In this document: one piece after another, positions 1 through 64,000 of the stretch
Layout of the letters: the number at the start of each line of letters is the position of its first letter
Numbering within the stretch: the first letter of the stretch is position 1
Position numbers and translations under genes: made by a program
NCBI RefSeq assembly: GCF_029919115.1
Contig: NZ_CP123990.1
Coordinates: 2,418,001 to 2,482,000, forward strand
From: Variovorax paradoxus
GTDB taxonomy: Bacteria > Pseudomonadota > Gammaproteobacteria > Burkholderiales > Burkholderiaceae_C
DNA: 64,000 bases
Reading direction: 5' to 3'
Notes under the pieces: generated by a model
What the model saw: the letters and a program-made list of their open reading frames with translations, nothing else
Database searches by the model: none
What the model was told of the DNA's origin: nothing

Positions 1-474
1 GCCGGACAAACAGCCCCTGTGCCGGTCGAAAACCCGCGCCAGGTTTCCGCCTACCGCTATCCCGAAACCTACGGCCCGCGCTCGCCCACCTTTTCGCGAG
101 CCGCGCTGGCCGATGTCGGCAACGGCGACGTGGCGCTTTTCATCTCGGGCACCGCAAGCATCGTGGGCCACGAAACAGTTCACCAGGGAGACGTGCTGGA
201 GCAAACGCGCGAAACGCTGCGCAACCTCGAAGCGGTGATCGCGGCGGCCAACAGCCAGGTCACGGCCACGTTTTCGCTTGCCATGCTCGACTGCGTGGTC
301 TATGTGCGCCACCCGTCGGACACCGACGCGGTGCGCAGCGTGCTCGAGAACGCGCTCGGCGCCAACGCGCCGATGATCCGCCATGCGGTCTACCTGGAGG
401 CGGACATCTGCCGAAGCGACTTGCTGGTGGAAATCGAGGCCCATGCTGTCGCCCCGGGCCGCCTGCTGGCTTGA
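1..474 (+). CDS. Chorismatase, 3-hydroxybenzoate synthase type (XanB2/FkbO/Hyg5 family), C-terminal part
   Basis: The reading frame is open from the first base, so this is the 3' part of a gene starting left of the window. The GTG at position 19 is probably internal. The visible ~157 residues match the RidA/YjgF-like C-terminal domain of chorismatases, including the stretch VALFISGTASIVGHETVHQG. Family knowledge: XanB2-type enzymes cleave chorismate to 3- or 4-hydroxybenzoate plus pyruvate, and 3-hydroxybenzoate can prime aryl-polyene (xanthomonadin) synthesis. The neighbouring acyltransferase, glycosyltransferase and aryl-polyene operon support that role. Which hydroxybenzoate is made cannot be read from this fragment. 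A stand-alone RidA protein is less likely because the frame continues upstream. Confidence 0.75.
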   Translation, partial: AGQTAPVPVENPRQVSAYRYPETYGPRSPTFSRAALADVGNGDVALFISGTASIVGHETVHQGDVLEQTRETLRNLEAVIAAANSQVTATFSLAMLDCVVYVRHPSDTDAVRSVLENALGANAPMIRHAVYLEADICRSDLLVEIEAHAVAPGRLLA

Positions 475-511
475 CCCGTCGTTGCGATCCGACCAGACCG
501 GCAAGACGTCG

Positions 512-1309
512 ATGACCCGCGTGCTGCGCATTCTCACGACCATTCCGCTCGCGTTGATGCTCTACGCGCTGCTGCTGTTCCTGGGCCTGATTTCGCTGGT
601 CTGGAATTTTGTTGCCATGCTGCTTTATCCGGTCATGCCGGAAGCACCCGCCCGCAAGCTGGGCCGCCTGACCATTGCCTTTGCGTACCGCATGTTCTGG
701 GGCCTGGCCTCCATAACCGGAATGATGCGCATCGACGCGAGCTGCCTCGACCCGATGCGCAGCGAGCCCGGCGTGATCTTTGTTGCCAATCACCCCACGA
801 TGCTCGATGCGTTGCTGCTGGTGGCGCGGCTGCCGCGCAGCGCCTGCATCATGAAGGCCGACCTGCTGCGCAACATTTTTCTGGGCGCGGGGGCGCGGCT
901 TGCGCGCTACATCAGCAACGAATCGGCGCGCACCATGGTGCGCCTGGCAGTGGCAGACCTCCGCAACGGTGGGCAGCTGGTCATTTTTCCGGAAGGCACG
1001 CGCACGGTAACGCCGCCGCTCAACCCGTTCGGACACGGCGTGACGCTGATCGCCAAGCTTGCGCAGGCACCCATCCAGACCGTGTTCATCGAAACCGACT
1101 CGCCGTATCTCAGCAAGGGATGGCCGCTGTGGCGTGTGCCGCCGCTGCCCATCGTCTTCACGCTCCGCCTGGGCCAGCGTTTTGCGCCCATGCAGGACAG
1201 CCACGTGCTGCAATCGGAGCTGGAACAATACTTTCGCCAAAATATGGAACAGCGCGCCACCGACGCGTCCCCCGCATGCCAGACGCCTCGCGCACACACC
1301 TTGTCCTGA
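512..1309 (+). CDS. PlsC-like lysophospholipid acyltransferase of the aryl-polyene cluster
   Basis: This 265-residue membrane acyltransferase carries the two PlsC/LPLAT signatures: NHPTMLD at residues 93-99 (the catalytic HX4D box) and FPEGTR at residues 159-164. Two hydrophobic segments precede the first box, so it is probably an inner-membrane enzyme. I chose the ATG at 512 because it begins a typical N-terminus 37 bases after the chorismatase stop; the frame is open further upstream but there it overlaps the chorismatase. Aryl-polyene clusters usually encode such an enzyme, thought to move the polyene acyl chain onto a lipid or sugar acceptor. That acceptor is inferred. The 3' end overlaps the glycosyltransferase start by 34 bases, which suggests co-translation. 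Confidence 0.85.
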   Translation: MTRVLRILTTIPLALMLYALLLFLGLISLVWNFVAMLLYPVMPEAPARKLGRLTIAFAYRMFWGLASITGMMRIDASCLDPMRSEPGVIFVANHPTMLDALLLVARLPRSACIMKADLLRNIFLGAGARLARYISNESARTMVRLAVADLRNGGQLVIFPEGTRTVTPPLNPFGHGVTLIAKLAQAPIQTVFIETDSPYLSKGWPLWRVPPLPIVFTLRLGQRFAPMQDSHVLQSELEQYFRQNMEQRATDASPACQTPRAHTLS

Positions 1310-2052
1310 TTCCCAGCTACAACACGGGCGAGCGCCTGTTCTCGACCGTCGAAGCGGCCCGCGCGCAATGGAACCCCGTGTGGGTGGTGGTGGACGGCAG
1401 CACCGACGGCACCGGCGAACGCCTTCAGCAAATGGCCGCCGGCGACCCGAGCCTGCGGGTCTGGCTGCTGCCGCAAAACCAGGGCAAGGGCGCGGCCGTG
1501 CTGCACGGCCTGCGAGCGGCACGCGAGGCCGGCTTCACGCATGCGCTGACCATGGATTCCGATGGCCAGCATCCGGCAGACCTCATTCCTTCGTTCATGG
1601 CCGCATCAGAGGCGCGGCCCGAAACCATGGTGCTCGGCCGCCCGGTGTTCGACGCCTCCGCCCCGCTGCTGCGCGTGCGCGGAAGGCGCGTGTCCAACGG
1701 CTGGACCCAACTCGAAACCCTGTTCGCCGGCGTGGGCGATTCGCTCTACGGATTTCGCGTGTACCCGGTGGCCGACCTGATCGCCGTGATGGCGCGGCAG
1801 CCCTGGATGCGCCGCTTCGACTTCGACACCGAAGCCGTCGTGCGGCTGGCGTGGCGCGGCGTCAAGCCGGTGAACATCGATGCGCCGGTGAAGTACCTGA
1901 GCGCCGAGGAAGGCGGGGTTTCGCACTTTCGCTACGGGCGCGACAACGTGCTGCTGACTTGGATGCACACGCGGTTGATGGTCGAATTCGTGCTGCGGCT
2001 ACCTGGGCTGGTTTATCGCAAGCTGCGCGGGATTCCGCCGTTTCAGGCATAG
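1276..2052 (+). CDS. Family 2 glycosyltransferase of the aryl-polyene cluster
   Basis: This 258-residue GT-A-fold protein begins with the nucleotide-binding start of GT2 enzymes (LVLIPSYNTGERL) and has DSDGQHP at residues 94-100, the metal-binding DxD region of the DPM1/DPG-synthase subgroup. I chose the ATG at 1276 because the sequence enters the GT2 fold immediately; the frame is open upstream but is non-homologous and lies inside the acyltransferase gene. It is the last gene of the plus-strand group and converges on the ketoreductase gene 32 bases away. It may build the sugar or lipid-linked acceptor of the polyene. The donor and acceptor are unknown. Confidence 0.85.
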   Translation: MPDASRTHLVLIPSYNTGERLFSTVEAARAQWNPVWVVVDGSTDGTGERLQQMAAGDPSLRVWLLPQNQGKGAAVLHGLRAAREAGFTHALTMDSDGQHPADLIPSFMAASEARPETMVLGRPVFDASAPLLRVRGRRVSNGWTQLETLFAGVGDSLYGFRVYPVADLIAVMARQPWMRRFDFDTEAVVRLAWRGVKPVNIDAPVKYLSAEEGGVSHFRYGRDNVLLTWMHTRLMVEFVLRLPGLVYRKLRGIPPFQA

Positions 2053-2084
2053 CGCTTCTTTGTTGGCGCGCCCGGCAGCAAGAC

Positions 2085-2816
2085 TCAGATCATTCCGCCG
2101 TTGATCGAAATCACCTGCCCCGTGATGTAGGCCGCCTCGTCGCTGGCCAGGAACGAGGCCAGTGCCGCCACTTCCTGTGGCGTTCCGGCGCGCTTCATGG
2201 GGACCATCTGGTTGACCATGGCGGGGTCGAAGGTGGCATCGGCCATGGGCGAGGCGATGATGCCCGGCGCAATGGCGTTGACCGTGACACCGCGCGACGC
2301 CACTTCGAGCGACAACGCCTTGGTCGCGCTGTTGAGCGCACCCTTGGCAGCCGCATAGTTGACCTGCCCGCGGTTGCCGGTCAGCGCCGAGACGGACGAG
2401 ATATTGAGCACGCGGCCCCAGCGGGTGCGCATCATCGGCAACAGCAACGGCTGCGTCACCCGGAAGAAGCCGTTGAGCGAAATGTCGATGACCTTGTGCC
2501 ACTGCTCGGCGCGCATGCCGGGCAGCACCGCATCGTCGTGCACACCCGCGTTGTTGACAATGATTTGGACCGGCCCGCCCTCGAGCATGCGCTCGCACGC
2601 CACGCGGCAAGCCTCGTCGCTGCGCAGGTCGAACACGTGGCACTCGGCCTTGCCGCCTGCGGCTGCAATCGTGGCTTCCAACTGCTCCACCGCTTCGGGC
2701 CGCGAATTGGCGTGCAGCAGCACCGTGGCGCCGTCGCGTGCCAGGCGCTCGGCCATGGCGGTGCCCAGTGCGCCGCTCGCGCCGGTGATCAATGCGCGTT
2801 TTCCTTCGAGGTTCAT
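2085..2816 (-). CDS. 3-oxoacyl-ACP reductase (FabG-like ketoreductase)
   Basis: This 243-residue short-chain dehydrogenase has the Rossmann motif TGASGALG (residues 11-18), the NNAG motif (88-91), and the catalytic Tyr154 and Lys158 in YAAAK, with the serine in the preceding NISSVS segment. It is the last gene of the ten-gene minus-strand operon, and its ATG overlaps the dehydratase stop as ATGA. Family role: NADPH-dependent reduction of the 3-ketoacyl-ACP made in each elongation cycle. In this context it is probably the dedicated aryl-polyene ketoreductase rather than the housekeeping FabG, which normally sits with fabD and acpP. Confidence 0.9.
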   Translation of the reverse strand: MNLEGKRALITGASGALGTAMAERLARDGATVLLHANSRPEAVEQLEATIAAAGGKAECHVFDLRSDEACRVACERMLEGGPVQIIVNNAGVHDDAVLPGMRAEQWHKVIDISLNGFFRVTQPLLLPMMRTRWGRVLNISSVSALTGNRGQVNYAAAKGALNSATKALSLEVASRGVTVNAIAPGIIASPMADATFDPAMVNQMVPMKRAGTPQEVAALASFLASDEAAYITGQVISINGGMI

Positions 2817-3286
2817 GCGATGGTCGCTCCGGTTGCAAGCGGTGTGTTCAGCACCACCACGGCGCGGCCTTCGGCCAGCATGAGGCCGTCGCTGTCCTTC
2901 ACCGCGAATTCATAAAGAATCTGGTTGGTATCGCCCGAAAGGCGCCGCGCCTGCACCTGCAGTGCGCCCGCAATGTCGTCGAGGCGAGCAACCGAGAAAC
3001 GCACATTGCGCGCGCTCGCCAGGAAGCCGGCTGAGGGCGTGCTTCCCTCGGCAGCCAACAGGCCCCCGTGCAGCGCCATGGCCTGTGCTGCGTATTCGAT
3101 GGCATTGGGCGCAAGCAGGCCGTCCGCCGTCCGCAACGGGTTGTCCGGCTGCGCATGCGTGCGGGTGCTGCAATGGATGGATTCGGTGTCCCAACGCTCG
3201 AGCCGGTCGAGCAGGCACATGCTGCCGCTGTGCGGAATGCGCTGCGCAATGCCTGCGCGGTCGAGCGTTTGCGGGCTCGTCGTCAC
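2813..3286 (-). CDS. Hotdog-fold 3-hydroxyacyl-ACP dehydratase of the aryl-polyene cluster
   Basis: A 157-residue protein with the hotdog-type N-terminal pattern IPHSGSMCLLDRL and a central helix segment ending PNAIEYAAQAMALHGG, as in the FabA/FabZ-like dehydratases of aryl-polyene clusters. The GTG at 3286 overlaps the methyltransferase stop as GTGA, and the ORF's own stop overlaps the ketoreductase ATG, so the start is set by tight coupling. The frame is open far upstream, but that part is antisense-like shadow sequence. It should dehydrate 3-hydroxyacyl-ACP to the trans-enoyl form that is left unreduced to build the polyene. A second dehydratase domain is fused to the AMP-ligase in this operon. 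Confidence 0.82.
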   Translation of the reverse strand: MTTSPQTLDRAGIAQRIPHSGSMCLLDRLERWDTESIHCSTRTHAQPDNPLRTADGLLAPNAIEYAAQAMALHGGLLAAEGSTPSAGFLASARNVRFSVARLDDIAGALQVQARRLSGDTNQILYEFAVKDSDGLMLAEGRAVVVLNTPLATGATIA

Positions 3287-4056
3287 GCAGAGGGCTCCAG
3301 GTCGGCCACCAGCAGCACGTTGGCAAAGGGTGTGCCTTCGCTCATCGGAATGCTCTGCACACTGAAACCCAGCCGCTGCAGCACCGCGATCCAGTCGGCC
3401 AGCGGACGGCCCCAGGTGGGCGACACCTTGTGGCCGCGGATGCGCGTTACCGTGCGGTCGACCCACTGGCTGATGGCAAAGCCTCGCTTGCTCGATGCGT
3501 CGCCCACGCGCAGCAGCAGCCGTGCGTTCGGCTTGCCGCCGCGCTGCAATGCATCCCGCACGCGCTGCAGAACGCCGTCTTGCGCGTCGATGTTCACGTA
3601 GTGCAGCACGTCGAGAATCACGACCAGGTCGCACTCCGGCAGCGGCGCCGTACACATGTCGGCGCAGACCAGCTTCGGCGCGGGCTGCAAATGCCCGATG
3701 GAAGCTTCGGCACGCGCCACGTCCTTGGGCATGAGTTCGATCCCCGTGTAGTCGGCGGCCGGCGGCGTGGCCTTCCAGGACGAGGGCCAGCGGCCCTGCG
3801 CCTGCATGCGGCTCATCGATGCGAGCAGGCTGGCAAACAGCCCCTGCCCGCAGCCGATGTCGACCACGCGCCGATGCTCCGGCCCGATCAGCCCGCGCTC
3901 GAGCAACCCGCGAAAGACCGGATCGCGCCCCAGCTTGCCGCGCGCGAAATGCCACGCAAAGCTGCCGCCCTTCTTGTAGGGAATGGTGGCGGCCTCATGC
4001 AGTTCGCGCCATGCGCTGTCGGTCGTGCCGGTTGAAGAAGGCAGCACCGCACTCAT
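3283..4056 (-). CDS. Class I SAM-dependent methyltransferase of the aryl-polyene cluster
   Basis: This 257-residue protein has a clear SAM-binding motif I (VDIGCGQGLFASLL, about residues 65-78), an acidic motif II around YTGIELMPKDV, and a motif-IV-like segment ending CDLVVILDVLHY. Overlaps of 4 bases at both ends (GTGA downstream, ATGA upstream) place it firmly in the operon. Many aryl polyenes carry O- or C-methylated aryl head groups, so methylation of the hydroxyphenyl starter is a reasonable inference, but nothing in the sequence identifies the substrate. No ring-specific accessory domain is visible. Confidence 0.8.
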   Translation of the reverse strand: MSAVLPSSTGTTDSAWRELHEAATIPYKKGGSFAWHFARGKLGRDPVFRGLLERGLIGPEHRRVVDIGCGQGLFASLLASMSRMQAQGRWPSSWKATPPAADYTGIELMPKDVARAEASIGHLQPAPKLVCADMCTAPLPECDLVVILDVLHYVNIDAQDGVLQRVRDALQRGGKPNARLLLRVGDASSKRGFAISQWVDRTVTRIRGHKVSPTWGRPLADWIAVLQRLGFSVQSIPMSEGTPFANVLLVADLEPSA

Positions 4057-4895
4057 GGCTTCAGGCCCTCGGGCAAGGTGACGGCGCTGAGGCCATCGGC
4101 GCGCAGGCGTTCGAGCAGCAAGGGCAATACCTCCAACAAAACGGGGTTTCCTTCGGGGGTGCGCGCGGCGTTGCCGTCGTGCAGAAGCAAGATGTCGCGC
4201 GCCTGCAGATTGCGGGCAAGGCGCGCCATGACCTTGGCGGGATTTCCTTCGCGCGTGTCGAAGCCGCGGCGGGTCCAGCTTACGAGCGAAAGACCGAGGC
4301 GATGCAGCACCGGCTCCAGGAACGGGTTGCGCAAGCCTGCCGGCGCACGAAAACAGGTGGGACGCTGGCCGATGGTTTCAGCCAGGATGTCTTGCGCCCG
4401 CGCTATTTCGCTGGCAAAGCCGCGAGGGCCGAGAAAGGAAAAATTGTGCCGGTGCCGCGCTGTGTGGTTCTGGATGCTGTGGCCCCGCGCCACGATCTCG
4501 CGCGCGAGAGCCGGGTGCGCAAGCACGCGCTCGGCAATGCAGAAGAAAGTTGCGCGCTGCCCATGGGCGTCCAGCAGGTCGAGCACGCGCGGCGTTACCT
4601 CGGGCTCGGGGCCATCGTCGATGGTGATGGCCACTTCGCGCCTGGCGCCGGCTGCATCGGGCAAGCGCGTAACGTTCGGGCCCAGAAGACTGCTGCGCGG
4701 CGTGAGCCCCGCGCCGGTAATGAGCGCGTGGTTCAGCACGACCGCACCGATGGCCCAGGGCATCGCCCCTGGCACCAGCGCGCCCGCGCCGATGGCAGCC
4801 ATGTGCACGACCGCACTCGCGCGGATGGCCGGAGGCAAGGGCCAGGGTCCGGAAGTGGCGGCGGATGCGGAAGACATGGCGCAGGATTCTCCCAT
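4053..4895 (-). CDS. NodB-type polysaccharide deacetylase family protein
   Basis: The 280-residue product has a hydrophobic N-terminal third (probably two membrane segments, about residues 25-60) followed by a NodB-homology domain with AITIDDGPEPEVT (the catalytic Asp-Asp pair) and SIQNHTARHRHNF, matching the SxxxHxxxH-type metal motif. Later motifs FRAPAGLRNP and DILLLHDGN fit motifs 3-5 of carbohydrate esterase family 4. The ATG at 4895 shares one base with the exporter stop (TGATG). It probably removes an N-acetyl group from a sugar in the glycolipid carrying the polyene; that substrate is inferred from the cluster and not shown by the protein. Confidence 0.82.
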   Translation of the reverse strand: MGESCAMSSASAATSGPWPLPPAIRASAVVHMAAIGAGALVPGAMPWAIGAVVLNHALITGAGLTPRSSLLGPNVTRLPDAAGARREVAITIDDGPEPEVTPRVLDLLDAHGQRATFFCIAERVLAHPALAREIVARGHSIQNHTARHRHNFSFLGPRGFASEIARAQDILAETIGQRPTCFRAPAGLRNPFLEPVLHRLGLSLVSWTRRGFDTREGNPAKVMARLARNLQARDILLLHDGNAARTPEGNPVLLEVLPLLLERLRADGLSAVTLPEGLKP

Positions 4896-7291
4896 CAGCC
4901 GCGCGCGGTCGGCGGCGTCACCCGGCTCGCGAAGGCGGCCGAGAGCAGCAACGCGAGCAAGGCGCCGGGTGCGACCACGCGGCCGATCGACGAAAGCGCC
5001 GGAATATCCGAAATCGCGATCAGCCCGAAGGAGACCACCGTGGTCACATTGGCCAGCATCAGCGAGGCCAGTGTGTCTTCATCGGCTCGGCCGGAAACAC
5101 GCAACTGGTCGAAAAAGAGCGCGTAATTGGAGCCAACCGCCACGATCAACAGCAGCCCCACCAAGTGCAAGATGCCCAACGGCACCTGGAGCACAGCCAT
5201 GCCGCCAAGGGTGAGCACCACCGCGACCACCAGCGGCTGGCACACCGCAAGCAGGCGCCGGCCCGAACGCAGGTAGATGCCGAGCAGCACCACGACGGCC
5301 AAGGCGCCGAGCAGCACTTGCACGAAGGCTTCGTGCAGGTAGCGCTGGTAGAGGCCGGCCAGTTCGCGGCCTACGTCGACCACCTGCACTTCGGGTACCC
5401 CCGCAAGAGCCGCCTCGAGCCGCTCTGCGTTGAATTTCGGGCCCGGGTGCAGAACCACCAGCGTCGACCAGCCGCCGCCCGGCCGTTGGTACATGAGCGT
5501 GTTGACGACCGAACCGAGCGGTCCATCCTTCAGGTCCGCACGCCGCACAGGCGCCAGCTTGCGCGCGGCTTCGACTTCGGCCAGGAAGGGCCCCAGGCGC
5601 GTGGCCGGCAACGGCGACCCCTGCGTGGCCTCGGCAAGGCGGGTTCGCAGCGCTTCGCCATCGGGCAGGCTGGCCAGGCGTGCCGCCTGGGTTGCCATGC
5701 TCGGCAGCACGCGCGTCACGGTTTCGAAGCCGCCCAGTTCGCCCTTGTCGACCAGCGCCTCGAGCCGTGCCGCGGCCGCCTCGGTATTGCGCAAAGCGGC
5801 CTCTTCGTCGGCACCGTAGACCACCACCAGCGTGCTGCCGTCTCCGGTGCCGATATCGGCGCGCAGCATTTCGTCGAGCTGCTGGGCCGACTTGGGCACC
5901 GGGCTCATCGCACCGAGATCGGCGCGCCACAGATGGCCGCCCTGCCAGACAACCAGCGCCAGTGCGGCAACGCCCAGGCCGGCCAGCACCCAGCGAAGGC
6001 GCGGCAGGCCGCGAACCAGCAGGCCGGCTCCGCGCGCCATGTATTTGCGCATGCCCATGCCGGTGGCGCCGTCCGGCGCGAGCATTGGCAAGACGTAGCG
6101 CGTGGCAAGTGCAGCTGCCACGAGCCCCGCGATGGAGAAAACGCCGAGCTGCGCGAGACCAGGAAAGCCGGAAAACACCAGCGCCGCAAAGCCGCACACC
6201 GATGTGAGCAGCCCGAGCCGCACCGTGGGCCAATGCACGTCGCGCCACCTCGCCCAACCAGTGCCCGCAACAGCGGCGCCGCGCGCCTGGATGAGGTAAT
6301 AGATGGCGTAGTCGACCGTCTCTCCGATCAGCGTGCTGCCAAAGCCCAGCGTCATGCCGTGCACGGAGCCAAACACCACGCTCACCGCGGCCGTACCGAT
6401 GACCACGCCCGTGGCCACGGGCAAGAATGCGATGACCAGCGCACGCGGCGACGCGAACGCCAGCAGCAGCAACCCGCCCATCACGATGCCGCCCACGATG
6501 GCGAGATGGGTCGCTTCGGTCTTGATCTTGTCGCGGCTCAGCACCGAGAACACCGGCGGGCCGCTGAGCAGCAGCTTGGGCTTGGCCTCGCCCATGTCGC
6601 GCGTTGCGGCGTCGAAGGCCGCATGCACGCGTGCAATGGCAACAGCCTGAGCATCGAGATCGCTGCCCGCTGCGCGCGTGGTGGCAATCATGAGCGCACG
6701 CGGCGCCGAGCGGGACATCCACACGCCGTCCTCGCTGCGCGGTGCGCTGGCCGGGGCCAGGTCGACTGCAATGCGCTGCGTTTCTCCGGTCGGATCGCGG
6801 TCGAGCAAGGGCTTGATCACGTTGCCCGCCGGCGTACCGAGCATCGACAGCGTTTCGTTGATTGCGTCGCGCAACCCATCGACGGTGAACTGTTCGGGTT
6901 TGACGCCCGGCGAAAGCTGATAGCGGTGCTCGAACACCCAGGTGCCGGCTTCGGACCAGTCGCCCGTGTCGCCGTTCTGGATCAGGTCGAACAGCCGGCT
7001 TTCGCGCATGGCCTTGGCCACGGCGCGCGACACCGCGGCGCGCTGCTCCACGCTCGCTCCGCCTTCGATACCGAGCAGCAGCGTGCGCGAAGCCACGCCG
7101 CTTTGCAATTGCTCGATGAGCACCTGCTGCCGCACGTCGGGGCTCTTGGGCAGGAAAGCCGAAAGGTCGGCGCTGAAATGCGTTCGCGCAATCTGCAATG
7201 CGCCTGCCAGCAGGACGAGCGCCCACACCAGCAGCACCAACGCGCGGCGCTGCCAGCTCGGCGGGCCGCCCGCGGTGTCGCCTTCGGTCAC
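4895..7291 (-). CDS. MMPL/RND-family exporter of the aryl-polyene cluster
   Basis: A 798-residue polytopic membrane protein with the MMPL layout: one N-terminal membrane helix, a large periplasmic loop, a block of about five helices, then the same pattern repeated in the C-terminal half. The paired hydrophobic blocks (around residues 255-400 and 640-785) are easy to see. Aryl-polyene clusters almost always include such a transporter together with a LolA-like periplasmic carrier, as here, where the two genes overlap by 4 bases. The pair probably moves the finished polyene lipid from the inner membrane toward the outer membrane. No ATP-binding motif is present, as expected for a proton-driven pump. 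Confidence 0.87.
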   Translation of the reverse strand: MTEGDTAGGPPSWQRRALVLLVWALVLLAGALQIARTHFSADLSAFLPKSPDVRQQVLIEQLQSGVASRTLLLGIEGGASVEQRAAVSRAVAKAMRESRLFDLIQNGDTGDWSEAGTWVFEHRYQLSPGVKPEQFTVDGLRDAINETLSMLGTPAGNVIKPLLDRDPTGETQRIAVDLAPASAPRSEDGVWMSRSAPRALMIATTRAAGSDLDAQAVAIARVHAAFDAATRDMGEAKPKLLLSGPPVFSVLSRDKIKTEATHLAIVGGIVMGGLLLLAFASPRALVIAFLPVATGVVIGTAAVSVVFGSVHGMTLGFGSTLIGETVDYAIYYLIQARGAAVAGTGWARWRDVHWPTVRLGLLTSVCGFAALVFSGFPGLAQLGVFSIAGLVAAALATRYVLPMLAPDGATGMGMRKYMARGAGLLVRGLPRLRWVLAGLGVAALALVVWQGGHLWRADLGAMSPVPKSAQQLDEMLRADIGTGDGSTLVVVYGADEEAALRNTEAAAARLEALVDKGELGGFETVTRVLPSMATQAARLASLPDGEALRTRLAEATQGSPLPATRLGPFLAEVEAARKLAPVRRADLKDGPLGSVVNTLMYQRPGGGWSTLVVLHPGPKFNAERLEAALAGVPEVQVVDVGRELAGLYQRYLHEAFVQVLLGALAVVVLLGIYLRSGRRLLAVCQPLVVAVVLTLGGMAVLQVPLGILHLVGLLLIVAVGSNYALFFDQLRVSGRADEDTLASLMLANVTTVVSFGLIAISDIPALSSIGRVVAPGALLALLLSAAFASRVTPPTARG

Positions 7292-7926
7292 GGCGTGGTG
7301 CGCCCGGCAGCGCCCGCCGGCGCAGCGGGAGCGGCGCCCGCGCGCTCGGGCGTGATGTTCATTACCGAGCGGTCGCCGCCGACGAATTCCATTTCAAGGC
7401 CGAGCACTTCGCTGGCGCGGCCGGAGATGCGGATGCTGCGCATCTGCGCCGCAAGGCGGCTGTCAATAGGGGTGAGGTCGAGCGTCCAGCTTCCGGCCGA
7501 GCCGCCCACGGTGCTGCGGAAATAGCGCTGCAGCGTGGTGCCGTCGCCGGTGAGCGTGCCGCGCATGGCTTCGACCAGGCCGAGCAGCTCGGGCATGCTG
7601 TCGAGCGTGAGCGTTCGGTTGCGGCCGCCGCGCGAAAGCGTGAGCGTGTTGCCTTCGACCGCCATGGTTTCGACACGCGGCGACAGGGTGCGCCGCACCA
7701 GCTTGTCGGGTGCCTCGAAGCTCAGCGTGCCGCGGGCATCGAGCGGGCCTTCAAGGCCATGGACGAAGCGCTGTTCGGTGAAACGCGCCTCGCCGCTTTT
7801 CTGCTTGGACAGAAGACCCATCAGTTCGGACAGGTCGAAAGCCCACGCCGGTGCGGCGCAGCAGGCCAGTGCCAGCAGCAGGCTCCTGCAAAGCCAGTCA
7901 AACCGAATCTTCGAGCCAGAAATCAT
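7288..7926 (-). CDS. LolA-like periplasmic outer-membrane lipid carrier
   Basis: A 212-residue protein with a signal peptide: basic start, a hydrophobic core (LLLALACCAAPAWA) and probable cleavage before FDLSELM at about residue 30. The mature part has the LolA-type opening SGEARFTEQRFVHGLEGPLDARGTLSFEAPDKLVRRT. The C-terminus is Ala/Pro-rich. The ATG at 7926 lies inside the 3' end of the upstream acyltransferase gene (29-base overlap) and directly begins the signal peptide. It probably shuttles lipidated polyene across the periplasm together with the MMPL exporter. It is not the housekeeping LolA, which normally lies next to ftsK. Confidence 0.83.
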   Translation of the reverse strand: MISGSKIRFDWLCRSLLLALACCAAPAWAFDLSELMGLLSKQKSGEARFTEQRFVHGLEGPLDARGTLSFEAPDKLVRRTLSPRVETMAVEGNTLTLSRGGRNRTLTLDSMPELLGLVEAMRGTLTGDGTTLQRYFRSTVGGSAGSWTLDLTPIDSRLAAQMRSIRISGRASEVLGLEMEFVGGDRSVMNITPERAGAAPAAPAGAAGRTTP

Positions 7927-8896
7927 GAAAGTTGAACCAGTTGTAGGGGTAGGCGCGGCACAGCGCTTCGAGGTGCACCACGTAGGCTTCGACCGCCGCG
8001 CGGATGCGGCGTTCCCGCTCCGCGGGGTCGGAGGCCCGTTCGCTGAAGTCGGCCAGCAAATCGAACTGGACATCGTAGCGCGCACCGCCGCCGTAGAGGC
8101 CCGCCATGAAGAACACCTTGCGCCGCAGCAGCGCCGCAAGGCGGAACGGACCGTCGTTGAAGCTGGCGGGCTGGCCCAGGAAAGGCAGCACGATGTTGTT
8201 GCCGCGCTGCTGCGCGGGCTGGTCCTCGCTGCCCGGCAGCGTGCGGTCGGCAAGCATGCCGCCCAAGCCGCCGTTGTCCAGCCAGTCGCGCAGGTCGAGC
8301 ATCGAATGCGGGCGGCCCAGCGCGATCACGTGGGGCCGCGCTTCGGGCAGGCTGATGGCATTGAGAATGGCCGTGATGCGCTGCGCGTTGTCGGGGTACA
8401 TCAGCATTGCGAGCCGCAGCGCCTGCTTGTGCTGGCTGTGGTGCTTGCAGGCGCCCAGCGCCTCGAAGCTGCCGACGTGCGCCCCCAGCAAGAAGGCGCC
8501 CCGCCCTTTCAGGGCCTCGGCCTCCAGCGGAAGGTTGCCCTTGACCTTTACGTCGAACAGATCCATGCGCCCGCGCAGAAAGTACACGCGGTCGAGCACC
8601 GTCGAGGCAAAGGCGTGCAGCAGGCGATAGCCGTCGATCCACCCCGCGCGCGGGCCGATGGCCCTGAACAGGTAGCGCTTGATGTGGCGGCGCGGCGTTG
8701 GCGCGAACAACAGAAAGTACAGGCTGATCGGCGGCAGCAGCAGCCGGGTAACGTGGCGCCCGAAAACCAGCGCCATCATGCAGATGAAGCGCAGCGCAAG
8801 CATGTTGCTGCGCTCGGGCGCGCGCGCCCAGTCGCCGCGCTGCCCGGTCTGCGCCGCCTCTTTCACGGCGTGCGTCTCGGCTTCGGTGTGCTTCAT
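7898..8896 (-). CDS. LpxL/HtrB-like lipid acyltransferase of the aryl-polyene cluster
   Basis: This 332-residue protein resembles the lipid A late acyltransferase family: an N-terminal membrane-anchor region, then GAHVGSFEALGA (the HX4D/E-like catalytic box, here H-V-G-S-F-E) and later the conserved block ending FFMAGLYGGGARYDV. The ATG at 8896 shares a base with the AMP-ligase stop (TGATG); a GTG one codon upstream (8899) is an alternative. Such acyltransferases recur in aryl-polyene and flexirubin clusters and may attach the polyene or a fatty acid to a lipid anchor. The cluster thus has two unrelated acyltransferases, this one and the PlsC-like enzyme at 512. Confidence 0.82.
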   Translation of the reverse strand: MKHTEAETHAVKEAAQTGQRGDWARAPERSNMLALRFICMMALVFGRHVTRLLLPPISLYFLLFAPTPRRHIKRYLFRAIGPRAGWIDGYRLLHAFASTVLDRVYFLRGRMDLFDVKVKGNLPLEAEALKGRGAFLLGAHVGSFEALGACKHHSQHKQALRLAMLMYPDNAQRITAILNAISLPEARPHVIALGRPHSMLDLRDWLDNGGLGGMLADRTLPGSEDQPAQQRGNNIVLPFLGQPASFNDGPFRLAALLRRKVFFMAGLYGGGARYDVQFDLLADFSERASDPAERERRIRAAVEAYVVHLEALCRAYPYNWFNFHDFWLEDSV

Positions 8897-10605
8897 CACG
8901 CGGAGCCTGGCGCTGCGGTCCAGCGGCCGGTGACGGCCACCACGCCGTCGCAGCGCACGTCGAAACGCACGCCGCGCGCGGCGCCGGCCTCGGGTTGCAG
9001 TTCGATGGAGAGCATGCTCCCTGGCCGTACGGGCGCCAGAAACTTGGCTGCCGCGAGCGTGGGATGGGTGCCCAGGCGGGCAACCAGCGCAGGCACGCGC
9101 TGCACAGCCTGCATGACCTCGGCCAGTATCAGTGCCCCGGGCAGCAGCGGCTGGCCGGGAAAGTGGCCCGCAAACGCCGGATGATCGACCGGCACCGCGT
9201 GGGCAAGCTGCACCGGCGTGTCGTCGCCCGCCATTTGCGCAAGCGCAAATTCACGAAGCGCGCGCACCGTGAGCTTGCCCGTGCCTTCGCGTGGAAAAGA
9301 CTTGACCTGCACCACCCGGCGCGGAACGAACACCGGCTCGAGCCGCTGCCGCAGCGCGGCAATGATTTCGCCGGCCGAGAGCGTGGGGGCCACGACAAAA
9401 GCGACCGGACGCACCACGCCGTCGGCCACTTCATCGGGTAGCCAGAACGCGCCGTCTTCGACACCGGCGATGCTGTTGAGGTGGTAGTTCAGATGCGCGA
9501 GCGAACTGCGCCGCCCCGCCACGTGAATCAGGTCGTTGGCCCGGCCGAAGAGACGGAAGCGGCGCGCATCGAGCAGCTCGAGCACGTCGGCCATGGGGGT
9601 GGGCTCGGGCAAAAAGTCGCCGCTGAAAATAAACCGTTCGGGCCCGTCGCCCTCGCCCGGTTCGGCATGCACGCGAATGTTGCCGAAGTTCTCCCACACC
9701 TCGCTTTGCGTCGTGCGGCGGGTGGCAACCTGGCCGGACTCTGTGCTGCCGTAGATTTCGATCAGGACGCCGCCGAGCGCCTGCTCGGCCTGGGCGGCCA
9801 ATTGCGGCGAGAGCGGTGCGGTGGCCGAAAGAATCAGGTCGACCGGCGGCAGCTCGATGCCCGAGAGCAGCAAGGTCTTCAGGTGGAAAGGCGTGGTGAC
9901 CAGCGCACGCGGGCGCGGCACGGAGGACAGCGCCTTGACCACATCGGCGGGAAAGAACGGCCGCCCGCTGTCGAATGCGGCGCCGCCGAGCATTGCCAGC
10001 AACACCGACGATTCGAGCCCGTAGCTGTGCTGCACCGGCACGGTCGCGACCAGCGTCAGGCCGGCAAGCGACGGCCGGCCGAGCAGGCTGGAGAGCCGCT
10101 CTACCGCCACGGCCACATCGCCCACCAGCGTTTCCCAGCGCTTTGCATGCGGCTGCGGCACGCCGGTCGAGCCCGACGTCAGCAGGCTTACCGCATGCAT
10201 GCCGCCATCGACAGCCGGCACATCGAGGCCAGCGCCGCCTTCGGGGCTGGAACGGTCCTCGATGAGAACGCGCGGTATGCCGGGCGTAGCCAGCCCGGCG
10301 TCGTCGGCCAGTGCGAAAAGATTGGGCCCGCCTGATTCGACCAGGCGCGCGAGCGTGTCGGGCCGCGCGTCGGGCGGCAGCAGGCTTGCATGGCCTCGCA
10401 CCAGCGCCGCGGCCAGGCTGACGGCAAAGGCGTAGCGATCGACGCACAGGTTGACGGCCTTGCCCTCTGCGGGGAGCAGCGGCGCGAACCGGGCGACGTC
10501 GGCCAGGAACTGGCGCGTGCTTACCGGCACGCCAGCGCGCCAGGCCAGCGGCGCGTCGAGGTCGCGGTTGGTAATGAGCGGCAGCAGGCGGGTTTCGGCG
10601 GTCAC
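8896..10605 (-). CDS. AMP-ligase (acyl/aryl-ACP synthetase) fused to a hotdog dehydratase domain
   Basis: The 569-residue protein has two domains. Residues ~1-460 are an ANL adenylating enzyme with the P-loop LLTSGSTGVPQPHAK (about 141-155), IYGSTESGQVATR, and a C-terminal catalytic lysine region FPREGTGKLTVRAL. Residues ~465-569 are a FabA/FabZ-like hotdog domain with DHPAFAGHFPGQPLLPG, which contains the catalytic His. In Escherichia and Xenorhabdus aryl-polyene clusters these two activities are separate proteins, so this is a natural fusion. It should load the aryl starter onto the carrier protein and dehydrate chain intermediates. The GTG at 10605 follows the upstream stop by 14 bases; the frame stays open further upstream but is not homologous. 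Confidence 0.83.
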   Translation of the reverse strand: MTAETRLLPLITNRDLDAPLAWRAGVPVSTRQFLADVARFAPLLPAEGKAVNLCVDRYAFAVSLAAALVRGHASLLPPDARPDTLARLVESGGPNLFALADDAGLATPGIPRVLIEDRSSPEGGAGLDVPAVDGGMHAVSLLTSGSTGVPQPHAKRWETLVGDVAVAVERLSSLLGRPSLAGLTLVATVPVQHSYGLESSVLLAMLGGAAFDSGRPFFPADVVKALSSVPRPRALVTTPFHLKTLLLSGIELPPVDLILSATAPLSPQLAAQAEQALGGVLIEIYGSTESGQVATRRTTQSEVWENFGNIRVHAEPGEGDGPERFIFSGDFLPEPTPMADVLELLDARRFRLFGRANDLIHVAGRRSSLAHLNYHLNSIAGVEDGAFWLPDEVADGVVRPVAFVVAPTLSAGEIIAALRQRLEPVFVPRRVVQVKSFPREGTGKLTVRALREFALAQMAGDDTPVQLAHAVPVDHPAFAGHFPGQPLLPGALILAEVMQAVQRVPALVARLGTHPTLAAAKFLAPVRPGSMLSIELQPEAGAARGVRFDVRCDGVVAVTGRWTAAPGSA

Positions 10606-10619
10606 GCGGGTGCCCTGCT

Positions 10620-11264
10620 TTATCGGCTGCCGGTGCCGTTGTCGATGGTCGATGTTCCCTGGAAGGCGCGCACCGCATCGATGAGCCGCGTGCGCTCGAA
10701 CTCGGGGTGCAGACGGTAGCGCACCAGGTGCTCGCCCACGAAAAGAAGAGTCACCGAAAGCGGCGTCAGCACGTTCGCCAGCAGCGACCACGCCGAGAAC
10801 GGCAAGGTCAGGTACACGACGATGGACGACGCCACCACGAGCGCGAAATATGCAGTCCAGATGCGGGTGAGCTGCGTCGTATAGGCCAGCATGTGTCCCT
10901 TGAGCGGATGCACGCGCTGGGCAAACTGGGTGATCAGCGGCAGGCCGGGCCCGCGCAGCGAAGCGCCGAACCAGCCGCACAAGAGGCCGTTGATGGCCAC
11001 ATGCTGGAACACGTAGAGCCGGTTGGTATCGCCCGCCTCACCCAGGAACACGAGCGCAAAGCCCGCGATACCGAGCAGCATGGCCGCAACGAAGCCCCAG
11101 CGGCCGAGCTTGCTGGCGGCAAAACCCATGGCGGCCAGCCAGAGCGGGCCGAGCAAGACCACCACCGCCCACGGTTCGGTGGGGTGGAACAGCATCATCC
11201 AGTGAGAGAGGCCGGCATAGGCCACCCCCACCAGCAGCAGGAGCGCCAGTCGCCATCGAGACAT
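10620..11264 (-). CDS. COG4648-type polytopic membrane protein of the aryl-polyene cluster
   Basis: A 214-residue hydrophobic protein with about five or six membrane helices and few polar stretches. It sits 3 bases after the acyl carrier protein gene and ahead of the AMP-ligase. A membrane protein of this size and position (COG4648) is a standard member of aryl-polyene clusters. Its biochemical function is not established; it may anchor the soluble synthase enzymes at the inner membrane. The identification rests on hydrophobicity, length and gene order, not on a catalytic motif. Confidence 0.75.
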   Translation of the reverse strand: MSRWRLALLLLVGVAYAGLSHWMMLFHPTEPWAVVVLLGPLWLAAMGFAASKLGRWGFVAAMLLGIAGFALVFLGEAGDTNRLYVFQHVAINGLLCGWFGASLRGPGLPLITQFAQRVHPLKGHMLAYTTQLTRIWTAYFALVVASSIVVYLTLPFSAWSLLANVLTPLSVTLLFVGEHLVRYRLHPEFERTRLIDAVRAFQGTSTIDNGTGSR

Positions 11265-11267
11265 GGA

Positions 11268-11579
11268 TCAGGAGGCGCTGCGGTGCTGGGCGACGTGGGT
11301 CGCGAGCGTGCGCAGCGACTGGAAGATCTGTTGGTTGCGTTCGTCGTCCGAACGCAGCTGAAAGCCGTAGCGCCGGGACACTTCGAGTGCAACCTCGAGG
11401 ATGTCGATGGAATCAAGGCCCAGGCCTTCGCCGTAAAGCGGATCGGTCGGCACGATGTCTTCGGGGGCGACTTCCAGATTGAGCGCGTTCACCAGCAAGA
11501 CGGCCAACTCTTTTTCAATCGGCGACTGTTCAGGTGAATCGCCAACGGCGGGAATGGGGGGCTGAGCAGTCGATGACAA
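11268..11579 (-). CDS. Acyl carrier protein of the aryl-polyene cluster
   Basis: A 103-residue acidic protein containing the phosphopantetheine attachment motif GLGLDSIDILE with the modified serine at residue 57. The N-terminal 20 residues are an extra Pro/Ser-rich stretch not seen in housekeeping AcpP. It is the first gene of the minus-strand operon; a strong ribosome-binding site (AGGAGG on the minus strand, 11584-11589) lies just upstream of the ATG. It carries the growing polyene chain. Many aryl-polyene clusters encode two carrier proteins; the second, if present, would be outside this window. Confidence 0.88.
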   Translation of the reverse strand: MSSTAQPPIPAVGDSPEQSPIEKELAVLLVNALNLEVAPEDIVPTDPLYGEGLGLDSIDILEVALEVSRRYGFQLRSDDERNQQIFQSLRTLATHVAQHRSAS

Positions 11580-11624
11580 AAAAACCTCCTGAAACTTTTT
11601 CCGTAACTACCTCGGGGGCCGTGG

Positions 11625-11630
11625 ATTATA
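11625..11630 (-). promoter_or_regulatory. Candidate -10 box for the aryl-polyene operon
   Basis: Read on the minus strand this is TATAAT, a perfect sigma-70 -10 hexamer, 45 bases upstream of the carrier-protein ATG in the 101-base divergent intergenic region. No good -35 hexamer lies at 16-18 bases upstream on that strand, so the promoter may be weak, activator-dependent or extended. Assignment is by sequence pattern only. Confidence 0.45.
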
Positions 11631-11680
11631 GGAGCGCCGCTTGATTAGACTGCCCGCTTCGATACGACCCGGAGCCCTCA

Positions 11681-13192
11681 ATGGCCGACCCCCTCCTGAT
11701 AGCGCGCCACGACGCCACCGAATGCGCCCTGCTGCCCAGCCTGGCCAACCGCCACGGACTGATCACTGGCGCCACCGGCACCGGCAAGACGGTCACCCTG
11801 CAGACCATTGCCGAAAAGCTCTCGGGCATCGGTGTTCCGGTGTTCATGGCCGACGTCAAGGGCGACCTGACCGGCATGAGCCAGAAAGGCAGCATCGGCG
11901 AAAAGATGGCCGCCACGCTGAAGGAACGCGGTATCGATTTGCCGGAACCGGCCGCCTGCCCCGTCACGCTGTGGGACGTGTTCGGCGAACAGGGCCATCC
12001 GGTGCGGGCCACGGTTTCAGACATGGGCCCGCTGCTCCTGGGCCGCATGCTCGACGTGAACGAAACCCAGGCCGGCGTGCTGAACCTGGTGTTCAAGATT
12101 GCGGACGACAACGGCCTGCTGCTGCTCGACCTGAAAGACCTGCGCGCCATGTTGCAGTACGTGGGCGAAAACGGGAGCCAGTTCACTACCGAATACGGCA
12201 ACATCAGCGCGGCCAGCGTGGGCGCCATCCAGCGCGGCCTGCTGCAGATCGAAACCCAGGGAGGCGACAAGTTCTTCGGCGAGCCGATGCTCAACATTGC
12301 CGACTTCATGCAAACGGTGGGCGGCAAGGGCGTGGTGAACATTCTGGCCGCGGACAAGCTCATGAACTCCCCGCGGCTGTACGCCACGTTCCTGCTCTGG
12401 ATGCTGTCTGAATTGTTCGAGCAGCTGCCCGAAATCGGCGACCCCGACCAGCCTAAGCTGGCCTTCTTCTTCGATGAGGCCCATCTGCTGTTCAACGAAG
12501 CGCCCAAGGCGCTGGTCGAACGCATCGAACTGGTGGTGCGGCTGGTTCGCTCCAAGGGCGTGGGCGTCTATTTCGTGACGCAGAACCCGCTCGACATTCC
12601 GGATTCGGTGCTGGCGCAGCTGGGCAACCGCGTGCAGCATGCGCTGCGCGCGTTCACCCCGCGCGACCAGAAGGCCGTAAAGGCCACGGCCACCACCATG
12701 CGCCAGAAGCCGGGCCTGGACATCGAAACCGCCATCACCGAGCTTGCCGTGGGCGAGGCGCTGGTGAGTTTTCTCGACGCCAAGGGCCGCCCGAGCGTGA
12801 CGGAACGCGTGTTCGTGGTGCCGCCGGGCAGCCAGATCGGCCCCGTCACACCGGCGCAGCGCCAGGCCGTGATCGCCAATTCGCTTGTCGCCGGCGTGTA
12901 CGAGAAGACGGTGGACCGCGAATCGGCCTACGAAAAGCTCAAGGGCCGCGCTGAAACGGCGCCCGATGCACCGGCAGCCAAGCCGGGCGCCAAGGGTGCG
13001 GCGGAATCTTCCGAGGGTGGCAGCAGCATGCTGAACGACCTGCTCTTCGGCAGCACCGGCCCGCGCGGCGGCAAGCGCGATGGCCTGGTGCAGACGATGG
13101 CCAAGTCGGCCGTACGCACCATGGGCACTTCGGTCGGCAAAGAGATCTTGCGGGGCGTGCTGGGCAGTATCTTCGGCGCCAAGAAACGCTGA
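11681..13192 (+). CDS. HerA-like ATPase, DUF853 (YjgR) family
   Basis: This 503-residue protein has a Walker A motif GATGTGKT (residues 30-37), a Walker B-like stretch [13 protein letters not shown], and the [38 protein letters not shown] segment typical of the DUF853 group of HerA/FtsK-like ATPases. The C-terminal ~90 residues are a low-complexity Ala/Gly/Lys linker plus a short conserved tail. The E. coli relative is YjgR. The cellular function is not established; the fold suggests a hexameric DNA-translocating motor. It is divergent from the aryl-polyene operon, alone in its transcription unit, and no nuclease partner (NurA) is adjacent. Confidence 0.88.
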
Positions 13193-13214
13193 GGCCGGGC
13201 CGGCTCGCCCGGCC
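13193..13214. terminator. GC-rich hairpin between converging genes
   Basis: GGCCGGGC (13193-13200) pairs with GCCCGGCC (13207-13214) right after the DUF853 stop and before the 3' end of the anti-sigma gene. There is no strong T-run, so it is only a possible bidirectional terminator. Confidence 0.4.
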
Positions 13215-13221
13215 ACCTGCG

Positions 13222-13863
13222 TTACCAGCGCAACAGGCGCGGCCCGAGCACGGCGCCCAGCACCACGGGCACCGCAATGCCGCTGACATACCAGACCGCG
13301 AGGAACGGTGCTGTCAGTTCCATGCAATGCAGCGCGTACACGGCGGCGCCCACGCCACCGGCCAGCCCGCCTGCGGCCGCACCTGCCAACGCAGGGCGGG
13401 TAGGTGCCAAGCCTTTGAGCACCAGCAGCGCCGCCGCAAAAACCGGCAGCGCCATGAGCCCGATGCTGATCGCGCAAATACGCCACGACTCCCCCATGAG
13501 CAGCGGCATGCGCGCTCCGGCCGGCGCGTTGAACCACGACATCGCCCCCAGCACCCACACCACGAGCACCGGAACCGCAATGCCGACCCAGGCACGCTGC
13601 ACCGGAACACCGGGTCGCGCCAGGCGTTGCAGCATCACGAAGGCCGCCGCAGCAATGCACAGCGGAAACAGCACCTTCACCCAGAACATCGGCCAGAACA
13701 TGGCCTGCACCAGATCGCGGCGAACACCGTATTCAGCGAACAGGATGGCGAACGAAAGCGGTGCGCCGACCAGCAGGGCCAGCGCCAGCCGCCGGCCCGC
13801 GGCACGGCGCGGCACGGGCGCGGCGCCGGTGGCCAGCATGGCCACGAGATCGTCGGTCTTCAT
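13222..13863 (-). CDS. NrsF-like anti-sigma factor (DUF1109 membrane protein)
   Basis: A 213-residue protein starting [20 protein letters not shown] followed by six predicted membrane helices. This matches DUF1109, the NrsF family of anti-sigma factors that hold an ECF sigma factor at the membrane. Its ATG overlaps the stop of the sigma gene (ATGA), the usual sigF-nrsF arrangement. Family knowledge: in Caulobacter, conserved cysteines of NrsF respond to heavy metals and redox stress. This protein has a cysteine in CIAAA (about residue 70), one in RICAIS and one in ALHCMEL. The inducing signal here is unknown. Confidence 0.85.
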
Positions 13864-14426
13864 GGCGTGTTGCTCCTGAGCCGGGCGGCAAGTGCCTTGA
13901 GGCCGCGGTGAATGCCGACCTTCACGGCCGATTCCGACATGCCGGTCAGGCTGGCCGTTTCGGCCACCGAAAGGCCTTCGAGCTTCACGTGCACGATGGG
14001 CAGGCGCTGGCGCTCCGGCAGGGTCTGCAGCAGGCCGCCGATGTCGCGGCGCGCATCGCTGGCGTCGGTGGCCGATTCGGCGAACACGGCAAGCTCGTCG
14101 TCCAGCGGGTCATGCAGGGCTTCGCGTGCCGACTTGGCGCGCAGCAGGTCGATCATCTTGTAGCGTGCAATCGCATGCACCCACGCCGTCAGCGGCTGGT
14201 CGCTCTGGTAGGTATGGCGCTGGTTGTGCATGGCGAGCAGGCATTCCTGGACAAGGTCTTCCACTTCGTCGGGCCAGCCGAAAAGGCGCTTGCCCAGAAA
14301 TGCGCGCAAGTGCGCGCTGAGTTTTTGCAGGAATTCGCGATAAGCCGCTGCGTCGCCGGCAAGGCCGCGCAGAAACAGGCTCCGCAGCGCCGCTTCGGCG
14401 TCGCTCAATCGCGCCCTGCTGTCCAT
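13860..14426 (-). CDS. ECF RNA polymerase sigma factor, SigF-like
   Basis: A ~188-residue ECF sigma factor with region 2 ([23 protein letters not shown] ... [15 protein letters not shown]) and region 4 ([41 protein letters not shown] with its helix-turn-helix). The frame allows an ATG at 14441, but a probable promoter -10 element lies at 14431-14435, so I prefer the ATG at 14426, which gives a leaderless or nearly leaderless mRNA. It is co-transcribed with the NrsF-like gene. Likely targets are itself and perhaps the small envelope genes at 14635 and 15069, but I did not find the same promoter motif in front of them. Confidence 0.85.
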
Positions 14427-14430
14427 AGTG

Positions 14431-14457
14431 TTTCGTGCCATCGGACCGGCTGGTTAC
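14431..14457 (-). promoter_or_regulatory. Candidate ECF (SigF-type) autoregulatory promoter
   Basis: On the minus strand GTAACC (14457-14452) is followed after exactly 16 bases by CGAAA (14435-14431). This agrees with the SigF-type promoter I know from Caulobacter (GTAACC, 16-base spacer, CGAA). It lies immediately upstream of the sigma gene start at 14426, implying autoregulation. Confidence 0.6.
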
Positions 14458-14634
14458 AGCCCTTTCAAGAAAAAGGTTCCGGCGGATTGTGCCGCCATGG
14501 CGCGGCACCGCATCGCGTCCTCGGCTAAGCTCGCCCGAACCATGGAAGGAGCGCCCGTGCCACCCGTTGCCGACTGCCCTTTGGACTGCTCTTCGGCCCC
14601 CAAGCGGGCCACGGCCCGGACCTGAGGCGCGCCG

Positions 14635-15054
14635 ATGCTGGCCGGCCTTGCTTCGCATCCCTGGGCCTATCCGGCACTGGAGGTTGTGCATATCGTGGGC
14701 ATTGCCATGCTGTTCGGCGGGCTGCTTGTCTTCGAACTGCGCGTGCTCGGCGTGGGCAAGGAACTGTCGCAAAGCCAGCTGGCTCGGCTCACGCTGCTGC
14801 CGGCGCTGGCGGGTTTTGGCCTGTGCGCCGCCAGCGGCCTCACGATGTTCGCGAGCCAGCCCGGCGAGTTGCTCTCCAACTCCGCATTCCGCATCAAGCT
14901 GTTCCTGATCTGCATGGCCGGCGCCAACGCCGCTTGGTTCCATGCACGCGGTGGCCTTGCGGCCAGCGGCGCCATACCCAGGCTGCAATGCCTGCTGTCG
15001 TTGGGGTTTTGGCTCGCTGTCATCATCTGCGGGCGTTGGATCGCTTACATCTGA
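14635..15054 (+). CDS. Small multi-pass membrane protein (DUF6644-like)
   Basis: A 139-residue protein with about four predicted membrane helices, beginning MLAGLASHPWAYPALEVVHIVGIAMLFGG. The early histidine-containing helix (VVHIVGIAML) and the second one (GLCAASGLTMF) are the recognisable features; a histidine near a membrane face could bind haem or metal, but this is only a possibility. It is divergent from the sigma/anti-sigma operon and is followed after 14 bases by a secreted protein. I do not recognise a proven function. Membership of the DUF6644 group is a tentative call from size, topology and the neighbouring DUF6152-like gene. Confidence 0.6.
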   Translation: MLAGLASHPWAYPALEVVHIVGIAMLFGGLLVFELRVLGVGKELSQSQLARLTLLPALAGFGLCAASGLTMFASQPGELLSNSAFRIKLFLICMAGANAAWFHARGGLAASGAIPRLQCLLSLGFWLAVIICGRWIAYI

Positions 15055-15068
15055 AGAAGGAGTCCGAG

Positions 15069-15536
15069 ATGATGCACAGGCGCATGTTCGTTGCCGGTTC
15101 GCTGGGCCTGGCCCTGCCGGTGTGGGCTCACCATGGTTGGAGCAGTTTCGATCAGGACCGCCCGCTCTACCTGGAGGGGCGCGCAACCAAGGTCATGTGG
15201 CGCAACCCGCATGGCGAACTGGAACTGGAACTGGCCGAAAACCCGACGCTGCCGCCGGACCTGAAGCAACGCCCGCTGCCCAAGCAGAGCACGGCCGTCG
15301 ATGGCCCCGGGCTGCTGGCCAAGGCCCAGCTGCCGACCCGGCGCGACCGCAAATGGCTGGTCGAGCTGGCGCCTCTCACGCGCTTGCAGGCCTGGGGGGT
15401 CGAAGAGATCAAGCCCGGCACCCCGGTCGCGGTGCTGGGCTTCACCTACACCGGCGAGAAGGGCGATGCGGTGCTGCGGGCCGAATATCTCTTCGTCGGC
15501 GGCAAGGCCTACGGCCTTCGCTCCTCGCCTGCCTGA
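15069..15536 (+). CDS. Secreted DUF6152-like protein
   Basis: A 155-residue protein with a short signal peptide (MMHRRMFVAGSLGLALPVWA) and a mature part starting HHGWSSFDQDRPLYLEGRATKVMWRNPHGELELEL. The HHGWSSFD start and the R-A-T/V-M-W-R-N-PH pattern are typical of DUF6152. The start is the ATG at 15069, 7 bases after AAGAAGGAG; a second ATG follows directly. The fold is probably a small beta-barrel in the periplasm. Histidines at the mature N-terminus could bind metal, but no function is established. It is likely co-transcribed with the membrane protein at 14635. Confidence 0.7.
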   Translation: MMHRRMFVAGSLGLALPVWAHHGWSSFDQDRPLYLEGRATKVMWRNPHGELELELAENPTLPPDLKQRPLPKQSTAVDGPGLLAKAQLPTRRDRKWLVELAPLTRLQAWGVEEIKPGTPVAVLGFTYTGEKGDAVLRAEYLFVGGKAYGLRSSPA

Positions 15537-15655
15537 AGCCCGCCTGGGTAGGCCGCCGCATCCGCGAGTGCAATAGACGAGTGCAAGAGCCATGAACGCG
15601 CCCTGCTTGCCAGCGGCGCGGCTCATCGGTACATTGCATTTTTTGAGGGCCTCCA

Positions 15656-17008
15656 ATGTCCGCAGATAGCACAGCGACCCGTTCCTCCATCTCGGCGCCT
15701 CCCGCGACCCCTGGCATTCCCGCGGATCCGGCGATCTCCGTCTCTCCCCTTCCCGCGCTCCATCCTTCGTCGTCGACCGGGCATATCCGGCTGACCTCCC
15801 ATGCCGGCGGCTTCGGCGCGCTGCCGATCCGATGGGGCGCAGCGACAGCCACCGAACGCGGCCCGGTGGTCGGCACCACGACCAAGCGGGCGCACCGCAA
15901 TGTCATCGGCACGCACAGCGGCTCCTACAGCGTCTACCGTGCGCTTGCCGTGGCGGCCGGAGCCCTCAAGCGCGAACACAAGGCCGACCTCACCAATACC
16001 GCGCCCACCGACGTCATCGGCCCCTACCCGCAGTGGACCGAACCGGGCCGCATTGTTTCGCTCGATCCGTGGGGCGCGTTGGTGGCCGATGTGTTTTCCG
16101 CCGAGCTTGCGGCCGGCTACGACATTCGCCCGACCATTGCCATTACCAAGGCGCACGTGATCCTGCCCGAGGTGATCGAGGCCCTGCAGAGCGGCCGGCT
16201 CAAGGCCGACGGCCACTTTCTTACGGCCGGCGGCGCCGCAATGGTCACCAAGGCCGCCATCGAACCCGTGTGGTACCTGCCTGAAGTGGCGCGGCGATTC
16301 GGCTGCTCCGAAACCGACCTGCGCCGCACGCTGTTCGAGGAAACCGGGGGCATGTACCCCGAGCTTGTCACGCGCTCCGACCTGGAAGTGTTCCTGCCGC
16401 CCATCGGCGGGCAGACGCTCTACATCTTCGGCAACCCGCGCGACCTGGCCAACCCGGAGGTGGAGCTCACCGCGCGCATCCACGACGAGTGCAACGGCTC
16501 CGACGTGTTCGGCTCCGACATCTGCACCTGCCGCCCGTATCTGACGCACGCCATCGAGGAATGCATCCAGGGCGCGCAACGCGGCGGCGTCGGCCTGATC
16601 GCCTATTCGCGCAAGGAAGGCCGCGCGCTCGGCGAGGTGACCAAGTTCCTGGTCTACAACGCGCGCAAGCGGCAGGTGGGCGGCGACACCGCCGACCAGT
16701 ATTTCGCGCGCACCGAATGCGTGGCCGGCGTGCAGGACATGCGCTTCCAGGAACTGATGCCAGACGTCTTCCACTGGCTCGGCATCAAGAAGATCCATCG
16801 GCTCGTGTCGATGAGCAACATGAAGTTCGACGCCATCACCGGCTCCGGCATCGAGATCGGCGAGCGCGTGAACATTCCAGATGAACTGATTCCGGCCGAC
16901 GCCCGGGTCGAGATGGACGCGAAGATGGCCGCCGGCTACTTCACGCCCGGCCCGGTGCCGACCGCCGAAGAACTCAAGAAGGCCAAAGGCCGGGGATTGA
17001 GCGAATGA
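15656..17008 (+). CDS. GTP-cyclohydrolase-II-like protein of uracil catabolism (URC1 type)
   Basis: The 450-residue protein has a long N-terminal region not found in RibA and a C-terminal GTP cyclohydrolase II-like domain. The zinc-binding cysteines are Cys279, Cys290 and Cys292 (spacing C-x10-C-x-C within HDECNGSDVFGSDICTC), followed by KEGRALGEVTKFLVYNARK, where RibA would have its GRG-x-GL motif. Riboflavin genes are absent; instead it overlaps a DUF1688 gene by 4 bases and upp follows. URC1 (RibA-like), URC4 (DUF1688) and a uracil phosphoribosyltransferase form the URC uracil-degradation pathway described in the yeast Lachancea kluyveri. It probably acts on an activated uracil derivative rather than GTP; that substrate is inferred. 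Confidence 0.85.
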   Translation: MSADSTATRSSISAPPATPGIPADPAISVSPLPALHPSSSTGHIRLTSHAGGFGALPIRWGAATATERGPVVGTTTKRAHRNVIGTHSGSYSVYRALAVAAGALKREHKADLTNTAPTDVIGPYPQWTEPGRIVSLDPWGALVADVFSAELAAGYDIRPTIAITKAHVILPEVIEALQSGRLKADGHFLTAGGAAMVTKAAIEPVWYLPEVARRFGCSETDLRRTLFEETGGMYPELVTRSDLEVFLPPIGGQTLYIFGNPRDLANPEVELTARIHDECNGSDVFGSDICTCRPYLTHAIEECIQGAQRGGVGLIAYSRKEGRALGEVTKFLVYNARKRQVGGDTADQYFARTECVAGVQDMRFQELMPDVFHWLGIKKIHRLVSMSNMKFDAITGSGIEIGERVNIPDELIPADARVEMDAKMAAGYFTPGPVPTAEELKKAKGRGLSE

Positions 17009-18417
17009 GCGACAACAAGGAACACAGCAACAACTACCTGCCCGCCGACGGTTCGGGCAACCTGCCGGACGGCAGCGCGGGCGACATCGATCCGGCGATC
17101 GAATTCGCGCCCGACACCAGCCGCCCCGCGGGCGCCGCCACCCTCTTGCGCACCACCGGTGCCATTCGCGAGCGCGCGGCCGCGCTGCTCGCTCGCGCAC
17201 GCAGCGGCGAGTCGCGATGGTTTCGCATCGGCGGCGACGATGCAGCGGACGACGCGGCCCGCGCCGTGGCCGAGGTCACGCGCGAGCGCTACCCATGGGA
17301 CACCATTCCGTATCACAGCCGCTGGCGCCACTTCGAAGCTGGCGGCGTCGACCGGCTGAAGCAGCTCGATGCGCTGCTCGGCAAGGGCATCGATGCGCGG
17401 CAGCGTGCCCGCGCGCACATCGACCTGGTGCTGGTGAGCGTGCTGCTCGATGCCGGCGCCGGCCCCCACTGGCACTACACCGAGCCGGCCACGGGCCAGC
17501 GTTTCACGCGATCCGAAGGCCTGGGCGTGGCGAGCTTCCATGCCTTCACGAGCGGGCTTTTCTCGTCCGACCCCGACCATCCGCTGCAAGCCGACGCGGC
17601 GGGATTGCGCGGCCTGGTCACCGACCGGCTCGGCGATGCCTTCCAGGTGAGCGACGTCAATCCGCTGGTGGGCCTTGCCGGCCGCACCGTGCTGCTGCGC
17701 CGGCTGGGCGAAGCGATGAGCGAACAGCCCGAAACCTTCGGCGACGACGGACGGCCAGCCGGCATGTTCGACGCGCTGGTCGCTCCTTTCGGCGCTGCCG
17801 CACCGCCCACAGCAGAAATCACCGCGCACCAGATCCTGTCGCTGCTGCTCGAAACGCTGTCGCGTATCTGGCCCTCGGCCAACTCCATCGACAGCATTGC
17901 CGTCGACGGCAGCGACACCACGGGCGGCATCGGTTCGAGCGACCCGGCCCTTGCGCTTGGCGACTGCTGGCGCCACAGCGCGGTGCGCGGGCCCGGCCTC
18001 ACCAACGGATGGATGCCGTTCCACAAACTCTCGCAATGGCTCACCTATTCGCTGCTCGAGCCCTTCGAGTGGGCGGGCGTGAAGGTGCGCCAGCTCGATG
18101 CACTCACCGCCCTGCCCGAATACCGCAACGGCGGCCTCCTGATCGACAGCGGCGTGATCGTGCCGAAAGACCCGGCTTCTCTTGCGCGCACCTGGAAAGC
18201 CGGAGACGAGTTCATCGTCGAATGGCGTGCACTCACCGTGGCGCTGCTCGACGAGCTGGCGCCCCGCGTGCGCAAGATGCTCGACCGCACCGAGGAGGAA
18301 CTGCCGCTGGCCTGCGTGCTCGAGGGCGGCACCTGGGCGGCGGGCCGCGTGCTGGCACAGCGCTTGCGTGACGGAGCGCCACCGCTCCTGATCGAAAGCG
18401 ACGGCACCGTCTTTTAG
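17005..18417 (+). CDS. DUF1688 family protein (URC4 homologue)
   Basis: A 470-residue soluble protein of the DUF1688 family. Recognisable blocks are [68 protein letters not shown] and the C-terminal [18 protein letters not shown]. Its ATG overlaps the URC1-type stop by 4 bases and upp follows 32 bases later. In fungi the URC4 product is required for uracil catabolism, but its chemistry has not been settled as far as I know. No known enzymatic motif is visible. The tight operon with a RibA-like enzyme and upp is the main functional evidence. Confidence 0.85.
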
Positions 18418-18449
18418 ACTCGCGGGTCCAGCAACGGCAGAAAAATCAA

Positions 18450-19079
18450 ATGAGCAACGTCCATCTCGTCGACCACCCCCTCGTCCAGCACAAGCTCACG
18501 CTGATGCGCCGCAAGGACGCTTCCACCAACAGCTTTCGGCGGCTCCTGAACGAAATCAGCATGCTCATGGCCTACGAGGTCACGCGCGACATGCCGATGC
18601 AGGACATCGAAGTGGAGACCCCACTCGAGACCATGCAGGCCAAGGTCATCGACGGCAAGAAGCTGGTGCTGGTGTCCATCCTCCGCGCGGGCACCGGCAT
18701 CCTGGACGGCATGCTCACCGTGGTGCCGGGCGCGCGCGTCGGCCACATCGGCCTGTACCGCGATCCCAAGACGCTCACGGCCGTCGAGTACTACTTCAAG
18801 ATGCCGGGCGAAATGGAGAACCGCGACGTGATCGTGGTCGACCCGATGCTGGCCACCGGCAACTCGGCGGTGGCTGCGGTCGAGCGCCTGAAAGAGCTGA
18901 ACCCGAAATCGATCAAGTTCGTCTGCCTGCTGACCTGCCCCGAAGGCGTGGCGACCATGCAGAAGGCCCACCCCGACGTGCCGATCTACACCGCCGCAAT
19001 CGACCGCGAGCTGAACAGCCACGGCTACATCCTGCCGGGCCTTGGCGACGCTGGCGACCGCATATTCGGCACGAAGTAA
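18450..19079 (+). CDS. upp: Uracil phosphoribosyltransferase
   Basis: At 209 residues this is the normal length for Upp. It shows the uracil PRTase pattern [15 protein letters not shown] and the PRPP-binding loop [20 protein letters not shown], plus the C-terminal uracil-recognition region [18 protein letters not shown]. It converts uracil and PRPP to UMP. Placement after the URC1- and URC4-type genes and before a nucleobase importer and cytosine deaminase suggests that here it also feeds uracil degradation (it would correspond to URC6) and not only salvage. Confidence 0.95.
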
Positions 19080-19154
19080 AGCCGATGCCTCAGGCGGCGG
19101 CTGCCGCGATTCGGTCGGCAACAAGAAGATTTTCATACCTCGAGGAGAAGCACC

Positions 19155-20156
19155 GTGACAGCACGCCGTCAGTTGATCATTCGTTCCGCCGCCATTGCCG
19201 CGGCCCTTGCGGCGGGCGCACCCGGCCTTGCGCTGGCGCAGGCCAAGCTCAAGGTGGCGGCGGTGTACACCGTGCCCTTCGAGCAGCAATGGGTGGGCCG
19301 CATCCACAAGGCGCTCAAGGCTGCCGAGGCGCGCGGCGAGATCGAATACAAGGCGACCGAGAACGTCAGCAATGCCGACTACGAGCGCGTGATGCGCGAG
19401 TACGCCACGGGCGGCAACCAGCTGATCCTTGGCGAAGTGTTCGGCGTGGAAGCGGCGGCACGCAAGGTGGCCAAAGACTTTCCCAAGGTCGCCTTCCTGA
19501 TGGGCTCGTCGCTCAAGCCGCAGGCGCCCAACTTCAGCGTGTTCGACAACTACATTCAGGAGCCGGCGTACCTGAGCGGCATGGTGGCGGGCGGCATGAC
19601 CAAGAGCAACCGCATCGGCATGGTTGGCGGCTTTCCGATTCCCGAGGTGAACCGGCTCATGAACGCGTTCATGGCCGGCGCGAAGGAAACCAACCCCAAA
19701 GTCGAATTCAGCGTGAGCTTCATCAACAGCTGGTTCGATCCGCCGAAGGCCAAGGAAGCGGCTTTCGCAATGATCGACAAGGGTGCCGACGTGATGTACG
19801 CCGAGCGCTTTGGCGTCTCTGACGCGGCCAAGGAAAAAGGCAAGCTCGCCATCGGCAACGTGATCGACACGCAGGCGCAGTACCCGGACACGGTGGTTGC
19901 CTCGGCCCTGTGGAATTTCGAGCCCTCGGCCGACCGCGCCATCAAGCTCGTGAAGGAAGGCAAGTTCACCGCCGAAGACTACGGCGTTTACTCGACCATG
20001 AAGCACAAGGGCTCCGAACTCGCGCCGCTCGGCACTTTCGAGAAGAAGGTTCCGGCCGACATCGTGGCCAAGGTCAAGGCGAAGCAGGCTGACATCCTGG
20101 CCGGCAAGTTCACCGTGAAGGTCGACGACTCGCAGCCCAAATCGACCGCCAAGTGA
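19155..20156 (+). CDS. BMP-family nucleoside/nucleobase ABC transporter substrate-binding protein
   Basis: A 333-residue periplasmic protein of the Bmp/PnrA family. A signal peptide with an Arg-Arg pair (MTARRQLIIRSAAIAAALAAG ... ALAQA) precedes a mature domain with VYTVPFEQQWVGRIHKAL, AYLSGMVAGGMTKSNRIGMVGGF and WFDPPKAKEAAFAMIDKGADVMYAERFG. Family members bind nucleosides, and some bind nucleobases, for ABC import. The start is the GTG at 19155, preceded by GAGGAGAAG. ATPase and permease genes follow on the same strand, and the cytosine deaminase downstream points to pyrimidine substrates. Confidence 0.88.
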   Translation: MTARRQLIIRSAAIAAALAAGAPGLALAQAKLKVAAVYTVPFEQQWVGRIHKALKAAEARGEIEYKATENVSNADYERVMREYATGGNQLILGEVFGVEAAARKVAKDFPKVAFLMGSSLKPQAPNFSVFDNYIQEPAYLSGMVAGGMTKSNRIGMVGGFPIPEVNRLMNAFMAGAKETNPKVEFSVSFINSWFDPPKAKEAAFAMIDKGADVMYAERFGVSDAAKEKGKLAIGNVIDTQAQYPDTVVASALWNFEPSADRAIKLVKEGKFTAEDYGVYSTMKHKGSELAPLGTFEKKVPADIVAKVKAKQADILAGKFTVKVDDSQPKSTAK

Positions 20157-21109
20157 AGGGCTTGTTGACGATGCGCTGGCGTTCTCTTCTTGCGGCTGGC
20201 GCGCTGGCCATCGGTCTTGCGGGCTGTGCCGCCGTCTACAAACCCGGCGGTGCCACCGCCAGCGGCATCCGGCTGGACGACACCCCCCGCATTGCCGTGA
20301 TCTCGGCCTTCGAGCCCGAGCTCAAGCTGTTGCTGAACCGCTTGCAGGGGCCGGCCAGGCACAGCGTCAACGGCGTCGAGTTCACCACCGGCACGCTTGA
20401 AGGCAAGCCGGTGGTGCTGTTCCTCTCTGGCATCAGCATGACCAATGCCACGATGAACACGCAGTTGGTGCTCGATCGCTTTCGCGTGTCCAGCATCGTG
20501 TTCAGCGGCATCGCGGGTGGCGTGAATCCGCAACTGCACGTCGGTGACGTGACGGTGCCGGCGCAATGGGGACAGTACCTCGAAGTGCTGATGGCGCGCG
20601 AAACCGCGCCGGGCAAGTTCACCGCTCCGCCATTCATCAAAGATGCCACGATGCCCAACTTCGGCATGATGCATCCACGCCCGGTCGAGGTGCGCTCGGC
20701 CGCAAAGCCAGGCATCGAGCGCAAGTTCTGGTTCGAAGCCGATCCGAAAATGCTCGAAGTGGCGCGCAGCATCCGCAACGTCGACCTCGCGAACTGCAGC
20801 GCCGGCAAGTGCCTGGCGCGCAAGCCCCAGCTGGTCGTCGGTGGCAATGGCGTCTCGGGCCAGGCCTTCATGGACAACAAGGCGTATCGCGAATACACCT
20901 TCAAGACCTTCCAGGCCAACGTGCTCGACATGGAAACCGCAGCCGTGGGCATGGTGGCCTACAGCAACGGCGTGCCGTACATCGCCTTCCGCTCGCTCAG
21001 CGACCTTGCCGGCGGCGGCGAAGGCGCCAACGAGATGGGCACCTTCATGGGCATTGCGGCCGACAACTCGGCCAAGGTCATGTTGGCGTTCCTGGCTGCA
21101 TGGAAGTGA
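20153..21109 (+). CDS. Lipoprotein of the MTAN/nucleoside phosphorylase superfamily
   Basis: The product has a lipoprotein signal ending in the lipobox LAGC, so the mature chain should be lipid-anchored outside the cytoplasm. The rest is a PNP/MTAN-type fold: RIAVISAFEPELKLLL, VFSGIAGGVNPQLHVGDVTVP, the substrate-binding glutamate in LDMETAAVGM and the catalytic-type aspartate in RSLSDLAGG. The GTG at 20153 overlaps the upstream stop; the ATG at 20171 is an equally good start and gives an 18-residue signal. It could release bases from nucleosides in the periplasm for the adjacent importer. That link is inferred from location; the substrate is unknown. Most MTANs are cytoplasmic, so the export signal is unusual. 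Confidence 0.8.
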   Translation: MKGLLTMRWRSLLAAGALAIGLAGCAAVYKPGGATASGIRLDDTPRIAVISAFEPELKLLLNRLQGPARHSVNGVEFTTGTLEGKPVVLFLSGISMTNATMNTQLVLDRFRVSSIVFSGIAGGVNPQLHVGDVTVPAQWGQYLEVLMARETAPGKFTAPPFIKDATMPNFGMMHPRPVEVRSAAKPGIERKFWFEADPKMLEVARSIRNVDLANCSAGKCLARKPQLVVGGNGVSGQAFMDNKAYREYTFKTFQANVLDMETAAVGMVAYSNGVPYIAFRSLSDLAGGGEGANEMGTFMGIAADNSAKVMLAFLAAWK

Positions 21110-21120
21110 TCCTGCCTTCA

Positions 21121-21233
21121 CTCCCTCCCCTTCCGGGGGAGGGTTGGGGTGGGGGCATGCGGCGCTCGCTCGATCGCGGCGGTGTGGCAGGTGCCGCTTG
21201 CCCCCATCCCAGCCTTCCCCCGAAAGGGGAAGG
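21121..21233. repeat. REP/BIME-like paired hairpin element, copy 1
   Basis: CCCTCCCC pairs with GGGGAGGG near 21123-21143, and CCTTCCCC pairs with GGGGAAGG near 21214-21232. Between them GGGGTGGGGGCA and TGCCCCCATCCC are also complementary, so the whole unit folds on itself. The last arm reaches the Shine-Dalgarno region of the ABC ATPase gene. A sister copy lies at 23929-24024. This is typical of Comamonadaceae intergenic REP elements. Confidence 0.75.
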
Positions 21234-21245
21234 AGCAAGACCTTC

Positions 21246-22844
21246 ATGAACAACGCCACGGTTCTCCGCCTCCAGGGCATCACCAAGCGCTTCGGCTCCC
21301 TCGTCGCCAACGACGACATCTCTCTCGACCTGCAGGCGGGCGAGGTGCTCGCGCTGCTGGGCGAGAACGGCGCAGGCAAGTCGACGCTGATGTCCATCCT
21401 TTTCGGGCACTACGTGGCCGACGAAGGGAGCATCGAGGCCTTCGGCGCGCCCTTGCCTCCGGGCAACCCCAAGGCGGCGCTGGCTGCGGGCGTGGGCATG
21501 GTGCACCAGCACTTCACGCTGGCCGACAACCTGAGCGTGCTCGACAACGTGATGATGGGCACGGAGCCGCTCTGGCGCGTGTTCTCGCGCCGCGCAGCCG
21601 CGCGCACCCGGCTGCTCGAAGTGGCGCAGCGCTTCGGCCTGCCGGTTCAGCCCGACGCAAAGATCGGCAGCCTCTCCGTCGGCGAGCGGCAGCGCGTCGA
21701 GATACTGAAGGCGCTGTACCGCGGCGCGCGCATCCTGATCCTCGACGAGCCGACTGCCGTGCTGACGCCGCAGGAAAGCGAAGCCTTGTTCGCCACGCTC
21801 GCACAGATGGTGGCGCAGGGGCTCTCGGTGATCTTCATCAGCCACAAGCTGGGCGAGGTGCTGCGGGTTTCGCGGCGCATTGCCGTGTTGCGCGGTGGCA
21901 AGCTGGTGGCCGAGGCGCGCACGGCGGACACCACGCACGCGCAACTCGCGTTGTGGATGGTCGGTCACGCGGTCGAAGCGCCGCAGCGGCGGCCCGCCGG
22001 TACTGTCAGCGATGCGGTCTGCGTGCTCGACCGTGTGAGCACCGCATCCGCCAAGAGCGGTGCGCAAGACCATTCAAGCCCGCTTCGCGAGGTGTCGCTC
22101 ACGCTGCGCGGCGGGGAGATCACCGCCATTGCCGGCGTCTCCGGCAACGGACAGGTCGCGTTGGCCGAACTGCTGTGCGGCACGCGCCGCGCCACTTCCG
22201 GTACGGCCCTGCTGATGGGCCGCGCGCTGCCGCCCTCGCCCTCTCGTCTGGTACAGCGCGGGGTGGCGCGCATTCCCGAAGACCGGCACGCAGTCGGCGT
22301 GGTCGGCGACCTGCCGGTGTGGGAGAACGCGGTGTCGGAACGGCTGCGCAGCCCGGTCTTTTCGCGCTGGTCCGTGTTCGTGCGGCGTGCCGCCGCGCGG
22401 GTGCATGCGCGGCGCATCGAAAAAGCATTCGACGTGCGCGGCGCGGGGCTGATGGCACCGGCCCGTTCGCTCTCTGGCGGCAACATGCAAAAACTGATTC
22501 TCGGCCGGGCACTGCTCGCGCCCGAACAGGTCGAAGACGCCGACAACAAGAAGTACCCGACCCGCGCACCGCGCCTCATCGTCGCGCACCAGCCGACCTG
22601 GGGACTCGACATCGGCGCCGTGGCCTACGTGCAGCAGCAACTCATCGCCGCGCGCGATGCCGGCGCGGCGGTGCTGGTAATTTCCGATGACCTCGACGAA
22701 GTGCTGGCGCTCGGCGACCGGGTGGCCGTGATGCATGGCGGCCACTTGGGCGAGGCCCGCCCGGCATCGGCATGGACACGTGAAGCCATCGGCCTTGCAA
22801 TGGCCGGCGCGACCGACGCCTTGCGCGGAAAGGCGCGGCCATGA
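21246..22844 (+). CDS. ABC transporter ATPase, two nucleotide-binding domains (nucleoside importer type)
   Basis: A 532-residue protein with two tandem ABC domains, as in nucleoside (BMP-type) and ribose importers. Domain 1 has the complete Walker A GENGAGKST and signature LSVGERQRVEIL, with Walker B ILILDEPTAVL. Domain 2 has a degenerate Walker A (GVSGNGQVALAELL) but an intact signature LSGGNMQKLILGRAL. The ATG at 21246 follows a REP-like element whose arm contains AAGGAG. The Walker B region of domain 2 is separated from the signature by an unusual polar insert EQVEDADNKKYPTRAP. It energises the two permeases encoded next. Confidence 0.92.
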   Translation: MNNATVLRLQGITKRFGSLVANDDISLDLQAGEVLALLGENGAGKSTLMSILFGHYVADEGSIEAFGAPLPPGNPKAALAAGVGMVHQHFTLADNLSVLDNVMMGTEPLWRVFSRRAAARTRLLEVAQRFGLPVQPDAKIGSLSVGERQRVEILKALYRGARILILDEPTAVLTPQESEALFATLAQMVAQGLSVIFISHKLGEVLRVSRRIAVLRGGKLVAEARTADTTHAQLALWMVGHAVEAPQRRPAGTVSDAVCVLDRVSTASAKSGAQDHSSPLREVSLTLRGGEITAIAGVSGNGQVALAELLCGTRRATSGTALLMGRALPPSPSRLVQRGVARIPEDRHAVGVVGDLPVWENAVSERLRSPVFSRWSVFVRRAAARVHARRIEKAFDVRGAGLMAPARSLSGGNMQKLILGRALLAPEQVEDADNKKYPTRAPRLIVAHQPTWGLDIGAVAYVQQQLIAARDAGAAVLVISDDLDEVLALGDRVAVMHGGHLGEARPASAWTREAIGLAMAGATDALRGKARP

Positions 22845-23905
22845 TGCGGCTCGAAAGACGCCACGAAACATCACGTGCCGCACTGGTGTTGGCGCCCGTC
22901 GGCGCGGTGCTGTTCACCATGCTGGTGAGCGCGCTGCTCGTGCTTTGGGCCGGCGCACCAGTCGGCCGCACCTACGCGCTGCTGCTGCAAGGCGGCTTCG
23001 GCTCTGTGTTCGCCTGGAGCGAGACGCTCACGCGCGCGATCCCGCTCATTCTTACCGGCCTCGCCGCGACGGTCGCGTTCAAGGCGCGGCTTTTCAACAT
23101 CGGCGCCGAGGGCCAACTGTTCGCCGGCGCTCTTGCCGCCGTGGTCGTGGGCGGTATGCACGGCGGCACGGGTTTCGAGCTTCAGCCGTGGCTGCTGTTT
23201 CCGCTGATGATGCTGGCCGCCGCCGTGGCCGGCGCCCTGCTGCTGCTCGGCCCGGCGCTGATGAAGAACAAGCTCGGCGTCGACGAGGTAGTGACCACGC
23301 TGCTGATCAACTTCATCGTGCTGCTCGGCGTGTCGGCACTGCTCGATGGGCCGATGAAGGACCCGACTGCCATGGGCTGGCCGCAGAGCGTATCGCTGCA
23401 GCCTGACCTGGAGCTCGGCAAGCTCATCGAGCAGGCGCGCGTGCACACCGGCCTGCTCTGGGCGGCGGCGCTGGCGGTGATCGTCTGGGCAATTTTCAAG
23501 TACACGGTGCTGGGCTTCGACATCCGCGCGGTCGGCGCGAACGCGCGCGCGGCAGAATTTGCGGGCGTGCCGGTGACGCGCACCGTGGTCATGGTGGCAC
23601 TGCTTTCGGGCGCGCTGGCGGGGCTGGCCGGCGCCATCGAGGTGGCGGGCCGCACCAGCTACGTCACGCTCGACATGTCGCCGGGCTACGGCTACACCGG
23701 CATCGTGATTGCGATGCTGGCCGGGCTGCACCCGCTGGGCGTGATTGCCGCGGGCGTGTTCGTGGCGGGCGTGCTGGTCGGTGCGGACACCATGAGCCGC
23801 GCAGTGGGGGTGCCGACCTACATCGCCGACGTGATCGTCGCCGCCTCGCTGATCGCGGTGCTGGTGGCAATGCTGCTGACGCAATACCGGGTGCGACTCA
23901 AATGA
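22841..23905 (+). CDS. ABC transporter permease, nucleoside importer subunit 1
   Basis: A 354-residue inner-membrane protein with about ten hydrophobic segments and the conserved BPD_transp_2 patterns LFNIGAEGQLFAGALAAVVVG and GVDEVVTTLLINFIVLLG. The start ATG overlaps the ATPase stop (ATGA). The residues GFDIRAVGANARAAEFAGVPV form the cytoplasmic coupling region. It pairs with the permease at 24036 as a heterodimer, the usual arrangement for PnrA/BMP-type systems. Confidence 0.92.
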   Translation: MMRLERRHETSRAALVLAPVGAVLFTMLVSALLVLWAGAPVGRTYALLLQGGFGSVFAWSETLTRAIPLILTGLAATVAFKARLFNIGAEGQLFAGALAAVVVGGMHGGTGFELQPWLLFPLMMLAAAVAGALLLLGPALMKNKLGVDEVVTTLLINFIVLLGVSALLDGPMKDPTAMGWPQSVSLQPDLELGKLIEQARVHTGLLWAAALAVIVWAIFKYTVLGFDIRAVGANARAAEFAGVPVTRTVVMVALLSGALAGLAGAIEVAGRTSYVTLDMSPGYGYTGIVIAMLAGLHPLGVIAAGVFVAGVLVGADTMSRAVGVPTYIADVIVAASLIAVLVAMLLTQYRVRLK

Positions 23906-23928
23906 CAACGCGCTGCTCCCCGGTCTTG

Positions 23929-24024
23929 CTCCTTCCCCCGCTGGGGGAAGGCTGGGATGGGGGCATCAGCGCCCACTGCGAGCGCCGCGTGCCCCCACCC
24001 CGGCCCTCCCCCGAAAGGGGAGGG
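23929..24024. repeat. REP/BIME-like paired hairpin element, copy 2
   Basis: CCTTCCCCC pairs with GGGGGAAGG (23931-23951), and CCCTCCCC pairs with GGGGAGGG around 24004-24024, with complementary GATGGGGGCA and TGCCCCCACC between them. The second hairpin's 3' arm (GGGGAGGGAG) includes the Shine-Dalgarno sequence of the permease gene at 24036. Same layout as the copy at 21121-21233. Confidence 0.75.
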
Positions 24025-24035
24025 AGAAATACGCG

Positions 24036-24959
24036 ATGACCGATTTGCTCGACATCCTCGCCAACCCCGCCTTCTGGGTCGCGGTGCTGCGCATCGCAAC
24101 ACCGCTCATCCTCGGCACGCTGGGCGTGCTGCTGTGCGAACGCGCGGGCGTGCTCAACCTCGGCATCGAAGGAATCATGGTCGCGGGCGCATTCACCGGA
24201 TGGCTCGCGGTGTATGCCGGCGCGCCGCTGTGGGCCGGCGTGGGGGTGGCTGCGCTCACGGGCATGGTGTTCGGGCTGTTGCATGCCTTTCTCACCGTCG
24301 GACTCGCCCTGTCGCAGCATGTCTCGGGGCTTGGCATCACGCTGCTGGCGACCGCACTCAGCTACTTCGGCTATCGCGTGAGTTTTCCGAAAGTGAACAC
24401 GCCGCCGACCATCACGCCTTTCGCGCCCATGGACTGGCTGCCGCTGCCCATCCTGAATGCGCAGACATCGCTCACCCTGTTCGCGCTGCTGCTGGTGCCT
24501 GCCATTGCGTGGGTGCTGTACCGCACGCCGCTCGGCTTGGCGCTGCGCATGGTCGGTGAGAACCCGCAGGCGGCCGAAAGCCAGGGCGTATCGGTCGCGG
24601 GCACGCGCACCGGGGCGATCGTCGCGGGTTCGGCGCTGATGGGCATGGCCGGCTCGTTTCTCACGCTTTCCGCGTTCAACGCTTTTTTCTTCAACATGGT
24701 GAACGGCCGCGGCTGGATCTGCGTGGCGCTGGTGGTGTTTGCTTCATGGCGGCCCGGCAAGGCCCTGCTGGGGGCGCTGCTGTTCGCTTTCTTCGACGCG
24801 CTGCAGCTTCGGCTGCAACAATCGGGTGATGCCGTGCTGCCCTACCAGATCTACCTGATGCTGCCGTACCTGCTCTCGATCCTCGCGCTGGTGCTGGTGG
24901 CGCGCAAGGCCAGCTACCCGCAGGCGCTGATGAAGCCTTATCGCAAGGGGGAGCGCTGA
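24036..24959 (+). CDS. ABC transporter permease, nucleoside importer subunit 2
   Basis: A 307-residue membrane protein of the same BPD_transp_2 family, with RAGVLNLGIEGIMVAGAFTGWLAV near the N-terminus and LALRMVGENPQAAESQGVSV as coupling segment. Ribosome-binding sequence GGGAGGGAG lies inside a REP-like hairpin 10 bases before the ATG. Its TGA shares a base with the ATG of the following small secreted protein, so translation is coupled. Together with the genes at 19155-23905 it completes the importer. Confidence 0.92.
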   Translation: MTDLLDILANPAFWVAVLRIATPLILGTLGVLLCERAGVLNLGIEGIMVAGAFTGWLAVYAGAPLWAGVGVAALTGMVFGLLHAFLTVGLALSQHVSGLGITLLATALSYFGYRVSFPKVNTPPTITPFAPMDWLPLPILNAQTSLTLFALLLVPAIAWVLYRTPLGLALRMVGENPQAAESQGVSVAGTRTGAIVAGSALMGMAGSFLTLSAFNAFFFNMVNGRGWICVALVVFASWRPGKALLGALLFAFFDALQLRLQQSGDAVLPYQIYLMLPYLLSILALVLVARKASYPQALMKPYRKGER

Positions 24960-25417
24960 TGCCGCGCGCTGCCCCAGTGCGAAAGATGCTGCTCACCGCG
25001 CTGGTGGCCTGGTGCAGCGCCGGCGCGCATGCGCTGGGCAGCGACCTCGGCTATGAAACCTTCAAGACGCCCGACCCGGTCAGCTGGGTTCAGCTGTGCG
25101 GCACCTGGGGCAAAGACCACCAGGGCACCTACCGCGTGGTTCACGCCGAGCAGTACGCACAGTCCTTCCTCTATGTGCAGTGGATGGCGCGCGACGCCAA
25201 CGGCAGCCTGCATGCCGAGCACACGCTGGCGATTGGAGAGCTCGACAACGACCATGCCGAAGTCGCGCTCACCGATCTCACCTGCCGCGCCACACCGCGC
25301 GGCATCGTGGTAACTGCAAAAGCCGCATCGGGCCACGACGACAAGCTGCGCCGCGTCACCATCGAGGTCGGCCCGGCGCCGGGGCAATACCGCTACCGGG
25401 CGCAGCGCACGCGCTGA
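24959..25417 (+). CDS. Small secreted protein of unknown function in the nucleobase-uptake operon
   Basis: A 152-residue protein with a probable signal peptide (KMLLTALVAWCSAGAHALG) and a mature part containing WVQLCGTWGKDHQGTYRVVHAEQY and a second cysteine in ALTDLTCRA, so one disulfide is possible. I do not recognise a family. Its ATG overlaps the permease stop as TGATG, and the cytosine deaminase starts 35 bases after its end, so it belongs to the operon. It might assist the importer or report on periplasmic conditions; there is no direct evidence for either. Confidence 0.65.
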   Translation: MPRAAPVRKMLLTALVAWCSAGAHALGSDLGYETFKTPDPVSWVQLCGTWGKDHQGTYRVVHAEQYAQSFLYVQWMARDANGSLHAEHTLAIGELDNDHAEVALTDLTCRATPRGIVVTAKAASGHDDKLRRVTIEVGPAPGQYRYRAQRTR

Positions 25418-25452
25418 ACGCCCGCCTAGCGACCGACAAGAAGATCTTCACG

Positions 25453-26733
25453 ATGCTCGACCTGCTCATCACCAACGCCACCCTCCCCGACGGCCGTACC
25501 GGAATGTCTGTTGCCGTACAGGGAGGCCGCATCGCCGAAGTGACGGCAGGCCTCGACGCGCCCGCCCATGAAAAGCTCGACGCCCAAGGCCTGCTGCTCT
25601 CGCCGCACTTCGTCGATCCGCATTTCCACATGGACGCAACGCTGAGCTACGGCCTGCCGCGCGTCAACGAAAGCGGCACGCTGCTCGAAGGCATTGCACT
25701 GTGGGGCGAGCTCAAGCCGCTGCTCAAGGCCGAGGCGCTGATCGAACGTGCGCTGGCGTACTGCGACTGGGCGGTGGCCAAGGGGCTGCTGGCCGTGCGG
25801 TCGCATGTGGACACGAGCGACCCGAGCCTTCTTGCGGTCGACGCGCTGCTGGATGTCAAGCGCCAGGTCGCGCCGTATCTCGATCTGCAGCTCGTGGCCT
25901 TTCCGCAGGACGGTGTGCTGCGCTCGGCCGGCGGCGTCGACAACCTGACGCGCGCGCTCGACAAGGGCGTGGACGTGGTCGGCGGCATTCCGCATTTCGA
26001 GCGCACCATGGCCGATGGCGCGGCCAGCGTCACGCTGCTGATGGAGCTTGCGGCCGAGCGCGGCAAGCTGGTCGACATGCATTGCGACGAGTCGGACGAT
26101 CCGCTCTCGCGCCACATCGAAACCCTGTCCGCCGAAACCTGGCGCCTGGGCATGCAGGGCCGCGTGACGGGCTCGCATTGCACGTCGATGCACTCGATGG
26201 ACAACTACTACGTGAGCAAGCTGCTGCCGCTCATTGCGCAGAGCGGCGTCAGCGTCGTTTCCAACCCGCTGATCAACATCACCCTGCAGGGCCGCCACGA
26301 CACCTACCCCAAGCGCCGCGGCATGACCCGCGTGCCCGAGCTCATGGCCGCGGGCGTGAACGTCGCCTTCGGCCACGACTGCGTGATGGACCCGTGGTAC
26401 GGCATGGGCTCAGGCGACATGCTCGAGGTGGCGCACATGGGGCTGCACGTGGCGCAGATGACCAGCCAGGCCGGCATCCGACAGTGCTACGAGGCGGTAA
26501 CCACCAATGCTGCGCGCGTGATGCACCTTGAAGGCTACGGCATCGCGGCAGGCTGCGACGCGAGCTTTGTGCTCTTGCAGGCGCGCGATGCGGTCGAAGC
26601 GATCCGGCTGCGTGCCACCCGGCTCAAGGTATTCCGTAAAGGAAAGCTGCTGGCGGAAACGCCGGCCGCCACGGCCGCGCTGCACCTTCCGGGCCGCGGG
26701 CAGACCACCAGCTGGATGATTCGAAAACCCTAG
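25453..26733 (+). CDS. codA: Cytosine deaminase-like amidohydrolase
   Basis: A 426-residue metal-dependent amidohydrolase. Metal ligands of the CodA type are visible: FVDPHFHMD near residue 58, LVDMHCDESDD and SHCTSMHSMDNYY in the middle, and FGHDCVMDPWYGMGSGDML containing the catalytic aspartate. Length matches CodA (about 425). The start is the ATG at 25453; the preceding frame is shadow sequence. It should hydrolyse cytosine to uracil and ammonia in the cytoplasm, feeding upp and the URC-type enzymes upstream. Related amidohydrolases act on isoguanine or N-substituted cyclic amides, so the exact substrate could differ. Confidence 0.85.
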   Translation: MLDLLITNATLPDGRTGMSVAVQGGRIAEVTAGLDAPAHEKLDAQGLLLSPHFVDPHFHMDATLSYGLPRVNESGTLLEGIALWGELKPLLKAEALIERALAYCDWAVAKGLLAVRSHVDTSDPSLLAVDALLDVKRQVAPYLDLQLVAFPQDGVLRSAGGVDNLTRALDKGVDVVGGIPHFERTMADGAASVTLLMELAAERGKLVDMHCDESDDPLSRHIETLSAETWRLGMQGRVTGSHCTSMHSMDNYYVSKLLPLIAQSGVSVVSNPLINITLQGRHDTYPKRRGMTRVPELMAAGVNVAFGHDCVMDPWYGMGSGDMLEVAHMGLHVAQMTSQAGIRQCYEAVTTNAARVMHLEGYGIAAGCDASFVLLQARDAVEAIRLRATRLKVFRKGKLLAETPAATAALHLPGRGQTTSWMIRKP

Positions 26734-26749
26734 CGTTGGCCGCGCAGGC

Positions 26750-27301
26750 TCACTGCGGCGGTGCGCCCCTGAGATCGCACCACATGTGCACCTTGGCCAG
26801 CAACGCGCCATCGACCGCAATGGCCAGCGGTTCGACGCCGAAAACCTGGAATCCGCAGCGCTCGTAGAGCACCTGGGCAGTGCTGTTGCCTTCGGTCACG
26901 GTGAGCTGAACCAGACGCAGCGTCTCGAGCGAGCGTGCATGCGCCAGCACCGCAAGCACCAGCCGGCGGCCAAAGCCGGCGCGGCGCGCAGTGGTTGCCA
27001 CGGTCATGCCGAAGAGCGTGGCCTTGTGCCGGGCGCGTTGCCTTGCTTCAAAGCTCAAGCCCGCCGCGCCCACCAGCATGGCCGCTTCGTCGAACGCACC
27101 AAAGACCACGCTGGCCTCGCCTGTATTGGCACCCAGCCGCTCTTCCCACCAGCGAAGCGGCAGCCCGGCGCGCTCGTCCACCGTGGTGGTGAAGGCACTC
27201 GGGTGCGTGGCGTAGGCCTCGAGCATCAAGGCGCGGTAGGCCGCGGCGTCGGCTGTTGTCAGGCGGCGAACGGCGCCTCGGTCGTTTTCAGAAGCGGACA
27301 A
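26750..27301 (-). CDS. GNAT family N-acetyltransferase
   Basis: A 183-residue protein with the GNAT fold: N-terminal VRRLTTADAAAYRALMLEAYATHP, the acetyl-CoA loop region MTVATTARRAGFGRRLVLAVLAHARS (R/Q-x-x-G-x-G/A type), and the C-terminal TEGNSTAQVLYERCGFQVFG. The substrate cannot be predicted. It ends 17 bases from the cytosine deaminase stop (convergent) and lies 8 bases downstream of sbcB on the same strand, so it may be co-transcribed with it. Confidence 0.85.
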   Translation of the reverse strand: MSASENDRGAVRRLTTADAAAYRALMLEAYATHPSAFTTTVDERAGLPLRWWEERLGANTGEASVVFGAFDEAAMLVGAAGLSFEARQRARHKATLFGMTVATTARRAGFGRRLVLAVLAHARSLETLRLVQLTVTEGNSTAQVLYERCGFQVFGVEPLAIAVDGALLAKVHMWCDLRGAPPQ

Positions 27302-27309
27302 AGGACACC

Positions 27310-28749
27310 TCAGGCTTCGGGCGCGATGGCTTCGGCGTATTCGTAGAGCGCGCCCAGGATTTCCTCGCCCCGCTCGTCCGCGGTTTCGGACAGCGCATCG
27401 ACTTCGCTGAACAGCATTTCGATGGTGCGAGCCCCACCCTCGCCCTTGAAGAGCCGCGCGACACGAAGCGCCTCCCAGCGCTCGGTTTCCTCGGGGCTGA
27501 GCAGATCGGGCCAGTTCCGCGCCCGGTATCTGAAGAGTATTTCTTCGAGGCGGCCATCGTCGAAACCCGTGCGGTCCTTTGCGAGTTCCTCGGGCGACAG
27601 TGCGCGCAGCTGGTTCAGGCGGCGCCTGTCCGCGTTGCCGACGAAGCCGCCGTACAAATCTTCGTCCACGTCTGGCGTGGCCTCCTTGGGCCGGGCGTAC
27701 ACCTGCGACCAGATGGCGCTCATGTCGGGCAGGTCGCGCGCGATGGCGGCGTGCCGCATGGCCGCATCGAGATCGACGTTCCAGCGCTCGGCCATGGCCG
27801 GAGCGAGCGTGCGCAGGTTGCCGACGACCATCGGCGACTTGTTGAGGTGAATGCCCTTCACCGGCAGACGCACCACGCCTTCGGGCAGGTCTGCGGTGCG
27901 CGTGAAAAGTCGCAGGCGCAGGGTTTCCAAGTCGATGTCGCGCAACTCGCTCGGGTCATGGGCCAGGTCCCAGGCGAGGAGTTCGTTCTTGTTCGTCGGA
28001 TGGCTCGCAAGCGGCCACATCACGCCGAGGCACCCGCGCTCGACAGGGAACATGCCCGAGACGTGCAGGAAAGGCCTGGCCGTTTCCCGCATCGCTGGCA
28101 GGCCGAGTTCGCTGGCCACGCGGTCTTTCTTGTGCAGGCCGAAGGCGAATTCGAAGAGCTTGGGCTGGCGGTCGCGAATCAGCCGCGCCAGCGCAATGGT
28201 GGCGCGCACATCGGACAGCGCATCGTGCGCCGATTCATGCAGCAATCCGTTGGCGCGCGCCAGGTCTTCGAGCTTGAAGCTGGGCTTGCCGTCTTCCTTC
28301 TTCGGCCACTCGATGCCGTCGGGCCGCAGCGCGTAGGTCAGGCGCACCACGTCGAGCAGGTCCCACCGGCCGCAGTCGTTCTGCCATTCACGTGCGTAGG
28401 GGTCGATGAGGTTGCGCCAGAACAGGAAGCGCGTCACCTCGTCGTCGAAGCGGATGGTGTTGTAGCCCACGCCGATGGTGCCGGGCTGCGAAAACGCCTT
28501 TTCGATCTGCGCCGCAAAGGCATGTTCGGGAATGCCGCGCTCCAGGCAGACTTGCGGCGTGATGCCGGTGATGAGGCAGGCCTCGGGGCTGGGCAGGTAG
28601 TCGGGCGCCGGCTTGCAATAGATCATCAGCGGCTCGCCGATTTCGTTCAGCTCTGCGTCGGTGCGAATGGCGGCGAACTGCGAAGGCCGGTCGCGGCGCG
28701 GCACGGCGCCGAAGGTTTCGTAGTCGTGCCAGAGAAAGGTGTGGTTCAT
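27310..28749 (-). CDS. sbcB: Exodeoxyribonuclease I
   Basis: At 479 residues it matches ExoI. The DEDD nuclease motif I is TFLWHDYETFGAVPRRDRP near the N-terminus, motif II is GYNTIRFDDEVTRFLFWRNL, and the third motif is HESAHDALSDVRATIALARL. A SH3-like domain and the C-terminal helical domain follow. The enzyme degrades single-stranded DNA 3' to 5' in mismatch repair and recombination. It starts one base from the end of the cardiolipin synthase gene, so the two genes are probably co-transcribed. Confidence 0.93.
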   Translation of the reverse strand: MNHTFLWHDYETFGAVPRRDRPSQFAAIRTDAELNEIGEPLMIYCKPAPDYLPSPEACLITGITPQVCLERGIPEHAFAAQIEKAFSQPGTIGVGYNTIRFDDEVTRFLFWRNLIDPYAREWQNDCGRWDLLDVVRLTYALRPDGIEWPKKEDGKPSFKLEDLARANGLLHESAHDALSDVRATIALARLIRDRQPKLFEFAFGLHKKDRVASELGLPAMRETARPFLHVSGMFPVERGCLGVMWPLASHPTNKNELLAWDLAHDPSELRDIDLETLRLRLFTRTADLPEGVVRLPVKGIHLNKSPMVVGNLRTLAPAMAERWNVDLDAAMRHAAIARDLPDMSAIWSQVYARPKEATPDVDEDLYGGFVGNADRRRLNQLRALSPEELAKDRTGFDDGRLEEILFRYRARNWPDLLSPEETERWEALRVARLFKGEGGARTIEMLFSEVDALSETADERGEEILGALYEYAEAIAPEA

Positions 28750-30195
28750 TCAGAGCAAGGGAGAAAACAATCGTGCAAGGGCATCGCCAAGGCGGCGCCA
28801 GAAACTCTGCGGACGGTTGGCGCGCACCGCACCGGAGCTGTGAAGGTCGGTTTCGAACTGCGCCGCCAAGGGCCGCGCCAATTCCGGCCCATAGACCACC
28901 GCGCTCACCTCGAAGTTGAGCCTGAAGCTGCGGTTGTCGAAATTCGCGGTACCGATCATCGCGCAATGGTCATCGACCACCAACGTCTTGGAGTGCAGCA
29001 TGCGTGCCTTGTACTCCCACACCTTCACGCCGGCTGCAATCAGCTCGTCGAAATAGGAGCGCGCGGCGGCGCTCACAATGGCCGAGTCGCTGCGGCGCGG
29101 CACCAGCAGGCGCACGTCGACGCCGCGCAGCGCCGCACTGGTGAGCGCCATCATGGCGGGCTCGCCGGGCACGAAGTACGGGGTGGTGAGCCAGGCGCGT
29201 TCGCTGGCCGAGTGAATGGCCTCCACGTGCATGCGATGGATGGGCTCCAGCATGTTGTCGGGGCCGCTGGTCACAATTTGCACAGGAATGTCGCCCGCCT
29301 CCACCTGCGGCAGCATGGCCTCCATCAGATGGTCCATGTTGCGAAGGTCTTCGCCGGTGGCATAGGCCCAGTCTTCGAGAAAGGTGGTCTGGAGCCAGCG
29401 TACCGCGCTCCCTTCGATGCGCAGGTGCACGTCGTGGTAGGCGTCGGGCCGGGTGCGCTTGTCTTCCTCGTCGGTAATGTTGACGCCGCCGGTAAAGCCC
29501 ACGCGGCCGTCGCACACCACGATCTTGCGGTGGGTGCGGTAGTTGGTTACCGGCCGCAGGCGCCGGCCGATGCGCGTGTCGTGGAACAGCGCAATCTCCA
29601 CGCCAGCGGCAGAAAGCGGCGCCATGAACTTGCGGCCGATGCGCTTGGAACCCAGTGCGTCGAGCAGAAGGCGCACCGCCACGCCCTGCCTGGCGCGTTC
29701 CGCCAAGAGGTCACGCAGCGCAGTGCCGATCTTGTCGGGCTCGAAGATGTAGTACTCGAGATGAATGTGGTCGCGTGCGGCGCGCACCGCATCGAAGATG
29801 GCGTCGAAGGTGCGCGCGCCGCCCGACAGCAGTTCCACGCCCGTGGCGCTGGAAACCGGCAACCCGCAAGCTGCGGTGCCGAGCCGAGCCATCTGCTGCA
29901 GCGCCGGCGGCGCATTCTGTGCCGCGTCACGCAGCCGGGCCAGTTCGCCCTGCGTGTGAGCCTTGGCGCGGCTCCGCAAACGCTTGACCCGCTGTTTGCG
30001 CAAACGCTGCGGCCCAAGGAAGTAATAGATGACGAAGCCCGCAAACGGCAACAGCGCGAGCGACAGGATCCAGCTCATCGTGGACACCGGCGCGCGCTTC
30101 TGCATCACGATCCATACCGAGAGCACGGCGATATAGCCGCTCCAAGCCAAAGAGAGGCCGGTTTTCCATTCCTGGCTGAGCTCGGGAAGAATCAA
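28750..30195 (-). CDS. cls: Cardiolipin synthase, phospholipase D family
   Basis: The protein has two N-terminal membrane helices (LAWSGYIAVLSVWIVM and ILSLALLPFAGFVIYYFLG) and two HKD motifs: HRKIVVCDGRVGFTGG and HSKTLVVDDHCAMIGTANFDNRS. It condenses phosphatidylglycerol to cardiolipin at the inner membrane. The open frame extends to 30468 but that part runs through the clpA terminator and into clpA. The first helix must be included, so I favour the TTG at 30195 (481 residues, usual for Cls); no strong Shine-Dalgarno sequence precedes it, so this start is uncertain. Confidence 0.85.
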   Translation of the reverse strand: MILPELSQEWKTGLSLAWSGYIAVLSVWIVMQKRAPVSTMSWILSLALLPFAGFVIYYFLGPQRLRKQRVKRLRSRAKAHTQGELARLRDAAQNAPPALQQMARLGTAACGLPVSSATGVELLSGGARTFDAIFDAVRAARDHIHLEYYIFEPDKIGTALRDLLAERARQGVAVRLLLDALGSKRIGRKFMAPLSAAGVEIALFHDTRIGRRLRPVTNYRTHRKIVVCDGRVGFTGGVNITDEEDKRTRPDAYHDVHLRIEGSAVRWLQTTFLEDWAYATGEDLRNMDHLMEAMLPQVEAGDIPVQIVTSGPDNMLEPIHRMHVEAIHSASERAWLTTPYFVPGEPAMMALTSAALRGVDVRLLVPRRSDSAIVSAAARSYFDELIAAGVKVWEYKARMLHSKTLVVDDHCAMIGTANFDNRSFRLNFEVSAVVYGPELARPLAAQFETDLHSSGAVRANRPQSFWRRLGDALARLFSPLL

Positions 30196-30230
30196 GGTGA
30201 AGCTTGTGTGCGGGTAATTTCCGGCCCAAG

Positions 30231-30264
30231 AAAAAAGGCCGGCAGCGAATGCTACCGGCCTTTT
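30231..30264 (-). terminator. Intrinsic terminator downstream of clpA
   Basis: Read on the minus strand AAAAGGCCGG pairs with CCGGCCTTTT, followed by a continued T-run. The stem is 30233-30242 with 30255-30264. It lies between clpA and the cardiolipin synthase gene. Confidence 0.88.
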
Positions 30265-30310
30265 CAGTGTTGCCAGGAATACCGCGGAAGCGGCGCTGCC
30301 GGCTCCCGCT

Positions 30311-32632
<2,322 letters not shown>

Positions 32633-32699
32633 GTGATTTCCTTTTGCCTTGCTGTAAATAAGTTCTCAGATGGGTTGGAGCTTGCGCAATTCAACTGGT

Positions 32700-33059
32700 T
32701 CACGCAACAGGCTCACTCACGCACTGCAGCGGATGTCCGGCCTGGTGCGCCGCCTCCATCACCTGGTTGACCTTGGTGGCCGCGAGATCGCGGGAATAAA
32801 CCCCACAAACGCCGCGGCCATCAAGATGAATCTTTAGCATGATCTGGGTCGCGGTTTCGCGATCCTTGTTGAAATATTCTTGCAGGACGACGATTACGAA
32901 CTCCATGGGGGTGTAGTCGTCGTTCAGCATGACCACTTGGTACATCTGGGGCGGCGCGGTTTTTTGCGGCCGCCGCTCCAGAACGACCGAATCTCCGTCA
33001 TCCCCTGCCGGTTTCTGGGCCGGCGGAGTGCTGGGAGTCTTGGGAATTCTCGTTGCCAT
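32700..33059 (-). CDS. clpS: ATP-dependent Clp protease adaptor ClpS
   Basis: A 119-residue adaptor with a flexible Pro-rich N-terminus and the ClpS core: [26 protein letters not shown] (N-degron pocket with N-D-D), [32 protein letters not shown]. The ATG at 33059 gives normal length; the frame continues upstream but is not homologous. ClpS delivers N-end-rule substrates to ClpA. It lies directly before clpA. Confidence 0.95.
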
Positions 33060-33377
33060 AAAAAAGATTCTATAGAGCGTGCAAGCACCGTGCCGGCGCA
33101 AGAAGACTTGGTGGCGCGTAATCGACAAATCAAGGGGCTTGCGTCGTGTGCGACACCACAAACGACGCAAAAAACTCTGCCGTTTGCACATGCTGCACGC
33201 GTAAATACTACGCGTCGCGCACTTCGAAAAAAATGGGTATTTGGAGCAGGGTGTGCCATTTCTCCAACTGGTGCGGCTGCGGCGTGCTAAAAGAAGAAAA
33301 GCCCTCGAGACCGCAAAGATCTCGAGGGCCTTGGCTCACGGCGTCCGCGGACGCCAAAGCGCTATTGCTCGCGCAAT
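33060..33377. other. Intergenic region between clpS and icd
   Basis: This 318-base stretch contains the icd terminator at 33289-33329 and, nearer clpS, probable clpS promoter sequence including TATAGAAT on the minus strand next to the gene. In several related genomes a cold-shock gene is expected near clpS; I found no cold-shock ORF here. Apart from these items I see no gene. Confidence 0.5.
33289..33329 (-). terminator. Intrinsic terminator downstream of icd
   Basis: GCCCTCGAGA (33301-33310) pairs with TCTCGAGGGC (33320-33329). On the minus strand the stem is followed by a T-rich run (TTTTCTTCTTTT). Confidence 0.85.
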
Positions 33378-34637
33378 TTACATGTGGTCGATCATGACCT
33401 GGCCGAAGCCCGAGCAGCTCACCTGCGTGGCGCCGTCCATCAGGCGCGCGAAGTCATAGGTGACCTTCTTGCTGGCAATGGACTTTTCCATCGAGCTGAT
33501 GATCAGGTCGGCGGCTTCGGTCCAGCCCATGTGGCGCAGCATCATTTCGGCCGAGAGAATTTCGGAACCGGGGTTCACGTAGTCCTTGCCGGCGTACTTG
33601 GGAGCGGTGCCATGGGTGGCTTCGAACATGGCGACGGTGTCGCTCAGGTTGGCGCCCGGGGCAATGCCGATACCGCCGACTTGCGCGGCCAGGGCGTCGG
33701 ACACGTAGTCGCCGTTGAGGTTGAGCGTGGCAATCACGCTGTACTCGGCGGGGCGCAGGAGAATCTGCTGCAGGAAAGCGTCGGCAATGCTGTCCTTGAC
33801 GGTGATTTCCTTGCCCGTCTTGGGGTTCTTGAACTTCATCCACGGGCCGCCGTCGATCAGCTCGGCGCCGAACTCCTTGGCGGCCAGTGCGTAGGCCCAG
33901 TCACGGAAGCCACCTTCGGTGAACTTCATGATGTTGCCCTTGTGCACGATGGTCACGCTGGGCTTGTCGTTGTCGACCGCGTACTGCAGCGCCTTGCGCA
34001 CGAGGCGCTCGGTGCCTTCCTTGGACACGGGCTTGACACCGATGCCGGAGGTGTTGGGGAAGCGGATCTTCTTGACGCCCAGTTCGTCCTGCAGGAACTT
34101 GATGAGCTTCTTGGCCTTGTCGCTTTCGGCTTCGAACTCGATGCCGGCGTAGATGTCTTCCGAGTTCTCGCGGAAGATGACCATGTTGGTCTTGTGCGGC
34201 TCGCGCACCGGGCTTGGCACGCCTTCGAAGTACTGGATGGGGCGCAGGCACACGTACAGGTCGAGTTCCTGGCGCAGCGCCACGTTCAGCGAGCGGATGC
34301 CGCCGCCTACGGGCGTGGTCAGCGGGCCCTTGATGGAAACCACGTAGTCGCGCACGGCGTGCAGCGTTTCTTCGGGCAGCCAGACGTCGGGGCCGTAGAC
34401 CTTGGTCGACTTTTCACCGGCATAGACTTCCATCCAGTGGATCTTCTTCTTGCCGCCGTAGGCCTTGGCAACCGCCGCATCCACCACCTTCAGCATCACG
34501 GGGGTGATGTCCAGGCCCGTGCCGTCGCCTTCGATGAAGGGAATGATCGGCTGATCAGGCACATTGAGCGAGTTGTCGGCGTTGACCGTGATCTTCTGGC
34601 CTTCGGCCGGGACTTTGATGTGCTGGTAGCTGGACAT
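33378..34637 (-). CDS. icd: NADP-dependent isocitrate dehydrogenase
   Basis: A 419-residue enzyme of the usual length. Substrate and metal motifs are present: [17 protein letters not shown] at the N-terminus, [27 protein letters not shown] with the phosphorylatable serine region, [15 protein letters not shown], and [25 protein letters not shown]. The NADP-binding segment follows [26 protein letters not shown]. The ATG at 34637 gives the standard start ([10 protein letters not shown]); the ORF extends further but unconvincingly. The 5' region carries repeats that may be regulatory (see 34676-34738). Confidence 0.96.
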
Positions 34638-34675
34638 GAGGGGGAATGACTCCGGGAGTGACGTAATTCGGACGA

Positions 34676-34738
34676 CTGTCTGCGAATTCAGACAGCGACG
34701 GGGAATCGCTGTACAGCCCGCGAACAAATCGCTGTACA
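34676..34738 (-). promoter_or_regulatory. Palindrome and direct repeats upstream of icd
   Basis: An inverted repeat with arms CTGTCTG (34676-34682) and CAGACAG (34689-34695) is followed by two exact copies of AATCGCTGTACA at 34704-34715 and 34727-34738, 23 bases apart. Both lie within 105 bases of the icd start. They may be operator sites or part of a 5'-UTR structure; no regulator is identified. Confidence 0.5.
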
Positions 34739-34856
34739 TTTTAGACGCAACCCATCAGCGAGCGTTTGTCAACCTGCGAGCCAATGGCTTCGTTAGTGGC
34801 TGACCTTCTGCTCGCCGGGAGGCGTTTCCAACCAATTCTCGAATAGAGGAATCACA

Positions 34857-35180
34857 ATGAGCAAAATTCTCGCAGTCATGATCGCTGGCTTGTTCGCCGC
34901 TGGCGCTTACGCCCAGAACCCCACCGGCACCACGCCCGAGCAAGGCAACGCTACCAACAGCAAGCCGCAAGCCCGTGCGGAAGCCAAGAAGGAAGCAAAG
35001 CCTGCAGGTCAAGTGGCTGCTCCCGCCGGCGACATCGCCAAGACGCCCGAAGGCGGTGCCATCGGCGCCGACAAGGCTGCGGCTTCCGGCGAAAAGCGCG
35101 CTGAAACGCGCGACCAGCGCCGTCGCAACAAGGACGGCAGCGTCAAGCGCAAGTCGACCCAAGGCAGCACCCCGAAGTAA
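34857..35180 (+). CDS. Small secreted Lys/Ala-rich protein of unknown function
   Basis: A 107-residue product with a clear signal peptide (MSKILAVMIAGLFAAGAYA, cleaved before QNPTG) and a mature part of low complexity, rich in Lys, Ala, Arg and Gly. There is no recognisable domain. The signal peptide closely resembles that of the next small gene at 35334, suggesting a shared origin of the leader. A ribosome-binding site (AGAGGAAT) precedes the ATG and an intrinsic terminator follows the stop by 20 bases, so it is a monocistronic unit. Confidence 0.75.
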   Translation: MSKILAVMIAGLFAAGAYAQNPTGTTPEQGNATNSKPQARAEAKKEAKPAGQVAAPAGDIAKTPEGGAIGADKAAASGEKRAETRDQRRRNKDGSVKRKSTQGSTPK

Positions 35181-35200
35181 TTCGGCGAGCTTCCACGAAA

Positions 35201-35226
35201 AAGCGCTCTTCGGAGCGCTTTTTTTT
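35201..35226 (+). terminator. Intrinsic terminator after the small secreted protein gene
   Basis: AAGCGCTC and GAGCGCTT form an 8-bp stem with a TTCG tetraloop (35209-35212), followed by a run of T. Confidence 0.9.
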
Positions 35227-35333
35227 CGCCGCCGATTGCCGAACGGCTGTCAACCGGGGCGTGCGACTGGCGCGTTGATTGATGACCTCTCGCAAGGAGG
35301 TGGTCCATATCAACAATGTCAAAGGATTTCTCC

Positions 35334-35537
35334 ATGAACAAGCTGCTCGCAGCCCTGGTCGCCGGTCTCTTCGCAGCCGGTGCATTTGCCCAACAGGCCG
35401 AACCCGCACCCAAGACAGACGCGCCCATGGCCGCCGCCACGCACAAGGCCAAGCAGCCTGCAAAGCACGCCGTGAAGAAGCACAAGGTGCGCCATCACGC
35501 AGCCAAGGCCCACGCGACCGCAGCCAAGAAGGTGTAA
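35334..35537 (+). CDS. Small secreted His/Lys/Ala-rich protein of unknown function
   Basis: A 67-residue product starting MNKLLAALVAGLFAAGAFAQ, a signal peptide nearly identical in pattern to that of the gene at 34857. The mature ~48 residues are very basic and His-rich (HAVKKHKVRHHAAKAHATAAKK). I chose the ATG at 35334, next to AAAGGATTTCTCC; an ATG at 35316 with an AAGGAGG further upstream is an alternative but would add residues in front of the signal peptide. The composition suggests binding to nucleic acid, metal or acidic surfaces, but nothing shows which. An intrinsic terminator follows. Confidence 0.7.
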   Translation: MNKLLAALVAGLFAAGAFAQQAEPAPKTDAPMAAATHKAKQPAKHAVKKHKVRHHAAKAHATAAKKV

Positions 35538-35565
35538 GCTGCCGAGATCACCGGCAATGCCTGCC

Positions 35566-35591
35566 AATGCCCGCATCAGCGGGCATTTTTC
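35566..35591 (+). terminator. Intrinsic terminator after the His-rich secreted protein gene
   Basis: AATGCCCGC (35566-35574) pairs with GCGGGCATT (35579-35587), loop ATCA, followed by T-run. Confidence 0.9.
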
Positions 35592-35645
35592 TTGGCCGCA
35601 CGCCTTTGAACCTGCGTCCTTGAACCCGCCTTGAAAGAAGCTCCG

Positions 35646-36104
35646 ATGTTTCAGCGTTTCGCCGCACTGCTCCTGCTCGCCGCCTCTCTGGTTGGCCCGG
35701 CACAGGCACAACAGCAACCCCAGACCGGCCTCGCACGCACCAAGTTGTCGCTCGGCTTGTACAAGATCGACGCGCAAGTGGCGCAAACCCCTCGCGAGCG
35801 GGAAATCGGCTTGATGTTCCGCAAGGAAATGCCGCAGTCCGAGGGCATGATCTTTGTTTTCGAGCAGCCGGCCACCCAGTGCTTCTGGATGAGAAACACC
35901 TTGCTGCCGTTGACCGCCGCCTTCGTGGCCGACGACGGCCGCATCGTCAACCTGGTCGATATGCAGCCCATGACCGAAAACTCGCACTGCTCCGAAGAGC
36001 CGGTGCGCTATGTACTCGAAATGAACCAGGGCTGGTTCGCCAAGAAGAACATCAAGAAAGGCGCCAAGCTGGGCGGCGAGCTGTTTGCGGCCTCCAGGCG
36101 CTGA
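35646..36104 (+). CDS. Secreted DUF192 family protein
   Basis: A 152-residue protein with a signal peptide (MFQRFAALLLLAASLVGPAQAQ) and a DUF192 domain: QTPREREIGLMFRKEMPQSEGMIFVFEQPATQCFWMRNTLLPLTAAFV and the C-terminal VRYVLEMNQGWFAKKNIKKGAKL. DUF192 proteins are widespread small periplasmic or secreted proteins whose function is not firmly known. The start is the ATG at 35646; a TTG five codons upstream is possible. A bidirectional terminator separates it from sodB. Confidence 0.88.
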   Translation: MFQRFAALLLLAASLVGPAQAQQQPQTGLARTKLSLGLYKIDAQVAQTPREREIGLMFRKEMPQSEGMIFVFEQPATQCFWMRNTLLPLTAAFVADDGRIVNLVDMQPMTENSHCSEEPVRYVLEMNQGWFAKKNIKKGAKLGGELFAASRR

Positions 36105-36128
36105 GTCCAGTCCGCCTGCGCCGCCAAT

Positions 36129-36159
36129 AAAAAAAGCCGACCCTAGGGTCGGCTTTTTT
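36129..36159. terminator. Bidirectional intrinsic terminator between DUF192 gene and sodB
   Basis: GCCGACCC (36136-36143) pairs with GGGTCGGC (36146-36153), flanked by a run of A on one side and T on the other, so it can stop transcription from both directions. Confidence 0.92.
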
Positions 36160-36175
36160 ACTGGGAAAACCCGGT

Positions 36176-36757
36176 TCAGCCGAAGTTCTTGGCCGCGAAG
36201 TCCCAGTTGACCAGCTTGGCCAGGAAGGTCTCGACGAACTTGGGGCGCAGGTTGCGGTAGTCGATGTAATAGGCGTGTTCCCACACGTCCACCGTCAGCA
36301 CCGGGGTGTCGCCCGTGGTCAGCGGCGTGCCGGCGGCGCCCATGTTCACGATGTCCACCGAACCGTCGGCCTTCTTCACCAGCCACGTCCAGCCCGAGCC
36401 GAAGTTGCCCACGGCCGACTTCACGAACGCTTCCTTGAACGCGTCGTAGCTGCCCCACTTGGCATCGATGGCCTTGGCCAGCGCGCCGGTAGGGGTGCCC
36501 CCGCCCTGGGGCTTCATGCAGTTCCAGAAGAAGGTGTGGTTCCAGATTTGCGCGGCGTTGTTGTAGATGCCGCCGCTGGACTTCTTGACGATCTCCTCGA
36601 GCGTCATCGATTCGAACTCGGTGCCCTTTTGCAGGTTGTTCAGGTTCACCACGTAGGCGTTGTGGTGCTTGCCGTAGTGGTACTCGAGGGTTTCCTTCGA
36701 GTACTCGGGTGCCAGCGCGTCGAGCGCATACGGCAGGGGTGGGAGCACATGTTCCAT
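36176..36757 (-). CDS. sodB: Superoxide dismutase, iron type
   Basis: A 193-residue enzyme with metal ligands His27, His74, Asp157 and His161 (in [13 protein letters not shown]). The outer-sphere Gln70 in AAQIWNH is the position expected for Fe-type enzymes. It removes superoxide in the cytoplasm. In other betaproteobacteria sodB follows xseA; here the integrated element lies directly upstream and separates the two genes (xseA is at 50989). Its current promoter must therefore lie within the first ~190 bases upstream or in the element's edge. Confidence 0.95.
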
Positions 36758-36791
36758 GGTTTTTTCTCGTGGGTTGGTTGCGGGGAATAAA

Positions 36792-36805
36792 GGATTCTAG
36801 AAAGG
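36792..36805. repeat. Left attachment site core (attL)
   Basis: GGATTCTAGAAAGG, identical to 50973-50986; beyond it one mismatch is followed by ATC in both copies. It lies 34 bases upstream of sodB and 139 bases before the integrase start. A TCTAGA in the core repeats at 36808-36813, giving local inverted symmetry. Confidence 0.85.
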
Positions 36806-36944
36806 TATCTAGACCATATCTTTACGGGCCTTTCCCTAGCTACGGATTTCGTTCGATTTCATTGGGCAGCATAGGCAAATCAGGTAGAAACGGGAATAAC
36901 GTTGCTTCCCGTTCCTTAGTTCCCTTCCTAGCGATAGGATAGCT

Positions 36945-38165
36945 ATGACAGACCAAGCGAAGAAACCAGAGAAGGTCCAGGCTCTGACCGAAAGGCTAGC
37001 ACGAACGCTGCCGCCCGGTGAGTATCAGGACAAGGATACGAAAGCCCTGCGGTTCTACGTGTCGGACAAGGGCGTGCGGTCCTTCGGCGTTTACAAATGG
37101 TCGCCCACCGCCGGGAAGGGTGGCAAGGGAGCCCCGGTCCGCATCGCCATCGGCCGGCATCCAGAGCGGACGGTGGAGGCGGCACGAAAGCTAGCGCGGG
37201 ACTACAGCGCCAAGCTGGCGGATGGAGAAGACCCTCGGCTCAAGCCAAAGGTCCGATCCCAAGACCCGACGTTGCGAGAAATCACCCGAACCTACACCGC
37301 CGAACTCGAACAGGAAGGCAGAAAGCGCTGGTATTGGGTTGAGCGCATCGTTATGGGGTACAGAGGCTATCCGGGGTCATACGAGGATTGGCTGGACCTC
37401 CCCCTTTCGGCCATCACCCGGACCATGGTTGATGAGCGCCATAGACGAATCGCCTTCGGCGACAAGGAGCATGAAAAACGCGGCCCGGAGGCGGCCAACG
37501 CCTCGCTGAAGGCTTTGCGCGCCATCTTCGCGTTCGCCGAGAAAAAGGAGCTGTATACGGGCAAGAACGTCGCCAAGCTCGTGGACAAGGAAAAGTCAGC
37601 CTCCCGGGAGCGGGTCCTGTCGAATGCCGAATATGAGGCGATCATCGCGGCGCTGGACGCCCCCCAATTCCTACCCTACGTGCGGCCCTACTTCCGCCTG
37701 TTGATGCTCACGGGAGCCCGGAAATCGAACATGGCGGCAGCGCGCTGGGCTGACATAGACCTCGAGCAGGCAGTCTGGACGATCCCCCCGGGCAGCAGCA
37801 AAAACGGACGGGAAATGCGGGTGCACCTGCGCCAGGAGGCCGTCGACCTGTTCGAGGCTCAGCTCAAAACTCAGGCTGGCAACCCCTCCGAATGGGTATT
37901 TCCGACTCCGAGCGGCGCTGACAGTGGGCATATCGAGGAAGTCTGGCCCGTGTGGAAGACCGTCCTAAGGGTGGCCGGGGTCAAAAACGACATCACGATC
38001 CACGACCTCCGGCGCACCTTCGGCTCACGCCTTCTGAATGACGATACCCCGATGGAGGTGGTCGCCAAGCTGCTCGGCCATCGCAACGCGGCTACGACAG
38101 CGAAGCACTACGCATTTCTCGAAGACGCCACCGTGAAGGGCCATCTGAATCGAGTCAGGGGCTAG
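36945..38165 (+). CDS. int: Tyrosine-type site-specific integrase
   Basis: A 406-residue recombinase. The N-terminal Arm-binding domain (ALRFYVSDKGVRSFGVYKWSP) is of the P4/DUF4102 kind, followed by a SAM-like core-binding domain and the catalytic domain with Arg259 (TGARKSN), His353-x-x-Arg356 (IHDLRR), His379 (LLGHRN) and the nucleophile Tyr389. All expected residues are present, so it should be active. It would recombine the 14-bp core between xseA and sodB. It is transcribed inward from attL, 139 bases from the core. Confidence 0.95.
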   Translation: MTDQAKKPEKVQALTERLARTLPPGEYQDKDTKALRFYVSDKGVRSFGVYKWSPTAGKGGKGAPVRIAIGRHPERTVEAARKLARDYSAKLADGEDPRLKPKVRSQDPTLREITRTYTAELEQEGRKRWYWVERIVMGYRGYPGSYEDWLDLPLSAITRTMVDERHRRIAFGDKEHEKRGPEAANASLKALRAIFAFAEKKELYTGKNVAKLVDKEKSASRERVLSNAEYEAIIAALDAPQFLPYVRPYFRLLMLTGARKSNMAAARWADIDLEQAVWTIPPGSSKNGREMRVHLRQEAVDLFEAQLKTQAGNPSEWVFPTPSGADSGHIEEVWPVWKTVLRVAGVKNDITIHDLRRTFGSRLLNDDTPMEVVAKLLGHRNAATTAKHYAFLEDATVKGHLNRVRG

Positions 38166-38166
38166 A

Positions 38167-38577
38167 TCAGCTTTTCAGCTTGCACGCAGCTATGGAAGTG
38201 AAGACTGGACGGCCATAGTTCGCGTCTTTTATCTTGAGAAGCTCAGCGAGGGTATTGAGGCACCGCAGTTCGGTCTTGGAAGAGACGACCACTGCTTCGC
38301 CGAAAAGCTCGTCCCGCAGCACGCCCTCATACGGGAGCATCGACGCTACGTTCGTCTCCGAGCAACTGAACTTAATCCCGTTGGAGGGCGCGCCCTCCGC
38401 TATCTGCTTCTTCGAGGCATCGTCATAGGCTCGGCATAGCTCGGGCGTAGCGAAACCAACTTGAACAATCGGGTCCGTGCCCATTACGAATCTCATGTAT
38501 CTGGCCCCCTCGTTCGTCTGAGCCGCAAGACCTCCGCTCGCGAGCGAAACAAGCACCGCAAGAATCAACTTTGTCAT
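38167..38577 (-). CDS. Secreted hypothetical protein of the element
   Basis: A 136-residue protein with a signal peptide (MTKLILAVLVSLASGGLAAQ) and a mature part with three cysteines (ELCRAYDD, FSCSETN, RCLNTLAE) plus CKLKS at the C-terminus, so two disulfides are possible. I do not recognise a family. The ATG at 38577 follows AAAGGAGAAGG; a longer ORF start at 38619 lacks this. It converges on the integrase with 1 base between stops. An exported cargo protein on such an element may act at the host envelope, but there is no direct evidence. Confidence 0.65.
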   Translation of the reverse strand: MTKLILAVLVSLASGGLAAQTNEGARYMRFVMGTDPIVQVGFATPELCRAYDDASKKQIAEGAPSNGIKFSCSETNVASMLPYEGVLRDELFGEAVVVSSKTELRCLNTLAELLKIKDANYGRPVFTSIAACKLKS

Positions 38578-38708
38578 TGCCTTCTCCTTTGTTAGTCGCG
38601 GATCGTAAGTTGAGGGCATTGGATGACGCTAGCCCAAGCAAGGACTCTTCCCGATTGCGGGGGCGCTCGGCTCGTGTCATAAATCGTTACCAACTACGAG
38701 GAGCGACA

Positions 38709-38984
38709 GTGGCCGACTTGATCAGCAAGAATGACCTTCAGTTCAAAGACTATGCTTGGAAAGCGATCCCGCCTGATGACGCTCGCGTTACAGGCAAGCC
38801 CGATTCGACACTGCTCAATCGCGGGGAGGGCTATGAAGTTCTCGCCTTCCTCAATCGCATCTCGAAGACAAAAGAGAGTGCGCTGAAGGGAGAGCGCCTG
38901 ATCAAGAACAATCTTCCGGGCGATGTACGCAGTCACAGGAACGTGCACCAATGGCTCGTCGATAACTGGAGCAAGCACGCTTAA
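38709..38984 (+). CDS. Small hypothetical protein of the element
   Basis: A 91-residue soluble protein starting at the GTG at 38709, preceded by GAGGAGC at good spacing. It contains KDYAWKAIPPDDARVTGKPDSTLLNRGEGYEVLAFLNRI and a basic C-terminus (GDVRSHRNVHQWLVDNWSKHA). No family recognised. It lies divergent from the secreted protein and ends 1 base before the stop of the next gene, which runs the other way. The longer frame starting at 38571 is possible but its N-terminal part does not look like a natural protein start. Confidence 0.55.
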   Translation: MADLISKNDLQFKDYAWKAIPPDDARVTGKPDSTLLNRGEGYEVLAFLNRISKTKESALKGERLIKNNLPGDVRSHRNVHQWLVDNWSKHA

Positions 38985-39467
38985 TCACGTCAGACGCCGG
39001 TCTGCCCCCATCAAATCCGCTCTAATTCGCATCGGGTTTACTTCGCCCCGCAGGTATTTGACCTTGACCTGAAGCGCTACGTCCGGGTCCAGCCCCACGT
39101 AGAGAAGATGGTGGATGAAGGTGGGGCTCACGACATAGGCTAGGTCGTCGTCGGCGAGCCCTTGCGCCACGATGGCGAGCATCAGTTCCTGGCATGCCTC
39201 GATGGGCGTGTACGGCAGGCCAGGTCGCAGCGGCGGGAGGTAGGGGCCGACCGATCCGGCGTACCCCGTCGCCTTCGGCAGGGCGAGCCCCGTAAACGCG
39301 CCGACCGGCCCGGGCGCTACCCGAGTACCCTCCCCGCTCGCCGCCGTTGTCTGCGTCGATCTGCCAGCTTGCACGAGGCATTGATCCGGGGGCGCTACGG
39401 GCGAAACTTCCGAGCTACCGTCCGCGCGCGCTTCTACATTTGTGCAGAACAGCGTTGAATTCACCAT
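38985..39467 (-). CDS. Hypothetical phage-type protein, end of the ejection-protein operon
   Basis: A 160-residue protein with a disordered Pro/Ala/Gly-rich first 90 residues and a structured end (IEACQELMLAIVAQGLADDDLAYVVSPTFIHHLLYVGLDPDVALQVKVKYLRGEV). No family recognised. The ATG at 39467 has AGGGGCG before it. It is the last gene of a minus-strand operon starting at 44130. The gene order suggests a structural or accessory virion role, but this protein itself gives no clue. Confidence 0.6.
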   Translation of the reverse strand: MVNSTLFCTNVEARADGSSEVSPVAPPDQCLVQAGRSTQTTAASGEGTRVAPGPVGAFTGLALPKATGYAGSVGPYLPPLRPGLPYTPIEACQELMLAIVAQGLADDDLAYVVSPTFIHHLLYVGLDPDVALQVKVKYLRGEVNPMRIRADLMGADRRLT

Positions 39468-39473
39468 TCGCCC

Positions 39474-39848
39474 CTAGTGTTTGGTGGCTCCAGCGCTCTC
39501 TTCACGAATCCGCTGCGCCTCCGCAACGATGGCGAGGCACACCTGATCCAGATCGAGGCCGGGAACCGATGCGGGGTGGACCGTGACTAGATCGCCAATG
39601 TCGATGCCGACCGACAGCATGTACTCCAACATTTGCAGCAGCGCCCACGTGACCGCCGTGTCGAACTGCCCGAACCGCCCGCGCATGGTGGCCACCATCT
39701 GATTGCCCTCGGCGTCCACTGATCGCACGCTCATTGAGTAGGCATCGGGGCCGACCTCCGGGTGATCGAACAGATGGCCGATGTAGACCTGATCCTCGAT
39801 GGCGAGCGTGCCGAGATACGCGACATGCCTGAGAGGGTTAGAAGCCAC
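39474..39848 (-). CDS. Hypothetical phage-type protein
   Basis: A 124-residue protein with core ILxVHPVGPDAYSMSVRSVDAEGN-like beta structure and a C-terminal helix pair (LDLDQVCLAIVAEAQRIREE). I chose the GTG at 39848 because AGGAG lies 6 bases upstream; the longer frame start at 39863 would put that ribosome-binding site inside the gene. It overlaps the previous gene by 11 bases. No recognised function. Confidence 0.55.
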   Translation of the reverse strand: MASNPLRHVAYLGTLAIEDQVYIGHLFDHPEVGPDAYSMSVRSVDAEGNQMVATMRGRFGQFDTAVTWALLQMLEYMLSVGIDIGDLVTVHPASVPGLDLDQVCLAIVAEAQRIREESAGATKH

Positions 39849-40125
39849 GGGGACTCCTGTCACGTTGAGCGAGACGCTCCACCAGCTGAGCCGCGATGGC
39901 GTCGGTGTTCGCCGGGCGATCCTGCGACCCGAGCGTGGCGGATGGAGAGCCTGTCTGCCCCATGATCGTGACGGGCGGGTTGGGGCGAACTGTCGAGCGC
40001 CGAGCTTCGATCAGGCGGTTCGCCTCGTCGGCCATCCACTTTTGGCGCTGCCTCATCTGCTCGGGCGACAACTTGTAGGAAGGCTGCCCCGAAAACGGCA
40101 TTACGTTTGGGTCCATAAAGCTCAT
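39838..40125 (-). CDS. Hypothetical small phage-type protein
   Basis: A 95-residue protein, MSFMDPNVMPFSGQPSYKLSPEQ onward, with a long Arg/Glu-rich helix (RQRQKWMADEANRLIEARRS) and disordered middle. A very good ribosome-binding site (AGGAGGCG) precedes the ATG. It overlaps the large upstream protein gene by 4 bases. No family recognised. Confidence 0.6.
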   Translation of the reverse strand: MSFMDPNVMPFSGQPSYKLSPEQMRQRQKWMADEANRLIEARRSTVRPNPPVTIMGQTGSPSATLGSQDRPANTDAIAAQLVERLAQRDRSPRGF

Positions 40126-41819
40126 TGCGCCTCCTGTGTCGAGTTGTTCTGGGTCGCCAAAGCTCGGCCTACCTGCGGCACGAGTTCTCGCAACCGAGCC
40201 CCCACGGCGGGAATTTGAGCCGCGAGCTGTTCGAGCGCGGTGCGTTGGCCGGCTGGCGGGAGCGAGGCGATATGGCTGATGACCTTGTCCGGAACGACAC
40301 CGCGCAGACCGTTCACCAGGAACGACATGCCGGGGCCTGAATACAGCGCTGCCGCGGCGGCGGCAGGGAGCGCCTGGCCGGTGAGCGCCGCGCCACCACC
40401 GAGCAGGCTCCCTCCAAGCAGGGCTCGGCCCGCTGTACCGCTGTCGGGCACGGTGTTCGGCAGAACCTTCTGGCCAGCGAGATTCAGTTCGCTCGGGCGC
40501 TGGTTGTATTGGCCGCTGGCGCGGTTGAGTTGACGCGGAGTGAACTGGCCGGAGGTCGTCCGATCTGCCGCCTTGAGCACGGGCAGCATTTGCCGATATG
40601 CAGCATTCGTCGCGCTCAGCGTCCTGATCGCCTCGGGAGTCGTGCCCTCCAGCGCACCCCGCAAGGAGGCCTGGAGTTCATAGAACGCCTCCCCAAGCGG
40701 GTGGTCGGACGGGTTCACCGAGCTAGTGAACTTGCGCGCGTAGTGGCCGATTTCAGCGTCAATGGCCTTCGCCGTCTCCCCGCTGATCGGCCCGCCGCGC
40801 TGCGCCGCTTCGTTGACCGCTGGCGTGATCTTCTGGGCGACGTACTTGATGACATGCCCCTTCTGCTCGTCCGTGATCAACGGAATCTCATCGATGGAGG
40901 ATCGAACGCTTTTGACCGCCTGTACTACGCCCTGCGGCGGGATGAAAGTCTGCGGAAGCACGCGATCATAGTAGTCAGACACGACCTTGCTCGCTTGCTC
41001 TACAGCCTCTGCCCCGCTCCCCGCCACCTTCTCGCCGAGCGGCTTGAGCGCCGCGTTGATCTCTGCGTTGCCATACTCGGACAAGGAGCGGCGACGGGCG
41101 TGCTGAACGACATCACCCACGAGCGGGATCGACGTGATCTTGTCTTCCGCCGAACGCACGAGGCTGCCGATGGGCCCGTCCCCGAACAGCTGGCCCGGCG
41201 TCGGCCGCACCCCAGCGTCGATGAGGGCTTGCGCCTCTTTGGAAACGAATGGGCGAGCCAACCCGCCGAGCGCCCGTGTCAGCACCCTGCCGCCAGCGGC
41301 CCCGGCCCCGCCTACAAGTGCCGCTGTGCCGCGCTCGTCAGGCTCAGCAGTTGCAGCGGCATAGCCCGCGTTCGTGGCAATGTCGGCGGAAGCCGGAGCC
41401 ATGCGGCCGAGAGTCTTAGCAAGCACCTTTCCGCCGAGGGAGGCGGCTCGACCAATCGGAATAGCAGTGGCGGCGACTTCACCCGTGATTTCGCCCACCT
41501 TGCCCGCAGTGCCCAAGGCCTCTTTGTTCGCTTCGTAGGTGGCGAGGTCCGCCTTGCGCGCCCTGCCGTTGTCTCCGGTATGGCTGAAGGTCATCGCATC
41601 GATGGGCGATCCGGGCGGAAAGATCTTGTCGCGCAGCCGTGCCGCCGCCCCCCCGACGCCCGTCACAAATCGTTCGGTGGCGGTCATGCCATCAGCGGGA
41701 TTTGGCGCTGGCTCCTTCGGTGGGAACTGTTTGCGAAGCACCGCAGTGATCGCACCATCGTCCATGTCATCCGGGAAGGAGCCCGTGGACCCGTCCGGAA
41801 GCGCGATGAGCTTTGCCAT
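40122..41819 (-). CDS. Probable phage internal virion/DNA-ejection protein, large
   Basis: A 565-residue protein whose N-terminus (ALPDGSTGSFPDDMDDGAI ... TAVLRKQFPP) resembles the short DGxxxxFPDDM module found in many large phage internal virion and ejection proteins. The middle contains Gly/Ala-rich amphipathic stretches and long helices, and the C-terminus has a hydrophobic segment (GRALLGGSLLGGGAALTGQALPAAAAAALYSG) that could enter a membrane. No enzymatic motif was seen (for example no transglycosylase Glu-Ser motif). Function as an ejection protein is inferred from these features and the neighbouring gene at 41823. Confidence 0.6.
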   Translation of the reverse strand: MAKLIALPDGSTGSFPDDMDDGAITAVLRKQFPPKEPAPNPADGMTATERFVTGVGGAAARLRDKIFPPGSPIDAMTFSHTGDNGRARKADLATYEANKEALGTAGKVGEITGEVAATAIPIGRAASLGGKVLAKTLGRMAPASADIATNAGYAAATAEPDERGTAALVGGAGAAGGRVLTRALGGLARPFVSKEAQALIDAGVRPTPGQLFGDGPIGSLVRSAEDKITSIPLVGDVVQHARRRSLSEYGNAEINAALKPLGEKVAGSGAEAVEQASKVVSDYYDRVLPQTFIPPQGVVQAVKSVRSSIDEIPLITDEQKGHVIKYVAQKITPAVNEAAQRGGPISGETAKAIDAEIGHYARKFTSSVNPSDHPLGEAFYELQASLRGALEGTTPEAIRTLSATNAAYRQMLPVLKAADRTTSGQFTPRQLNRASGQYNQRPSELNLAGQKVLPNTVPDSGTAGRALLGGSLLGGGAALTGQALPAAAAAALYSGPGMSFLVNGLRGVVPDKVISHIASLPPAGQRTALEQLAAQIPAVGARLRELVPQVGRALATQNNSTQEAQ

Positions 41820-41822
41820 GGC

Positions 41823-43061
41823 TTATTCCAGCCGCCCAGTGGCGGGGTTGTAGACGCGAATCTTGGGTGCGGGCGCGGACTGCTGATCGACGGCGGTCCT
41901 CACGGCATCGCGGATTGACGGTCCAGAAGACGGCTGCGCGGGTACCGGGCCATTCGCGGCACGATGCATGATCCGACGCACCTGCTTGAGCGCAGCAAGG
42001 CGCGTCTCGGTCGGCAACTCCTTGTTCGCGAGGTCGCCGCCTTGCTTCTTGAGAAATGCCAAGTCCGCGTCCGACACCTGGCCCGCCATGCGGGGAATGT
42101 TCGCCACGATGCCGTTCGCCACGGTTTCAAGCGCGGCGGCGGCCTTCGCGCCGTCCGTTGAGATGCCGGCAGCACCGGCGATGGCATCACGAAGCGATCC
42201 GCCTTTGGAGCCGGTGGCCGTCTTGAGCAACGTCTCGGCCTCGTTCAGGTCTTCGAGCGCCTTGGCAGCGTTGTTCTTGTTCTCCCCTTGTTTCGTGCGG
42301 TCCGCAGTGAGCGATGACGCCTCTCGACCGATGGAGCCAAGGGGACTCACTTCTCCGGTGAGCTTGTTGACCCGATGCGCGTTACCTTGAGCATCCTGGA
42401 TGATCTGGTAGTTGCTGGCTTTGTCGCTGCTTCCGCCACCGTTGGCCCGCACAGCCGCTGCAAGCGTGCGCCGCAGGTCATTGGAGTCACCTGCGAGGTC
42501 GCGCCGCAACTGGATGCTCTGTTCGTCGCGGTCGCGCCTGTATTCCAAGTCCTCCTGCTGTTTGCGCTGGCTCTCGGCAATCGTTTGGGCCCGAGCCTCC
42601 TTGCGATCGGTGCGAACTGCGACCCGCTCCGGTTCGTTGACCAGCTGATCCTTGGCGTAGTCCATCATGAGCGACCGCAGTGCAGGAATTTGAGCGCCCT
42701 GCTGGGCCCACGCGAGCTTCGTCGGTTGCGGGGCGTCATCCGGGGGCTTCATCGCCATGTGCTGGTTGACGGCCTGCATCTCATATTTGTCGTACCCGGT
42801 CTGGTCGGCGTCCAAGCCCTTCTTCTCCATCGCCTGAGTAAGCTGCTCGACCAACGGGGTCAGCATCTGCGTCTTGGCGGGCGGGACGTAGTACCCGGAA
42901 ATCATCTGTCCTTGCGGCGCCGCTTTCTCCCGCGCGGCCTTGATCCGCTCCTTGAGATCGGCTTCCCGGTCACGCAGACGATGCTGCTGCAAGATGAGCG
43001 AGGAATTGCCGAAGCTAGCAGGCAGTTGATTGATGTCGTCGTAGTAGTTCATGGAAGGCAT
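41823..43061 (-). CDS. Probable phage internal virion/DNA-ejection protein, coiled-coil type
   Basis: A 412-residue protein. Residues ~1-60 and ~140-220 are strongly charged helices likely to form coiled coils (RDREADLKERIKAAREKA, QRKQQEDLEYRRDRDEQS). The C-terminal part has GQVSDADLAFLKKQGGDLANKELPTETRLAALKQVRRIM, a pattern recurring in ejection or virion proteins of tailed phages. AGGAGC precedes the ATG at 43061. It lies 3 bases upstream of the 565-residue gene. The call is by pattern, without a database search. Confidence 0.6.
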   Translation of the reverse strand: MPSMNYYDDINQLPASFGNSSLILQQHRLRDREADLKERIKAAREKAAPQGQMISGYYVPPAKTQMLTPLVEQLTQAMEKKGLDADQTGYDKYEMQAVNQHMAMKPPDDAPQPTKLAWAQQGAQIPALRSLMMDYAKDQLVNEPERVAVRTDRKEARAQTIAESQRKQQEDLEYRRDRDEQSIQLRRDLAGDSNDLRRTLAAAVRANGGGSSDKASNYQIIQDAQGNAHRVNKLTGEVSPLGSIGREASSLTADRTKQGENKNNAAKALEDLNEAETLLKTATGSKGGSLRDAIAGAAGISTDGAKAAAALETVANGIVANIPRMAGQVSDADLAFLKKQGGDLANKELPTETRLAALKQVRRIMHRAANGPVPAQPSSGPSIRDAVRTAVDQQSAPAPKIRVYNPATGRLE

Positions 43062-43073
43062 GGTGTGCTCCTG

Positions 43074-43544
43074 TTACTCGTTGCCCTGCGTGCCGACGAC
43101 ATTCACCGCGGCCTCGATGTGATCGCGCAGCGTCTCGGGCGGCAGCGGGCGGTCTGCGTCGGTCCCCATTTGCCGCTGGAGCCCGTCCGTCAACTGCTCG
43201 TCTTCCAACCGCTGGTTGGCCTCACGCAGATATCGCATTACCTCGGGATCGGCGGCGCGGTCGGGTCGATGCGTGTCACGGGGAGCAAACGGCGTCGCGA
43301 GGCCAGCGGCCCATGCCGGGTTCGCCTTGCGGTCCTCGTCGGTGACGGTTGAGTTATTGATCGCGTCAGGCCGGGCACGCTCACCGTTCTCGGCGCGGCG
43401 GATTTGCTGGAAGTCCCGAACGAAGTGCTTGTAAGCCTCCGGGTTCGACTCACGTAGCAATCTCAGATGGGTGAGGATGCCGGGCCGAGATAGCACCGCC
43501 ATCTCATCGTCGGCCAAGTAGTTGGGGTGGATTTTCAGAGGCAT
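43074..43544 (-). CDS. Hypothetical phage-type protein
   Basis: A 156-residue hydrophilic protein starting MPLKIHPNYLADDEMAVLSRPG, largely helical, with a charged C-terminal half (LREANQRLEDEQLTDGLQRQMGTDADRPLPPETLRDHIEAAVNVVG). It lies between two other operon members with only 1 base separating its start from the upstream stop. No family is recognised; a virion role is possible by gene order. Confidence 0.55.
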   Translation of the reverse strand: MPLKIHPNYLADDEMAVLSRPGILTHLRLLRESNPEAYKHFVRDFQQIRRAENGERARPDAINNSTVTDEDRKANPAWAAGLATPFAPRDTHRPDRAADPEVMRYLREANQRLEDEQLTDGLQRQMGTDADRPLPPETLRDHIEAAVNVVGTQGNE

Positions 43545-43545
43545 T

Positions 43546-44130
43546 TCAACTCCTTGGGGTTACCGGCTTCCACGGCTGGGGACCAATCTGGGGAACGGCT
43601 GCAGCGCGCGGGTACACCACGGCGCGTTGTTCTTGCTTGCGCAGCCGCGACTCGGCGGCACGGGCAGCCTCCGCCACCCCGAAGTACTCGGCCAGCAGCG
43701 GAGGCAATCCGATCAGCCCCGACTCGGCGCTGTCTCGGATGTACGGACGTAGTTCTTCATCCGGGTTCAGCCGCACGTGCTCCGGGTGGTTTGGCGAGAA
43801 CACCGGCATCGGCGTTGGGGTGCGCGTTGGGCTCTTCGGCAAAGCGGCTCGGGAGAGCGCAGCTTCCACAGTGGTGAACGCGGCGTTCAGTGAGGCGTCG
43901 GGCTTAAGCCGTGGAAGGTGGGCCTTACGCAGATGGGGATAGAGCCGATCCATGGCAGCGGGATCGACCTTGAACGCTTCGAGCAGCGCGCGCTCGGCTT
44001 CAACGGCGTGGTGCTCATAAATTTGCAGCGATTGACGCAAACCATCTTCCCTAACGAGGCGCTCCCTGCCAACATCTGGGTACGTCTCGTTACTCGGAAA
44101 ATCAACGGCTGATAAAGAACTCCGATTCAT
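43546..44130 (-). CDS. Hypothetical phage-type protein, first gene of the ejection-protein operon
   Basis: A 194-residue protein with an N-terminal helical region (RQSLQIYEHHAVEAERALLEAFKVDPAAMDRLYPHLRKAHLP) and a Pro-rich centre (KSPTRTPTPMPVFSPNHPEHV). It starts the minus-strand operon and is divergent from the SIR2 gene across a 101-base AT-rich spacer. No catalytic motif recognised. Confidence 0.55.
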   Translation of the reverse strand: MNRSSLSAVDFPSNETYPDVGRERLVREDGLRQSLQIYEHHAVEAERALLEAFKVDPAAMDRLYPHLRKAHLPRLKPDASLNAAFTTVEAALSRAALPKSPTRTPTPMPVFSPNHPEHVRLNPDEELRPYIRDSAESGLIGLPPLLAEYFGVAEAARAAESRLRKQEQRAVVYPRAAAVPQIGPQPWKPVTPRS

Positions 44131-44231
44131 TTCGCAATTGCCTGAGAATATTTAATTCTCGCCGAATTACGAAGATCGGTAAATTAAAACCTATATATGA
44201 GGGAATTAGGATTTACCCCTAATAAAAATTA

Positions 44232-45650
44232 ATGTCAAATTTCGAGCAGTATCAACTCCAAGTTGCAAAAGACGTTGCCAAGATCATCAAGGAAAAATCT
44301 TGTCAGCCGATTCTTTTTGTAGGGTCTGGCTTCTCCAAGCGGTACTGTGGAGCGCCCAATTGGGCTGCACTCTTGACCGAGCTAAAGGGATACTGCCCAG
44401 AGATAAAGCACGATGTCCCCTATTATCTTCAATCGAAAACAACCCTTCCCGAGGTCGGCTCGATCTACGCCAAAGCCTTTAAAGAGTGGGCATGGGGAGA
44501 GGGCAGAAAGTTTTTTCCTGACGCATACTACACCGCAAATGTGCACGAGGATATTTTCATAAAGCATGCGGTTTCAAAAAGACTCGAAGGGTTGGGGCCA
44601 GACAAAACCGGTTCTTTTGGCTTGCAAGCACTGGACGACGAGATCGACGCATTAAAGTCGATCAATCCACACGCGGTCATTACCACAAACTACGACACCC
44701 TTTTAGAGCCAATATTTCCGGAATACAAACCGATCATTGGCCAACAGGTCATTAGACATGCTTACATGTCGATTGGAGAAATATTTAAAATCCACGGGTG
44801 CGTTTCAGATGCCTCGTCACTTGTACTCACTAACGAAGATTACGACAGGTTCGCAAATGACAAGAAATATTTAAGCGCAAAGCTCTTTACTTATTTCGTT
44901 GAGCACCCCTTGCTTTTCATCGGTTATTCCGCTGGCGACCCGAACATTAAGGCAATCCTTCAGGAAATTGATCACATGCTACCGGAAGGAGGCAATCTGA
45001 TCGAAAATATTTACCTACTGGAATGGGATGACAAGATTTCCGCTGAAAGCCAACCGCCTTACGACAAAATAATAGATTTGGATGACGGAAAAACGGCACG
45101 AGTAAAAAGCATTACGGCCAATTCATTTGAGTGGGTCTTTAAAGCCTTCAAGAGCGAAGCGCCTCTTGAAAAAGTCAACGTCAAACTCTTGCGCTCGATC
45201 AGCCACAGAGTTGTCGATCTTGTTCGTAAGGATGCCGCAAAAAATGTAGTGGAAATAAATTTCGAGATGCTCAACCACGCACTTGAGCACCCCGAAGATT
45301 TTGCCAAAGTCTTCGGCATCGCGGCCATGGCTGACCCAGCATTACTTAACGTGATGTATCCGTACTCCCCAACTGCCGCTGCAGAATATCTTGGATATGG
45401 AAAAGATTGGAATAAAGTCAATCAACTCATTACAAAGCTCAAAGAAACAGAGGGCTTTGACATAAGAGGAAGCGACAATCATTTTCACGTAAGCATTCCT
45501 GCAGGAGCAAGAAGCAATCCGCTCAGAAAATATTCGCAAGCAGGACTTGATTTGCTTGCAAAAGTCCGCGATGGCGCTGAACTTCCGGACTTGAAGAACC
45601 CAATGGTCACTGGAGAAAAAGCAAAGCCGGCAGATAACGATGAACTTTGA
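44232..45650 (+). CDS. SIR2-domain protein, probable anti-phage NADase
   Basis: A 472-residue protein with an N-terminal SIR2-like domain: FVGSGFSKRY (residues 29-38; the GAGxS-type NAD loop), TTNYDTLLE (151-159), KIHG (186-189, catalytic His188) and GYSAGDPN (231-238). The C-terminal ~200 residues match nothing I recognise and may be the sensor. Known SIR2 defence proteins (DSR, Thoeris ThsA, SIR2-HerA) deplete NAD+ after infection. The gene is far more AT-rich than its neighbours, lies on the opposite strand between two phage-type operons and has its own intergenic spacers, all signs of separately acquired cargo. NADase activity is inferred from the retained catalytic motifs. Confidence 0.8.
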   Translation: MSNFEQYQLQVAKDVAKIIKEKSCQPILFVGSGFSKRYCGAPNWAALLTELKGYCPEIKHDVPYYLQSKTTLPEVGSIYAKAFKEWAWGEGRKFFPDAYYTANVHEDIFIKHAVSKRLEGLGPDKTGSFGLQALDDEIDALKSINPHAVITTNYDTLLEPIFPEYKPIIGQQVIRHAYMSIGEIFKIHGCVSDASSLVLTNEDYDRFANDKKYLSAKLFTYFVEHPLLFIGYSAGDPNIKAILQEIDHMLPEGGNLIENIYLLEWDDKISAESQPPYDKIIDLDDGKTARVKSITANSFEWVFKAFKSEAPLEKVNVKLLRSISHRVVDLVRKDAAKNVVEINFEMLNHALEHPEDFAKVFGIAAMADPALLNVMYPYSPTAAAEYLGYGKDWNKVNQLITKLKETEGFDIRGSDNHFHVSIPAGARSNPLRKYSQAGLDLLAKVRDGAELPDLKNPMVTGEKAKPADNDEL

Positions 45651-45971
45651 TGTCACGACTTCTGCTGCCAGTCTGCGAAGGGGGCTCAGCACAGTACAGC
45701 CACCCACCCGGCCCGCCGCTTCATGGGTACCCCATGTGAAGGCCTGGCCAGCCCACCTCCATGTCGAGCCTGCCGCGTGTCGCGCATGGTCGTGATGGGT
45801 CATGGATCAGAGGCAGCAGAGCTCAGCTTTCAGGCTCGTCTAGCTGCCCTGTCGCAGAAGCCCCCGGCGCACACGTTATTCCCCTCGGGAACGCCGCCAT
45901 CTATGCACAGCAATGACTTAGCTCTGCGTCGATATGAGATGAGCTAGACCCGGGTCGCTCGACGCGAAAAT
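45651..45971. other. Intergenic region after the SIR2 gene
   Basis: About 320 bases with no convincing gene. A small 74-codon frame at 45723-45947 is present but has no ribosome-binding site or protein-like composition. The short near-palindrome around CATGGGTACCCCATG is the only obvious structure here. It is more GC-rich than the SIR2 gene itself. Confidence 0.5.
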
Positions 45972-46023
45972 CGGCCCGTAGGCGCGCTATCGCCCGAATC
46001 GATATCCGAGTACCTACGGGCCG
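45972..46023 (-). terminator. Long inverted repeat at the end of the small-terminase-like gene
   Basis: CGGCCCGTAGG (45972-45982) pairs exactly with CCTACGGGCCG (46013-46023); inside the 30-base loop TATCG (45988-45992) and CGATA (46000-46004) form a second small hairpin. On the minus strand the stem is followed by ATTTT, so it could terminate the gene at 46014, whose stop codon lies within the arm. A binding or packaging site is also conceivable. Confidence 0.5.
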
Positions 46024-46463
46024 GGAAAACGCGCGCTGCCAGGCTCTGGCAAGGCCGGATCGTCATCAGCGGTTTCGACGCTCGGGGCGGTTTTCGCGGT
46101 CGCGTCAGAAATCGTTAGGCCAGTTTCGATGAGCTTCACGGCCTCGGTGCCGAGCCGGTAGGCGTGGCGCTGCGCGCTGATCCAAGGCATCTCATCAATC
46201 CGATGAACGTTGTCGGTGCTGACGTGCTGGTCCGGCTTGCCCCAACCTCGATCCAACAAAGCTGACGCGGCCTTTACCTTGGCGTTGAGGTCTTCACTTT
46301 GCTCGATAACGTCGATGAGCGCCTTTACGGCTTTCGGAGTCGCCCGCTGCGCCAGCCGGCGCGCTTCGACCATCGGCGGCTTGATCTTGCCGATCTCAAG
46401 CTCAGTGCAAACGCCAGCGGCGCACTCTTCAGGCGTCCAATACTCAATGAGTGGTTCTTCCAT
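46014..46463 (-). CDS. Phage-type protein, possibly small-terminase-like
   Basis: A 149-residue protein containing RRLAQRATPKAVKALIDVIEQ and AKVKAASALLDRGWGKPDQ. This helical pattern (short repeats ending in a DRGWGKP-Q motif) recurs in phage proteins encoded near terminase genes and sometimes annotated as small terminase subunits. The C-terminus is acidic and disordered. The ATG at 46463 has AGGAGCG before it; an upstream ATG at 46487 lacks it. No large terminase is nearby. In phage satellites of the PICI type a small terminase gene redirects packaging, which makes this gene worth attention, but the identification is weak. Confidence 0.5.
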   Translation of the reverse strand: MEEPLIEYWTPEECAAGVCTELEIGKIKPPMVEARRLAQRATPKAVKALIDVIEQSEDLNAKVKAASALLDRGWGKPDQHVSTDNVHRIDEMPWISAQRHAYRLGTEAVKLIETGLTISDATAKTAPSVETADDDPALPEPGSARFPGP

Positions 46464-46819
46464 ATTCGCTCCTGTATGCGGGTCCATGCTGATGAGGCTG
46501 CGGGCTTTGTCACCCCCCTACCCCCCTCGTTTTCTAAAACTTTCTCCCGGCTCGTTTTCTCCCCTTTTCCTGCAACAAAGCGCCCCCTTTTTCTCTCCCT
46601 CCTAAATCTAAAAAGAGAACAGGGGGTGACAGGGGGTAGCGCGTCGAATCCCTTACGCGGCGGGGCTTCCGCGACCCCTCCACCAGGTCCGCCGCACAGG
46701 GGGTCGAACCGGGGTCCGAATCGTTTGACAGGGGGTACACCGGCCCAACGGCCCGCTTTCCTACCCCCGGTCCGACTCGCTTGAAGGGGGGTCGCGGCCC
46801 GCTTTGAAGGGGGGTCGCG
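46464..46819. other. Intergenic region between small-terminase-like gene and primase-helicase
   Basis: This 356-base spacer has no plausible gene. It contains a pyrimidine-rich half (46500-46600) and a G-rich repeat array described separately. Its position beside the replication protein gene makes it a candidate replication origin. Confidence 0.5.
46619..46815. repeat. Candidate iteron array (possible replication origin)
   Basis: Four exact copies of ACAGGGGGT begin at 46619, 46629, 46696 and 46728, all in the same orientation. Two related copies AAGGGGGGT lie at 46784 and 46807, each followed by CGCG. The array ends 5 bases before the primase-helicase stop. Direct repeats next to a replication initiator gene are typical of iteron origins, but binding has not been shown. 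Confidence 0.55.
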
Positions 46820-48949
46820 CTAGGCGTCATATTTCTTCGCCTTCACAGAGAACGTCGCGTCAAACTTCGTCTTTTCCATGAACCAGAGTCGCCGCTCGCC
46901 CAGCGGATTCTTGTTTGGGTCCGCCTGCTCGAATCCGAGCTTGCGCAGCGGGTTCGTCAGCGCAGTCGCGCCACCGCCCGCGTGCTTAAAACCCGGGGGC
47001 ATCAGTTCGGTCAGATCGGTGAGCTTGAAGCCAGTGATAACGCGCCCTTTATATGGGCCGCTACGGAGCCGAGGCGCGAAGTTGGCGCCTTCGATCACAT
47101 CGATGATCTGCTCCATGTTGAGGTCGGTCTTCACGTGCCGCAAGGCGCTCTCGGCCGCACCGTCCACCTCATCGAATTTCTCGCCCGACTCGACCGCGAT
47201 GAGCGCCGCGCCGAGCAGATCGTCAGCCGCCGCCTCCATGCCCGCGAAGTCGAACTTGCCCCCCACGAAGTCCACTTCGAGCAGGTCCAGCACCGCGAAA
47301 CGCGTCATGCCTGCCGAGTCTTCAAACAGGAAGTCGGGCTTGTCCACGGGCACATAGAACACGCAGCGCCGGGGCATGTCGACGTTCACGCGCCCGTAGG
47401 GCAAGCGGATGTTGTCGACCGCGGTGCTGATATCAGACTTGACGTGTTCGATTCCGCTGCTGCTGAGCGCGGCCATTTCGTCGTGAACCGCAACTAGGCA
47501 CGAGCCGTAGGTCATCGCGAGGTCTTTGCCCGCCGAGTTCGCCTTGGAAACGAGCGCAACATTGCTCTGCCCAACGATACTGTTCATGAAGAACGTCTTG
47601 CCGATGCCCTGCGGTCCGGCGAGACAGAACGCCGTGCGCATCGAGCACCCGGGACGAAGCGCACGCCCCACCACAGCCATCAAGAACTTCCGACCCCAGC
47701 GACAGTTCCACGGTGTGTCCGGCGCGCGTAAATATCGCAACGTCCAGGCATTGAGCGCGTCGTCAGCGGCCTGCATTGCCTCCGTGCCCCCCTCGCGCAA
47801 CCGATCCGCCGACGCACGCACGCGGTCATTGAACGGTGAGCGCTGGTCCCGCGCGATCCGACTGGCAATAGCCTCGCGCATGGCTTGGCTCGTGATAGTG
47901 CGCCCACTGCCATTGAAACCGAGCTGCTTCTGAAAAAAGTGCAGCATGTCGTTGTCGCCCACGTTCTCGACCAGTTCCGCATCGCCGAACATCGCGCGTC
48001 TGCGGTCCCGATCAAGCCAGAGTCGGCCACGAAACTCCGGGTGAGACTCCAGCAGTCGGTCGAAGTTGTAAGCAATCGCCTGCGGTAGTTGCCGTTCCTC
48101 GCCACGCCGCCCGACCGACTGGGTGATCAACTGGTATTTGCGCGCCAGTGCCTCTGGGTTCTCTGGCAGGGTCAATGTCGATTGCTCGACTACCCCGGCC
48201 ATCACGGTTTCGTATCCGACCTCGGCCACCAGATCATCGAACTTCGCGCCGACGCGCAGACTCGACAGATCCATGATGACCACGTCCACGTCAAGAACCA
48301 TGAGCGCGGCGGCGAACGCGGAGTAGGCTTGGCCGACGTTCGTATTGGTCTTGTAGTCGGCATCCGGCCAGACCCGAACCTTCACGCGTTGGCCAGGACA
48401 TGCGGCTTGAATGCGGGCGACTTCGCTGACGATCCACGGGTGGATTTGCCCCTTGTTCTCCGGGTCGCCCCAGCTATTGCAGCCGGCTATGCCGATAGCG
48501 CACTGAGCACCCTTCACGACCGCGCATGCGGTCTTCTTTTCGCCCTCGTGGATATCAAGGATCGCGGTGGTCGTGCCATCGACTCGACCGGGGTGCATGT
48601 ACGGGATTGAGGCTAAAAAACCAGCAGTGCGCTTCGACGGGCGCACGTACTTTTTTGTGCTGATCTCGTACGGGGTGCCCGCTTTGAAGCGCGGCTTGCG
48701 CACGGTGACCTGCTCACACTGCGCACCGTCTGGATTCCAGTACGGAAATGCATAGTGCATCGACACCCAGACCGCCATGTTCTGGGCGTCTTTCTGACCG
48801 TCATCGATGATCTGAACGTCTGGCCAAGGCGTGCGCCCTTCGCCCATGACAGCAAAGGCCGCCATGTCCTCCGGCTTGAGCCCGGATTTCGCCAGATCAT
48901 CTTGCATCCACTTGACGGCTGGGTTGTGGATGTCGAGCACGGCGCTCAC
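46820..48949 (-). CDS. VapE-type primase-helicase (replication initiator of the element)
   Basis: A 709-residue protein. Residues ~130-240 form a toprim-like (DUF3854-type) region with ILDIHEGEKKTACAVVKG and VWPDADYKTN. From ~residue 415 it is a virulence-associated-E/SF3 ATPase: Walker A AGPQGIGKT (444-452), acidic HDEMAALSSSGIEHVKSDIS, and PYGRVNVDMPRRCVFYVPVDKPDFL, as in VapE proteins. It should open and prime DNA for the element's own replication. Such proteins are common in phage satellites and integrative elements. Its ATG overlaps a 56-codon gene as ATGA, and the candidate iteron array lies directly past its stop. Confidence 0.85.
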   Translation of the reverse strand: MSAVLDIHNPAVKWMQDDLAKSGLKPEDMAAFAVMGEGRTPWPDVQIIDDGQKDAQNMAVWVSMHYAFPYWNPDGAQCEQVTVRKPRFKAGTPYEISTKKYVRPSKRTAGFLASIPYMHPGRVDGTTTAILDIHEGEKKTACAVVKGAQCAIGIAGCNSWGDPENKGQIHPWIVSEVARIQAACPGQRVKVRVWPDADYKTNTNVGQAYSAFAAALMVLDVDVVIMDLSSLRVGAKFDDLVAEVGYETVMAGVVEQSTLTLPENPEALARKYQLITQSVGRRGEERQLPQAIAYNFDRLLESHPEFRGRLWLDRDRRRAMFGDAELVENVGDNDMLHFFQKQLGFNGSGRTITSQAMREAIASRIARDQRSPFNDRVRASADRLREGGTEAMQAADDALNAWTLRYLRAPDTPWNCRWGRKFLMAVVGRALRPGCSMRTAFCLAGPQGIGKTFFMNSIVGQSNVALVSKANSAGKDLAMTYGSCLVAVHDEMAALSSSGIEHVKSDISTAVDNIRLPYGRVNVDMPRRCVFYVPVDKPDFLFEDSAGMTRFAVLDLLEVDFVGGKFDFAGMEAAADDLLGAALIAVESGEKFDEVDGAAESALRHVKTDLNMEQIIDVIEGANFAPRLRSGPYKGRVITGFKLTDLTELMPPGFKHAGGGATALTNPLRKLGFEQADPNKNPLGERRLWFMEKTKFDATFSVKAKKYDA

Positions 48950-49116
48950 GGTGCACCGCCCTTCCCGCCGATCTGCTGCATCTGCCGCCGCGCGCGGCGA
49001 GGCGGCGTCTTGGGTGGGTACCCGGGTGCGTAACCTAGCATTCCCGGCCCGGGCGGAGTGGTTCGATCCTGGGAGGGAGGCCGTGCCAGTGCGCGTTTGA
49101 GGCTGGGCGCGGTCAT
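48946..49116 (-). CDS. Very small Pro/Arg-rich protein coupled to the primase gene
   Basis: A 56-residue ORF, MTAPSLKRALARPPSQDRT onward, rich in Pro, Arg and Gly and predicted disordered. It overlaps the upstream 88-residue gene and the downstream primase gene by 4 bases each (ATGA at both ends), which supports translation. A longer ORF in this frame (to 49320) runs antiphase through the neighbour and is unlikely. Function unknown. Confidence 0.5.
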   Translation of the reverse strand: MTAPSLKRALARPPSQDRTTPPGPGMLGYAPGYPPKTPPRRARRQMQQIGGKGGAP

Positions 49117-49379
49117 GTCAGCCCCCTGCTCTGTTTGACTTTGATTTCCTCCATGAGCGCAACAGCACGTCGGCGGATTTCGGCGCGAGACATGATGGCT
49201 TCGGGGTATGTTTCTGCCGCTCGCTGCGCTGCCGCTGCTTTTACCTGCCGCTGCACGCGCATCCGCATGCGGTTTTGAGTGAGGGTTTCGACCGAGCCGC
49301 TGCTGTCGACCAAACTCCATGTATTCGTGGCGCGGTGGTAGCGGACTTCGATTAGGTTTCGCAGGATTTGATCGGTCAT
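49113..49379 (-). CDS. Hypothetical small protein upstream of the primase gene
   Basis: An 88-residue protein with an N-terminal beta-like part (NLIEVRYHRATNTWSLVDSSGSVETLTQNR) and a basic helical C-terminus (RAEIRRRAVALMEEIKVKQSRG). A good ribosome-binding site (AGGAGCAG) precedes the ATG. It belongs to the early minus-strand operon starting at 50237. No family recognised. Confidence 0.6.
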   Translation of the reverse strand: MTDQILRNLIEVRYHRATNTWSLVDSSGSVETLTQNRMRMRVQRQVKAAAAQRAAETYPEAIMSRAEIRRRAVALMEEIKVKQSRGLT

Positions 49380-49393
49380 GATCTGCTCCTGCC

Positions 49394-49846
49394 CTATAGA
49401 AGGCCCATGCGCCGTTGGGTGTCTTCTACGTCTTTTCGATTGGCCTCGGCGCGGGCCGCGTACTCATCCTGCATTTCCTTCAGGGCAGCGTCGGCCTCGA
49501 CTTTGGCACGGTGCTTCTTCTGTTCCTCTTCTAGCTTGAGAAGCACGCGCTGCTCCTGCTCTTTCCTCCTCGCGGCGGCACGAAGGGGAGCGGCGTCACG
49601 CCATTCGCGAAGACGCCTAAGCCAATCGTTCGCTTCGGCCTCGTTGTAAAGGTGCGCCCCACCAATGCGATATGACGGCTCGATTCTCGGCGCATCGACT
49701 TGACTCAAAATCACCCGCAAATGACCGGCGGTGGTTCCCACGCGTGCCGCCAAGTGGGCGAAGGTGACGAAGCCGGGCAAGGGCGAGTCAGGGTCAGCCC
49801 TTGGGATGTTGTCCGGGACTTTTGGCAACTGCGATGCATTGGCCAT
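49394..49846 (-). CDS. Helix-turn-helix/coiled-coil protein of the element
   Basis: A 150-residue protein with a MerR/excisionase-like segment (FVTFAHLAARVGTTAGHLRVILSQVDAPRIEPSYRIGGAHLYNEAEANDWLRRL), i.e. a wing-helix reading of a start pattern and a recognition-type element, then a long charged coiled coil (ARRKEQEQRVLLKLEEEQKKHRAKVEADAALKEMQDEYAARAEANRK). The ATG at 49846 follows GGAGAT. It may bind DNA at the replication origin or act as a packaging-type adaptor; which is unknown. The longer frame to 50143 is probably not translated. Confidence 0.6.
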   Translation of the reverse strand: MANASQLPKVPDNIPRADPDSPLPGFVTFAHLAARVGTTAGHLRVILSQVDAPRIEPSYRIGGAHLYNEAEANDWLRRLREWRDAAPLRAAARRKEQEQRVLLKLEEEQKKHRAKVEADAALKEMQDEYAARAEANRKDVEDTQRRMGLL

Positions 49847-50033
49847 TTGAAAATCTCCATGCGGCAGCCCAACCGGGAGGTTGAAACTGCGAAACGTTGA
49901 GGGGGAGCCCGGTGGCCGCCACAGGCGCGGTCCGGGGCGAAAGGTTGTTAACCCGCGAGGACTAATACCTTTAGATCGTAGAGAACGAACGAGCCGAACG
50001 CGAGCGCTTTCCTCGCGTGAGAGCCGTCTTTCG

Positions 50034-50237
50034 TTATTGAGGAAGCGGCTTAATGCAGGCCTCGACCTCGACTCTTTTGTAGAGCAGTCGGCGTCCGAAC
50101 TTATGTCGTGGCGGCAGATGAGGCTTGCGCTTCGTGTAGGCAACGTGCAATGCGTTCTCGCTCGTGCGCAGCAGCGCGGCGACCTCGCGATGGGTGAGGT
50201 ATTCGGGCGTGGCTTCGCCCTGACCTGATTTCGTCAT
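50034..50237 (-). CDS. AlpA/excisionase-like helix-turn-helix protein
   Basis: A 67-residue protein of the small MerR/AlpA-like DNA-binding kind: LTHREVAALLRTSENALHVAYTKRKPHLPPRHKFGRRLLYKRVEVEACIK, with the HTH followed by the wing that normally recognises DNA. The ATG follows GAGGATC. It is the first gene of the early minus-strand operon. AlpA-type proteins control integrase expression and excision in P4-like satellites and many integrative elements, so that role is likely here. Confidence 0.75.
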   Translation of the reverse strand: MTKSGQGEATPEYLTHREVAALLRTSENALHVAYTKRKPHLPPRHKFGRRLLYKRVEVEACIKPLPQ

Positions 50238-50556
50238 GATTTGATCCTCGGGATGAATTGATGCGGGGGCATGTTCGTGACCGTTGCAGTCACTGGCCGG
50301 GGCCGCTCCCGATGGCGCCTGCTGGCGCTATCCCGAGAGTTGGTCGAAATTCAAGTTCCGACTGAACGAGCGCGCTTCCCAACGCGACGGGAAAATTCTC
50401 CCACAAAGACTTCCGTTGCGCTACGTTGAATCTCCTGCTGAATGCACGTGCGCTTCACTCTGATATGAGCGGATATGTCTAGGTCTTTCCAGAACACACG
50501 CCCCAGAATTTCTTGTCGGACGAACGTATTGCTTCGTCACCAACGGAAAGCAAACC
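50238..50556. other. Intergenic region upstream of the early operon
   Basis: This 319-base spacer between the AlpA-like gene and the small gene at 50557 contains no plausible ORF. It probably holds divergent promoters. A hairpin with arms GATGGCGCC (50311-50319) and GGCGCTATC (50324-50332; one mismatch to perfect complementarity) is present. No terminator-type T-run follows it. Confidence 0.45.
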
Positions 50557-50907
50557 ATGACCGACTTCAACCTGACCATCGGAGCGCCCTCTTCCAAGCG
50601 CCTGAGCAATCTGCCTGCGGCGAAGTATTCGACTGCACCGCGAACCAACCAATTCGAGGCCACTGTTAATGGCGCGCCGTCGCCTGCTTGGACGACCGAG
50701 GGCAAGGGCAAAGCCCAAGCGGTCAATTGCTACGTTTATTTCCGCCATGACGGCACGCTCTACTTCGTGAAGGTCCCAAGCCCCAAGGAACTCACCGCTG
50801 CACGCGAGTCGCTCGTCATCACCACCGACACATGGGAAGAAGAGCAAACCAAGGCACCTTCGCGCCCGGTCACGAAGCGTCGCCGGGTTGCCAAGAGCGC
50901 GGCCTAA
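50557..50907 (+). CDS. Hypothetical protein next to attR
   Basis: A 116-residue soluble protein, MTDFNLTIGAPSSKRLSNLPAAKYSTAPRT onward, with a central beta-rich segment (AVNCYVYFRHDGTLYFVKVPS) and a very basic tail (RPVTKRRRVAKSAA). I do not recognise a family. It is the only plus-strand gene at the right end, 65 bases before the attR core, a usual site for cargo or control genes. A basic tail suggests nucleic-acid binding, but nothing proves it. Confidence 0.6.
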   Translation: MTDFNLTIGAPSSKRLSNLPAAKYSTAPRTNQFEATVNGAPSPAWTTEGKGKAQAVNCYVYFRHDGTLYFVKVPSPKELTAARESLVITTDTWEEEQTKAPSRPVTKRRRVAKSAA

Positions 50908-50972
50908 TCGACCGCTAGCTCTAGCTGCTGCCTAGCGAAATCTCCGGGAGGGCGCGCCGTATAAGGGATCGC

Positions 50973-50986
50973 GGATTCTAGAAAGG
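50973..50986. repeat. Right attachment site core (attR)
   Basis: GGATTCTAGAAAGG, identical to attL at 36792-36805. It ends 2 bases before the xseA stop codon on the minus strand. Joining the flanks outside the two cores would restore xseA and sodB as neighbours about 50 bases apart. Confidence 0.85.
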
Positions 50987-50988
50987 AA

Positions 50989-52299
50989 TCACGCGCCCGG
51001 CGTCGGACGCGGTCCCGTTTCGCCGGACCTTACGGTCAGGTCGACCGAGCCATCGGCGAGCCGCGCGACCACGGCATCACCGGCCTTCAGCTTCTTTGCA
51101 CTGACGATCGCGCGCCCGTCGGGGCCGGTGAGCCAGGCATAGCCACGCTGCAGCACCAGCGCCGGATCGAGCAGCCGAAGGCGCAAGGCCACGCGCTCGA
51201 GCCGCTCGCGCCGCTGCGCAAGCGCGCGTTCGAGCTTCAACGGGAAATCGGCGGAAATGGCGCGCGGCACATGCGCAAGGCGCTCGGTTCTCGATAGCAA
51301 CGCATAGCGCAGGCGCTGGGAATGGTGCGCCAATTGAAGCTGCTGGCGGGCCACCAGTGTCGAAGGCCGTCCAAGCCGCGCGGCCGCCTGGTCGAGCCGC
51401 TGGCCCAACACATCCAGCCGGGTACCCACTGCGTCGCTGAGCCGCTCACCCAGCAGATCGAGTGCGCCGAGCCACATCGCCTGCGGGGCACTGACGAGTT
51501 CCGCGGCGGCCGTGGGCGTGGGTGCGCGCAGATCGGCGCAAAAGTCAGCAATGGTGAAGTCTGTTTCATGCCCCACCCCGCAAATCAGCGGGACCGGGCT
51601 TTGGACAATGGTGCGAGCCAGGGTTTCGTCGTTGAAAGCCCAGAGGTCTTCGATGGAGCCACCGCCTCGCACCAGCAGGATGACATCGACAGCGGGCTCC
51701 AATGCGTAGAGCGACTGCAGCGCACGCACTAGCTCTGCCGGAGCACCTGCGCCCTGAACCGCCGCTGGCGCCAGAACCACCGGAATGTGCGGCACGCGGC
51801 GCCGCAATGCGGTGACAACGTCGTGCAAGGCCGCTGCGCCCAGCGAGGTCACCAAGCCCACGGCACGCGGCATGGTGGGCAGCGCCCGCTTGCGGCCGGC
51901 ATCGAACAGCCCTTCGGCTTCGAGCCGCGCCTTGCGCTGCAGAAATTGCTCGAACAATGCCCCTTGCCCGGCGCGCTGCAGGCTTTCGACCACCAGTTGC
52001 AGGTCGCCGCGCGGCTCGTACACCGCCAAGCGCCCACGCACCTCGACCTGGTCCCCGTCGCGCGGAGAAAAATCGAGCAGGCCGGCGGCCCGCCTGAACA
52101 TTGCGCAGCGCAGCTGGCCGGACTGGTCCTTGAGCGCGAAGTAACAATGTCCACTTGAGGCACGCGAAAAACCCGAGATTTCGCCACGCACCGCAACCGG
52201 GTTGAACCGCGCGTCGAGCGCATCGGCAACCGCCCGGCACAGCGCGCCTACCGCCCAGATCCGCGGGCCGGGTGTGGCATTCGGTTCACGCAAGTTCAC
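50989..52299 (-). CDS. xseA: Exodeoxyribonuclease VII large subunit
   Basis: A ~436-residue protein with an N-terminal OB fold (GSLCRAVADALDARFNPVAVRGEISGFSRA-like segment) and the XseA nuclease core (GVGHETDFTIADFCADLRAPTPTAAAELVSAP). The C-terminal coiled-coil part follows with the conserved DPALVLQRGYAW. ExoVII degrades single-stranded DNA from both ends with XseB. The open frame reaches 52383 with GTG; I favour the GTG at 52299, which gives VNLREPNATPGPRIWAVGAL and normal length. Start uncertain. Confidence 0.93.
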   Translation of the reverse strand: MNLREPNATPGPRIWAVGALCRAVADALDARFNPVAVRGEISGFSRASSGHCYFALKDQSGQLRCAMFRRAAGLLDFSPRDGDQVEVRGRLAVYEPRGDLQLVVESLQRAGQGALFEQFLQRKARLEAEGLFDAGRKRALPTMPRAVGLVTSLGAAALHDVVTALRRRVPHIPVVLAPAAVQGAGAPAELVRALQSLYALEPAVDVILLVRGGGSIEDLWAFNDETLARTIVQSPVPLICGVGHETDFTIADFCADLRAPTPTAAAELVSAPQAMWLGALDLLGERLSDAVGTRLDVLGQRLDQAAARLGRPSTLVARQQLQLAHHSQRLRYALLSRTERLAHVPRAISADFPLKLERALAQRRERLERVALRLRLLDPALVLQRGYAWLTGPDGRAIVSAKKLKAGDAVVARLADGSVDLTVRSGETGPRPTPGA

Positions 52300-52612
52300 A
52301 AATCGCGAAAGTGGCCGGCAACCACTCTTCCACAGTGAGCGGCCACCCACCGGCGGCGAGGGCCCGATACGAAACAGGCGCACGGTTTGTCGTGCAAGCC
52401 GTTGATTTCATTGAAAAAAGTGCTGCTCAAAATTCAATCGATCTAATGGAAAGCCCGTGCCATGCGGGTCTTGGCACGTTGCGCCACGGGTTAATCACAA
52501 AGTTATCCACAGAATCTGTGCGTCTTTGCTTACAAGCAAACAAGCCGCATGGCGATGGTGGGCTCGGTGGATAATCGCCGCGCATTTGCAGTCTACGGGC
52601 CGGAGGATTTTC
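52300..52612. other. Intergenic region between xseA and exbB
   Basis: This ~310-base stretch has divergent promoters for xseA and exbB and contains DnaA-box-like sequences. No gene is visible. Confidence 0.5.
52503..52574. promoter_or_regulatory. DnaA-box-like sequences upstream of exbB
   Basis: TTATCCACA at 52503-52511 is a perfect match to the DnaA-box consensus; TTATCCACC on the opposite strand at 52566-52574 matches 8 of 9. They lie 40-110 bases upstream of the exbB start. Chance occurrence is possible. Confidence 0.4.
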
Positions 52613-53245
52613 TTGTTTTCCATCATAGTTGCCGCGGGCTGGCCGATTTGGCCATTGCTCGCTTGTTCGGTCATCGCGCTCGCGCTGGTTATAGAACGTT
52701 TCACAAGCTTGAAGACCGTGAAGGTCCTGCCGCCCAAACTGCTCGACGAGGCGATGACCGTCTCGCACGGCTCGGTTCCGGGCCCCGACGTAGTGACCAA
52801 GCTCGAACGCAATTCGTTGCTCGGGCAGGTGCTGGCCGCCGGCCTTCGCGCACTCAACGCCAATCCCCGCTGCACCGAAGACGACCTTCGTGCGGCCATG
52901 GAAGCCTCGGGCCGCACGGTGGCGCACAAGCTGGAGCGCTATCTGCCGGCCTTGGCGACCATCGCGTCGGCGGCGCCGCTGCTCGGCCTCCTGGGCACTG
53001 TGATCGGCATGATCGAAATCTTCGGTTCGCAGTCGCCCGGCAGCGGTGCGGTGGGTTCCGGAAATCCGGCACAGCTGGCGCACGGCATTTCGATTGCGCT
53101 CTACAACACGGCCTTCGGCCTGATCGTGGCCATTCCGACCCTGATCTTCTGGCGCTATTTCCGCAGCCGGGTCGACGAATACCTGTTGAATCTCGAATTG
53201 TCGGGCGAGCGCTTTGCCCGCCATCTGAACGCGCTGCGGAAATGA
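52613..53245 (+). CDS. exbB: ExbB/TolQ-type biopolymer transport protein
   Basis: A 210-residue inner-membrane protein of the MotA/TolQ/ExbB family. The N-terminal helix (AAGWPIWPLLACSVIALALVIERF) is followed by a cytoplasmic segment and the family core LATIASAAPLLGLLGTVIGMIEIF and GISIALYNTAFGLIVAIPTLIFWRYF. The TTG at 52613 follows GGAGG by 6 bases; other starts upstream would add a non-homologous stretch. With ExbD it forms the proton channel energising TonB-dependent uptake. Confidence 0.87.
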   Translation: MFSIIVAAGWPIWPLLACSVIALALVIERFTSLKTVKVLPPKLLDEAMTVSHGSVPGPDVVTKLERNSLLGQVLAAGLRALNANPRCTEDDLRAAMEASGRTVAHKLERYLPALATIASAAPLLGLLGTVIGMIEIFGSQSPGSGAVGSGNPAQLAHGISIALYNTAFGLIVAIPTLIFWRYFRSRVDEYLLNLELSGERFARHLNALRK

Positions 53246-53291
53246 TGGCCGTCCCAACGCTTGCCATTGCCGGTCTTGACGGAGACCGGGC

Positions 53292-53732
53292 ATGAGCCGC
53301 GGCCGCATGCATTTCCGCCACGGCGCGCGGGACGAGCCCGAGATCAACCTGATCCCGTTCATCGACGTGCTGCTGGTTGTTCTCATCTTCTTGATGCTGT
53401 CGACCACCTACAGCAAGTTCACGGAGATGCAGCTGCGCCTGCCAACGGCGGACGTCGACTCGCAGCGCGACTATCCCAAGGAAGTGATCGTGGCGGTGTC
53501 GGCCGATGGCCGCTACTCGATCAACAAGACGCCGCTTGCCGACCGCAATGTGGCGACGGTGGCCGCCGCTCTCGGCGCGGCAGCAACGGGCGGCAAGGAC
53601 AGCGTGGTCATCATCAGCGCCGACGCCAGCAGCCCGCACCAGGCCGTGATCACGGTCATGGAAGCAGCTCGCCGGGCCGGGCTGGTGCAGATCACCTTCG
53701 CAGCCCAATCGACGGCGCAAGCGGGACGCTGA
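53292..53732 (+). CDS. exbD: ExbD/TolR-type biopolymer transport protein
   Basis: A 146-residue protein with a cytoplasmic N-terminus, one membrane helix (EINLIPFIDVLLVVLIFLMLST) containing the proton-carrying Asp in PFIDVLLV, and a periplasmic domain. It follows exbB on the same strand, and its stop abuts the lpxK start. No tonB gene is next to it in this window. Confidence 0.9.
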   Translation: MSRGRMHFRHGARDEPEINLIPFIDVLLVVLIFLMLSTTYSKFTEMQLRLPTADVDSQRDYPKEVIVAVSADGRYSINKTPLADRNVATVAAALGAAATGGKDSVVIISADASSPHQAVITVMEAARRAGLVQITFAAQSTAQAGR

Positions 53733-54755
53733 GTGCCGCCCTACGGCAGCAGCAGTCACAGCGCATCGGCCTCGCGGCTGCAGCGCGCGTGGCTGCATCG
53801 CGGTGTGCTGGCTTGGCTGCTTTGGCCGCTGTCGCTTGTCTATGCGGCGCTCTTCGCATTGCGAAGCTGGTTCTACCGGCTGGGATGGCTGAAAACCGAA
53901 CGCGTACAGGTTCCCGTGATCGTCGTGGGCAATGTCATTGCGGGCGGTGCCGGCAAGACACCGGTCGTGATGGCCGTGGTTCGGCATCTGCAGGCGCGCG
54001 GGCTGCGTGTTGGGGTGATCTCGCGCGGCTATGGCCGGCATACCGACGATTGCCGTGAGGTGCTGGACGAAAGCGACCCGCGGGACGTGGGCGACGAACC
54101 GGCGCTGATCCGCCATGCGACCGGCGCGCCCGTTTTCGTGGCGCGGCGCCGCGTCGAAGCCGCACGGGCGTTGCTGGCGCGGCATCCGGCCACGCAAATC
54201 ATCGTGAGCGACGACGGGCTGCAGCACCTTGCGCTTGCGCGCGATATCGAGATCTGCGTGTTTGACGACCGCGGCGTCGGTAATGGCTGGCGGTTGCCCG
54301 CAGGTCCGTTGCGGGAGCCTTGGCCGCGCCGGTGCGACCTGGTGCTTCACAGCGGGGAGCGGCCGGCATTCGACGGTGGCTACACCGCGACACGCGCATT
54401 GGCGCAAGAGGCCATGACGGGCGATGGCAAACGTGTACCGCTGAGTGCTCTCGCGGGCAAGCCCGTATCTGCACTGGCAGCCATTGCACGCCCTGAAGCG
54501 TTTTTCGACATGCTGCGCACGCGCGGCCTCACGCTGGCCGAGACCTTCGCCCTACCCGACCACTACGATTTTGCCGACTGGCAAGCGCCCGCCAATACCG
54601 GACACCCGCTGCTCTGCACCGAGAAAGACGCGGTCAAGCTCTGGCGCAAAGCACCCGGCGCGCTTGCCGTGCCGCTGCGTTTCGAGCCCGCACCGGAATT
54701 CTTCGCCGCGCTCGACGCAAAGCTATCATCGCTCGATGGATACCAAGCTGCTTGA
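53733..54755 (+). CDS. lpxK: Tetraacyldisaccharide 4'-kinase
   Basis: A 340-residue enzyme with an N-terminal membrane helix and a P-loop ([23 protein letters not shown]), then [10 protein letters not shown] and [19 protein letters not shown], the catalytic Asp region of LpxK. It phosphorylates the lipid A precursor at the 4' position at the inner membrane. The GTG start directly follows the exbD stop, and the 3' end overlaps the next gene by 20 bases. Confidence 0.93.
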
Positions 54756-54918
54756 ACTGCTCGTCTGCCCCGTTACCAAGGGCCCGCTGACCTGGAACGC
54801 CGAAAAGCAGGAGCTCTGCTCGCGCAGCGCCCGCCTTGCCTATCCAGTGCGAGACGGGATTCCGGTGCTGCTCGAGAACGAGGCGCGCACGCTGTCCGAC
54901 GAAGAGCTGGGGCTGTGA
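54736..54918 (+). CDS. Trm112-like small protein (YcaR family)
   Basis: A 60-residue protein starting [21 protein letters not shown] and ending [16 protein letters not shown], the normal pattern of the UPF0434/Trm112p family encoded between lpxK and kdsB in many proteobacteria. Its start overlaps lpxK, and its stop overlaps the kdsB start as GTGA. Only one Cys of the usual metal-binding set is obvious in the N-terminal CPV motif, with a second in ELCSRSAR. Confidence 0.9.
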
Positions 54919-55685
54919 GCTTTACCGTTCTGGTGCCGGCGCGCCTGGCTTCGACCAGGCTGCCCAACAAACCGCTGGCGGACATCGCCGGTTTGCCCAT
55001 GGTGGTGCGCGTGGCGCAGCGGGCGAGCCAATCGACCGCGCTGCGGGTGGTGGTTGCAGCGGACGACCTTTCCATTGTCTCGGCATGCAAGCAGCACGGC
55101 GTGGAGGCCATCCTCACGCGCCAGGATCATCCGAGCGGCACCGACCGCCTTGCCGAGGCCTGCGAACAACTCGCACTCGATGGCGGCGACATCGTCGTCA
55201 ATGTGCAAGGCGACGAGCCGCTGATCGACCCTGCGCTGATCGACGCTGTTGCATCCGCGCTCGCCCTTCGCGCGGAGGCCGCCATGAGCACCGCGGCCCA
55301 TGAAATCGATTCGCTCGATGACTTCCTGAACCCGAACGTGGTGAAGGCGGTGCTCGACGCAAAGGGCAATGCGCTGTACTTCAGCCGCGCGCCGGTTCCC
55401 TGGTGGCGCGATGGTTCCGTCAACCGGGTGCCAACCGCGCTGCCTAGCCCGGCACCACTGCGCCACATCGGCATCTACGGGTACCGCGCGGGTTTCGTGC
55501 GCAAGTTTCCTTCGTTGCCGCCGGCTCCGGTCGAGGCGACCGAAGCGCTGGAGCAACTGCGTGCGCTCTGGCACGGGCATCGCATCGCGGTGCATGTCAC
55601 CCATGCGGCTCCCGGCCCAGGCATCGACACGCCCGAAGACCTGGCCCGCGTGCGCGCACTGTTCGCAGCCAGGCCGACGCCCTGA
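54915..55685 (+). CDS. kdsB: 3-deoxy-manno-octulosonate cytidylyltransferase
   Basis: A 256-residue enzyme with the nucleotidyltransferase start [33 protein letters not shown] and a conserved [16 protein letters not shown]. It makes CMP-Kdo for the lipopolysaccharide core. The GTG at 54915 overlaps the preceding stop. Placement in the lpxK-ycaR-kdsB-adk row is standard. Confidence 0.95.
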
Positions 55686-55802
55686 AGCATCGCGCCGCAG
55701 GGCGGCTGTAACGGAAATTCTTCACGCTGTCGCATGCTATCCTCGACGCAATTCCGCCCTGCACGGCTCCCGGGCCGCCGCTTGGTGCGACACAAGATCT
55801 AA

Positions 55803-56477
<675 letters not shown>

Positions 56478-56486
56478 AGTTCACGC

Positions 56487-56517
56487 GCAGGCGCGCGGCT
56501 GCAGCTGCGCCGCCTGC
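56487..56517. terminator. Possible hairpin between converging adk and asparaginase genes
   Basis: GCAGGCG (56487-56493) can pair with CGCCTGC (56511-56517), with further pairing in the loop. No T-run is present; weak evidence for a terminator. Confidence 0.3.
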
Positions 56518-56543
56518 TTGCCTGTTTTGCGTGTTGCCGCCGC

Positions 56544-57533
56544 TCAGGCGGCCTTCTCGATCAGTTCCAGCATCAACGCAATGCGCGCCTTGACCGGCGT
56601 CAAGGCACCGGCATCGCGCAGCTTGTCATCAGGCCTCGGAAGAATGCGCCCGCTCGCGCAACGTGTGGCGCGCAACACGGCGACCCCCGCATCCTGCGCG
56701 CGAAGCGCGGCAGCCTCCAGCGCATGGTGCACCGTGCCGTTGCCAGTCGCGGCCAACACCAGCCCGCGCACCGGCTCGGCGACGCCAGCTGCGCGCTCCT
56801 GAAGCAGCAAATCGACGACGGCCCCGTTCGCACCGGCGTGGCTGGTGAGAATTTCGACTCTCGGCCATTGCGACGTGGCATCTTCCTTGGCTTCGAGGAT
56901 TTGCGAGTTCTTGCTTGCGTGTGATCGAGGCCAGTCCCGCAGGCGCCGTACCGCGCCCTCTTCCACATAGCCGACCGGACCGGCGTCGCCCGATGCAAAT
57001 GCATCCTGCCGGTAGGTGTGCACCTTCTGAACATCCGTGGCGCCGTGAATCACGCCCGCGCAAACCACCGTTACACCCTGTGCCGCCGGCGTTGCCGCAA
57101 CTGCGATGGCGTCGCGCACGTTCTGCGGGCCGTCGGGCGAAAGCGATGTAGCAGGACGCATGGCGCAGGTCAGCACCACGGGTTTGCCGGGTGAAAGCAC
57201 GGTTTGAAGAAAGAAGGCCGTCTCTTCCAGAGTGTCGGTGCCGTGCGTGATCACTACGCCGGCTACGTCGGCCTCGGCCAGCCAGAAGGCGCAACGCCGG
57301 GCGAGCTGCAGCCAGACGCCGGGTTCCATGTCCTTGCTGTCGAGCTGCGCCACCTGTTCGGCCCCGAGCTCCAGGCCTTCGGGTGCCTCGATGCCGCCCA
57401 GCAGGTCTGCCACGCCAACTTGCCCGGCCGTGTAGCCGATGTTGTCGCCGCCGCTCGCGGCGCGGCCGGCAATGGTGCCGCCCATTCCCAGAACCACAAT
57501 GCGCCGCAGGCTCGGCGAAAGCGAATTAACCAT
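56544..57533 (-). CDS. ansA: L-asparaginase
   Basis: A 329-residue protein of the bacterial asparaginase family: N-terminal GMGGTIAGRAASGGDNIGYTAGQ containing the nucleophilic Thr, and VVITHGTDTLEETAFFLQ with the second catalytic Thr/Asp pair. The C-terminal domain ends in LRDAGALTPVKARIALML. It hydrolyses asparagine to aspartate. No signal peptide is visible, so it is probably cytoplasmic. It lies divergent from lexA. Confidence 0.9.
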   Translation of the reverse strand: MVNSLSPSLRRIVVLGMGGTIAGRAASGGDNIGYTAGQVGVADLLGGIEAPEGLELGAEQVAQLDSKDMEPGVWLQLARRCAFWLAEADVAGVVITHGTDTLEETAFFLQTVLSPGKPVVLTCAMRPATSLSPDGPQNVRDAIAVAATPAAQGVTVVCAGVIHGATDVQKVHTYRQDAFASGDAGPVGYVEEGAVRRLRDWPRSHASKNSQILEAKEDATSQWPRVEILTSHAGANGAVVDLLLQERAAGVAEPVRGLVLAATGNGTVHHALEAAALRAQDAGVAVLRATRCASGRILPRPDDKLRDAGALTPVKARIALMLELIEKAA

Positions 57534-57553
57534 GGCTTGCCAACTTTTAAAAA

Positions 57554-57569
57554 CTGGTTAAAAATACAG
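57554..57569. promoter_or_regulatory. LexA (SOS) box 1 upstream of lexA
   Basis: CTGGTTAAAAATACAG fits the LexA consensus CTG-N10-CAG, in the 73-base region between ansA and lexA. Confidence 0.8.
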
Positions 57570-57572
57570 GTA

Positions 57573-57588
57573 CTGGATATCTAGCCAG
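57573..57588. promoter_or_regulatory. LexA (SOS) box 2 upstream of lexA
   Basis: CTGGATATCTAGCCAG, again CTG-N10-CAG, starts only 3 bases after the first box. Two adjacent boxes are typical for LexA autorepression and could also affect ansA, which starts at 57533 in the other direction. Confidence 0.8.
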
Positions 57589-57606
57589 TGCCGCAAGGAA
57601 CAACAT

Positions 57607-58281
57607 ATGCAGTTCGCCGTGAAGCTTACCGCCCGCCAGCAGCAAATCCTGGACCTGATCCAGAGCGCCATCGCACGCACCGGCGCTCCGCCTACGCGAG
57701 CCGAAATTGCCAATGAGCTAGGCTTCAAGTCGGCCAACGCGGCCGAAGAGCATCTGCAGGCACTGGCTCGCAAGGGCGTCATCGAACTCGTCAGCGGCAC
57801 CTCGCGCGGCATCCGGCTCAAGGGCGATGCGCTGCGCTCGCTCAACGAGTCGCGCAACAACCAGTTCTCGCTTTCACTGCCCGGCATGGCGCAGCTGGCA
57901 CTGCCCCTCATCGGCCGTGTGGCGGCGGGTTCGCCCATCCTCGCGCAAGAACACGTCGACCAAACCTACTATGTCGAGAACACGCTGTTCCAGCGCCAGC
58001 CCGATTACCTGCTGAAGGTGCGCGGCATGTCCATGCGCGACGCCGGCATCATGGACGGCGACCTGCTGGCGGTGCAAGCCACCAAGGAAGCCCGCAACGG
58101 CCAGATCGTGGTGGCGCGCCTCGGCGACGAAGTCACGGTCAAGCGCCTCAAGCGCAACAAGCAGGTCATCGAACTGCATGCCGAAAACCCCGACTATCCG
58201 ACCATCGTGGTCCAACCTGGCGAGCCCTTCGAAATCGAAGGCCTGGCGGTCGGCCTCATTCGCAACACCATGCTGATGTAG
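57607..58281 (+). CDS. lexA: LexA repressor
   Basis: A 224-residue protein: winged HTH ([44 protein letters not shown]), self-cleavage site Ala107-Gly108 in VAAGSPILA, and catalytic Ser142 and Lys179 ([13 protein letters not shown] and VTVKRLKRN). It represses SOS genes until RecA stimulates its autocleavage. AAGGA precedes the ATG and two LexA boxes lie just upstream, so autoregulation is expected. Confidence 0.96.
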
Positions 58282-58419
58282 GCCTTGCGGCCTGCCCAGA
58301 GCAGCACCCTATCCGGTCGCCACAGGTGGCGGGCGTATGGCGCGAAGTCGCCATCACCCTGTTGCGCCCGATCAAAGAAATCCTGCCTGTGTTCAACCTC
58401 ATACTTTTTTGGAGTTCAC

Positions 58420-58788
58420 ATGGGAATCGCCCTCCTCGCCATCGCTGATTTGTGGATGCCGCTGCAAACGCTTGCAAACCGGCTGCTGCCGGCGCGCCGT
58501 CCGCGCCGCCGCGACAACGGCAGCGCCTCCGCAGGGTTGCGCTACGTCGCGGTCCGGCCGGCATGCACGGCTCGCGCCCATGGCGCGGCCACCCCCAAAG
58601 CCGCTCCGGCACCCGTACGGCCGCTGCGCGTCATTCGCGTGGTGGATGGTCCCCGGGGTGAAAAGTGCAGCGCCAACCGCATGGTGATTTCGGGCCGCAT
58701 GGCCGATGTTTGCGCCGAACTCGACCGGTTGGCGGCCCTCGAGGCCATGGAAGCCGCCAGCACCGCGCCCTCCACACACCTGCACTAG
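58420..58788 (+). CDS. Hypothetical protein downstream of lexA
   Basis: A 122-residue protein: hydrophobic start MGIALLAIADLWMPLQTLANRLLP, a basic disordered middle (PARRPRRRDNG), and a C-terminal conserved-looking block VIRVVDGPRGEKCSANRMVISGRMADVCAELDRLAALEAM. GGAG precedes the ATG at 58420. It may be membrane-attached. It is separate from lexA by 138 bases and could be in or out of the SOS regulon; I see no LexA box directly before it. Function unknown. Confidence 0.65.
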   Translation: MGIALLAIADLWMPLQTLANRLLPARRPRRRDNGSASAGLRYVAVRPACTARAHGAATPKAAPAPVRPLRVIRVVDGPRGEKCSANRMVISGRMADVCAELDRLAALEAMEAASTAPSTHLH

Positions 58789-58880
58789 CCCCATGCAAAC
58801 CCCGGTGACCACTGCCCGGGGCGGGTATCCAAACGTTCACACGCGCGTCATGCCAATGCTGCGAGGCACAATGGCACGCC

Positions 58881-59888
58881 ATGAACATTGTGATCCTCGA
58901 CGATTACCAGGACGCCGTGCGCAAGCTGCGCTGCGCCACCAAGCTGGACGCGTACGCGGCCAAGGTCTACACCAACACGGTCAAGGGCATTGGTCAACTG
59001 TCCATTCGCCTGAAGGACGCCGACGTGATCGTGCTGATCCGCGAGCGCACCCACATCTCGCGCCAGCTAATTGAAAAGCTGCCCAAGCTCAAGCTCATTT
59101 CGCAGACGGGACGGGTGGGCAACCATATCGACGTCACTGCGTGCACCGAACGGGGTGTGGCGGTGGCCGAGGGCACCGGCTCTCCCCAGGCGCCCGCCGA
59201 ACTCACCTGGGCGTTGATCATGGCGGCCATGCGGCGCTTGCCGCAGTACATCAGCAACCTGAAGCATGGCGCGTGGCAGCAATCGGGGCTCAAGTCGGCC
59301 TCGATGCCGCCCAACTTCGGACTGGGCTCGGTGCTCAAGGGCAAGACGCTCTGCATCTGGGGCTACGGCCGCATCGGCCAGCTGGTGGCTCGCTACGGGC
59401 AGGCCTTCGGCATGCAGGTCGTCATCTGGGGCCGCGAGGCAAGTTGCGCCAAGGCCAGGTCCGACGGCTTCCAGGTGGCGCAGAACCGGCACGAGTTCTT
59501 TGCCGCCGCCGATGTGCTGTCGGTGCACCTGCGGCTGAACGAGGAAACCGTGGGCCTGGTCACGCTAGAGGACCTTTCGCGCATGAAGCCGACGGCGCTG
59601 TTCGTCAACACCTCCCGTGCGGAACTGGTCGAGCCCGATGCCCTGCTTGCCGCCCTCAACCGCGGGCGTCCGGGGCTGGCAGCCGTCGACGTGTTCGAGA
59701 GCGAGCCGCCGCTGCAGGGGCACGCCCTCTTGCGCCTCGAGAATTGCATCTGCACGCCGCACATCGGCTACGTGGAGCAAGACAGCTACGAGAGCTATTT
59801 CGGGCAGGCCTTCGACAATGTGGTGAGTTTCATCAAGGGCAATCCCACCAACATCGTGAATCCAGGCGCGCTGCAGGTTCGCCGGTGA
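58881..59888 (+). CDS. D-2-hydroxyacid dehydrogenase family protein
   Basis: A 335-residue NAD-dependent dehydrogenase of the SerA/2-hydroxyacid family. The Rossmann motif is GYGRIGQLVARYGQAFGMQVVIWGRE, with the substrate-binding/catalytic Arg (FVNTSRAELVEPDALL), Glu region (DVFESEPPLQGHALLRLEN) and His in CTPHIGYVEQDSYESYF. Substrate unknown; related genes include phosphoglycerate, glyoxylate and other 2-ketoacid reductases. No adjacent serine genes. An MFS transporter follows on the same strand, possibly for a substrate or product. Confidence 0.88.
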   Translation: MNIVILDDYQDAVRKLRCATKLDAYAAKVYTNTVKGIGQLSIRLKDADVIVLIRERTHISRQLIEKLPKLKLISQTGRVGNHIDVTACTERGVAVAEGTGSPQAPAELTWALIMAAMRRLPQYISNLKHGAWQQSGLKSASMPPNFGLGSVLKGKTLCIWGYGRIGQLVARYGQAFGMQVVIWGREASCAKARSDGFQVAQNRHEFFAAADVLSVHLRLNEETVGLVTLEDLSRMKPTALFVNTSRAELVEPDALLAALNRGRPGLAAVDVFESEPPLQGHALLRLENCICTPHIGYVEQDSYESYFGQAFDNVVSFIKGNPTNIVNPGALQVRR

Positions 59889-59948
59889 GCTCATGAGCCG
59901 CCGGGCCGCCCCACGGCGAATACCGCAGCCGAAGGCAAAGGTTCTCCG

Positions 59949-61106
59949 GTGAGCCACCCTGCGCCCCGGGGCGCGCTCTGGGCGCTGCTGGCCGGCAATT
60001 TCGTGATCGGCACGGGCGTGATGGTGGTGCCCGGCACGCTCAATGAAATCAGCACGTCGCTGGCGGTGACCGTTGCAACTGCGGGTCAGTTGATCACGGT
60101 TGCCGCGGTCGTGATGTGTCTCGGCGCGCCGTTGCTGGCGGCTGTTGTCGCGGGCTGGGACCGTCGCCATCTGCTCGCCCTCACCCTTGTCTGGTATGCC
60201 GCCGGGCACATCGTTTCGGCGTTGATGCCGAGCTTTGGCGCCCTGCTGCCGGTGCGCATGCTCACGGTGGTGGCACCTGCAGTCTTCACGCCACAGGCCG
60301 CGGCGTGCGCGGGCATGCTGGTGGCGCCAGAGCAGCGCGGACGGGCTGTGACCTTCGTCTTTCTCGGCTGGTCGATGGCCTCGGTGCTGGGCCTGCCGCT
60401 GGGCGCGCTGATCGGCGGCCACCTGGGCTGGCGCATGGCTTTCATGGCGGTGGCAGTGCTCAGCGTGGTGAGTGCGGCGTCCGTCTGGCTGACGCTTCCG
60501 AGCGGCATCCGGCCTGCTGCCCTCACGGCGGCAGCGTGGTCGCGCGTGCTGCGAAGCCCGGTGCTGATGGGCATCGTCTCGGTCACGGCGCTGCAGGGCG
60601 CCGGGCAATTCGTCCTGTTCAGCTATTTCGGCCCCATCCTGAAGCAGAACTTTGGCGCAGACCCCACGACGCTGAGCCTGATGTGGGCCTTGTTCGGCGC
60701 CTTCGGGCTGGTGGGCAACATGCTCGTGAGCCGCTTCATCGACCGCGCGGGCGCGGGCCGCATGGTGCTGCTGACAAGTTCGCTGATCGCGCTCAGTCTC
60801 TTTCTCTGGCCATGGGCAGGCACCCTCCCCTGGCTGGCGGCCGTTCTCGTGCCGTGGGGCCTGGGGTGCTTTGCCACCAACTCGGCGCAGCAGGCGCGGC
60901 TGGTGGGCCTGGCGCCTGCTCTTGCGCCAGGCTCCGTGGCGCTCAACAGCTCGGGCATCTACATCGGGCAGGCGGTGGGTGCCGGGCTGGGCGGATGGCT
61001 GCTTGCCAACGATGCGGTGGCTTGGATGAACTGGGTCGGCTTCTCATTGCTGCTGCTCGCCATCGGCCTGAGCGTGGCCATCGATCGCAGCCGCCGCGCG
61101 GCCTGA
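59949..61106 (+). CDS. MFS transporter
   Basis: A 385-residue inner-membrane protein with twelve hydrophobic segments and MFS patterns such as GWDRRHLLALTLVWYAAGHIVSALMPSFGALLPVRML (A-like loop) and GALIGGHLGWRMAFMAVAVLSV. It resembles the arabinose-efflux/multidrug type. The GTG at 59949 is 60 bases after the dehydrogenase stop, so the two genes may be co-transcribed. Substrate unknown. Confidence 0.87.
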   Translation: MSHPAPRGALWALLAGNFVIGTGVMVVPGTLNEISTSLAVTVATAGQLITVAAVVMCLGAPLLAAVVAGWDRRHLLALTLVWYAAGHIVSALMPSFGALLPVRMLTVVAPAVFTPQAAACAGMLVAPEQRGRAVTFVFLGWSMASVLGLPLGALIGGHLGWRMAFMAVAVLSVVSAASVWLTLPSGIRPAALTAAAWSRVLRSPVLMGIVSVTALQGAGQFVLFSYFGPILKQNFGADPTTLSLMWALFGAFGLVGNMLVSRFIDRAGAGRMVLLTSSLIALSLFLWPWAGTLPWLAAVLVPWGLGCFATNSAQQARLVGLAPALAPGSVALNSSGIYIGQAVGAGLGGWLLANDAVAWMNWVGFSLLLLAIGLSVAIDRSRRAA

Positions 61107-61235
61107 AAGCGCGGCCCCGCGTAAAACCCGGGAAGCCGCTGCGCCCGGTGGCTGCAAAATCGAAGGCTGTGCAAGCTCCGCGCCCCGCCTGCCATCAGGC
61201 CCGGATACACCTCAACCAGCGAAAATCTTCTTCCA

Positions 61236-62756
61236 ATGACAGTGAACTACACCCGGATCGGCGTCGTCGGCGCCGGCGCCATGGGCCGAGGCATCGCCCA
61301 GATCGCCGCGCAAGCGGGCAGCGAAGTGCTGCTGCTCGACAGTTTTGCAGGCGCGGCGGAGCGCGGGCGCGAAGCCCTCGTTGCCCAATGGAACAAGCTG
61401 CACGAGAAAGGAAAGATCGACGCCGCAGCGCGCGATGCGCAGATCGCCCGGGTCAAGGCGGTCGGTTCGGTGGCAGCCCTTGCTGCATGCGACCTCGTGA
61501 TCGAAGCGGTGGTCGAAGACATCGAGGTCAAGCGCTCGCTGTTCCGTGAGCTCGAATCGGTTGTTGCGCCCACGGCCACCCTTGTCACCAACACCTCGTC
61601 GCTTTCGGTCACGGCCATTGCTGCGGGCCTCAAGCACCCCGAGCGCATGGCGGGTTTTCACTTTTTCAACCCGGTGCCTCTGATGAAGGTGGTCGAGGTG
61701 GTGGCGGGCTTCAAGACCTCCGCCGAGGTTTGCAAGCAGCTGGCCGGCTATGCGGTGCAGATGGGCCACAGCGCCGTGCAGGCGCAAGACACCCCCGGTT
61801 TCATCGTCAACCACGCCGGCCGCGGCTACGGCACAGAGGCGCTGCGCATCGTGGGCGAAGGCGTGGCCGATTTCGCCACCATCGACCGCATCTTGAAGGA
61901 CCAGGCCGGTTTTCGACTTGGCCCGTTCGAGCTGATGGACCTGACTGCGCTCGACGTGTCGCATCCGGTGATGGAGTCGATCTATCGCCAGTACTACGAG
62001 GAGCCGCGCTTCCGCCCGAGCGTGATCACCGCGCAGCGGCTCGCTGCCGGTGTGCTCGGCCGCAAGACCAACGAAGGTTTCTACAACTACAACGACGGCG
62101 TGATGCAGCAGCCTGCCGAAGCCGCGCCTCCCACCGTGGCAGCGCTGCCCTCGGTGTGGGTTTCGCCTCGCGCCGCGCGCCGCGCCGAGCTGCTGCGGCT
62201 GGTGAATACGCTGGGCGCCCAGATCGACAGCGGCGCTACCGCCGCGCCCACTTCGCTCATCCTGGTGGCGCCGCTGGGCTTCGACGTGACCACAGTGGCC
62301 GCGGTCGAGCGCCTGGACGCGACGCGCACCGTCGGCATCGACATGCTGATCGACGATGCCGCGACCAAGCGCCGCGTGCTCGCCACAAACCCGGCCACGC
62401 GGCGCGACATCCGCGATGCGGCGCACGCCCTTTTTGCGCGCGACGGCAAGGCCGTGAGCGTGATCCGCGACAGCGGCGGCTTCGTCACGCAGCGCGTGAT
62501 CGGCACCATCGTGAACATCGCCTCCGACATGTGCCAGCAGCGCGTGTGCTCGCCGGCCGATCTTGAAACGGCGGTGCAGCTGGGCCTGGGCTATCCGCGT
62601 GGCCCGCTGGCCATGGGCAACCTGTACGGCCCGACCAACATGCTCGAGGTGCTGTTCAACCTGCAGACCGTCTACGGCGATCCACGCTATCGCCCGAGCC
62701 CGTGGCTGCGCCGCCGCGGTGCGCTTGGCCTGAGCCTGCTGCACGAAGAAGAATAA
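61236..62756 (+). CDS. paaH: 3-hydroxyacyl-CoA dehydrogenase, two-domain (PaaH/PaaC type)
   Basis: A 506-residue protein with the N-terminal NAD-binding domain (RIGVVGAGAMGRGIAQIAAQAG), the catalytic NTSSLSVTAIAAGLKHPERMAGFHFFNPVPLMKVVE with His in FHFFNP, and two C-terminal 3HCDH helical domains. Length and duplicated C-terminal part match PaaH of phenylacetate degradation, but other beta-oxidation roles are possible. It is followed after 32 bases by an enoyl-CoA hydratase, an appropriate partner. Confidence 0.85.
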   Translation: MTVNYTRIGVVGAGAMGRGIAQIAAQAGSEVLLLDSFAGAAERGREALVAQWNKLHEKGKIDAAARDAQIARVKAVGSVAALAACDLVIEAVVEDIEVKRSLFRELESVVAPTATLVTNTSSLSVTAIAAGLKHPERMAGFHFFNPVPLMKVVEVVAGFKTSAEVCKQLAGYAVQMGHSAVQAQDTPGFIVNHAGRGYGTEALRIVGEGVADFATIDRILKDQAGFRLGPFELMDLTALDVSHPVMESIYRQYYEEPRFRPSVITAQRLAAGVLGRKTNEGFYNYNDGVMQQPAEAAPPTVAALPSVWVSPRAARRAELLRLVNTLGAQIDSGATAAPTSLILVAPLGFDVTTVAAVERLDATRTVGIDMLIDDAATKRRVLATNPATRRDIRDAAHALFARDGKAVSVIRDSGGFVTQRVIGTIVNIASDMCQQRVCSPADLETAVQLGLGYPRGPLAMGNLYGPTNMLEVLFNLQTVYGDPRYRPSPWLRRRGALGLSLLHEEE

Positions 62757-62788
62757 ACGGACGCCAATACTGGAAAGCAACGACATCG

Positions 62789-63568
62789 ATGACCGCCGAA
62801 CTCAAGAGCACCAGCGAAGGACGCACCATGGTGCTGACCATCGCCAACCCGACCCAGCGCAACGCGCTGGGCCCCGAGATCTACGCCGCAGGCATCGAGG
62901 CGCTCAACGGCGCCGAGAGCAGCGACGAGATCCGCAGCGTCGTCATCGTGGGCGAAGGCGCGTGGTTCTGCGCCGGCGGCTCGCTGCAGCGGCTGTCCGA
63001 CAACCGCCAGCGCGACCCTTCGGTGCAGGCCGAAAGCATCGAGGGCCTGCACAACTGGATCGACTCCATCCGCACCTTCCCCAAGCCGATCATTGCGGCG
63101 GTCGAAGGCGCGGCGGCCGGCGCGGGCTTTTCGCTGGCACTGGCCTGCGACTTCGTGGTGGCTGCACGCGATGCGATTTTTGCGGCGTCATACAGCAATG
63201 TGGCGCTCTCGCCCGACGGCGGCCTGAGCTGGCACCTGGGCCAGGCGTTGCCGCGCCAGCTGGCCAGCGAATGGCTGATGGCCGGCGAGCGCATCGGCGC
63301 GCCGCGGCTGCATGCGCTGGGGCTGGTCAACGAACTTAGCGAAAACGGCCAGGCGCTCGCAAGCGCGCTGGCGCTTGCGGCCAAGCTCAATGCCCGTGCG
63401 CCCAATTCGCTGGCCAGCATCAAGGAGCTGCTCAGCGAGGCGCGCGGCGCCACCTTTGCGTCGCAGCTCTCGCAGGAGCGCGACCACTTCGTTCGCAACC
63501 TTCACCATCCGAATGCCGGCATCGGCATTGCCGCTTTTCTCGAGAAGAAGCCGCCGCAATACGAATAG
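62789..63568 (+). CDS. Enoyl-CoA hydratase/isomerase family protein
   Basis: A 259-residue crotonase-fold protein: VVIVGEGAWFCAGGSLQRL (oxyanion hole region), KPIIAAVEGAAAGAGFSLALACDFVVAARDAIFAASYSNVALSPDGG. The classical catalytic Glu pair of enoyl-CoA hydratase is not clearly complete: positions expected for Glu-144 and Glu-164 read as Ala/Val and Asp in this stretch, so it may be an isomerase or a hydratase with altered chemistry. The ATG at 62789 begins the normal N-terminus. It shares the operon with the dehydrogenase upstream. Confidence 0.83.
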   Translation: MTAELKSTSEGRTMVLTIANPTQRNALGPEIYAAGIEALNGAESSDEIRSVVIVGEGAWFCAGGSLQRLSDNRQRDPSVQAESIEGLHNWIDSIRTFPKPIIAAVEGAAAGAGFSLALACDFVVAARDAIFAASYSNVALSPDGGLSWHLGQALPRQLASEWLMAGERIGAPRLHALGLVNELSENGQALASALALAAKLNARAPNSLASIKELLSEARGATFASQLSQERDHFVRNLHHPNAGIGIAAFLEKKPPQYE

Positions 63569-63627
63569 CGGCACGACGTCACTCCCGTGACACCCTTCAG
63601 CCTTTCAGTCGCCGACAGGACAGACCA

Positions 63628-64000
63628 ATGGACGACCCCATTCTTACCATCGAAGAACGTGAAGCGATCAACAGTGGTCGCTGGTTTTCTTCTCTCTCTC
63701 CATCGCTACGGCACGACATTCTTCGATGTGCTTTTGTCAAACGCTACAAGGACGGCGACCTGATTGCCGCCCGCGGCGATCCGCCCGATCACTGGATTGC
63801 CTGCGCCAAGGGCGCGGTGCGCGTGAGTTCGACGGCCGTATCGGGCAAGCAGGTGACGCTGACCTATGTGGAGCCGGGCATCTGGTTCGGCGACGTGGCG
63901 ATGTTCGACGGGGACCGGCGCACGCACGATGCCTACGCGCATGGCGACACCACGGTGCTCTGCGTGGCGCGAGCCGACTTTCAAAAAATCCTGGCCACGC
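63628..64000 (+). CDS. Crp/Fnr-family transcriptional regulator, N-terminal part
   Basis: The gene runs off the right edge; 124 residues are visible. They form a cyclic-nucleotide-binding-type domain: LRCAFVKRYKDGDLIAARGDPPDHWIACAKGAVRVSSTAVSGKQVTLTYVEPGIWFGDVAMFDGDRRTHDAYAHGDT. No Fnr-type N-terminal cysteine cluster is seen. The effector and the C-terminal HTH are beyond the window. It could regulate the preceding acyl-CoA genes. Confidence 0.8.
   Translation, partial: MDDPILTIEEREAINSGRWFSSLSPSLRHDILRCAFVKRYKDGDLIAARGDPPDHWIACAKGAVRVSSTAVSGKQVTLTYVEPGIWFGDVAMFDGDRRTHDAYAHGDTTVLCVARADFQKILAT

Follow-up and report, generated by a model that had tools for sequence, protein, structure and literature searches.

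The 64,000-nucleotide stretch of DNA analysed here (the window), part of a Variovorax-like chromosome, contains a satellite element of 14,181 bp inserted between sodB and xseA. From its gene content and the phage relatives of its genes, the element would be a PICI-like satellite of a podophage helper that brings its own ejection proteins to the helper particle; we give this reading a probability of roughly two in three. The same compact gene set was found in 10 of 101 genomes of the genus, at three sites. The competing explanations discussed below overlap with one another, so their probabilities need not add up to one.

The element is bordered by two direct repeats:

36792..36809, no strand, attL: 18-bp direct repeat GGATTCTAGAAAGGTATC, partner of attR
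50973..50990, no strand, attR: 18-bp direct repeat GGATTCTAGAAAGGAATC

The initial annotation, made from the DNA alone, had pointed to flanking repeats of 14 bp. Indeed, the exact 14-mer GGATTCTAGAAAGG is located at 36792-36805 and 50973-50986, and it extends to 18 bp with one mismatch. The pattern GGATTCTAGAAAGGNATC occurs in seven of the 101 genus genomes, with two copies in the window genome and one in each of six others. In all six, the single copy lies between sodB and xseA and the element is absent, i.e., the site is empty (for L139, the stretch includes only 35 residues of sodB). Since one copy marks the empty site in six genomes and two are present here, the repeats are attachment sites and not chance matches. 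An integrase, flanking attachment repeats and empty sites, a trait of PICIs, are thus all present. One occupied sodB-xseA site was found elsewhere (L027), and it holds another element of the same satellite family. Relatives carrying a full phage gene set at this site, which the initial annotation had named as evidence against a satellite, were looked for; none was seen at L027 or in the six genomes with the attB pattern.

The integration, regulatory and small genes of the element are as follows:

36945..38165, plus strand, tyrosine integrase, 406 aa (PF00589, 8.1e-29; arm-binding PF13356, 6.9e-9), family in 10/10 elements
38167..38619, minus strand, small protein of 150 aa with no assigned function and no PHROG or Pfam family, relatives in two other elements
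38694..38978, minus strand, small ORF of 94 aa with no assigned function and no PHROG family (Pfam DUF1110 at 0.013 only), relatives in two other elements
38985..39467, minus strand, conserved element protein of 160 aa with no assigned function, family in 9/10 elements
39474..39863, minus strand, element protein of 129 aa with no assigned function, family in 3/10 elements, dN/dS 0.11 against L021
39838..40125, minus strand, conserved element protein of 95 aa with no assigned function, family in 10/10 elements (11 members)
48946..49320, minus strand, small ORF of 124 aa, relative in L021 only
49394..49846, minus strand, small regulator- or DNA-binding-like protein, 150 aa from an inner ATG (phrog_66 excisionase/regulator, 0.0045)
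50034..50237, minus strand, AlpA-like HTH regulator, 67 aa (PF12728, 4.3e-7), family in 10/10 elements
50557..50907, plus strand, small conserved protein of 116 aa by the attachment site, in 7/10 elements

The integrase and the AlpA-like regulator, both predicted by the initial annotation, are borne out by these Pfam matches. The regulator-like protein at 49394..49846 has relatives in seven of the nine other elements (78% in L021, 25–39% in the rest), and no phage relatives of the 160-aa protein were detected in the phage sets searched. The gene for the 116-aa protein adjoins the integrase gene in L022, L023, L024 and L026, and the integrase of L025 lies at the opposite end of the element.

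Replication, small-terminase-like and cargo functions are assigned to the following features:

46820..48949, minus strand, primase-helicase of the VapE type, 709 aa (PF05272, 1.3e-32; PF12965, 2.1e-6)
46508..46819, no strand, candidate replication origin, in which an AT-rich stretch is surrounded by repeats of the ACAGGGGGT type
46014..46487, minus strand, small-terminase-like (terS-like) protein, 157 aa as called and 149 aa in a database entry, family in 10/10 elements
44232..45650, plus strand (opposite to its neighbours), cargo: SIR2-domain candidate defence gene, 472 aa (PF13289, 1.3e-24; PADLOC candidate family PDC-S25, 1.7e-83)

The VapE-type primase-helicase and the SIR2 cargo had likewise been recognised earlier, and both identifications hold. 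No relatives of this primase-helicase were found among the other elements, in which six ORFs match the D5_N and DUF5906 primase families instead. As to the proposed iteron array, four copies of ACAGGGGGT are present at 46619-46736, but the longest inverted repeat of the interval was reached by 26 of 200 shuffles and is not significant. In eight of nine relatives, no more than 2 of 200 shuffles matched the inverted repeat of the same interval, and in L030 102 of 200 did. An ORF at 46534-46830, which overlaps the candidate origin, is probably no gene. For the possible small terminase, weak matches were obtained (PHROG terminase-small-subunit families at 0.049 and 0.22, phrog_15261 at 0.0018), the AlphaFold model has a pLDDT of 63, and the best row of its fold search has an E-value of 0.089; the assignment is weak. 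A SIR2 gene, 77% identical, occupies the same cargo slot in L026. The slot is filled in 9/10 elements; L030 has neither the cargo slot nor the origin repeat.

Between the cargo and the small genes near the integrase lies the block on which the main reading turns:

40122..41819, minus strand, g565, large ejection (internal virion) protein-like, 565 aa, in 10/10 elements, with phage homologues
41823..43061, minus strand, g412, ejection-type protein, 412 aa, in 10/10 elements (phrog_33352, 1.1e-20)
43074..43544, minus strand, g156, conserved block protein, 156 aa, in 10/10 elements, dN/dS 0.07
43546..44130, minus strand, g194, conserved block protein, 194 aa, in 8/10 elements, PQPWK near the C-terminus, dN/dS 0.18

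The gene set common to the elements comprises an integrase, an AlpA-like regulator, a primase, a small-terminase-like gene, a cargo slot and a block with the 412-aa and 565-aa proteins at its end (ORFs of the relatives were taken from a simple longest-ORF script, which may overlook or miscall small genes). A search for this set in related genomes had been proposed with the initial annotation, which regarded the lack of a second genome with the compact layout as a point against its interpretation; the ten genomes provide such a recurrence, and the satellite interpretation is supported by it and by the lack of a full phage at sodB-xseA noted above. A scan of genome contigs gave one locus, on the contig of L022. 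At the commonest site, 18 of 21 element pairs share 23–65% of g412 residues, whereas their flanking DNA, where it matches best, is 75–91% identical. Because most elements are thus more diverged than their flanks, repeated acquisition is indicated. Between the window and L021, the 565-, 412-, 156- and 194-aa proteins are 80–91% shared, but the integrases are only 42% identical and the insertion sites differ, which indicates an exchange of modules. In this one pair tested, the block is under purifying selection: dN/dS is 0.07–0.18 for its four proteins, against 0.45 for the terS-like gene and 0.43 for the 160-aa gene.

These data bear on whether the element is a prophage that decayed after losing its morphogenesis genes. 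Phage-type genes without the rest, together with an integrase and attachment sites, could be read as such a remnant. However, ten elements carry one gene set at three sites, most of them more diverged than their flanks, their modules are exchanged, dN/dS in the pair tested is far below 1, and the cargo slot is nearly always filled; none of the sodB-xseA sites described above was seen to hold a complete phage. A decayed prophage therefore retains almost no probability and is rejected on the grounds of recurrence, divergence beyond the flanks and low dN/dS. By gene content and distribution, the element is assigned to a satellite family.

As the initial annotation had it, recognisable morphogenesis and lysis genes are missing. 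Scans with PHROGs and Pfam gave no confident match to capsid, portal, large terminase, tail or lysis families among the window proteins scanned. Weak matches were seen for g412 (holin family, 0.0066), the 160-aa protein (tape-measure family, 0.34) and the terS-like protein (tail-fibre repeat, 0.049). Among the 85 non-core ORFs of the ten elements, the same scans identified primases, cargo genes and, for 2 ORFs, a terminase-small-subunit family; capsid, portal, large terminase, tail and lysis families were absent from the Pfam matches and from the 25 of 30 PHROG families listed. No Psu or Sid capsid-size protein was matched among the window proteins in the general PHROG and Pfam scan, which divergent forms could escape.

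The ejection-protein-like genes of the initial annotation are substantiated by homology to phage proteins. Phage relatives of g565 were found in L117, L128, L130 and L131 and in Bradyrhizobium phage ppBeUSDA76-2 and Microcystis phage Mvi-Yong1342-1 (WAX24425 and XAN61287), and some of its database relatives bear a transglycosylase or lysozyme domain. The C-terminal domain of g412 (about residues 250–380) is widespread in phages, and phage L128 matches g412 over 300 columns (8.3e-21). Profile scans detected 394 viral relatives of g412, the best 80 of which match mostly the C-terminal domain, and two of g565. Single-sequence scans of viral contigs with either protein found no relatives, and tblastn against phages found none for g412 and one weak match for g565; in 299 genomes of the family, g565 had four matches, the window among them. 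No homologues of g156 or g194 were found among the phage proteins searched.

Gene order points in the same direction. Three phage-type N-terminal modules of g565 occur across the satellite elements, and in 11 of the 12 phage loci with one of them (two of which, L086 and L087, seem to be the same phage twice), the start of the module protein falls −24 to +5 nt from where a g412 relative ends. Relatives of g412 and g565 were both detected side by side in L128 and L117, whereas the other loci showed a single one of the two or a module; the gene that precedes the g565 relative has no detectable relationship to g412 in L130, L131 and the Microcystis phage. In four genus loci (L029, L031, L032 and L034), a g412 relative and a major-head-protein match lie in the same 20-kb stretch. 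As judged from homology and gene order, the 412/565 pair has its counterpart in two neighbouring phage genes, and its members are relatives of proteins encoded at the DNA-injection gene position of short-tailed phages. Searches of solved structures and PDB folds returned chance-level rows only, and neither g412 nor g565 has a credible relative among them. The structure model of g412 is of poor quality (pLDDT 66); its viral fold search gave phage proteins, nearly all uncharacterised, with E-values down to 1.5e-5, and these were set aside because TM-scores were 0.31 or less among the 50 rows listed.

The closest parallel in layout is EcCIMP1, a PICI of E. coli MP1 (19,963 bp, tRNA-Thr site) that, according to its authors, is mobilised by podophage Kapi1 (PMC11773190). 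Like the window element, EcCIMP1 has an integrase, AlpA and a primase followed by an ejection-annotated block, with no capsid, portal or terminase annotated; its RefSeq block after the primase comprises DUF2824, a 225-aa protein gene and genes for a 'phage DNA ejection protein' and a 'lytic transglycosylase domain-containing protein'. In contrast, that block shows no homology to g412/g565 better than E 0.045, and no small-terminase-like gene is named. The initial annotation, which knew of no description of such a satellite type, is accordingly tempered, since a podophage-mobilised PICI follows the same plan, although its cassette is unrelated.

From their place after the primase, EcCIMP1_017-019 have been proposed as packaging candidates (PMC11773190, in the sections consulted), which would suit a role of the 412- and 565-aa proteins in DNA packaging or head assembly instead of ejection. 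Such a role is distinctly improbable, given the RefSeq names of two of the EcCIMP1 proteins and the long distance by which the corresponding genes follow the capsid genes in L032 and in the Bradyrhizobium phage. Even less probable is an integrative island moved by conjugation or transformation, in which phage genes were merely acquired. In its favour, none of the best 80 of the 394 viral loci matches g412 over its full length, and whole-element megablast found no near-identical copy in phage or plasmid records. Yet no relaxase or conjugation family was detected among the element proteins scanned, and the combination of AlpA, primase, terS-like gene and phage-type pair resembles that of satellites. 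According to the part of PMC11773190 used here, EcCIMP1, which is built on the same plan, is transduced.

For the satellite with its own ejection proteins, we infer a course of excision, packaging, loading and ejection with a podophage helper. By analogy with PICIs, infection by or induction of the helper would let the AlpA-like protein turn the element on; the integrase would excise it, the primase-helicase would replicate it from its own repeat-bearing origin, and the small-terminase-like protein would direct the large terminase and procapsid of the helper to satellite DNA. The element would make its own ejection proteins of 412 and 565 aa, to which two small partners may belong. These may enter the helper procapsid, replacing or beside the helper's own, and may bring the satellite DNA through the envelope when the next cell is infected. 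As cargo, the SIR2 gene would be exchangeable and act against phages. Alternatively, the ejection-type proteins of a satellite might interfere, spoiling the DNA delivery of the helper or blocking superinfection, and not deliver satellite DNA. The candidate defence gene in the cargo slot of at least the window and L026 is in keeping with this. It is nevertheless unlikely: a complete pair under purifying selection (one pair tested) and three phage-type N-terminal modules suit working virion parts better, and a spoiler could presumably be one truncated gene.

As to the helper, carriers of the element (10) and of prophages with the phrog_1328 capsid family (8) overlap in 1 of 101 genomes, i.e., no association was seen. 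The resident prophage has different proteins at the ejection-gene position (hhalign to g565, E 0.001 only; to g412, 0.27 or worse).

More tentatively, and at somewhat less than even odds, podophage satellites may form a general class with its own DNA-ejection machinery, comprising at least two lineages (Variovorax and E. coli) with unrelated cassettes and an ejection block placed after the primase in each; the swappable g565-type N-terminal module might then set which helper particle accepts the proteins. If so, a satellite that borrows the particle would still bring injection proteins, and the delivery step would be contested too. This would explain the puzzling EcCIMP1 block, and the docking of ejection proteins into procapsids could be tested by gene removal in E. 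coli MP1 with Kapi1.

The P4 gene set includes an integrase, AlpA and a primase-helicase, and podophage ejection genes are of the P22 14/7/20/16 type. With P4-like satellites, the window element has those three genes in common; unlike them, it has ejection-type genes and no recognised Psu- or Sid-like protein. In podophages, as in the element, g412-like and g565-like or module-bearing genes are adjacent, but the ejection genes lie within a full structural operon; no homology of g412/g565 to P22-type proteins was found when the Kapi1 proteins were compared. Reviews, in the portions available, describe satellites that take over or change the size of helper capsids, divert packaging or build capsids themselves. 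Gram-negative PICIs, as covered in the sections of PMC11389934 and PMC11773190 used, share with the window element an integrase, an AlpA-type regulator, a primase and a small size; in the window element, the primase is followed by a terS-like gene. Those sections do not list a pair of ejection-type genes as a PICI module, and no packaging-interference or capsid-size gene was recognised in the window element. The capsid-forming cfPICIs make their own capsids, whereas none of the capsid, portal and large terminase genes was recognised in the window element; as far as the cited part of PMC11389934 goes, both are satellites that encode some virion-type proteins of their own.

The element is a 14,181-bp insertion between sodB (36176–36757) and xseA (50989–52383), with 18-bp repeats carrying one mismatch at its edges, in a 5.8 Mb genome that contains the window at G000:C1:2418001–2482000 and whose nearest named protein matches are to Variovorax. 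The coordinates proposed in the initial annotation were correct within four bases. An attachment pattern that matches both repeat copies occurs in seven of 101 genus genomes, in two copies in the window genome and in one copy in each of the six others, where it always lies between sodB and xseA and no insertion is present. The element is inserted 34 bases ahead of the sodB start (window 36758–36944), and sodB is therefore separated from its former upstream DNA; a promoter at the left end of the element may drive it.

The best reading of the element is a PICI-like satellite that equips the particle of a helper podophage with ejection proteins encoded by the satellite itself. We infer a helper, excision, packaging and loading, as well as an ejection function for g412 and g565 within the block g565–g194. 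The families of the integrase, AlpA-like, primase-helicase and SIR2 genes are unambiguous.

36945–38165, integrase (PF00589)
38985–39467, 160-aa protein
40122–41819, minus strand, g565 (565 aa)
41823–43061, minus strand, g412 (412 aa)
43074–43544, minus strand, g156 (156 aa)
43546–44130, minus strand, g194 (194 aa)
44232–45650, SIR2 protein (PF13289; PADLOC candidate PDC-S25)
46014–46487, minus strand, small-terminase-like (terS-like) protein (157 aa)
46820–48949, VapE-type primase-helicase (PF05272)
49394–49846, 150-aa protein
50034–50237, AlpA-like HTH protein (PF12728)

The terS-like protein has weak PHROG matches (phrog_15261, 0.0018; terminase families, 0.049 and 0.22). Among the terS-like proteins of ten relatives, two match phrog_15261 and one each the terminase families, the best at 0.0019. 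The predicted structure of the 157-aa protein is of low confidence. In the resident prophage of the window genome, the gene immediately preceding the large terminase matches phrog_15261 (4.5e-5), which favours, short of proof, the small-terminase reading of the 157-aa protein. In the family alignment (A3), an N-terminal W, D, C and G are conserved, but the middle part is of two dissimilar kinds: that of the window, L028 and L030, and that of the remaining seven elements.

A g412 search of the 101 genus genomes, which would miss elements lacking this gene, gave matches in 15. The gene set is present in ten of them, i.e., the window and nine other elements (L021–L028 and L030); at the other five loci (L029, L031–L034) the match is confined to the C-terminal domain. 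Iterated profiles place the integrase, AlpA, terS-like protein, g156, g412, g565 and a 95-aa family in all ten elements, the 160-aa family in nine, g194 in eight, a 116-aa family in seven and SIR2 in two; the 150-aa gene has relatives in seven of the nine other elements. The same profiles detected no relative of the window VapE primase among the other elements, six ORFs of which match D5_N and DUF5906. In nine elements the integrase is found on the far side of the block; in L025 (1474–3125) it adjoins alpA at the opposite end, and the integration site is unlike those of the other nine. Between the terS-like gene and the block, nine elements have a slot of 1.4–2.6 kb with opposite-strand ORFs, variously SIR2, AbiJ/DUF7014, DUF4062 and ORFs of no known family, while that of L030 measures 0.66 kb and has no such ORF. 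The primase region of L030 (13299–17000) apparently consists of two ORFs (539 and 300 aa), and neither cargo nor an origin-like repeat is present; this element may be degenerate or of a different replication type.

The initial annotation had offered a decayed prophage as the alternative. Seven elements (L021–L024, L026, L028 and L030) share one site, a second integration hot spot flanked by Mur-ligase (which we take to be FolC-like) and ArsC-family genes; the window element and L027 occupy the sodB–xseA site, and L025 is at neither. At the seven-element site, g412 identity is 23–65% in 18 of 21 pairs, the others being L022 with L023 and with L024 (86%) and L023/L024 (98%). The best-matching flanking DNA there is 75–91% identical (91–93% for L023/L024), in a comparison that sets protein identity against DNA identity and includes some L026 flank matches below 100 bases. 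The blocks of the window and L021 are 80–91% identical, although their sites differ and their integrases are 42% identical. For this one pair, dN/dS is 0.18 for g565, 0.10 for g412, 0.07 for g156 and 0.18 for g194, and 0.45 and 0.43 for the terS-like and 160-aa genes. For 85 non-core ORFs in these ten elements, the 25 of 30 PHROG families listed and all 14 Pfam families are free of capsid, portal, large terminase, tail and lysis functions; two of the ORFs match a terminase-small-subunit family. Against the absence of structural and lysis genes run weak matches of g412 to a holin family (0.0066), of the 160-aa protein to a tape-measure family (0.34) and of the terS-like protein to a tail-fibre repeat (0.049, under the family cut-off). 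Collectively, the three sites, element divergence exceeding that of the flanks in most pairs, block exchange, low dN/dS in the one pair and the lack of a morphogenesis family among those listed speak strongly against a decayed prophage.

An ejection role for g412 and g565 is suggested by their phage relatives; the two genes are separated by 3 nt in the window. In g412, the C-terminal domain (about residues 250–380) belongs to phrog_33352, a family of no assigned function, and a profile search gave 394 viral relatives, of which 80 were kept. At four of the five domain-only loci (L029, L031, L032 and L034), the g412-domain protein and a match to phrog_1328, a major head protein family with relatives in Pseudomonas phages such as PaP4 and a capsid type that we take to be LUZ24-like, lie within one 20-kb stretch; the capsid match is split in two pieces in L031 and contains a stop in L029 and L034. 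Scaffold, head and structural genes are annotated around the capsid match in L032. On the IMG/VR contig L128, a relative aligned to 300 columns of g412 (8.3e-21) adjoins a g565 relative as the next gene, and phage locus L117 has the same pair. Further g565 relatives occupy a comparable position among structural genes in phage loci L130 and L131, a Microcystis phage and a Bradyrhizobium phage; the preceding gene has no detectable g412 relative in the first three and only E 0.016 in the last. Database relatives of g565 with PF01464 or PF18013 domains, types expected in large ejection proteins, share 31–36% identity. The g565 N-terminus is one of at least three modules among the satellites, and L030 carries yet another. 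Each of the three occurs on phage proteins, at 12 loci in total (E 1e-3; L086 and L087 share coordinates and are possibly one phage counted twice). In 11 of the 12, the gap between the end of a g412 relative and the start of the module-bearing protein is −24 to +5 nt; most loci were retrieved via the g412 domain, so that the vicinity is partly selected, the immediate adjacency not. In the twelfth, of a Microcystis phage, a g412 relative was not detected. Neither g156 nor g194 matched the phage sets searched.

The resident prophage (G000:C1:1117909–1150735) appears complete, with an integrase, large terminase, portal, phrog_1328 major head protein and virion structural genes; two large proteins occupy its ejection position. 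Its proteins at this place differ from g412 and g565, and one of the 101 genomes carries both the element and the phrog_1328 capsid family; hence this prophage, with its presumably LUZ24-like capsid, is a candidate helper at most.

A precedent for the Variovorax element is EcCIMP1 of E. coli MP1, described in PMC11773190 as mobilised by the podophage Kapi1. In RefSeq, its primase is followed by DUF2824, a 225-aa protein, a "phage DNA ejection protein" and a "lytic transglycosylase domain-containing protein", with 83%, 57%, 26% and 24% identity, respectively, to Kapi1 genes over the aligned parts. Comparison of this block with g412/g565 gave no match better than E 0.045. A 2,452-base query of the first three EcCIMP1 block genes matches 656 of 5,426 E. 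coli genomes, 68 at ≥80% coverage. E. coli EC26 has an integrase, a primase and an EcCIMP1-type block whose last gene is disrupted by an IS66 element; PK8276 has an integrase and such a block without primase and DUF2824, adjoined by tail genes seemingly of another prophage. In the EcCIMP1-type E. coli islands L141:4881–10049, L143:11001–18122 and L144:11005–15583, the blocks are annotated as phage ejection genes and the large proteins vary. In the literature searched by title, abstract or passage, with subscription journals mostly outside, no description was found of satellites with ejection cassettes as such, PMC11773190 being nearest, of Variovorax satellites or of podovirus satellites with AlpA. 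The phage 80alpha ejection protein is touched on in one passage and the reference lists of PMC10541612, PMC8125051 and PMC13216270.

The interval from the primase stop to the terS-like gene holds a candidate origin, with inverted arms of element-specific short units around a spacer, a layout presumably like that of SaPI origins. Of 200 shuffles, none reached the longest exact inverted repeat in six relatives; 1 and 2 did so in two others, 26 in the window and 102 in L030. Beyond the element-specific repeats, parts of a common core recur in this interval, about TTTCCGGGAAGTGTTCTA in L024, L027 and loosely L026, and AACAAG.AG in L022, L023, L026 and L027.
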